Source of the DNA: Prevotella sp. UBA4217
Lineage (GTDB): Bacteria > Bacteroidota > Bacteroidia > Bacteroidales > Bacteroidaceae
Length of the DNA stretch: 27,983 nt
NCBI GenBank assembly: GCA_002379425.1
Contig: DFTH01000006.1
Span: 1-27,983, forward strand
Reading direction: 5' to 3'
The translations under genes and the position numbers were made by a program. Positions 1-27,983 of the stretch are shown here, piece after piece. Positions within the stretch are counted from its first letter, which is position 1. Every line of letters begins with the position of its first letter. The notes below the pieces were generated by a model. The model was not told the origin of the DNA. It made no database searches and worked only from the letters and a program-made list of their open reading frames with translations.

Positions 1-102
1 CTTGAACCCAAAGTCTGTGTACGGATTGATGTAACGCTCGCTGATTTCCACTTCCATCGCCTTTTCTCCTTTCACTTTTTCTTCCTCATGTTTCATAATC
101 AT
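1..102 (-). CDS. Rpn-type PD-(D/E)XK nuclease/putative transposase family protein, N-terminus only
   Basis: Only the first 34 codons are inside the window; the gene runs off the left edge. The visible part ends in RYINPYTDFGFK, which resembles the opening signature of the Rpn/PDDEXK_2 family (recombination-promoting nuclease/putative transposase), where such a YINPxTDFGFKxLF string begins the conserved domain. The catalytic residues lie outside the window. The start is ambiguous: in-frame ATGs occur at 102, 96 and 57. The one at 57 has an AAGGAG eight bases upstream, rare in this group, and gives a protein starting MEVEISERYINP. A full promoter (163-194) in the adjacent repeat element points at this gene. 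The family call rests on one short motif, so it is probable rather than certain. Confidence 0.6.
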   Translation of the reverse strand, partial: MIMKHEEEKVKGEKAMEVEISERYINPYTDFGFK

Positions 103-162
103 TAAATTTAGAGGGTTAAACAATATTGCAGGCGGACGGGCCCTCGATGGCCTATCCGACTG

Positions 163-194
163 CAAAGATACGACAAGTTTTCCATTCCGCCAAA
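163..194 (-). promoter_or_regulatory. Bacteroidetes-type promoter carried by repeat element copy 1
   Basis: On the minus strand TTTG (191-194), 20 bases, then TATCTTTG (163-170) match the Bacteroides -33/-7 consensus. Transcription would start near 156 and read into the Rpn-type gene with a leader of roughly 55 bases. The same block, nearly base for base, precedes the TPR/HTH gene at the other end of the window (27577-27608). Confidence 0.7.
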
Positions 195-229
195 TAATTC
201 ACGGAAAACCTCGACCTCTTCGTGAAATA

Positions 230-376
230 GGAGGCACTTTACGAAAATTTGGAGGCACTTTAGCAACGTGAGGAGCCTCTTTAGCAACGTAGGGAGCCTC
301 TTTAGCAACGTGAGGAGCCTCCTCATTCTCGTCCCAGGCCTTGGGAATTCAGGAAACAGCCTTCCTATTCCAGAAA
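230..376. repeat. Tandem array of seven 21-bp units (copy 1)
   Basis: Units start at 230, 251, 272, 293, 314, 335 and 356. The best-conserved units read GGAGCCTCTTTAGCAACG plus three variable bases; the first two have GGAGGCACTTTA instead, and the last two (335-376) are more diverged but stay in 21-base phase. Because 21 is divisible by three, the array stays open in several frames and yields leucine-rich heptad translations on the minus strand (RLLTLLK-like) and serine/phenylalanine-rich ones on the plus strand. These are not believable proteins. The array lies between the promoter block (163-194) and the palindrome (424-590). Copy 2 at 27625-27771 also has exactly seven units. Confidence 0.85.
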
Positions 377-423
377 AGACTCTTTCTATGTCGCACCCGA
401 CTGTCCACCTGACGAAATCTCTA

Positions 424-590
424 CATGCGCGCACATACGCCCGCGCATATATTATAGTTGCCATACCCACTTTTTATGTGTCCCACCTGTCCCATCTGTC
501 CCTGGTGGGAACTATCCTTCGTGGACAGATGGGACAGGTGGGACACTTGTTTTTGACTTGAGACAACTACTACGCCTGCGCGCGTGAGGG
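424..590. repeat. Large palindromic repeat with 24-bp perfect core arms (copy 1)
   Basis: The core arms 478-501 and 523-546 are perfect 24-base reverse complements around a 21-base spacer (502-522). Each arm is built from a 9-base subrepeat, TGTCCCAYC, repeated about two and a half times. Outside the core, degenerate outer arms rich in CGCG and TAGTTG can be traced to about 424 and 590. On the plus strand the core is followed by a T-rich stretch (547-553), so the RNA would look like a rho-independent terminator with a long loop. The outer limits are approximate. Copy 2 lies at 27776-27930. Confidence 0.85.
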
Positions 591-593
591 GAT

Positions 594-626
594 AAAAAAA
601 GAGGTCGCTGCTCACGCAGAGGCCCC
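594..626 (-). terminator. Rho-independent terminator of the first LruC gene
   Basis: On the minus strand an 11-bp stem (616-626 with 601-611, two mismatches) closes a GTGA tetraloop and is followed by a run of seven T (594-600). It lies 36 bases after the stop of the LruC gene at 663-2237. Its loop-side sequence GCGTGAGCAG is identical to that of the terminator behind the second LruC gene (4077-4109). Confidence 0.8.
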
Positions 627-662
627 TTTCCTAATTTAGTTATTTAAGTATTTGATGTGTTA

Positions 663-2237
663 TTATCTCCACCAGATGCGAGTCGGGTTTTCCAGAACCC
701 ACTGAGAGAACAGAGGATACTTTCTCTTGATGCTCTCGCGCTCAGCGCACCACTTTTTCTCAGTAGCGAAGTCCGTGCCAACGCAGAGTTTAGCGGCAGG
801 CTCACCACCAGTAGCGGTCAACTCCTTCCAATCTTCTACATAGCGGCCCTCGTCGTTCTTTGAGCCCTTGTCAACCAAGATCTTGATATCATTACCCCTC
901 TTTGACTTGTCAACAGCCAGATTCTCAAAGAGAACAACGGGTGCAACGTCATTCACATCGGCCTTAGCGCCAGTGTTGATCATCTTATATTTACCTGTTT
1001 CGGCATCAGGATTGGCATAGTTAAATGCTTCATGAACCTCTCTACCTGCTACCTTAAGGGGCAGAGTACCACCAGCAGCATACAACGTAACCTTAGCAGT
1101 TGTAGCAGAAGTATAGTGTACGGTGAAGACTACGTCGTTAAAGTCGAAGTCGGTATCGTCAGCAGCACTCAGGTCCTCAGCAATGATACATACATCATCT
1201 GGATCAGGCTCATTTTCGCGCTCAGCCTTAACGAGGCGGACAATCCAGTCTTTGTAACTGCTGTTAGGATTAACAATCATGTTGCCATTTATGACATTGT
1301 CAATACGCCATTCTGAACAATTAGCGCTTTCTCCAAAAACATATTCCTTCCCATTACAAGTGAATGCCTGTCCCGTTGCTTCTGCAACATTAGCATAGGC
1401 ACCTGGAATCTGTATATTTTGGGGGTTACCGTTCTCATCTTTAAAATAAGCTGCTGTCTTACCGTCAACATCCTGCTCAAAATCGAAACAGATGTAGTAG
1501 TAGCCAGCATAGTTAGTACCTTTACCATCTGTTCTTGGTACATTCGCACCGTCGATGGAACACCAGCGATTATGATACTTGCTGTCATCTGCTCCCTGGT
1601 AAGCGAAATCAAAGGTACCGCCATTTAAAACCATTGTATTACCTTCACCATCTTTGTCGCCAGCACCCCAGTCATTACAAGTTCCTGCGTTAAAGTTATT
1701 GATGTGATCCCAAGCAGTAGGACCTTCTGCACTCAGAATACCTTTATTACTAATGGTAAGACCATCACTCATGGCAATGTGCAGATTATTCATCTTATCA
1801 CTACCTATGCCAACATAGCCTCCATCCTTATTATTATAGGTCTCGTCACCCTTATGAATCTGAGTCACAAAATAATCTTGAAGTCTAACAGGATTTTTCT
1901 CTTTAGTTTGGAGAGTAGAAAGATAGGCCAGAACATCAGCCTCTTCTTTGGTACCAACTTCCGGGCAGTCTTTCCACTGATTACCATTCACATTAATAGT
2001 ACGCGTGCCTGCAGCGTCATAGCCACCGAAGCCCCAAGTCTGATTAGAGGGGATATCAGCAACACTATTAGCACCAACATACTTCAGGAATGCCTGGTTG
2101 TACTTCTCTACAGCCTGGTTTGCATTGTCAACAACTCTTACATTTGGATCATAGATGTCGTCACCACCCTTTGAGCAACTGGTCATGGCGGCGCACAGCG
2201 CTACGGCTGCTAAACCTGTCATCAAATACTTTTTCAT
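663..2237 (-). CDS. LruC-domain-containing lipoprotein (copy A)
   Basis: 524 residues. The N-terminus is a lipoprotein signal with a TSC lipobox (Cys21), so the mature protein should be an envelope, probably surface, lipoprotein. Residues 43-70 hold the block shared by all four LruC proteins here (YNQAF, then SNQTWGF). The LruC/DUF4842 core contains DFDFNDVVF at 363-371, an Asp-rich strand-loop typical of the family and possibly metal-binding. A C-terminal block, WCAERESIKRKYPLF with two closing Trp, ends the protein. From residue 80 to about 335 it is clearly paralogous to the protein at 4148-6424 (shared YFVTQ, HINNFN, SKYHN, DGAN and CFDFE strings). The exact function of LruC proteins in Bacteroidales is unknown. 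It has its own promoter (2326-2333) and terminator, so it is probably monocistronic. Confidence 0.88.
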   Translation of the reverse strand: MKKYLMTGLAAVALCAAMTSCSKGGDDIYDPNVRVVDNANQAVEKYNQAFLKYVGANSVADIPSNQTWGFGGYDAAGTRTINVNGNQWKDCPEVGTKEEADVLAYLSTLQTKEKNPVRLQDYFVTQIHKGDETYNNKDGGYVGIGSDKMNNLHIAMSDGLTISNKGILSAEGPTAWDHINNFNAGTCNDWGAGDKDGEGNTMVLNGGTFDFAYQGADDSKYHNRWCSIDGANVPRTDGKGTNYAGYYYICFDFEQDVDGKTAAYFKDENGNPQNIQIPGAYANVAEATGQAFTCNGKEYVFGESANCSEWRIDNVINGNMIVNPNSSYKDWIVRLVKAERENEPDPDDVCIIAEDLSAADDTDFDFNDVVFTVHYTSATTAKVTLYAAGGTLPLKVAGREVHEAFNYANPDAETGKYKMINTGAKADVNDVAPVVLFENLAVDKSKRGNDIKILVDKGSKNDEGRYVEDWKELTATGGEPAAKLCVGTDFATEKKWCAERESIKRKYPLFSQWVLENPTRIWWR

Positions 2238-2325
2238 AATCTCTTAATTTTAATTGTTAATAATTTGGTTATCTTTTCTGAATTTTTGTTCGTTTTGAGA
2301 GCGCTTTTTTACTAAAAAAGTGCTG

Positions 2326-2333
2326 CAAAGATA
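2326..2333 (-). promoter_or_regulatory. -7 box upstream of LruC copy A
   Basis: The minus strand reads TATCTTTG, an exact TAnnTTTG match, 88 bases before the ATG at 2237. No good TTTG lies 20 bases further upstream, so only the -7 element is supported. The AT-rich 2238-2442 interval holds this promoter and leader, and I see no gene in it. Confidence 0.6.
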
Positions 2334-2442
2334 CAAAAAATATAAATAGGTTGCCACCTTTTCCTGGTTAAAGAAAGTTAAGGAACATATAAACTTGCGT
2401 AGTTTGCTATAATTCGTATAGAAAATGATAATATAAGCAAAG

Positions 2443-2838
2443 TTAGGATTCAATCTGCCATTGGTCGATGGTTCGTGTTTCCGTGTCGAACTTGATACCT
2501 ATCTTTATGATTTTACGCCCATCGGTTTGATATGGGATAGCATAACCGCGCTTATTAATCTGTTCTAATGCGCTTTGGGCAGTGTCATTGACCTTCAGTT
2601 CCATGATATAGATAGTGTCAGGCATGAAGACAATAAGGTCTGTGCGGCCTTTTGAACTTTTAACCTGAGTGCGCACTAAGTCATTGAAGGATGTGAATAA
2701 CAAATAGAATGTGTATTCGTAAAAGCCCTCTGCAGTGGCAACGTTTTCCAGTTTCTTTTTAAATCCCTCTACGTAAGGCAGACTGGCAAGATATGCTTGC
2801 ATCTCAAGCATAGCCTTGTTGGCATCGCCATCATTCAA
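2443..2838 (-). pseudogene. PD-(D/E)XK nuclease domain, split off from the AAA-ATPase gene
   Basis: 131 residues equivalent to the C-terminal nuclease domain (PDDEXK_9) that normally ends AAA-ATPase-like proteins. GRTDLIVF followed by IYIMELKV gives the D...ExK catalytic signature, so the domain itself looks intact. No ATG begins it: the frame enters through TTG at 2838, which overlaps the ATPase stop (TTGA). The same frame is open upstream and reads TQGFAIRFWRAL just before, the expected linker. Restoring one G in the GGG at about 2865-2871 would fuse the two parts, so a one-base loss in a single gene is the simplest reading. The usual spacer between NNEVR and the linker also looks shortened. 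Translation as a separate, coupled polypeptide cannot be excluded. Confidence 0.7.
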
Positions 2839-3977
2839 TGCCCTCCAGAATCGGATGGCAAACCCTTGTGTATCCCTGTTCGCACTTCGTTGTTTGGAAA
2901 TGAGAGTGTATAGACATCCGAGAGGCGGTCATAGTCTTTGATAGTCAGGTAGCCTGCCTGATAGAGTAGAGGTAGTGCATCCTCCATGTCTTCTGTAGGC
3001 CTGTCGAATGCTGTTGACATGACTTCAAGTTTCTCCAGGGATGTAATATCTGTGTGAAAGCGTTTCAGTTGCTCTATGAGGAACGAAGGGGTACCAGTGG
3101 CAAACCACTCGCTTGTCAGTTTGTTGTCTGCAAATGCATTGAGAAGGCTATATGGGTTATAGATGTCTTCTGACTTTGCGGAGAAATGATACCCATCATA
3201 CATATCTTTGATTTTTTGGAACATATCTCCAGACGAACAATTATATTCTTTTGACATCTGAATGATTTCCTTTTTAAAGACGGTCCTTACTTCCTGTTCT
3301 GTGATTCCACAGATAGCAGAAAACCTTGGATTCATCGAAACATTCTTCAGGTTATTGATCGTGGAGAAAATACTCAGTTGGGAAAATTTCGTGATACCTG
3401 TGATAAAACAGAATTTGATATTCCTTTCATTAGATTTCAGTGGAAGGTAGAATTCCTGCATGACGTTGCGCATGTCTTCAAGCACATCTTTTTTATGCAA
3501 GACTTCCAATAATGGGGCATCATATTCGTCAATGATTATAACGGCCTGCCTTCCAGTCTGTTGCTGTGCTCGGGTGATGATTCCCGTCAGTAGTTTGCCT
3601 GGGCTTGTCTCATATTCTTTTTTGCCATAGATATCTGCTAATGGCTGTAAAAGCCAAAGCAGGGTGGATCGCAGTTCTTCAGCATTGGCTTGGCCTTTGC
3701 CCATGCTGAGGTCTAGGTGGATAACCGGATAATTGTCCCAGTCATTCTCGTATTTCATGATTTTGAGCCCATTGAATAGTTCTTTTTCTCCAAGGTAGTA
3801 TGACTCCAGTGTGGAGGAAAGCAAGGACTTGCCAAATCGGCGTGGACGACTGAGAAAAACAAATTTGGCAAAATGCTGTAACTCCCATACCAAGTCAGTT
3901 TTATCTACATACAGGTATCCTTCGCGGATGATTCGCGAGAAGGTTTGGATGCCAATTGGATATTTTCTTTCAGTCAT
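2835..3977 (-). CDS. AAA-ATPase-like protein, truncated before its nuclease domain
   Basis: 380 residues. Walker A is RPRRFGKS (44-51) and Walker B is IIIDEYD (147-153), the pattern of the AAA-ATPase_like/DUF1703 family common in many copies in Bacteroidales. Family members normally continue into a PD-(D/E)XK domain. Here the frame is lost after SFPNNEVRTG, and nine out-of-frame residues precede the stop; the nuclease follows in another frame (2443-2838). The biological role is unproven; defence and mobile-element functions have been suggested for the fold. The gene sits between two paralogous LruC genes and looks AT-richer than the genes to its right, consistent with insertion. It has an excellent promoter (4004-4035). 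The ATG at 3977 opens MTERKYPIGIQTF, a normal family start. Confidence 0.85.
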   Translation of the reverse strand: MTERKYPIGIQTFSRIIREGYLYVDKTDLVWELQHFAKFVFLSRPRRFGKSLLSSTLESYYLGEKELFNGLKIMKYENDWDNYPVIHLDLSMGKGQANAEELRSTLLWLLQPLADIYGKKEYETSPGKLLTGIITRAQQQTGRQAVIIIDEYDAPLLEVLHKKDVLEDMRNVMQEFYLPLKSNERNIKFCFITGITKFSQLSIFSTINNLKNVSMNPRFSAICGITEQEVRTVFKKEIIQMSKEYNCSSGDMFQKIKDMYDGYHFSAKSEDIYNPYSLLNAFADNKLTSEWFATGTPSFLIEQLKRFHTDITSLEKLEVMSTAFDRPTEDMEDALPLLYQAGYLTIKDYDRLSDVYTLSFPNNEVRTGIHKGLPSDSGGH

Positions 3978-4003
3978 ATAACTCTTAGAGGCTCATTTCC
4001 CGA

Positions 4004-4035
4004 CAAAGTTACGCTTTTTGGGATTACTTTCCAAA
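4004..4035 (-). promoter_or_regulatory. Promoter of the AAA-ATPase gene
   Basis: TTTG (4032-4035), 20 bases, TAACTTTG (4004-4011) on the minus strand. The -7 box ends 26 bases before the ATG at 3977. The spacing matches the best promoters in the window. Confidence 0.7.
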
Positions 4036-4076
4036 TCAGTTTTGCTAAAATCGTTACTTATTAACATCATTTTAAC

Positions 4077-4109
4077 AAAAAGAGGGGCGCCTGCTCACGC
4101 GGACGCCCC
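4077..4109 (-). terminator. Rho-independent terminator of LruC copy B
   Basis: GGGGCG, a bulged T and CC pair with GGCGCCCC (4101-4109 with 4084-4091) around a 9-base loop; TCTTTTT follows on the minus strand. It lies 38 bases behind the stop of the gene at 4148-6424. The loop region GCGTGAGCAG matches that of the terminator at 594-626. Confidence 0.85.
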
Positions 4110-4147
4110 TTCATGCAATGAAATGTATTTTAGATTATTTAAAGTGC

Positions 4148-6424
4148 TTAGTTAGACGAGGTAGAAACCTTCGTGATCTTGGTGATCGTCATGTCCTGGG
4201 CGTCAATATTCAAGAGTGGTCCGTTGGAGAACTTGCTGGCCTGATCCTGTGTTTCCACTTCAATGCTGTAGTAACCCTTGACTGAGAAGTCTATGCCTGA
4301 GTTTACACTGACAATGGCCTGATTAGCAGCATCCTTGAAGGTGATCCACCTGTTGCTGCCGCTTCCGTTGGTACCATATACCCTGAACTTGTCGCCCACG
4401 TTGAACGTGACGGAGGCAATGGTCAGATTTTCATTTGAACCGGACTCGGAAGAGTAGGTCTGGCTGCCTTCCCAAAGCGTGGTCTCTATGACAGAGTAAC
4501 TGCTGGAAGAGCGGATTTCCTCGGCTGAGTAGTTGGTCCAGATGTTGCCGTCGTTGGTGGTATAGTATTCGCGGCCGTTGGCATCCGTCAGCGACAGGCC
4601 AGTGGTCTTGCCTGTATAGAGGGAGTCTGTGGCGACCTGGTCGCCTTCGTTTTTGTAGAACTCAGGATATGAACTCTTGTCCGTAGCCCATATTGCGAAA
4701 TACTTATATGCTCCTGCCATGCTTCTGCGCTCGCTGGGCCATACCGTGCCGATGGGCAGACAGATCTTATGGGGAACCTGACCATAGTTAGCGTTCAGCA
4801 CGCCCACGGACTGCATGGTGCCGTAGCCGCTTGAGGGATCGTCGCTGCTACCCATGGTCCACAGCACCTCGAGGGGGATATCGTTGAGGCTGATGGTGCC
4901 TTTTTGGTTGACGATAGTGGTCATGTCGTAGGTGAAGGTGACGGGGTCTCTCTCTGCAGAGGAGTTCTCCCATGTAATCCCAATGTCGGCATGGTCGTCA
5001 ACGGTGTTGACCATGGTGGTCAGTCCGGCAGCGGGCTGGAAGATGTCGTGTACATTCCTCTCTGCCAGTTTGACGGGAATCGTTCCTCCGGCAGCCAGCA
5101 GGCATATCTCTGCCTCGTACTTACCTGCGCTGTAGTTCTTGTCCTCCGTACTGGAGCCTGTGGTCACCCTGTCAAACTCGAAGGTGTACCATATACGGGC
5201 ATCGAACACGATGTCGTTGAAGTCGATATCCTTGCGGCCTGCTGTTCCGAGGTCCTCGCAGAACACGCGTCCCTGCACAACCAGCACCTTCTTCTTGATG
5301 TGCTGAGTGGTGGTAGTGGTCGTCTCTGAGGGCGGAGGGGTAGTGCCAGTGCCAGGAGTAGTCGAACTGCCCTTAGTGATACGGATGATCCAGTCTGAAT
5401 AGACATTGTCACCAGGAATCATCTTGTCCTGCTGCTCCCAACCAGTAATCTGTATATTGCTTCTGTCTGTAATGCCCTGACTTTTAAGTGCTGCCAAAAC
5501 CTCTTCACTTGTATAATAGGTTCCAGACAATTGGCCATTAAAGCCGCCGTTACCTTGAGTCTCGTCATAGTAGGAATAGCGTGTCGTATTATTAGTCGGG
5601 GTGCTTTCAAAGTCGAAACATACATAGTAGTAGTTGGCGTATGCGCCATCGCTTGAAATGTTGGCACCGTCAACAAGGATCCACTTATTATGGTACTTGC
5701 TATCCAGAGAGTTGTAATAAGCAAAGTCGTATGCTCCCTTGCCCTCGACCTTTGTGTTACCGTTGCCAGGAGATGTTACAAAGCCATAATCTACATTCTT
5801 ACTACCATTAAAATTATTAATGTGCTCCCATCCAGATGCATTATATCCGTTCCCTTCATTTGCATTATTTAAATCTGACATTCTGGGATTCTGGTTGAAT
5901 GCAATCTGGAGATGGTTCATCCAGTTACCAACATTCGTAACTTGTGCGTTGTTGTTATAGGTATTGGTGTAAGTGTTGTCGGCATAGTTATTAGCACCAC
6001 TTCTTACCTGTGTTACAAAATAGCCATTAAGATTCTCTGGGTGAGTAGTTGCGAAAGGCTTGTTGTTATTCCTCATCCAAGTGGTTCCATTCTTAACATA
6101 CTCAAAAATCTTGTTCACCTCATCAGGAATGGTGACTCCCGGACATTCTGTCCATTCGTTTCCATTGACATTGATAGCGCCATCGATACCGTTATTACGC
6201 GTCATGGCGCGGGTGGCGGCATCCTCTTCGGGCAGGGCTATCGACTCGAAACCCCAGTCCTGATTAGGATCGACCTTACCGCCGATCATCTCCTCGAATG
6301 CCTTCTCATAGGCTTGTGACTTCTGCTGGGCAAGGGGGACATAGTCAACATCCTTGTCAGCACAACTGGCTGCAAAACCTCCTGCGACAAGAGCCAGTAA
6401 TCCTTTAATCAAATACTTTTTCAT
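4148..6424 (-). CDS. LruC-domain lipoprotein with C-terminal beta-rich module (copy B)
   Basis: 758 residues. Lipoprotein signal with ASC lipobox (Cys21). The shared N-terminal block is AYEKAF...DPNQDWGF (39-59). Residues 80-350 are paralogous to the protein at 663-2237. A Thr/Pro-rich linker follows (352-374), then the LruC core with DIDFNDIVFD (399-408) and the shared C-terminal block VWPSERRSM...YFAIWA (561-580). Unlike its paralogue it continues for about 170 more residues, with a module starting near LWEGSQ (650) and rich in alternating hydrophobic strands. Similar WEGS-type beta-sandwich tails occur on secreted Bacteroidetes proteins, so ligand binding is a guess. Both paralogues begin MKKYL and have similar terminators, pointing to tandem duplication. 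Its target and partner are unknown. Confidence 0.88.
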   Translation of the reverse strand: MKKYLIKGLLALVAGGFAASCADKDVDYVPLAQQKSQAYEKAFEEMIGGKVDPNQDWGFESIALPEEDAATRAMTRNNGIDGAINVNGNEWTECPGVTIPDEVNKIFEYVKNGTTWMRNNNKPFATTHPENLNGYFVTQVRSGANNYADNTYTNTYNNNAQVTNVGNWMNHLQIAFNQNPRMSDLNNANEGNGYNASGWEHINNFNGSKNVDYGFVTSPGNGNTKVEGKGAYDFAYYNSLDSKYHNKWILVDGANISSDGAYANYYYVCFDFESTPTNNTTRYSYYDETQGNGGFNGQLSGTYYTSEEVLAALKSQGITDRSNIQITGWEQQDKMIPGDNVYSDWIIRITKGSSTTPGTGTTPPPSETTTTTTQHIKKKVLVVQGRVFCEDLGTAGRKDIDFNDIVFDARIWYTFEFDRVTTGSSTEDKNYSAGKYEAEICLLAAGGTIPVKLAERNVHDIFQPAAGLTTMVNTVDDHADIGITWENSSAERDPVTFTYDMTTIVNQKGTISLNDIPLEVLWTMGSSDDPSSGYGTMQSVGVLNANYGQVPHKICLPIGTVWPSERRSMAGAYKYFAIWATDKSSYPEFYKNEGDQVATDSLYTGKTTGLSLTDANGREYYTTNDGNIWTNYSAEEIRSSSSYSVIETTLWEGSQTYSSESGSNENLTIASVTFNVGDKFRVYGTNGSGSNRWITFKDAANQAIVSVNSGIDFSVKGYYSIEVETQDQASKFSNGPLLNIDAQDMTITKITKVSTSSN

Positions 6425-6482
6425 TGCAAATAAACTATTAATAGAATGTTACGTAACTTAATCAACCTAATCGATTTGGGTG

Positions 6483-6490
6483 CAAATTTA
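6483..6490 (-). promoter_or_regulatory. -7 box for LruC copy B
   Basis: The minus strand reads TAAATTTG, 58 bases before the ATG at 6424. A TTTG occurs 23 bases upstream (6514-6517), longer than the usual spacing. It lies in the 184-bp divergent intergenic region shared with the next LruC gene. Confidence 0.5.
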
Positions 6491-6576
6491 ATTAAAAATC
6501 CGCGAAGTTGTATCAAAATCGATGTTAAAATCTGTAAAACATGCCGTTTCATGACGTAAGTGTGCAATAAATTTCG

Positions 6577-6584
6577 TAATTTTG
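6577..6584 (+). promoter_or_regulatory. -7 box for LruC copy C
   Basis: TAATTTTG on the plus strand, 24 bases before the ATG at 6609. I see no convincing -33 TTTG. It is divergent from the promoter at 6483-6490. Confidence 0.5.
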
Positions 6585-6608
6585 GCGCAAAATAATGCAA
6601 AATAAGAT

Positions 6609-7889
6609 ATGAAACAACTCCAGTGGGCAGCGATGGCTGCCATCTTGATGATGATAGGCATGAACATCTCGTGTAGCCATGAGATGTATAGTGAGAAAGA
6701 GGCGCAGAGCCTGTACGACAGTGTGTCGCCAGTAGATACCGTGGATGCCAACCACACATGGCTGCTCACCAGGGAGAAGACGCTGATGATCCAGGCGCCA
6801 GACTCGGGCGGGACGCAGAAGATCAAGATCCTGACGTCGAACCCCAGGTTGACGGGCGATGCCGAGGTGGTGGGCGAGGCCTGGGCCTCGGCCGGTGAAC
6901 GGTTCCCGATGGCTGTCTCCTATCCCGCCACGGCGACGGAACTCTTTGCGGCGCTGGTGGATGATGAGGGGAAATACAGCATCGTGGGCTTTAATCCCAA
7001 TACAGAGTCGTCGATAGAGTTCAGGGACCTGCTGGTCGATCACGAGAAGTTGTCATACGATCCCAAGCCCCAGCAATACACCTATTGTTACGAAGAGTCC
7101 TATCCGTTGCCCGGCGATTTTGACTACAACGACGTGGTGATGCGCATCTCGCAGGCGCGGACGGGTGAAAAGGAGATCAGGATCACGGTGACACTGGCTG
7201 CCGTAGGTTCGGAGGAGCAGGTGTCGGCGGCTATCTGTCTGAACGGCTTCAAGGCCTCCGACATAGAGAGTGTCAAGACGGTGGATAGCCTGTCGTTCAA
7301 CAGGACCAACGGGAAGGACATCTCCGACCAGATGCTCATGGTGCTCAAGGACAAGCAGTTCCTGCTCACCGGGCAGCATGGCGAGGCGGTCATCAACCTG
7401 TTCTGCGATGCCCACTGGGCCACTGGCGACCTGCTCGACGATGACTTCGGCATGATGAAGCGCAAGAAATATAATGTGTCAACGGGTACCGGTACCGACT
7501 ATGCACAGTTCGTGGGGCGTACCGTGACATATATCGTCACCTTCAAGTCGGCATCGGAACTGAATGCCTTCTCGATGGACAGGCTGGATCCGTTTATCCT
7601 GAGGATGTTTAATGGCGGCATCTTCGAGGTGCACCAATATAACTACCGGAATTCTGAGGTGATCTACGACTATTCTCCCTCAACGATCAAGACCCTTCCC
7701 TGGGCGTTCTGCATTCCCAAGAAGGACTATCGCTGGCCGCTGGAGGGCGTGAACATCGGCTTTATCATGAAAGAGGTGCACACGTTTGGCGCCTATCAGA
7801 CCTTGGGTCATTCGTTCGGCGAATGGGCCATGGACCGTACCAGGGCACTCGACTGGTACGAATATCCTACTCAGAGCCAGGTGTTCTAA
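6609..7889 (+). CDS. LruC-domain-containing lipoprotein (copy C)
   Basis: 426 residues. Signal peptide with an ISC lipobox (Cys22). The shared N-terminal block is shortened (SLYDSV...DANHTW, about 35-51). The LruC core begins at FDYNDVV (171-177), preceded by a Tyr-rich strand. The C-terminal block shared with the other three copies is RWPLEGVNIG...FGEWAMDRTRALDWY (375-417). It lacks the long HINNFN/SKYHN middle region of copies A and B, so it belongs to a different sub-branch, closer at its C-terminus to the gene at 7886-10171. It runs divergently from copy B and convergently with copy D, overlapping the end of D by four bases. It is probably envelope-anchored; the ligand is unknown. Confidence 0.85.
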   Translation: MKQLQWAAMAAILMMIGMNISCSHEMYSEKEAQSLYDSVSPVDTVDANHTWLLTREKTLMIQAPDSGGTQKIKILTSNPRLTGDAEVVGEAWASAGERFPMAVSYPATATELFAALVDDEGKYSIVGFNPNTESSIEFRDLLVDHEKLSYDPKPQQYTYCYEESYPLPGDFDYNDVVMRISQARTGEKEIRITVTLAAVGSEEQVSAAICLNGFKASDIESVKTVDSLSFNRTNGKDISDQMLMVLKDKQFLLTGQHGEAVINLFCDAHWATGDLLDDDFGMMKRKKYNVSTGTGTDYAQFVGRTVTYIVTFKSASELNAFSMDRLDPFILRMFNGGIFEVHQYNYRNSEVIYDYSPSTIKTLPWAFCIPKKDYRWPLEGVNIGFIMKEVHTFGAYQTLGHSFGEWAMDRTRALDWYEYPTQSQVF

Positions 7890-10171
7890 TAAGAGACGAT
7901 CTTACTGCTTGTGGCGTTGCTGCTGTCGTACCAGTCGATGGCAGTCTGGGTGTTGGCTGCCCAGTTGCTGAACTGCGGGTAGGCCACACCGATATTGTTG
8001 CCCTCGGAGGGCCAGAAGAATTTGCCTGAAGGATTGCCATTGACCACTATATAGAGCGGGGCCTCACCCTGTAGGGCGGGCTGTGACTCTGTCGTGACGG
8101 TGCCGTTCTCGTCTTCCACGCTCAGGGAGAAGCCGAGGGCATCTGTACGGAAGCCACCGTTAGTGAAGGTGATGTCGTCCAGTTTGCGGAACAGGCGGCT
8201 GACGGAGGTGACGTTGATGGGTGAGGTGACGGCGGTGCCGATGGCGCTATGTACCTCGTCGCCGAAGGGTGCTCCGTCGTAGAGCACGGTGGTCTTCACC
8301 GTGTTGCCCACGCACATCACCTGTACGCTGGTGAGGAAGGTGCCGTCGCCATTGTCGATGGGGGTGTTGACACGGAGGACGACATCATTGTAGTCGAAGT
8401 CCTTCGTGGATGACTCCAGCGTCTCGAAGAGATAGAAGACACAGCCGATAGCGGGGGTAGAGCCCGTCTCTGCACTGTTGAAGGTGGCATGGCCGGCATG
8501 GTTGTACGATGGCGAGGTGCTGTAGGTGCAGGTCTGGCGACTGCTCTCCACGCCTGTCGCTGCGGAACCGTTCCATACGAGAGCGTATTTCCCTCCATCC
8601 TGGCTCACGAGGTAGTTACCTGCGTCGAGCAGTTTCCCTTCATAGCCGTTGAACCAGTAGTAGAGCATGCGGAGGTTCTGGTAGCCGGAGAAACTCTCCA
8701 GTAACTTGCCGACGCCCATGACGCGCTTGTCACTGTCCCATGCGTTGATGGCCCCGTTGTTGAAGATAGTGGGGAAAGTGCTGGGAAGGATCAGTTCGAC
8801 ATGGTCGAGCAGATAGGTGTCTGCCACGCCTTCGGTCGTCACACAGTTGGTGCAGCGGTTGACCTTGAAGATGGCATTGGCCTTGAAGTTGGCATCGGCA
8901 GGCCCCTGTACCCCGAAGTTGTCGATGCTCACGTCACCCAGGCAGTTCATGTAGGCGGCATTGCCCATGTAGAGCACCTTGCCGCCCGAGGCATCGCCGT
9001 TCAGGGTGAGCGACGTGCACTCGGTATAACTGCCGTCGTCCATCCTGGAAGTGCCGTTCAGCGTCAGTCCGCCGTTGATTTTCAGATAGCCGGCATTGTC
9101 GATGGACAGTTCATCGCCGATAATCGCGGTGAGGTTGGCCACGCCGGCATTCACAAAGAGGCTCGACGCCCTGTCGTTGGCGGAGCAGACCAGTGCGGTA
9201 GAGGAGGCCCCCGTGGCCCCTATCGTGCCGCTGTTGTAGAGGGTGCCGCCATTCATACGGACATTCAGGCAGGTGATGGTACCGGCATTATAGCAGAAGG
9301 TGCCCTCGTTGGTGGAAAACTCCACTTCTCCGTCACCAACGATCTCTCCACCCGGGAGGACATAGATCAGGCCGCACTCCTCGTCGGCCAGTGGTGCGGA
9401 AGTGAGTCGGAAGCCATCAGGGACGACAAGCCTGCCGCCTTCACCCACGATGAGGACATTATTCCGGGACACCCGCTGGTTGAACGACAGGGTCCAGGTA
9501 GCGGTGACATAGACTGATTTCTTGTCGAACGTGCTCAGACTGGGTATGAAGCCTAAGAAGTCGGAACTGACGATATAGTGCACTTCTCCTTCGTAGTCGA
9601 TCTTTTCCTCGAGATTCCTTGGGTCGATGAGTTTTCCTGTGGTATAGTCCGATAGGTCGGGCATGACTCGGGCGGGAACGCTCCATCTGTTGTCCAGAGT
9701 GGGGGAGTAACTGGCCGTTTCCGACGGGCTCTTGCCAGAGAACGCGACTTCCGTCTCACCTTCACCGACGACGAAGGGCTTGCTGACGGCATGGCCCTGC
9801 TCATCATAGCAGGCGGCATAGAGGAGGGGCGTGTTGGCAGGACGGGCGATGCTGATGGTCTTCGACTCGCCGGATGCCAACTTGGCCATACCGATATAGG
9901 CGGCATTCGCATCGAGGATCAGGGGAGTCGTAGAGATATATACCGTGTAGGCTTTGTCGTTGTCGTAATCGACACTGACCTTGACGGAGGCATTGCCTAC
10001 CGTGCTCCAGTCCTGATGGCTGTCGATCGTCTTCCCGCCCATCACCAGGGCATTGAAATTATCGACGAACTTCTGTTCCTGGCTTGATTCTGTCACTCTT
10101 GAACAACTGACAACCGTTAAGCATAGGGATACAGCCACTACGCATTTTATCCAATTACTCCTTCTTTTCAT
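7886..10171 (-). CDS. LruC-domain lipoprotein with long repetitive beta-helix-like middle (copy D)
   Basis: 761 residues. Signal peptide with a VSC lipobox (Cys23). The N-terminal block is FVDNFNALVMGG...SHQDW (35-55). Residues of roughly 210-470 are rich in Gly/Asn turns and short strands (NSGTIGATG, NNGAINAW and similar), suggesting a right-handed beta-helix or stacked-sheet stalk; this is an inference from composition. The LruC core DFDYNDVVLRV begins at 591 and the shared C-terminal block is WPSEGNNIGVAYPQF...DWY (720-748). The ATG is only 18 bases behind the tRNA-Met gene, and no separate promoter fits in that gap, so it is probably transcribed from the tRNA promoter. Its stop overlaps that of the convergent copy C, with no hairpin between them. 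Confidence 0.87.
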   Translation of the reverse strand: MKRRSNWIKCVVAVSLCLTVVSCSRVTESSQEQKFVDNFNALVMGGKTIDSHQDWSTVGNASVKVSVDYDNDKAYTVYISTTPLILDANAAYIGMAKLASGESKTISIARPANTPLLYAACYDEQGHAVSKPFVVGEGETEVAFSGKSPSETASYSPTLDNRWSVPARVMPDLSDYTTGKLIDPRNLEEKIDYEGEVHYIVSSDFLGFIPSLSTFDKKSVYVTATWTLSFNQRVSRNNVLIVGEGGRLVVPDGFRLTSAPLADEECGLIYVLPGGEIVGDGEVEFSTNEGTFCYNAGTITCLNVRMNGGTLYNSGTIGATGASSTALVCSANDRASSLFVNAGVANLTAIIGDELSIDNAGYLKINGGLTLNGTSRMDDGSYTECTSLTLNGDASGGKVLYMGNAAYMNCLGDVSIDNFGVQGPADANFKANAIFKVNRCTNCVTTEGVADTYLLDHVELILPSTFPTIFNNGAINAWDSDKRVMGVGKLLESFSGYQNLRMLYYWFNGYEGKLLDAGNYLVSQDGGKYALVWNGSAATGVESSRQTCTYSTSPSYNHAGHATFNSAETGSTPAIGCVFYLFETLESSTKDFDYNDVVLRVNTPIDNGDGTFLTSVQVMCVGNTVKTTVLYDGAPFGDEVHSAIGTAVTSPINVTSVSRLFRKLDDITFTNGGFRTDALGFSLSVEDENGTVTTESQPALQGEAPLYIVVNGNPSGKFFWPSEGNNIGVAYPQFSNWAANTQTAIDWYDSSNATSSKIVSY

Positions 10172-10189
10172 AAAATGTAGAAAGTGTAG

Positions 10190-10263
10190 TGGACCAGCCA
10201 GGGCTTGAACCTGGGACCTCCAGATTATGAGTCTGTTGCTCTAACCAACTGAGCTACAAGTCC
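10190..10263 (-). tRNA. tRNA-Met(CAT)
   Basis: 74 bases fold as a cloverleaf: acceptor GGACTTG with CTGGTCC (one T-T mismatch), a D-arm with AGCTCAGTTGGTTAGAGC, an anticodon loop CTCATAA giving CAT, a GGTTCAAGC T-arm and discriminator A. CCA is not encoded. Elongator methionine is likelier than initiator. A CAT anticodon could also be the lysidine-modified isoleucine tRNA, which sequence reading alone cannot exclude. Confidence 0.93.
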
Positions 10264-10276
10264 GGGATTTGGGATG

Positions 10277-10308
10277 CAAAGATACGGTAAAAACCTTAAA
10301 TATCCAAA
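10277..10308 (-). promoter_or_regulatory. Promoter of tRNA-Met, probably also of LruC copy D
   Basis: TTTG (10305-10308), 20 bases, TATCTTTG (10277-10284) on the minus strand, 13 bases before the tRNA 5' end. It is back to back with the ribF promoter: the two -33 elements bracket one T-run at 10305-10317. Confidence 0.8.
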
Positions 10309-10313
10309 TTTTT

Positions 10314-10346
10314 TTTGTGAAAACAGCGAAAAATGCTTAACTTTGT
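10314..10346 (+). promoter_or_regulatory. Promoter of ribF with almost no leader
   Basis: TTTG (10314-10317), 21 bases, TAACTTTG (10339-10346). Only six bases separate the -7 box from the ribF ATG at 10353, so transcription should begin at or next to the start codon, giving a leaderless or near-leaderless mRNA. Confidence 0.65.
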
Positions 10347-10352
10347 GCGCTC

Positions 10353-11291
10353 ATGGAGAAATTTTACCTTAATCAGTGCCCAGAACGGCCCAAAGCCTGC
10401 GTGGCGACAGTCGGTATGTTCGACGGTGTGCACCTCGGCCATCAGCATGTGATCGGACAGGTGGTGGACAAGGCCCGCGAGATGGGGCTGGCCTCGACGG
10501 TCATCACCTTTGACAGACCGCCCCGGCAGGTACTTGACCCGTCGTTTCACCCGCAGTTGTTGACAACCCTGGCAGAGAAAGAGTCCATCATCGCACAGTT
10601 GGGGGTTGATCAACTCGTCGTGCTGCCATTTACACTGGAGATGGCTGGCCTGTCGGCACAGGTGTTTATGAAGCAGGTTCTCAGGGAGCAACTGCAGGTC
10701 GAGGTGCTTGTCACGGGTTATGACAACCGGTTCGGCCACGACCGTACGGAAGGTTTCGAGGATTATGTGCGTTACGGGCATGAGATGGGTATGCAGGTGT
10801 TCCGTGGCGATGCTGCCATGATGGATGACGGCCGCGAGCCCGTCAGTTCATCCGTTATCCGGCGACTGCTGGCAGTGGATGGGCGCGTGGATCTGATGCC
10901 ACATTACCTGACGCGCCTGTATCAGTTGCGCGGACAGGTGGCGGCCGGCGAGCATATTGGTCACCGTCTGGGCTATCCCACGGCCAATCTGGAGCCCGAT
11001 GCCGCCGACAAACTCATCCCGGCGCCTGGGGTCTATGCCGTCTGGGCATCCCTGGAGGGAGACCAGCAGCCAAGGGCGGCCATGATGAACATCGGGACGC
11101 GTCCGACATTTCATGGTAACCGACAGACACTGGAGGTGAATATCCTTGGTTACAGCGGCGACCTCTATGGGCAGTTGGTGTCCGTGGCATTCGTGAAGAG
11201 ACTGCGGGCGGAACGCCGGTTTGAGTCGCCGGAGGCCCTCACAGCCCAACTGGATAATGATCGAGAACAAGTAAAACAACTATTAGGATGA
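10353..11291 (+). CDS. ribF: Bifunctional riboflavin kinase/FAD synthetase
   Basis: 312 residues, the normal length. It phosphorylates riboflavin to FMN and adenylates FMN to FAD in the cytoplasm. The N-terminal nucleotidyltransferase domain has GMFDGVHLGH (21-30) with the HxGH-type motif and SSSVIRRLL near 165. The C-terminal kinase domain has GHRLGYPTANL, PGVYAV, MNIGTRPTF and EVNIL. The last four bases ATGA overlap the start of the CPBP gene, so the two are translationally coupled. The ATG at 10353 is the only sensible start and sits right after the promoter. Confidence 0.97.
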   Translation: MEKFYLNQCPERPKACVATVGMFDGVHLGHQHVIGQVVDKAREMGLASTVITFDRPPRQVLDPSFHPQLLTTLAEKESIIAQLGVDQLVVLPFTLEMAGLSAQVFMKQVLREQLQVEVLVTGYDNRFGHDRTEGFEDYVRYGHEMGMQVFRGDAAMMDDGREPVSSSVIRRLLAVDGRVDLMPHYLTRLYQLRGQVAAGEHIGHRLGYPTANLEPDAADKLIPAPGVYAVWASLEGDQQPRAAMMNIGTRPTFHGNRQTLEVNILGYSGDLYGQLVSVAFVKRLRAERRFESPEALTAQLDNDREQVKQLLG

Positions 11292-12043
11292 AAAAAGCAT
11301 TGACTTATACGTTGGTATTCGTAGGCATACAATTGTTGGCTGGCGGACTGGTGTCGCTGGCCTGTGAACTGCTGATGGGAAAGGGTGAACAGGATGCGGT
11401 AACGCTGATTGCCACCACGGCCGTGGCTGGCATCGTGACCATCGTCGTCTTCCTGGCGGCGAAATGGGCGGTGGTGTCGCGCCACTGGGTGCAGACCCGA
11501 CCCTGGTTCGCTTTGTTCTGGTGTGTCCTGGCAGCCCTGGGAGTGCTGATCCCGTCATCGTGGCTGCAGGAGCAGATGCCCGAACTGCCGAACATTGCAG
11601 AAGAGGCCTTCGACATCATCCTCAAGGACCGGTGGGGCTATTTCGTCGTAGGACTGTTAGCGCCTCTGTCTGAAGAGTTGGTGTTCCGTGGAGCCATACT
11701 GCGGGCCTTGTTGCAGTGGAGACCGAATCCATGGGTGGGCATCTGTATCTCAGCCTTGCTCTTTGCCATGATACATTTAAACCCTGCGCAGATGCCTCAT
11801 GCCTTCATGATCGGCCTGCTGCTCGGCTGGCTGTACTACCGCACGGACAGCATCGTGCCTGGTGTGGTATATCACTGGGTGAACAATACGGTGGCATACG
11901 TGCTCTATAATTTCTACCCCGACCCGAACATGACATTGCTCGACCTCTTCGGCAGTCAGCGCACGGTACTGCTGGCATTGCTTTTCTCACTTTGTATCTT
12001 CCTGCCTGCACTCTACCAATTGAACCTGCGGCTGAAGAAATAG
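11288..12043 (+). CDS. CPBP-family intramembrane metalloprotease (Abi/CaaX-type)
   Basis: 251 residues with several hydrophobic segments (about 5-30, 37-57, 72-90, 117-127, 150-163, 172-185, 228-246). The three family motifs are present: EELVFR (Glu129, Glu130, Arg134), FAMIH (His163) and HWVNN (His196, Asn200). CPBP proteins are glutamic-type intramembrane endopeptidases related to Rce1; in bacteria they act in peptide maturation, self-immunity or unknown processing. The start overlaps the ribF stop (ATGA), and a strong terminator follows, so this is a two-gene operon. Nothing nearby, such as a bacteriocin gene, suggests a substrate. Confidence 0.92.
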   Translation: MKKALTYTLVFVGIQLLAGGLVSLACELLMGKGEQDAVTLIATTAVAGIVTIVVFLAAKWAVVSRHWVQTRPWFALFWCVLAALGVLIPSSWLQEQMPELPNIAEEAFDIILKDRWGYFVVGLLAPLSEELVFRGAILRALLQWRPNPWVGICISALLFAMIHLNPAQMPHAFMIGLLLGWLYYRTDSIVPGVVYHWVNNTVAYVLYNFYPDPNMTLLDLFGSQRTVLLALLFSLCIFLPALYQLNLRLKK

Positions 12044-12051
12044 ACTAACAG

Positions 12052-12078
12052 AAAGGGCTGCCATCGGGCAGCCCTTTT
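12052..12078 (+). terminator. Rho-independent terminator of ribF-CPBP operon
   Basis: Perfect 11-bp stem AAAGGGCTGCC/GGCAGCCCTTT with an ATCG loop, running into a short T-run, nine bases after the CPBP stop. The stem is A-rich on the opposite side, so it may work on both strands, but no minus-strand gene ends against it closely. Confidence 0.92.
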
Positions 12079-12179
12079 CTCTAAGTTAGTATCTTTAAAA
12101 TTTGAGAGACGGAAACTTCCCAGTTTCCTTTAGTGTGTTAGAAATGGATTATTTATTATATAGAAAGCATAGAAAATAG

Positions 12180-12659
12180 TCATTCCAGATAGGTGGAGTT
12201 CTCCGTGGAAGCCGCCTTGATACTGTCGGTGATATTCTCCGCCTGAATCGTGTTCAGCACGTTGACAGTGTCGGCATCGTGTTCATGAAACTTCGTATAT
12301 GCATCCTTCGGATCGTCCCATCCCCATTCCCATGGTGCCTGGGCAGCGTTGCCCAGCGTCAGGAGGATGGCCACGATGGCAGCAGCCCTGAACAGGGGCA
12401 TCAGCCGGTCCTTCAGTGTGACGATCTCTGCCTTTGGAGCCTCTCCGATCTTCTCCAGGATGCGCTCGTCGAAATCCTCACCCAGTGGCTCCTCCTGCTC
12501 TGTCTGGCAGACAAAGAGGTCGCGGTATCTCCAGAGATGCTCAGGGATATCGGGGGATGCGGGCTGGCTGAAGAAGGTACGGAGGATAGCCTCTTCCTGC
12601 AGTGTGGTCTCACACTGCCAGTAGCGCTCCAAGAGTTGTTCGATGTATTTATAGTCCAT
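12180..12659 (-). CDS. Small single-pass membrane protein, probable partner (anti-sigma-like) of the ECF sigma factor
   Basis: 159 residues from the ATG at 12659; an ATG at 12674 is less likely. The start MDYKYIEQLLERYW overlaps the end of the sigma-factor gene by 11 bases, so translation is coupled. An acidic, helical N-terminal half (residues 1-75) precedes LKDRLMPLFRAA and one hydrophobic segment (about 86-104), followed by a short Trp-rich, then acidic, extracytoplasmic tail. No HxxxCxxC zinc anti-sigma motif is seen. Position and topology (cytoplasmic domain, one membrane span, short periplasmic tail) fit an anti-sigma factor of a type common behind ECF genes in Prevotella and Bacteroides. 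That role is inferred; no catalytic motif is present. Confidence 0.75.
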   Translation of the reverse strand: MDYKYIEQLLERYWQCETTLQEEAILRTFFSQPASPDIPEHLWRYRDLFVCQTEQEEPLGEDFDERILEKIGEAPKAEIVTLKDRLMPLFRAAAIVAILLTLGNAAQAPWEWGWDDPKDAYTKFHEHDADTVNVLNTIQAENITDSIKAASTENSTYLE

Positions 12660-13167
12660 ATTTCTCTGTTTCAAGATATTTCTGTCGGAGTGCCTGCCGG
12701 GCGCGGAAGATATTCACCTTTACCTGTTCTTCGCTGATGGCCATGATGGCGGCGATCTCCTTATAACTTTTTCCTTCAAAGTCACGCAACTGTACGACGC
12801 TGCGCTGTTTTTCTGGAAGGCTCTCGATGAGGCGGCGGATCAGTGCGATACGGTCTCGCTGCATGGCCTGCTCCTCAGGGTTGGATGAGTAACTGCGGTC
12901 AGGGGTATCGTGCACTCCCTCGTCGAGACTCTGGTTCTGCCCCTCCATCCTGCGCATCTTGTCGAGTGCGAGGTTTCGGCAAATGGTGAGACAGAAGGCT
13001 TCGATGGATTCTATCTCGTCCCACTGGTCTCGCCTGTTCCAGACCTTGATCATTGTCTCCTGTACGACATCTTCCGCTTCTGCCGGGTTGAGGGTGATGC
13101 GGAGGGCAAGCCTGTATAACTCGTTCTTCAGCGGAAGGATATCGTTTCTGAAGTTGATCTTTTTCAT
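12649..13167 (-). CDS. ECF-type RNA polymerase sigma factor
   Basis: 172 residues from MKKINFRND. Region 2 covers about 15-75 (LALRITLNPAEAEDVVQE, then FCLTICRNLALDKMRR). Region 4 covers about 115-165, with LPEKQRSVVQLRDFEG and a helix-turn-helix SYKEIAAIMAISEEQVKV. Regions 1 and 3 are absent, as in ECF sigma factors. An upstream GTG at 13239 keeps the frame open, but the residues it adds read through a palindrome, so ATG 13167 is preferred. The next gene (12180-12659) overlaps its end and is the likely regulator. A -7-like TAACTTTT at 13200-13207 departs from the housekeeping consensus in its last base. Confidence 0.93.
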   Translation of the reverse strand: MKKINFRNDILPLKNELYRLALRITLNPAEAEDVVQETMIKVWNRRDQWDEIESIEAFCLTICRNLALDKMRRMEGQNQSLDEGVHDTPDRSYSSNPEEQAMQRDRIALIRRLIESLPEKQRSVVQLRDFEGKSYKEIAAIMAISEEQVKVNIFRARQALRQKYLETEKYGL

Positions 13168-13208
13168 CCTCTCTGTAATGTAAGACGATTGGGACAAGGA
13201 AAAGTTAC

Positions 13209-13240
13209 AGTGAAGAGCGATTTTTTTTTCGCTCTTCACT
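13209..13240. repeat. 12-bp perfect inverted repeat with an eight-base homopolymer loop
   Basis: AGTGAAGAGCGA at 13209-13220 is the exact reverse complement of 13229-13240, with eight T (eight A on the minus strand) between. It overlaps the argB stop codon at 13239-13241 and lies upstream of the sigma-factor gene. It may be an argB terminator, although no T-run follows it on the minus strand, or a regulatory hairpin. Confidence 0.75.
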
Positions 13241-14015
13241 ATTTTCGTATCACCGTACCATGCTGTCCGTCGATGGCGGTGGCGAGGGTGATGATGACAC
13301 GGCCGACACCTGCGTCGATGGCAGCGAGGGCGTTCTCAATCTTCGGAAGCATCCCGCCACTGATGGTGCCGTCGGCCTTGTATCTTAAGAAGTCTGCGTG
13401 CGTGATGGATGGGATGACGCTATCGTCGTCATCGGGATTGCTGAGCACTCCTTTCTTCTCAAAGGAGAAGATAAGGGTGACGTCGTAGTAGGGAGCCAGT
13501 GCCTTGGCGGTCTCAGAGGCGATGGTGTCGGCATTGGTATTGAGGATATGGCCTTCGCCATCGTGGGTCAGTGGTGCCATCACGGGGGTGATACCCTCCT
13601 CGATAAGACGGCTGAGCATCTGACCGTCAGCCTGATCCACGTCGCCCACGAAGCCATAGTCGATACCATCCTTGAGGGGTCGTCTATGACTGCGGATGAC
13701 ATTGATGTCGGCGCCCGTGAGGCCTAAGGCATTCACGCCGTTGGCCTGCAGACGTGCCACGAGATTCTTGTTCACCAGTCCGCCATAGACCATCGTGACG
13801 ACATTGAGCATATCGGCATCGGTGATGCGACGGCCGTTCACCATCCTCGACTCGATACCGAGTTGGGAGGCGACCTGTGTGGCACGGCGACCTCCGCCAT
13901 GGACGAGGACCTTACGCCCCTCGATGGCACTGAAGTCCTTCAGGAGTTGTGCGAGTTGGGCCTCGTCTTCAACGACCGCCCCACCGACCTTTACTATCGT
14001 CAGTCTTTCTTTCAT
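13239..14015 (-). CDS. argB: Acetylglutamate kinase family protein
   Basis: 258 residues, usual length. It phosphorylates N-acetylglutamate (N-succinylglutamate in some Bacteroidetes) in arginine biosynthesis. The amino-acid-kinase fold is visible as IVKVGGAVVED near the N-terminus (first Lys of the ATP site), VLVHGGGRRATQ with the Gly-rich loop, VNGRRITD for substrate binding, LNTNADTIASE, and GGMLPKIENALAAIDAG near the C-terminus. The arginine-binding N-terminal helix of feedback-inhibited forms is not seen. It follows speA with a 43-base gap that holds an 18-bp tandem repeat. Whether the substrate is the acetyl or succinyl form cannot be read from the sequence. Confidence 0.92.
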   Translation of the reverse strand: MKERLTIVKVGGAVVEDEAQLAQLLKDFSAIEGRKVLVHGGGRRATQVASQLGIESRMVNGRRITDADMLNVVTMVYGGLVNKNLVARLQANGVNALGLTGADINVIRSHRRPLKDGIDYGFVGDVDQADGQMLSRLIEEGITPVMAPLTHDGEGHILNTNADTIASETAKALAPYYDVTLIFSFEKKGVLSNPDDDDSVIPSITHADFLRYKADGTISGGMLPKIENALAAIDAGVGRVIITLATAIDGQHGTVIRK

Positions 14016-14034
14016 ATTTCTTATTTTCTAGTCG

Positions 14035-14070
14035 TCCTAGTCATTCTAGATATCCTAGTCATTCTAGGTA
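14035..14070. repeat. Tandem 18-bp repeat between speA and argB, rich in CTAG
   Basis: Two 18-base units, TCCTAGTCATTCTAGATA and TCCTAGTCATTCTAGGTA (14035-14052 and 14053-14070), with a partial third before them (TCTAGTCG, 14028-14035). The second unit covers the last codons and stop of speA. CTAG is normally scarce in bacterial DNA, yet it occurs five times here. Confidence 0.75.
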
Positions 14071-15951
14071 GGTATAGCCATAGAGGCCTGAGCGGTAATT
14101 CGAGAGGAATTCCTTACCCTCTTCGAGCGAGATCTTTCCCTGCTTAACGCTCTTGGCCACCCATACCTCCAGTTGGCGCACGAGTTTCTTTGGATCGTAC
14201 TGCACGTAGTCGAGCACCTCGGCGACAGTCTCACCGTCGATAATCTGGTCAATGTGGTAAGAGCCGTCTTTCTCGGAGATATGTACGGCATTGGTGTCAC
14301 CGAAGAGATTATGCATGTCGCCCAGGATCTCCTGATAGGCTCCTACGAGGAAGACACCGAGGTAGTAGGGCTCATTCTTTCGCAGGGGATGGACTGGCAG
14401 GGAATGTGAGTTGATGCGGTTGGTGACGAAACTGGCAATCTTGCCGTCGGAGTCGCAGGTGATGTCCTGGATGGTGGCATTGCGGGTAGGCCGCTCGTCG
14501 AGCCGCTGGATGGGCATGATGGGGAAGAGTTGGTCGATAGCCCATGAGTCGGGCAGGCTCTGGAAGAGCGAGAAGTTGCAGAAATACTTGTCAGCCAGGA
14601 GTTTGTCGATGTTCATCAGTTCTTCGGGAATATGCTTCAGACTCTTGGTCAGGATATTGATCTCGTGGCAGACGCTCCAGTACATGGCCTCAATCTCCGC
14701 ACGGGTCTTCAGATCGACGATGCCATGGGAGAACAGGTCGAGGACCTCTTCACGGATCTGCTCCGCATCATGCCAGTCCTCAAGCACGTTGCGCGGCGAG
14801 AGGTTGTCCCAGATATCATAGAGGTCCTTGACCAACTGGTGGGCATTCTCGTCGGGCTCATATTCCTCGGGCATCTCCGGCAGCGAGGCCGTCTCCAGCA
14901 CGTCGATGATGAGCACGGAGTGGTGGGCAGCCAGTGAGCGTCCGCTCTCAGTGATGATATTGGGGTGGGGCAGGTCGTTCTTGTTGGCGGCCTCTACGAA
15001 GGTGTAGATACAGTCGTTGACGTACTCCTGAATGCTGTAGTTGACCGACGACTCGCTCGACGGGGAACGGGTACCGTCGTAATCGACGCCGAGACCACCG
15101 CCACAGTCCACGAAATCCACGTTATAGCCCATCTTATGGAGTTGGATATAGAACTGTGAGGCTTCGCGGAGAGCCGTCTGGATACGGCGAATCTTCGTGA
15201 TCTGACTACCGATATGGAAATGGATGAGGCGCAGGCAGTCGCGCATGTCCTTCTTGTCAAGCATGTCCAGGGCTTCAAGGAGTTCGGCACTCGTCAGTCC
15301 GAACTTCGAGGCATCCCCGCCGCTTTCCTCCCATTTGCCGCTGCCGCTGGAAGCCAGTTTGATGCGGATGCCGATGTTGGGACGCACATTCATCTTCTTC
15401 GCCACCTTGGCAATAATCTCCAATTCATTGAGTTTCTCCACGACGATGAAGATGCGCTTGCCCATCTTCTGGGCCAGCAAGGCCAGTTCGATGTACCCTT
15501 GATCTTTGTAGCCGTTGCAGACAATGATGGAATCGCTCTGGCACTGTACGGCGATGACGGCATGCAACTCTGGCTTGGAGCCTGCCTCTACGCCGAGGTT
15601 GAACTTCTTGCCGTGGGAGATAATCTCCTCGACAACAGGTTGTATCTGGTTGACCTTAATAGGATAGACCACGTAGTTCTCTCCTTTGTAATCGTATTCC
15701 TCGGCTGCCTTCTTAAAACAACTCCATGTCTTTTCGATACGGTTGTCAAGGATATCGGGAAAGCGGAGCAGTACCGGAGGGGTGACGTCACGCAGGGCCA
15801 GTTCATCCATCACTTCGCGCAGGTCGATCTGCGTCTGGTTCTTACACGGCGTGACATAGACATTGCCTTTGTCGTTGATGCCGAAATAGGAGGTACCCCA
15901 ACCGTTAATGTTGTAGAGTTCCTTTGAGTCGTCTGTGGTCCATTTCTTCAT
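14059..15951 (-). CDS. speA: Biosynthetic arginine decarboxylase
   Basis: 630 residues, the normal length. A PLP-dependent fold-type III enzyme that converts arginine to agmatine for polyamine synthesis. VVYPIKVNQ holds the PLP lysine (Lys99). Other family landmarks are GVEAGSKPEL, HFHIGSQI, VDCGGGLGVDYDGT (phosphate-binding Gly-rich stretch), ESGRSLAAHHSVL and VCHEIN. The C-terminal region, including RKNEPYYLGVFLVGAYQEILGDMHNLFGD, is complete. It lies 36 bases after aroK and 43 before argB on the same strand. Arginine synthesis and consumption genes side by side suggest shared control, though no regulator site is obvious. Confidence 0.96.
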   Translation of the reverse strand: MKKWTTDDSKELYNINGWGTSYFGINDKGNVYVTPCKNQTQIDLREVMDELALRDVTPPVLLRFPDILDNRIEKTWSCFKKAAEEYDYKGENYVVYPIKVNQIQPVVEEIISHGKKFNLGVEAGSKPELHAVIAVQCQSDSIIVCNGYKDQGYIELALLAQKMGKRIFIVVEKLNELEIIAKVAKKMNVRPNIGIRIKLASSGSGKWEESGGDASKFGLTSAELLEALDMLDKKDMRDCLRLIHFHIGSQITKIRRIQTALREASQFYIQLHKMGYNVDFVDCGGGLGVDYDGTRSPSSESSVNYSIQEYVNDCIYTFVEAANKNDLPHPNIITESGRSLAAHHSVLIIDVLETASLPEMPEEYEPDENAHQLVKDLYDIWDNLSPRNVLEDWHDAEQIREEVLDLFSHGIVDLKTRAEIEAMYWSVCHEINILTKSLKHIPEELMNIDKLLADKYFCNFSLFQSLPDSWAIDQLFPIMPIQRLDERPTRNATIQDITCDSDGKIASFVTNRINSHSLPVHPLRKNEPYYLGVFLVGAYQEILGDMHNLFGDTNAVHISEKDGSYHIDQIIDGETVAEVLDYVQYDPKKLVRQLEVWVAKSVKQGKISLEEGKEFLSNYRSGLYGYTYLE

Positions 15952-15987
15952 AAGGCTTAGGTAATGAGTGAATTGATTGAAACGTTA

Positions 15988-16515
15988 TTATACATTCAGC
16001 AGTTCGCGGAGTCTGGCGATACTGATCTTGATCTTCTCGTAATTGTCCATCAGGCTGACGTCCAGCGTATATTGGGCTTTCGAGTAGTAGGGCTCACGCT
16101 TCTCCAACTGCTCCTGGATAAAGTTGATCAGTTGTTCAGGCGTCTTTCCTTTCAGCAGCGGGCGTTCGACCTTCCCCATCAGCAGGTGTTTGTAAAGCAC
16201 CTCTGGGTCTGCCTTCAGATAGACCACTTGCCCCTGTTGGTTCAGATAGTCCATATTGTCGAAGAAACAGGGTGTGCCGCCACCGCAACTGATGATGACA
16301 TCCTCAAACTCCGCCACCTCGTGGAGCATGTTGTACTCTATCTTCCTGAACCCCTCCTCACCGCGCTCAGCGAAGATCTGTGCCACGCTCTTCCGCATCC
16401 GGCTCTCGATATACCAGTCGAGATCATAGAAGGTGACGCCCAGTTCCTTGGAGAGTGCCTTTCCGACGGTGGTCTTCCCGGCGCCCATGTAGCCTATCAG
16501 GATAATCCGCATCAT
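15988..16515 (-). CDS. aroK: Shikimate kinase
   Basis: 175 residues. Phosphorylates shikimate at the 3-position in aromatic amino-acid synthesis. The P-loop is GYMGAGKTTVG; DLDWYIE (shikimate/Mg-binding Asp), FRKIE and SCGGGTPCF (the GGG shikimate loop) are present, and the lid has an ERPLLKG arginine. The start is MMRIILIGYMG, with ATGs at 16515 and 16512. Only one base separates it from the topA stop, so it is coupled to topA. Confidence 0.95.
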   Translation of the reverse strand: MMRIILIGYMGAGKTTVGKALSKELGVTFYDLDWYIESRMRKSVAQIFAERGEEGFRKIEYNMLHEVAEFEDVIISCGGGTPCFFDNMDYLNQQGQVVYLKADPEVLYKHLLMGKVERPLLKGKTPEQLINFIQEQLEKREPYYSKAQYTLDVSLMDNYEKIKISIARLRELLNV

Positions 16516-16516
16516 G

Positions 16517-18829
16517 TCAGTTCTTCTTTGCTGGTACGGCCTGGATAACTTTCATGCACTCGTCGTATGTCAGTTGTGCGGCTTTCTCATGCAGGCTCTT
16601 AGGCAGGCGGTAGTTCTTGCCGTCGTAGGCCAGATAAGGACCATAGCGACCGTTGAGCACTTCCAGTTTCGGGTCCTCGAGGAAGAATTTCAGATGCTTC
16701 TGGTTGTCCTGCTCGCGCTTCTCTTCAATGAGGGCGATGGCCTCGTCGAGCGTGATCGTCATGGGGTCAGCACCTTTAGGCAGGGAGGTGTATTTGCGGT
16801 TATGGAGGATATACGGGCCGAAGCGTCCGGTGCCGATGGTGACGGGCTTATGCTCGTAGTCTCCCAGTTCACGGGGCAACTTGAACAGTTCGAGTGCATC
16901 GTTGAGGGTGATGGTCTCCATGCTCTGGTCCTTGGGCAGTTGGGCAAACTGTGGCTTGTCTTTGTCGTCGGCGGTACCAATCTGGACCACGGGACCGAAG
17001 CGCCCGATCTTCACGAAGACGGGGCGACCGCTCTTCGGGTCGATACCGAGTTCGCGTTCACCGGCCTTGTGCTCTTTACGGCTGTTCATGGTCTTATCCA
17101 CCTCTGGCATGAAGTCGTCGTAGAACGTCTGCATCATGTCCGTCCATTTCTCTTCTCCCTCGGCAATCCGGTCGAAGTCCTGTTCCACCTTGGCGGTGAA
17201 ATTGTAGTCCATGATATCATTGAAGTTGTCCATCAGGAAGTCGTTCACCACGATGCCGATATCTGTAGGTATGAGTTTTCCCTTCTCTGAGCCGACGACT
17301 TCCTTGCGGGTCTTCTGAGTGACCTGCTTGCCCTTCAGCGTGATGATCGTGAACGAGCGTTCTTCGCCTTTCTTGTCTCCCTTCTGTACGTATTCGCGTT
17401 GCTGGATGGTGGAGATGGTGGGCGCGTATGTTGATGGGCGACCAATGCCCAGTTCCTCCATCTTGTGTACGAGACTGGCTTCGGTGTATCGCTGCGGTCC
17501 TTGACTGGAGCGCTCTGTGGCGGTGATCTCCCGGCGTGTCAGTTCCTGTCCTTTCTTCATCGGTGGGAGCAGATGGCCAAACTCCTCCTGTTGTTCGTCA
17601 TCTTCTGCTGATTCCCGATAGACCTTGATGAAACCGTCGAACTTGACGACCTCTCCCTGGGCGACGAACTGTTCGCCGGTGGTGCTGATGCTGATGTTGG
17701 CCGTGGTCTTCTCTATCTCGGCATCGGCCATCTGACTGGCTATCGTGCGTTTCCAGATCAGTTCGTATAGGCGCTTCTCCTGGACAGTGCCCTCAATCTC
17801 TGGCTGATCCATATAGGTGGGACGGATAGCCTCATGGGCCTCTTGGGCACCCTTTGAACTGGTGTGGTACTGACGGGGCTTGCTATAGTCCTGTCCATAC
17901 AGGTTTGTAATCTCTTCCTTGCTGGCACCGAGACAAAGTTTTGAGAGGTTCACGGAGTCGGTACGCATATAGGTGATGCGTCCGTTCTCATACAGGTGCT
18001 GGGCTACCATCATGGTCTGCGACACCGTGAAGCCCAGTTTGCGGGCAGCCTCTTGCTGAAGGGTTGAGGTTGTGAATGGGGGTGCCGGAGTGCGCTTCAC
18101 GGGTTTCTTCGTGATGCTTTCCACGGTGTAGGTGGCTTCCTTGCACTTCTCCAGGAATGCGTTCACCTCCTCTTCCGTCTTGAAACGGCTGGCGAGCATG
18201 GCCTTGACTTCGGTGGCCGAGCCGTCGGCATTGGTGATGGCGAAGATGCCGTTCACGCTATAGTAGGTCTCACTCTTGAAATTCTGGATTTCCCTTTCCC
18301 GTTCTACGATGAGGCGCACGGCCACGCTCTGCACACGTCCGGCAGAGAGGGCGGGCTTCACCTTGCGCCACAGCACCGGAGAGAGTTTGAAGCCCACGAT
18401 ACGGTCGAGCACGCGTCGGGCCTGCTGGGCGTTCACCAGGTTCATATCCAGGTGGCGGGGATGCTCGATAGCCTCCAGGATGGCGGGTTTCGTAATCTCG
18501 TGGAAGACGATACGGTTGGTCTTCTGCTTGTCCAGTCCCAGCACTTCGCACAGGTGCCAGGAGATGGCTTCTCCTTCACGGTCCTCATCGGATGCGAGCC
18601 ATACCTTCTCGGCTTTCTCTGCCTTAGAGCGCAGGTCGGCTACCAGTTTGGCCTTCTCGTCGGGAATCTCATATTCCGGTTCCAGTGTCACTTCGTCGAT
18701 ACTGAGTTCTTTCTTCTTCAGATCACGGATATGGCCGTAACTCGACATCACCTTGAAGTCCTTTCCCAAGAACTTCTCAATCGTCTTAGCCTTGGCTGGA
18801 GACTCGACAATCACTAAGTTTTTTTGCAT
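16517..18829 (-). CDS. topA: DNA topoisomerase I
   Basis: 770 residues from MQKNLVIVESPAKAKTIE, the standard opening; an in-frame ATG at 18862 would overlap the promoter and is rejected. Relaxes negative supercoils as a type IA enzyme. The Toprim domain holds VIVESPAKAKT and SDEDREGEAISWHL. The active-site tyrosine is in GRITYMRTDSVNL (Tyr287). The C-terminus has three GRxGP modules (GRFGPVVQ, GRFGPYIL, GRYGPYLAYDG) of the Toprim-associated C-terminal type instead of four-Cys zinc ribbons, as is usual in Bacteroidetes. It heads a same-strand run topA-aroK-speA-argB. Confidence 0.97.
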   Translation of the reverse strand: MQKNLVIVESPAKAKTIEKFLGKDFKVMSSYGHIRDLKKKELSIDEVTLEPEYEIPDEKAKLVADLRSKAEKAEKVWLASDEDREGEAISWHLCEVLGLDKQKTNRIVFHEITKPAILEAIEHPRHLDMNLVNAQQARRVLDRIVGFKLSPVLWRKVKPALSAGRVQSVAVRLIVEREREIQNFKSETYYSVNGIFAITNADGSATEVKAMLASRFKTEEEVNAFLEKCKEATYTVESITKKPVKRTPAPPFTTSTLQQEAARKLGFTVSQTMMVAQHLYENGRITYMRTDSVNLSKLCLGASKEEITNLYGQDYSKPRQYHTSSKGAQEAHEAIRPTYMDQPEIEGTVQEKRLYELIWKRTIASQMADAEIEKTTANISISTTGEQFVAQGEVVKFDGFIKVYRESAEDDEQQEEFGHLLPPMKKGQELTRREITATERSSQGPQRYTEASLVHKMEELGIGRPSTYAPTISTIQQREYVQKGDKKGEERSFTIITLKGKQVTQKTRKEVVGSEKGKLIPTDIGIVVNDFLMDNFNDIMDYNFTAKVEQDFDRIAEGEEKWTDMMQTFYDDFMPEVDKTMNSRKEHKAGERELGIDPKSGRPVFVKIGRFGPVVQIGTADDKDKPQFAQLPKDQSMETITLNDALELFKLPRELGDYEHKPVTIGTGRFGPYILHNRKYTSLPKGADPMTITLDEAIALIEEKREQDNQKHLKFFLEDPKLEVLNGRYGPYLAYDGKNYRLPKSLHEKAAQLTYDECMKVIQAVPAKKN

Positions 18830-18859
18830 ACTTTGTCTCGTTTTATTTCTTACGGGCTG

Positions 18860-18867
18860 CAAAAGTA
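18860..18867 (-). promoter_or_regulatory. topA: -7 box of topA
   Basis: The minus strand reads TACTTTTG, an exact TAnnTTTG match, 30 bases before the ATG at 18829. There is no TTTG at the expected distance. The Nudix gene upstream ends at 18917, so readthrough into topA is also possible; no terminator is seen between them. Confidence 0.55.
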
Positions 18868-18916
18868 AGCAAAAAAGTTGCTCTCACCTTATATATATAG
18901 AGGAATTTTGTATTTC

Positions 18917-19441
18917 TTAACAATTTTGTTGCAGGAAACGGTGAACAGCCTCACGGATAGAGCGCAGTCCGAAGCGCTCCACATAGACCTCTCTGAGAGG
19001 CAGCCAGGTACATTCCGCCGCATCGTCACCTGCGAGGGTCGTCTCATCGTCGGTATGGCAGAGGTAGAACATGTCGAGGGTATGGATATCCATGCCTGAA
19101 TAGCGATAGATGTTGGGGATGGAGAAGAGGTATTTCACCTCTTGGATGTCGAGGCCTGTCTCTTCCTTGATCTCGCGGATCATGCCATGCTCGCCCGACT
19201 CTCCGTTATCGACGAAGCCTCCAGGGAGGTCGAGGGTACCCTTGGCAGGCTCCTTTCCCCTGCGTACCACCAGCAGTTCGCCCTTGCTGTTGAGGATAAA
19301 GGCAGCCGTTGACGAACTGGGGTTCTGGTAATAGGTGAACCCGCAGTTCGAACAATGCTTGCTCTTGAAGTTGTGAATCTCGAACAACTCACTGCCACAC
19401 TTCGGACAGTATCTGAATATTTCTAATGGGTGGTGCTGCAT
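18917..19441 (-). CDS. Zinc-ribbon Nudix hydrolase
   Basis: 174 residues. An N-terminal zinc ribbon (Cys12, Cys15, Cys30, Cys33) precedes a Nudix domain with a complete Nudix box: GFVDNGE, seven residues, REIKEETG (75-96). Such proteins hydrolyse nucleoside diphosphate-X compounds. The ribbon recalls NudC-type NADH pyrophosphatases, but the NudC SQPWPFPxS motif is absent, so the substrate is open. The gene starts five bases after the stop of the SGNH esterase gene, so the two are co-transcribed. Confidence 0.9.
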   Translation of the reverse strand: MQHHPLEIFRYCPKCGSELFEIHNFKSKHCSNCGFTYYQNPSSSTAAFILNSKGELLVVRRGKEPAKGTLDLPGGFVDNGESGEHGMIREIKEETGLDIQEVKYLFSIPNIYRYSGMDIHTLDMFYLCHTDDETTLAGDDAAECTWLPLREVYVERFGLRSIREAVHRFLQQNC

Positions 19442-19446
19442 AGTCC

Positions 19447-20898
19447 TTACCAGTTGTCCGTGCGGAAGGGGAAGAGTGGCAGGTTGGCACCGTTCTTCAT
19501 GTTACCGAGTTGGAAATTCTTGAAACAGTAGCGTACGGCCACTGGGGCCTTTACCTTGTCGGAGGTCAGTTTGAGGGCTTCGTCCCAGTAGCCGCCGCCC
19601 TCACGCCAGAAGTGCTGGGCGGTAGCAGGATAGAAGACCTGATCCTCACCGGCAATCTCAAAGCCTTGGATATCCTCGAAGGGAGCGTCGGTGTGGTAAT
19701 TGTTGTCCAGATGGATATAGACGGCATCTCCGTCGATCTTCATGTCTTTGTAATTAGAACTCTTGTAGAGCAGTCCCTCGAAGCCGTAGTCACGGTTCAG
19801 GGCCGTATAGGCCAGGCGCTCGCCCACCTGTTGCTTCTGCGTGGGATGGATCTGCGTGAATTCGTAGGGATAGACAAGGTCGTTGGTGCAGACGAGCGAA
19901 CTATTGGGGATGATCTGCGCTGCCTTGTACTGCTGTTCCCTGAGCAGGGCGCCACTGATCTTGTTGACATCATCGTCGTAGGCGTATGGGGCTATCTGCA
20001 CGAAATAGAAGGGGATCTCCCCCAGACCGAACTGGCTACGCCACTGATCTACAAGGAGTTTCATGCGCTCAGAGTACTGGTCACCAGGATCGCCCACGTT
20101 CGAGCAGCCTTGGTAATAGAGGATACCTTTCACGGTGTAGTTCAGGATAGGGTTGAACGTCCCGTTGCCCCATAGCATAGAGCGGTGGTAGTCCCACTTG
20201 GCCCATCTCTTGCAGATCTCCACGGAGTCTGTAGGGTCATTGGTATATTTCTGAAGATTCTCCTTCGTCAGCCAACTCTCCACGCGTGACCCGCCCTTGT
20301 TGGCTTCGATCAGTCCAATGGGGATATTCAGGGCCTGGTGCATCGTACGGGCAAAGAAATAGCCTGTTGCAGAGAATTCGCCAACGGTATTGGGCGAGCA
20401 GACGCGCCACTCGCACGGGGCATCATCCTGTGGCTCGGCACGCATCACGCTGGGAATCTTCACAGAGCGCACGCCCGTATGGTTGGCAGCATCGATGACC
20501 ACCTGGTTGTAGTCCTTCACGGGGCACATCCAGAAGCCCTTCACGGGCATCTCCATGTTCGACTGTCCGGCGCATACCCATACCTCGCCCGCGAGTACAT
20601 TATTAATAGTGAGCGGCTCTCCATCATCGAACGTGATGCTCAGCGGCTCGTACGAGGCCTTGGGTGTCTGAACCTTCACCAGCCACTTGCCGTCCTTGCC
20701 GACCTTGGCCGTCGCCACCTGATCGCTCCAGGACGTGGTGACCTTCACCGTCTTACCCGGTTCTGCCCAGCCCCAGAGGCGGGCGTCCGTCTGCTGTTGT
20801 AATACCATGTTGTCGCAGATGATGTGCGGCAGTCTAACCTTGGCCTGCGCACTGATCGTCAGTGTCGTGAGCGCCAGAATCGTCAGAATCTTCTTCAT
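19447..20898 (-). CDS. SGNH carbohydrate acetylesterase, sialate O-acetylesterase family
   Basis: 483 residues with a signal peptide (1-19, cleavage near AQA), so it is periplasmic or secreted. GQSNM (Ser113) is the nucleophile block, YYQGCSNVG holds the Gly/Asn oxyanion region and IHPTQK (His351) the catalytic His. The usual Asp of a DxxH motif is not there: the residue three before His351 is Thr. Family members remove O-acetyl groups from sialic acids or from plant xylan, and which applies here cannot be told. It is divergent from a second esterase (20984-21814), which favours plant-polysaccharide deacetylation; this is an inference. Confidence 0.9.
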   Translation of the reverse strand: MKKILTILALTTLTISAQAKVRLPHIICDNMVLQQQTDARLWGWAEPGKTVKVTTSWSDQVATAKVGKDGKWLVKVQTPKASYEPLSITFDDGEPLTINNVLAGEVWVCAGQSNMEMPVKGFWMCPVKDYNQVVIDAANHTGVRSVKIPSVMRAEPQDDAPCEWRVCSPNTVGEFSATGYFFARTMHQALNIPIGLIEANKGGSRVESWLTKENLQKYTNDPTDSVEICKRWAKWDYHRSMLWGNGTFNPILNYTVKGILYYQGCSNVGDPGDQYSERMKLLVDQWRSQFGLGEIPFYFVQIAPYAYDDDVNKISGALLREQQYKAAQIIPNSSLVCTNDLVYPYEFTQIHPTQKQQVGERLAYTALNRDYGFEGLLYKSSNYKDMKIDGDAVYIHLDNNYHTDAPFEDIQGFEIAGEDQVFYPATAQHFWREGGGYWDEALKLTSDKVKAPVAVRYCFKNFQLGNMKNGANLPLFPFRTDNW

Positions 20899-20927
20899 TT
20901 TTGTAGTTCGTTTTAAGTTTCTGCCTG

Positions 20928-20935
20928 CAAAGATA
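20928..20935 (-). promoter_or_regulatory. -7 box of the SGNH esterase-Nudix operon
   Basis: The minus strand reads TATCTTTG, 30 bases before the ATG at 20898. The -33 element is unclear. It overlaps the control region of the divergent esterase. Confidence 0.6.
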
Positions 20936-20957
20936 CAAATAATTCAACTATTTTTCG

Positions 20958-20965
20958 TAATTTTG
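20958..20965 (+). promoter_or_regulatory. -7 box of the alpha/beta-hydrolase gene
   Basis: TAATTTTG on the plus strand, 18 bases before the ATG at 20984, so the leader is only about ten bases. The -33 element is unclear. Confidence 0.55.
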
Positions 20966-20983
20966 CCAGCAAATTGTAGAAAA

Positions 20984-21814
20984 ATGAAGAAACTAAACAT
21001 GATCATGCTGCTGCTGGCCTTTTCAGCAGTGGCGTTAGCACAGAATGTAACGAACATGGAACTATGGCCAAAAGGAGCGCCAAACTCAAATGGTGACGAG
21101 AATGACAAAGCGGAACTGACCGTCTATCTGCCCGATGCAGGAAAGGCTACGGGGCGTGCCGTCGTGTGCTGTCCCGGTGGGGGCTATACCCATCTGGCCA
21201 TGGATCATGAGGGACACCAGTGGGCCACGTTCTTCAACAACCAGGGCATCGCCCTCATCGTGTTGAAATACCGTATGCCTCATGGTAATCCACGAGTCCC
21301 CATCGCCGATGCGGAGCAGGCGATGAAGGTGGTGCGTCAGCATGCTGCGGAATGGCATATCAATCGCCAGGACGTGGGTATCATGGGCTTCTCGGCCGGT
21401 GGGCACCTGGCCTCCACCATAGCCACCCACTCCAAGGGAGAGGCTGCGCCCAACTTCCAGATACTTTTCTATCCCGTCATCACGATGGACCTGGGCTTCA
21501 CCCACAAAGGCTCTCACGACAGTCTGCTGGGGACGGACCATTCCAAGAAAGAGATGAGGCGGCTTGAGGCCGAATACAGTAGTGAGGTGCAGGTGAACCG
21601 TACGACCTCACGCGCCTTCCTCGCCCTCTCCGACGACGACAAGGCGGTGCCCGCCGCCAATGGCTTCAGTTACTACCAGCAACTGTATAAGCATGATGTG
21701 CCGGCCTCTATCCATATCTATCCGACGGGAGGACATGGCTGGGGCTACCGGGAGACATTTGCCTATCACTACCAGATGCTCTTCGAGTTGAAGGGCTGGC
21801 TGGAGAGTTTCTGA
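20984..21814 (+). CDS. Secreted alpha/beta-hydrolase esterase (BD-FAE/acetyl xylan esterase-like)
   Basis: 276 residues from MKKLNMIMLLL; the signal peptide ends near ALAQ (20), and an upstream in-frame extension to 20735 runs antisense through the neighbouring gene and is rejected. CCPGGGYTHLA gives the HGG-like oxyanion loop, GFSAGGHLAS the nucleophile elbow (Ser137), SDDDKAVP the acid and GGHGWG the His (251). The fold and motifs match bacterial carbohydrate esterases that remove acetyl or feruloyl groups from hemicellulose. The exact substrate is not shown. No terminator is visible after its stop. Confidence 0.9.
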   Translation: MKKLNMIMLLLAFSAVALAQNVTNMELWPKGAPNSNGDENDKAELTVYLPDAGKATGRAVVCCPGGGYTHLAMDHEGHQWATFFNNQGIALIVLKYRMPHGNPRVPIADAEQAMKVVRQHAAEWHINRQDVGIMGFSAGGHLASTIATHSKGEAAPNFQILFYPVITMDLGFTHKGSHDSLLGTDHSKKEMRRLEAEYSSEVQVNRTTSRAFLALSDDDKAVPAANGFSYYQQLYKHDVPASIHIYPTGGHGWGYRETFAYHYQMLFELKGWLESF

Positions 21815-21824
21815 AGAAGCCTTA

Positions 21825-21905
21825 TTATGGTTTCAGGGCCTCATAGATACTTTGTGCTGATACGCTAAACACAGAAGCGGCCGCCAGTAGGCAGGCAAAG
21901 AGCAT
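21825..21905 (-). CDS. Short ORF with secretion signal behind tRNA-Val, possible gene remnant
   Basis: 26 residues starting MLFACLLAAASVFSVSAQ and ending in eight more residues (SIYEALKP) before TAA. The N-terminal part looks exactly like a type I signal peptide with a SAQ cleavage site. The in-frame codons before the ATG read Ile-Lys-Arg (ATA AAA CGT), so the original start may have been a lost ATG. It lies 49 bases downstream of the tRNA-Val gene on the same strand and could be read from the tRNA promoter. It is either a decayed 5' end of a secreted-protein gene or a very small exported peptide. Confidence 0.4.
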   Translation of the reverse strand: MLFACLLAAASVFSVSAQSIYEALKP

Positions 21906-21954
21906 ACGTTTTATAAAAAAGGGAAGATAAAGATTGTAAATGCTAGTCTAATTG

Positions 21955-22028
21955 TGTCGACACTTGGATTCGGACCAAGGACCCCCACCATGTCAAGGTG
22001 ATACTCTAACCAACTGAGCTATGCCGAC
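21955..22028 (-). tRNA. tRNA-Val(GAC)
   Basis: 74 bases with acceptor GTCGGCA paired to TGTCGAC (one G-T), a D-arm AGCTCAGTTGGTTAGAGT, anticodon stem CACC/GGTG, loop TTGACAT giving GAC, a GGTCCGAATCC T-arm and discriminator A. CCA is not encoded. The T-loop has TCCGAAT rather than the usual TTCGAAT. Confidence 0.93.
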
Positions 22029-22049
22029 AATTTTGATTGTTTGCGGGTG

Positions 22050-22081
22050 CAAAGGTAAGCATAAGATTTCAAATATGCAAG
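22050..22081 (-). promoter_or_regulatory. Promoter of tRNA-Val
   Basis: TACCTTTG (22050-22057) on the minus strand, 21 bases before the tRNA 5' end. A CTTG (22078-22081) lies 20 bases upstream, three of four matches to the -33 TTTG. This -33 element sits inside the left arm of the hairpin at 22070-22108. Confidence 0.6.
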
Positions 22082-22108
22082 AATTTCAGCGAAATTCTTG
22101 CATATTTG
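22070..22108 (-). terminator. 18-bp perfect hairpin between the DUF4369 gene and tRNA-Val, probable terminator
   Basis: 22070-22087 and 22091-22108 are perfect reverse complements around a three-base loop; the stem is AT-rich (ATATGCAAGAATTT). It starts eight bases after the stop of the DUF4369 gene. There is no T-run after the stem on the minus strand, so it is not a classical terminator, and it overlaps the tRNA-Val -33 element. Confidence 0.6.
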
Positions 22109-22115
22109 TCATCAT

Positions 22116-23270
22116 CTACAGCAGTTTCTTGATCTCTGCCTCCAGATCCTTGATCTGCGCGGCACGCTTTACGAGGTTATTGCCACGGTCGATGAGGAAG
22201 TAGTCGGGAACCGCCTGTACGTTGTACAACAAGAGCCGTTGCGACTGGATGCCGTCTGCATCGCGCACGCAGATCCAGGGGAGGGCCGACGTCTGCTGCT
22301 TCCAGAAGTGCTCGTCGGGATCAAGCGATACCTGATAGACCTCGAAACCCTGCTGCTGGTATTTGTTGTAGAGTTCACGGAGCATCAGGATACGGGCGGG
22401 TGAGTCCTCCAGGGCGAAGATATGGAAGTCGAGCAGTACGACCTTGCCCTGCAGGTCTGTCAGATGGCGCTCCTGACCTTTGTTGTCGATGAGGCTGATA
22501 TCGAGCACTCCTGACTCCTTCACCTTGCTGGCATCCACTTGCAGATCCTTGTTCTGGGCGTCAACGATGCGCATGGTCTTCATCCCCTCGATGGCGATAT
22601 TGTGCAGGTTCTGCCCGCGCTCGGCATGAGGGTAATAGGTGTCCCAACTGGTGGCAACGGCAGCGAAGGCCTTGATGTCGTCCTTGTTGGTGCGGGGGTT
22701 GAAGATGAGCCACTGGCCGATGGTCTGGAAGAGTGCGAAGTAGGAGTAGGCCTTCATGGGCTCCTTGTAGATATAGTTGCGCTTCACTTCCTCCTTATAG
22801 GCATCGATCAGTTTCTGGATACTGTCGTTGGCGGCGGTGATGCCCAGTTGCGTGTTCTGCTGGAGGGCAATGGCCTGGGCCTGCAGTGCCATCTGCTTCT
22901 GGGTGAGTTCCTTGATCTTCTCGCAGTTGTCCGACCCGGAGATGCTATAGTTGGAAGCCATGTCAGGATAGGTGCCCCTGACTTGGACGGTCTCTGTGGA
23001 ATCGATGCTGACATTGATGATCTGGTCGGCTATACGGAGACGGTAGAACTCTGGGGCCTGGTTGGCTGCCTCGCTGAAGGAGAAGTCGCCTGAGTCACCC
23101 AACTTGACGGAGTCCAGCACATTGATGCCTTCAAGTCCTACGTTCTCAAAGTAGAGCACAGAGTCCTTGGCATTTGCAATCTGTCCTTCCACCTTAAACT
23201 TCTTGTCGCTGCATGAAGCAATCGTCAAGACTGCCATCAGCAGCAGGGCTGATTTCCAAAGATGTTTCAT
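22116..23270 (-). CDS. DUF4369/thioredoxin-like lipoprotein lacking the CxxC motif
   Basis: 384 residues from MKHLWKSALLLMAVLTIASC (lipobox Cys20); the upstream in-frame extension crosses the promoter and is rejected. Residues about 27-110 form a DUF4369 domain (KVEGQIANAKDSVLYFENV...). The middle, about 125-250, is helical. From about 258 comes a thioredoxin/AhpC-TSA fold: GKVVLLDF (275-282), but then HIFALEDSPAR, where TlpA-type proteins have WASWCGPCR. The cis-Pro region VPDYFLID (354-361) is kept. It therefore cannot act as a normal disulfide oxidoreductase and may bind or scaffold instead. It is divergent from pnp. Confidence 0.88.
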   Translation of the reverse strand: MKHLWKSALLLMAVLTIASCSDKKFKVEGQIANAKDSVLYFENVGLEGINVLDSVKLGDSGDFSFSEAANQAPEFYRLRIADQIINVSIDSTETVQVRGTYPDMASNYSISGSDNCEKIKELTQKQMALQAQAIALQQNTQLGITAANDSIQKLIDAYKEEVKRNYIYKEPMKAYSYFALFQTIGQWLIFNPRTNKDDIKAFAAVATSWDTYYPHAERGQNLHNIAIEGMKTMRIVDAQNKDLQVDASKVKESGVLDISLIDNKGQERHLTDLQGKVVLLDFHIFALEDSPARILMLRELYNKYQQQGFEVYQVSLDPDEHFWKQQTSALPWICVRDADGIQSQRLLLYNVQAVPDYFLIDRGNNLVKRAAQIKDLEAEIKKLL

Positions 23271-23303
23271 ATCTGATATCGTATATATTTCTTTTTGCGG
23301 CTG

Positions 23304-23311
23304 CAAAGGTA
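23304..23311 (-). promoter_or_regulatory. -7 box of the DUF4369 lipoprotein gene
   Basis: The minus strand reads TACCTTTG, 34 bases before the ATG at 23270. The -33 element is weak. Confidence 0.55.
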
Positions 23312-23374
23312 CGTCTTTTTTCATAAAAAACGAAAAATAATCCCGTTTTCTTCGTTTATTTATATTATAATGTG

Positions 23375-23382
23375 TAACTTTG
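23375..23382 (+). promoter_or_regulatory. pnp: -7 box of pnp
   Basis: TAACTTTG, 69 bases before the ATG at 23452. The roughly 60-base leader is T-rich and shows no strong hairpin of the type used for PNPase autoregulation in enterics. Confidence 0.6.
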
Positions 23383-23451
23383 CGCCGTTTTAGCGACTGA
23401 CAGCGCTCATGTCGCATCGTGTTTTTTATTTTTAGATGTTTTTATTTTAAG

Positions 23452-25827
23452 ATGAACGTAATTACAAAGACCCTTCAATTGGCTGATGGACGCACCATCA
23501 CCATTGAGACCGGGAAAGTGGCAAAACAGACCGACGGCTCTGTTGTTCTCCGCATGAACAACACCGTATTGCTCGCCACTGTTTGTGCCGCAAAAGATGC
23601 AGTTCCCGGAACAGATTTCATGCCTTTGCAGGTAGATTATCGTGAACAGTACAGTGCAGCCGGACGATTCCCCGGTGGATTTACCAAGCGCGAAGGCAAA
23701 GCCAGCGACAACGAAATCCTGACATCACGACTGGTCGATCGCGTGCTCCGCCCGCTCTTCCCGTCAAACTATCACGCTGAGGTGTTCGTGAACGTGATGC
23801 TGCTCTCCGCCGACGGCGTGGATCAGCCCGATGCCCTGGCAGGCTTCGCTGCCTCTGCAGCCATGGCTTGCTCCGACATCCCCTTCGAGTGCCCCATCAG
23901 TGAGGTGCGCGTGGCCCGTGTTGGTGGCGAGTATGTCATTAATCCTACCTTCGAGCAGATGAAGGAGGCCGACATGGATATCATGGTCGGTGCCTCTGCT
24001 GAGAACATCATGATGGTGGAAGGTGAGATGAAAGAGGTGTCAGAACAGGATATGATCGGTGCCCTCAAGGCTGCCATGGCAGCCATCAAGCCGATGTGCG
24101 AACTGCAGGCAGAACTTTCCAAGGAACTCGGCAAGGACGTGAAGCGTGAGTATGACCACGAGGTGAACGACGAGGCACTGCGCGAGCGGATGAACAAGGA
24201 ACTCTACCAGCCTGCCTACGACATCACCAAGCAGGCCCTGGAGAAGCAGGCCCGTCAGGATGCCTTCGACAAACTGCTCGAAGACTTCAAGGAGAAGTTC
24301 TTCGAGGAGCGTAAGGCACTCGCCGAGAACTCCGAATCTGCAGAGGAGCCCGAGATTTCCGACGACGACTATGCTGCCATGATGGACCGCTACTACCACG
24401 ACGTGATGCGCGATGCCATGCGCCGCTGCATCCTCGATGAGGGTATCCGCCTGGATGGCCGTAAGTGCGACGAGATCCGTCCTATCTGGTGCGAGGTCTC
24501 TCCCCTGCCCATGCCTCACGGAAGCAGTATCTTCACGCGTGGTGAGACACAGTCGCTCTCTACCTGTACCCTCGGTACGAAACTGGATGAGAAACTCGTT
24601 GACGACGTACTGGAGCACGGCTACCAGCGCTTCCTGCTCCACTATAACTTCCCGCCGTTCTGCACGGGCGAGGCCAAGGCTCAGCGCGGCGTAGGCCGTC
24701 GTGAGATCGGTCACGGCCATCTGGCATGGCGCGGACTGAAGGGCCAGATTCCCGAGGACTTCCCCTACACCGTTCGTCTGGTGTCTCAGATCCTGGAGTC
24801 CAACGGCTCTTCTTCAATGGCTACTGTATGTGCCGGTACCTTGGCCCTGATGGATGCCGGCGTACCCATGAAGAAGCCCGTATCAGGTATCGCCATGGGT
24901 CTGATCAAGAACCCCGGCGAAGAGAAGTACGCCGTGCTCAGTGATATCCTCGGTGATGAGGACCACTTGGGCGACATGGACTTCAAGACCACGGGTACGA
25001 AGGACGGTCTGACAGCCACGCAGATGGATATCAAGTGCGACGGTCTGTCGTTCGAGATCCTGGAGAAAGCACTGATGCAGGCCAAGGCTGGTCGTGAGCA
25101 TATCCTGAAGTGCCTCACCGATACCATCGCCGAGCCGCGTGCAGAGATGAAGCCGCAGGTACCGCGCATCGTGGCCTTCGATATTCCCAAGGAGTTTATT
25201 GGTGCAGTCATTGGCCCGGGCGGAAAGATCATCCAGCAGATGCAGGAGGATACCGGTGCCACGATCACCATCGACGAGACCGATGGTGTCGGCAAGGTGC
25301 AGGTGTCTGCTCCTAACAAGGACAGCATCGACGCTGCCGTTGCCAAGATCAAGGCCATCGTGGCCATCCCCGAGGTGGGTGAGATCTACGATGGTGTCGT
25401 GCGCTCCATCATGCCTTACGGCTGCTTCGTAGAGATCATGCCTGGCAAGGACGGGCTGCTCCATATCTCAGAGATTGACTGGAAGCGCCTGGAGACTGTC
25501 GAGGAGGCAGGTATCAAGGAGGGCGATAAGATCAAGGTGAAGTTACTCGAGATCGACCCGAAGACGGGTAAGTACAAACTCTCCCACCGTGTACTGATCG
25601 AGAAGCCGGCCGACTACGTGGAGCCCCAGCAGCGCCGCCGCGAGCGTGGTGAGCGTCCCGAGAGAGGCGAGCGCCGCGACCGTCGTCCAGACCGTGGCGA
25701 CCGCAGGAACGGCGACCGTTGCGAGCGTGGTGAGCATCGTCCGCACAACGACCACCAGGAGGAGGCTCCGAAGGTAGATAACGAACCGAAGGACTTCAGC
25801 GATTCGCTCGACAACATGGACTTCTAA
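23452..25827 (+). CDS. pnp: Polyribonucleotide nucleotidyltransferase (PNPase)
   Basis: 791 residues from [21 protein letters not shown]; an in-frame ATG at 23419 is too close to the promoter. Phosphorolytic 3'-5' exoribonuclease of RNA turnover. Two RNase PH domains flank a helical domain; the second begins around [13 protein letters not shown], and the core has [29 protein letters not shown] and [12 protein letters not shown]. The KH domain (about 573-635) has [14 protein letters not shown] and the S1 domain (about 643-712) has GEIYDGVV...PYGCFVEI. A disordered tail of 66 residues (726-791) follows, first Arg/Glu/Gly/Asp-rich, then acidic, ending NMDF. A strong terminator follows. Confidence 0.97.
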
Positions 25828-25832
25828 ATAGC

Positions 25833-25863
25833 AAGCCCCTCGCTCCACGGCGAGGGGCTTTTT
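25833..25863 (+). terminator. Rho-independent terminator of pnp
   Basis: Perfect 10-bp stem AAGCCCCTCG/CGAGGGGCTT (25833-25842 with 25851-25860), followed by T-run 25859-25863, five bases after the pnp stop. Confidence 0.93.
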
Positions 25864-25915
25864 CGATAAATTTAAAGGCACATTACGAAAACAGTCTTCG
25901 TGCGCGTAGAAGGAA

Positions 25916-27568
25916 TCACTGTTTCTTAATGCCAAAATGCTTCAACAGGTTTGACTCAAACTGGCGTGCGGTCTTCTGATTGAACAGGATGAGACTCAAT
26001 TCGGCTCTGAGATTAGTAATACGTTGCGGCGAAACCTTTAGAAGACGGGCGATGTCATTGACATGAACATCGAGGATACTTAAAATGCAGACCTTCTTCA
26101 TCTGGATTGTCATGGCCTCGTTCTGCTCAAACTCCTGTTGTAATATAGGGAAGTGCTCATACGTGACTGTTAAAAGGTCGTCAAAGGCCTTCTCTGTTAG
26201 ATTCTGATGAGGATTATTGGCTATAAGGACAGAACGGAGCACAACATCATTGGTGAAATACTTCTTGGACATCGCCTTCCTTTTTGATGCAGTCAGTTCT
26301 TCCTCCTGCCGTGATTGCATCTTAGCGAGTTGATGCTCATATTCTTGTCTTGCTTGCTCCTGTTTGTGAAAATAATCACGTTGTAGTTGTTCCTTTTCCT
26401 CTTGATGCAACTGTAGCAATTCTTCCTCTCTCTCCAAATGGATTCTTCGCAAACGAACTTGAACCTTGCGGAACCGCTTGACCAAATAGGCAATGCCAAC
26501 AATAAATGCTATGAGCAAAAGAAGCGTAACCGCAAATGCTATAAAAGCCCATAATGCCTTGTTCTCGTTTTCGAGATACTGTTCCTTATAGTAGTGGTAG
26601 TCATAACTGGCTGCAAGTTGGGCCGTCTGTTGCTGGTCCTTGCGAATAACCGACGAATCTGTGGCCATACAATACAGCATGGAGTATTTTACAACAGAGT
26701 CTGCCTGATGTAGTTTTCCCGAAATATTTAGTAGCCCTTCGTATATCATGGTCAAGGAAGTTAGTGGCATCTGGGGGTTATATGCCCTCCTATAATAATA
26801 ATCGGCAGAATCCAGAAGGTTGATACCCTCATAATAAGCACCCTTATAATAATAGAACAAACGCTTTGAAGGGGGAAGTTCATGATACTTGTCAAACTGT
26901 TTGGATTCATGGTCATACTGGTCTATTAGTTGTTTTAGTTCAGACAGACGGTCTGGCTTGCCAGCATATAGATGCATCAACATTGTTGAGGTCTGCAAAG
27001 CGTCTTGCCCATAGCCATGCTCACGGTATTGGCGCATCGTCTCACGAAGGAGGATCTCGGCACTATCCCGCTTGTTCATGAGAATATAGGCACCCGCTAT
27101 CATGCCCTTATGATAAATGGTATGGAAGGTATCTTTGGCACACAGAAAACAGCGGCTGGCCTGTCGGCGTGCATGAATTTCGTTGGAAAGCAGTAGTTGC
27201 TTATGAAAGAGACTTGCCATTTGGGAGTAAACCCGGCCAAGGACGGCGTAGTCGCAATCCGGCGAGGATGTGTCGGCCTTGGCCACAGCATCGAGATAGC
27301 AGTCAACGGCTCGGGTCGTCTCACCCATGTCGGCATAGGTACGCCCGAGGATATACTTGGCGCGCATGCGCTCGTTGGCCGAGCCGTGGCGGTAGAAGTA
27401 ATCCGCGAGGGCCTCAGCCAGCGAGTCGTTGAGCATTGGCTCGTCACTTCTGTTACGCTGCTCCAGGGCCGACAGTTGCTCCCGCATCTGCGCGCCATCG
27501 CGCGCGCAGCCCATCAACAACACCAGGGCGCACACGCAGGAAAGACTATATGTCAATGCTCTCTTCAT
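25916..27568 (-). CDS. TPR lipoprotein with transmembrane segment, coiled coil and C-terminal HTH (membrane-bound regulator)
   Basis: 550 residues from MKRALTYSLSCVCALVLLMGC (lipobox Cys21). Residues about 45-330 form helical TPR-like repeats, with a conserved KYILGRTYADMGETTRAVDCY unit first. A single membrane span covers 339-363. A charged Glu/Gln/Arg coiled coil covers about 366-435. The last 70 residues contain NDIARLLKVSPQRITNLRAEL (504-524), a helix-turn-helix. The layout fits the Bacteroidales family of membrane-anchored TPR regulators: the periplasmic TPR part senses and the cytoplasmic HTH acts on DNA. Ligand and targets are unknown. The frame stays open upstream to 27742 through the 21-bp array, but that extension reads heptad-repeat DNA and crosses the promoter. 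The convergent pnp is 88 bases away. Confidence 0.88.
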   Translation of the reverse strand: MKRALTYSLSCVCALVLLMGCARDGAQMREQLSALEQRNRSDEPMLNDSLAEALADYFYRHGSANERMRAKYILGRTYADMGETTRAVDCYLDAVAKADTSSPDCDYAVLGRVYSQMASLFHKQLLLSNEIHARRQASRCFLCAKDTFHTIYHKGMIAGAYILMNKRDSAEILLRETMRQYREHGYGQDALQTSTMLMHLYAGKPDRLSELKQLIDQYDHESKQFDKYHELPPSKRLFYYYKGAYYEGINLLDSADYYYRRAYNPQMPLTSLTMIYEGLLNISGKLHQADSVVKYSMLYCMATDSSVIRKDQQQTAQLAASYDYHYYKEQYLENENKALWAFIAFAVTLLLLIAFIVGIAYLVKRFRKVQVRLRRIHLEREEELLQLHQEEKEQLQRDYFHKQEQARQEYEHQLAKMQSRQEEELTASKRKAMSKKYFTNDVVLRSVLIANNPHQNLTEKAFDDLLTVTYEHFPILQQEFEQNEAMTIQMKKVCILSILDVHVNDIARLLKVSPQRITNLRAELSLILFNQKTARQFESNLLKHFGIKKQ

Positions 27569-27576
27569 GGTCTGTG

Positions 27577-27608
27577 CAAAGATACGACAAGTTTTCCATT
27601 CCGCCAAA
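27577..27608 (-). promoter_or_regulatory. Promoter carried by repeat element copy 2
   Basis: TTTG (27605-27608), 20 bases, TATCTTTG (27577-27584) on the minus strand. Only eight bases separate the -7 box from the ATG at 27568, so the TPR/HTH gene's mRNA would be leaderless or nearly so. The block from 27576 to 27608 differs at no position from 162-194. Confidence 0.7.
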
Positions 27609-27624
27609 CAATTCTCGACAAATA

Positions 27625-27771
27625 AGAGGCACTTTAGCAGAATGAGGAGGCTCTTTACGAACGTGAGGAGCCTCTTTAGAAACGTAGGGAGCCTCCTCAG
27701 AAACGTAGGGAGCCTCCTCAGTTCCGTAAAGTGCCTCCTCATTTCAGAAAACAGCCTTCCTATTCCAGAAA
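27625..27771. repeat. Tandem array of seven 21-bp units (copy 2)
   Basis: Units begin at 27625, 27646, 27667, 27688, 27709, 27730 and 27751. The best resemble GGAGCCTCTTTAGAAACG. The final unit, ACAGCCTTCCTATTCCAGAA plus A, is identical to the final unit of copy 1 (356-376). Units differ mostly in the middle bases (CTTTA against CCTCA). The array lies between the promoter and the palindrome, as in copy 1. Confidence 0.85.
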
Positions 27772-27775
27772 AGTG

Positions 27776-27930
27776 CCTTCGCGCGCGTGCGTGGTAGTTG
27801 TCTTACCCACTTTTTATGTGTCCCATCTGTTCCACCTGTCCACGGTGCTGACTATCCTTCTTGGACAGATGGGACACGTGGGACACTTGTTTTTGGCTTA
27901 AGACAACTACTACGCCTGCGCACGCGAAGG
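27776..27930. repeat. Large palindromic repeat with nested arms (copy 2)
   Basis: Core arms 27818-27841 and 27863-27886 pair at 20 of 24 positions (two of the four exceptions would be G-U in RNA) around a 21-base spacer, the same spacer length as copy 1. A second, outer pair of arms is perfect over 12 bases, GTAGTTGTCTTA (27794-27805) with 27899-27910. Beyond it CCTTCGCG (27776-27783) matches CGCGAAGG (27923-27930). The whole is a 155-bp nested palindrome. Confidence 0.85.
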
Positions 27931-27983
27931 AGCACACTGAGGGCAGTGACTTTAAGCACGACGAAAAAAGGCACCACCCCGTC

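Follow-up and report, generated by a model that had tools for sequence, protein, structure and literature searches.

Dispersed 21-bp repeat arrays with interchangeable hairpin arms in Prevotella and their association with BT4734/VapE-family genes

The window analyzed here, a stretch of 27,983 bp from Prevotella sp. UBA4217, is an entire contig (G000:C5) of a genome that is 58% complete, and all counts given for this genome cover its scanned parts. Both window ends fall in dispersed repeats, and contigs C2, C8, C12, C14, C16 and C17 also start or stop in or near element copies or fragments. The element stands at both ends because the window is a whole contig and assembly breaks at repeats; the family thus accounts for contig breaks of this draft genome at these repeats.

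The original prediction described two copies of a composite non-coding element in the same orientation, with a promoter block, a 21-bp array and a nested palindrome in that order, and this layout was found in both (features assigned to the minus strand). On the left, a 48-nt promoter repeat (161–208), which only some copies of the element carry, reads leftward into a gene starting near 96. It is followed by an array of five clear GAGGCTCCTCACGTTGCTAAA-like units (217–321) with degenerate units beyond, a spacer module (SP, 386–438) that separates the array from the hairpin and is common to other copies, and the hairpin module HA (454–569), composed of inner arms (478–501/523–546), A-rich shoulders and outer arms. 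The right copy comprises a promoter block (27575–27617) upstream of a 550-aa reading frame starting at 27568, an array of eight units (27612–27779) and an HA module (27795–27909; outer arms 27780–27805/27899–27924). Both arrays were delimited by a weight-matrix scan, which replaces the seven units predicted for each copy by five clear ones and eight. The predicted palindrome with a 21-base spacer holds on the left (24 bp, 100% paired, 21-nt spacer) and fails on the right, where the inner palindrome has imperfections (a perfect stretch of 13 bp, 34 nt between). A terminator proposed at 594–626 was absent in a simple terminator scan. The promoter blocks share an identical 31-nt core (161–191 versus 27575–27605; 0 in 100 shuffles). 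The left block contains TATCTTTG, a −7 type box as in Bacteroidetes promoters. The motif GAGGCACTTTA (≤1 mismatch) has six matches in the window versus 0.33 in shuffles, one of the six sitting elsewhere in the window, and GTGTCCCACCTGTCC (≤2 mismatches) has eight versus 0.10.

The left HA module folds strongly on both strands (z = −8.8 and −9.9). The right array (27620–27765) also gives a long hairpin whichever strand is folded (z = −9.1 and −8.3), whereas the left array folds weakly (z = −2.6 and −0.7); a constant RNA hairpin formed by the array was therefore rejected as a general rule. An Rfam scan of the window returned a tRNA as its sole match and no RNA family at gathering score for the element.

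Scanning 41 sequences of this genome (40 stretches and the window) revealed 35 arrays of 21-bp units in 34 of them, with 149/152 unit spacings of exactly 21 in a scan that permitted 20–22 only. Nearly all arrays end in a hairpin on one side or on both, and the family thus has at least 35 members. We distinguished 25 arrays with type 1, the window's hairpin, mostly at one array end; seven with type 2, an inverted hairpin pair unrelated to type 1; and one with type 3, seen solely in its VapE-linked copy; two are unassigned. The full copy L104 has HA and HB as inverted copies at its two ends. The promoter block, predicted to be near identical between copies, is so in its core but accompanies only 4/35 arrays, and occurs without a nearby array at L073, L096, L107 and L111; most matches listed outside this genome in a genus-wide search span the promoter end of the query only. 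We consequently discarded the promoter as a constant element part. What stays constant is the array flanked by inverted arms; the hairpins are modules that can be exchanged, and the promoter is a repeat in its own right. A repeated element is thus borne out by dozens of copies, most between different gene pairs, albeit not as the fixed composite first proposed, and its parts do occur apart, as the prediction had named as one possible objection. The parts do differ in their similarity, through exchange of modules and compensatory changes in stems rather than through demonstrated selection on each of them. Copies are mostly intergenic, with 11/30 classified sites between convergent reading frames. 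The other objection, that the copies merely flank a duplicated gene family, holds in part: the right window copy, L079 and L097 also have the opening bases of the gene downstream in common and therefore derive from duplication of a segment including the gene start. Flanking sequence is also shared by L006 with L008 and by L009 with L011.

Among 398 congeneric genomes, the unit model matched 41 (own genome included), and the copies examined there often bear other inverted arms; full-length copies were confined to UBA4217 in a search that scored two candidates per genome. Comparing its stems with those of one relative, 17/24 pairs differ with compensation, and stem covariation reached 0.354 versus 0.121 in shuffles (0/500). 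Checking for unoccupied sites in relatives, as the prediction had suggested, we found typA and luxS adjacent without the element in five of the ten species stretches compared. The empty site instead holds an ordinary terminator-like hairpin, and inserted copies may for this reason serve neighboring genes as transcription terminators. Neither a target-site duplication nor an exact excision site was found, the spacer at this single empty site being too diverged. A filled site common to L099 of UBA4217 and L135 of genome G056 was dismissed since it rests on one flanking gene (86%, 440 aa). A narrow pattern scan of genome contigs, from which records of UBA4217 were possibly excluded, returned just two contigs, both from a single species and identical to G056 loci.

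In UBA4217 and other Prevotella genomes, the cassette of arms, array and arms sits immediately upstream of or around primase-helicase-like genes of the BT4734/VapE family (PF08800 and PF05272). A period-22 repeat was detected within 450 bp upstream of 17/37 sampled VapE genes versus 2/80 control open reading frames, and of 11/37 (versus 2/80; Fisher p = 5e-5) in a strict count that omits six 11-bp repeats; it was not detected at the other 20 (26 in the strict count). Inverted arms accompany 19/36 VapE genes versus 8/78 controls. An earlier VapE set, drawn partly from array-rich genomes, gave 11/18 versus 1/54. VapE identity correlates with upstream 9-mer sharing (49 genes, r = 0.30, 0/2000 permutations). 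A VapE gene was found in 3/57 stretches scanned around arrays and parts. In UBA4217, a type 1 hairpin adjoins the VapE gene L088 (76–77% over 103–120 bases to the hairpins of L072, L081 and L085), type 2 frames L215 at both ends, inverted as in gene-less copies but with a weak array match (E = 0.013), and type 3 lies upstream of L218. In G056, type 4 occurs at VapE gene L134 and type 1-prime at L221, both also at gene-less loci. Each of the four arm types recognized on gene-less arrays in these two genomes is thus also present at a VapE gene.

The repeats track a particular protein subfamily. Primase motif DxD is kept in 10/37 sampled VapE proteins, none of which has the period-22 repeat, versus 17 of the 27 with a degenerate motif I; these 17 carry LEVNNL or other degenerate forms in place of hhhDhD/E. 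Three of the six VapE genes of UBA4217 lack an N-domain match, including the type-1-linked L088, so an intact type 1 gene copy was not seen in this 58%-complete genome. Near-identical VapE copies in G040 were considered as a source of exact ends and set aside as part of a larger repeated unit.

Because the same arms-and-array cassette adjoins VapE genes, we consider it somewhat probable, judging from sequence comparison, that the window elements are gene-less derivatives of single-gene BT4734/VapE elements, a poorly known kind of mobile element, with an iteron-like array. The family, its layout, the VapE linkage, the compensatory stem change and one site empty in five species are supported directly, and from them we infer VapE binding to the array, mobilization in trans and hairpins as ends. 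The array is likely iteron-like. In plasmid iteron origins, an initiator gene is accompanied by direct repeats (~17–22 bp) spaced at about two turns of the helix; the present arrays resemble them in the direct repeats beside an initiator-like gene at 17/37 VapE genes (11/37 in the strict count) and differ in their long inverted hairpins, their gene-free dispersal over the chromosome and the putative nature of the initiator function. In the proposed mechanism, the array, with its spacing of two helical turns, would play the part of plasmid iterons, and the VapE protein of the element would load onto it. This protein is an AAA+ ATPase; its primase-like N-domain has probably lost catalysis and come to serve DNA binding. 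Hairpins formed by the inverted arms would mark where the copied unit stops on either side, and a VapE protein from another locus of the genome would act in trans to copy gene-less cassettes. Hairpins as both ends fit poorly with type 1, since most of its copies bear a hairpin at one end only. If correct, this model would provide the many BT4734/VapE genes of Prevotella with a recognizable DNA partner and make the dispersed repeats a mobile-element system open to testing. A bolder version, doubtful at present, is a transposase-free class of bacterial transposons in which a dead-primase/AAA+ helicase protein (BT4734-VapE) would load on the array and copy all that lies between the paired inverted arms, while gene-less satellites bearing interchangeable arms would occupy dozens of intergenic spaces in Prevotella chromosomes; should VapE alone move the cassettes, DNA would be spreading by a new, transposase-independent route.

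Inverted ends, a mostly intergenic position and full-length copies restricted to one genome would suit a miniature inverted-repeat element (MITE) with an internal minisatellite, its hairpins serving as terminal inverted repeats moved in trans by an ordinary insertion-sequence transposase and its VapE link reflecting incidental insertion. We regard this as unlikely even though BrickBuilt of Porphyromonas gingivalis offers a close published parallel: three unrelated end types share one array family in a single genome, VapE genes of different species have the array–arms cassette upstream, a target duplication was not found, and no hairpin-framed transposase was noticed in the stretches read (Y1_Tnp being the sole family searched). 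A further reading, copying of REP/BIME-type repeats by a RAYT (Y1) transposase, is in our view very improbable. Imperfect palindromes do occur in inverted pairs, and the scanned genome parts contain one Y1_Tnp gene, L112, whose 3′ palindrome shares ~10 bases with type 2 hairpins by eye. This sole RAYT-like gene is, however, flanked by inverted palindromes of its own (C1:87812 and C1:89946), the only two matches (≤3 mismatches) in the scanned genome parts, and REPs are far shorter than the units of this family.

A fixed regulatory or chromosome-organizing array, with a host DNA-binding protein sitting on the 21-bp sites, hairpins acting as insulators or terminators of transcription and VapE genes simply sharing these sites, would explain the regular phasing, the replacement of other species' terminator-like hairpin at typA–luxS and the share of convergent sites. 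It seems distinctly improbable given that five species lack the element at the sole site compared, that arms vary within and between genomes and that upstream sequence tracks VapE relatedness. Gene-less VapE derivatives remain our preferred reading.

Published systems overlap with this family in part. BrickBuilt, with 19 copies in P. gingivalis ATCC 33277, has tandem 23-bp units (41-bp in PgRS) inside inverted ends (PMC4596501). Like MITE464/PgRS, it shares with the Prevotella family an intergenic position, a unit array, inverted ends, species restriction and reported promoter elements. BrickBuilt ends are 11–12 nt and match the IS5 family, whereas ours are ~100-nt hairpins, and the available portion of that account describes one end type and reports no helicase-gene counterpart (PMC4596501). 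PINSR, a 188-bp repeat of Prevotella intermedia/nigrescens, is likewise an amplified intergenic non-coding repeat; compared by description only, the accessible part of its report mentions neither terminal inverted repeats nor a gene-bearing relative (PMC4755523). BT4734-like primases with VirE/VapE helicases correspond to the gene beside our cassettes, and VirE domains are predicted helicases of mobile-element replication (PMC5862659). The word iteron does not appear in that text, whose accessible sections mention neither arms nor gene-less copies (PMC5862659), and our array-linked subfamily departs from the primases it presents in its degenerate motif I. In the limited selection of literature searched, no description of arrays beside BT4734/VapE genes was found. 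VapE relatives below 60% identity were present in phage (409) and plasmid (61) records, and the gene is therefore not confined to such elements. Within the 21-bp units, half-site covariation was not found; 8 of 19 tested units showed strong dyad symmetry (7–8/8), and that of the units from the window was weak (5/8 and 6/8).

The element reported for both ends of the window was confirmed there in the same orientation, with matches far above those of shuffled sequence; it combines a promoter block with a 21-bp unit array and a nested palindrome. The original prediction of seven units per copy did not hold; a weight matrix gave five clear units in the left copy and eight in the right. The source genome is 58% complete in 17 contigs, with the window corresponding to the entire contig C5 (27,983 bp). 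Since further contigs of this genome (C2, C8, C12, C14, C16 and C17) also begin or end in or near element copies or fragments, the placement at both window ends is an assembly effect. Window positions 27540-27617 and two other stretches of this genome, L079 and L097, have in common the element, the promoter and the first bases of one lipoprotein-like gene; a segment including the gene start has therefore been duplicated.

Using the 430-bp left element as query, we obtained 82 matches in the source genome, many being pieces of a single copy. Arrays numbered 35, distributed over 34 of 41 sequences (40 fetched stretches and the window), and unit spacing was exactly 21 bp in 149 of 152 cases, in a scan permitting only 20 to 22 bp. 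The arrays carried hairpins of the window's own type 1 (25, one of these arrays having just 27 nt of the hairpin, at the end of a contig), type 2 (seven) or type 3 (one), with none assigned for two. Most type-1 copies have a single hairpin; the fullest, in stretch L104, reads hairpin, spacer, array and inverted hairpin. The type-2 hairpin (CCTTTCAGCC...GGCTGAAAGG) is inverted at the two array ends. At 31 sites, neighboring reading frames (≥110 aa, rather than annotated genes) were convergent in 11 cases, tandem in 13 and divergent in six, with one contig end. The promoter block proved a looser companion than predicted; it accompanies four of the 35 arrays and also stands alone, as a dispersed 48-nt block, at L073:3315-3362, L096:2004-2051, L107:2001-2043 and L111:2002-2049. 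Relatives of this block of 34-57 nt were present in other congeneric genomes.

One copy could be compared with an empty site in relatives, as the original prediction had envisaged. In the source genome, a full element lies between two convergent genes that we take, from their protein starts, to be typA and luxS. In five of ten species fetched (G018, G164, G067, G020 and G104), these genes are adjacent without the element and with a terminator-like hairpin between them; in the remaining five, the stretch held no luxS-like match or had it at a distance of 2.2 kb. The spacer at the empty site has diverged, so the insertion junction is unreadable, and no target duplication was found.

The array also recurs beyond the source genome. 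A three-unit model derived from 29 arrays in four genomes matched 41 of 398 congeneric genomes at E ≤ 0.001, counting the source and model genomes, with rough E values and 13 candidates scored per genome. Several of 14 loci printed have other inverted arms (for example, in G083, G338 and G131), with none seen by eye at the others. In the congeneric genome G056, two further arm types frame the same unit family. One of them, type 1-prime, differs from type 1 in its stem but shares its outer arms and A-rich shoulders. The core of the family is the array with its inverted arms. Across 27 hairpins (22 distinct) from the source genome and G056, tested against the structure of the window's own hairpin, 17 of 24 stem pairs had changed on both sides and 94.7% of cells paired. 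The covariation score was 0.354 versus 0.121 for shuffled data (0 of 500 reaching 0.354) and at most 0.080 for slid controls. Template switching in inverted repeats can also produce compensation; the compensatory change therefore indicates that the inverted form has been kept and is no evidence of function.

Homologous genes adjoin three array loci. Pfam assigned a VapE-like domain to all three and a BT4734-like_N domain to two, and relatives in plasmid records are named 'BT4734/BF3469 family protein'. PHROGs matches were helicases and primases for most, PADLOC returned PrimPol and the only relative with a solved structure, 7pds, is a VapE-like protein. Matches below 60% identity comprised 409 phage and 61 plasmid records. 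In the literature, BT4734-like proteins are described as one family of archaeo-eukaryotic primases and VirE/VapE domains are predicted mobile-element helicases (PMC5862659).

The source genome has six VapE matches, and a scan of 57 stretches surrounding arrays and their parts showed VapE sequence in three. L088 (contig C8; 1960-3528) is the exception to intergenic placement, with a type-1 hairpin 5' of the VapE gene and an in-frame array within the coding sequence, where it encodes the 7-residue repeats KEAPHVS-KEAPHNR ahead of the ATPase domain. L221 of G056 (C16; 3581-4882) likewise has a 21-bp array within its VapE gene. Arms and array lie immediately upstream of the gene in L218 (the gene of L091). 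The VapE gene of L215 has type-2 hairpins in inverted orientation at both ends and a weak upstream array (E = 0.013; by eye, three units start at 21-bp intervals). The G056 VapE genes of L134 and L221 are associated with types 4 and 1-prime, respectively. L134 aligned with six gene-less loci and the L221 hairpin with six (one partly), and a seventh locus, L146, matched L221 by its array alone. VapE-linked and gene-less copies thus both exist for types 1, 2, 1-prime and 4; type 3 is known solely beside VapE.

BT4734_N matches were present in 39 of 60 congeneric genomes. We fetched 40 listed places, mostly high-scoring plus the G040 copies and four of G061, and retained 37 genes after dropping three G040 copies duplicating L234. 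Within the 450 bp upstream, 17 of the 37 VapE genes had three or more direct repeats with a period of 20-23 bp (22 in all positives) versus two of 80 controls, which were other frames of the same stretches (Fisher P = 1.5e-8). Six of the 17 were arm-like 11-bp repeats; the remaining 11 of 37 still gave P = 5e-5. Inverted arms (score ≥14) were found in the upstream 600 bp of 19 of 36 VapE genes versus eight of 78 controls (P = 2e-6), and the order arm, array, inverted arm and gene was read, for example, in L250, L255, L256, L262 and L269. An earlier gene set gave 11 of 18 versus one of 54. It came in part from genomes chosen for arrays, for two of its genes the scan extended 300 bp into the coding region, and at least three of the 11 best hits (L088, L219 and L223) were repeats other than the array. 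VapE protein identity correlated with upstream 9-mer sharing (r = 0.30, 49 genes, 0 of 2,000 permutations), the pattern expected when a gene moves together with its upstream region. In the part of the literature searched, we found no description of arrays beside VapE genes; the described repeats that came closest were BrickBuilt and PINSR.

Motif I alignment of the 37 proteins showed DxD in ten and LEVNNL or other degenerate forms in 27. Upstream repeats accompanied none of the ten DxD proteins versus 17 of the 27 degenerate ones (P = 6e-4). Simple expressions found Walker-A-like and Walker-B-like motifs in 42 and 41 of 49 proteins, respectively. The N-domain of the array-linked subfamily has probably lost priming and may be a DNA binder.

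The elements of the window are best interpreted as gene-less forms derived from BT4734/VapE cassettes. A spacing of two helical turns, next to an initiator-like gene, points to an iteron-like array; the paired hairpins would mark the element's ends, and gene-less copies would spread in trans. Rival explanations are mobilization of a MITE by a transposase not seen here, a host regulatory array and a RAYT system. Against the last, the sole such gene found here, a RAYT-like Y1 transposase gene at L112:1423-1962 (contig C1, near 89.4 kb), is flanked by other, inverted palindromes of its own, which were the only two matches in the source-genome sequence searched.

Beyond these loci, G040 contains four VapE copies about 95% alike (L234-L237), which form part of a longer repeated unit. 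The upstream frame of that unit resembles a zinc-finger primase by reading; one VapE copy is split by a 685-bp stretch of other short repeats. Elsewhere in the window, short tandem repeats occur at 8859-8899 and 14026-14067 (18-bp units) and 23423-23454 (16-bp unit), and a tRNA lies at 10190-10263 on the minus strand.
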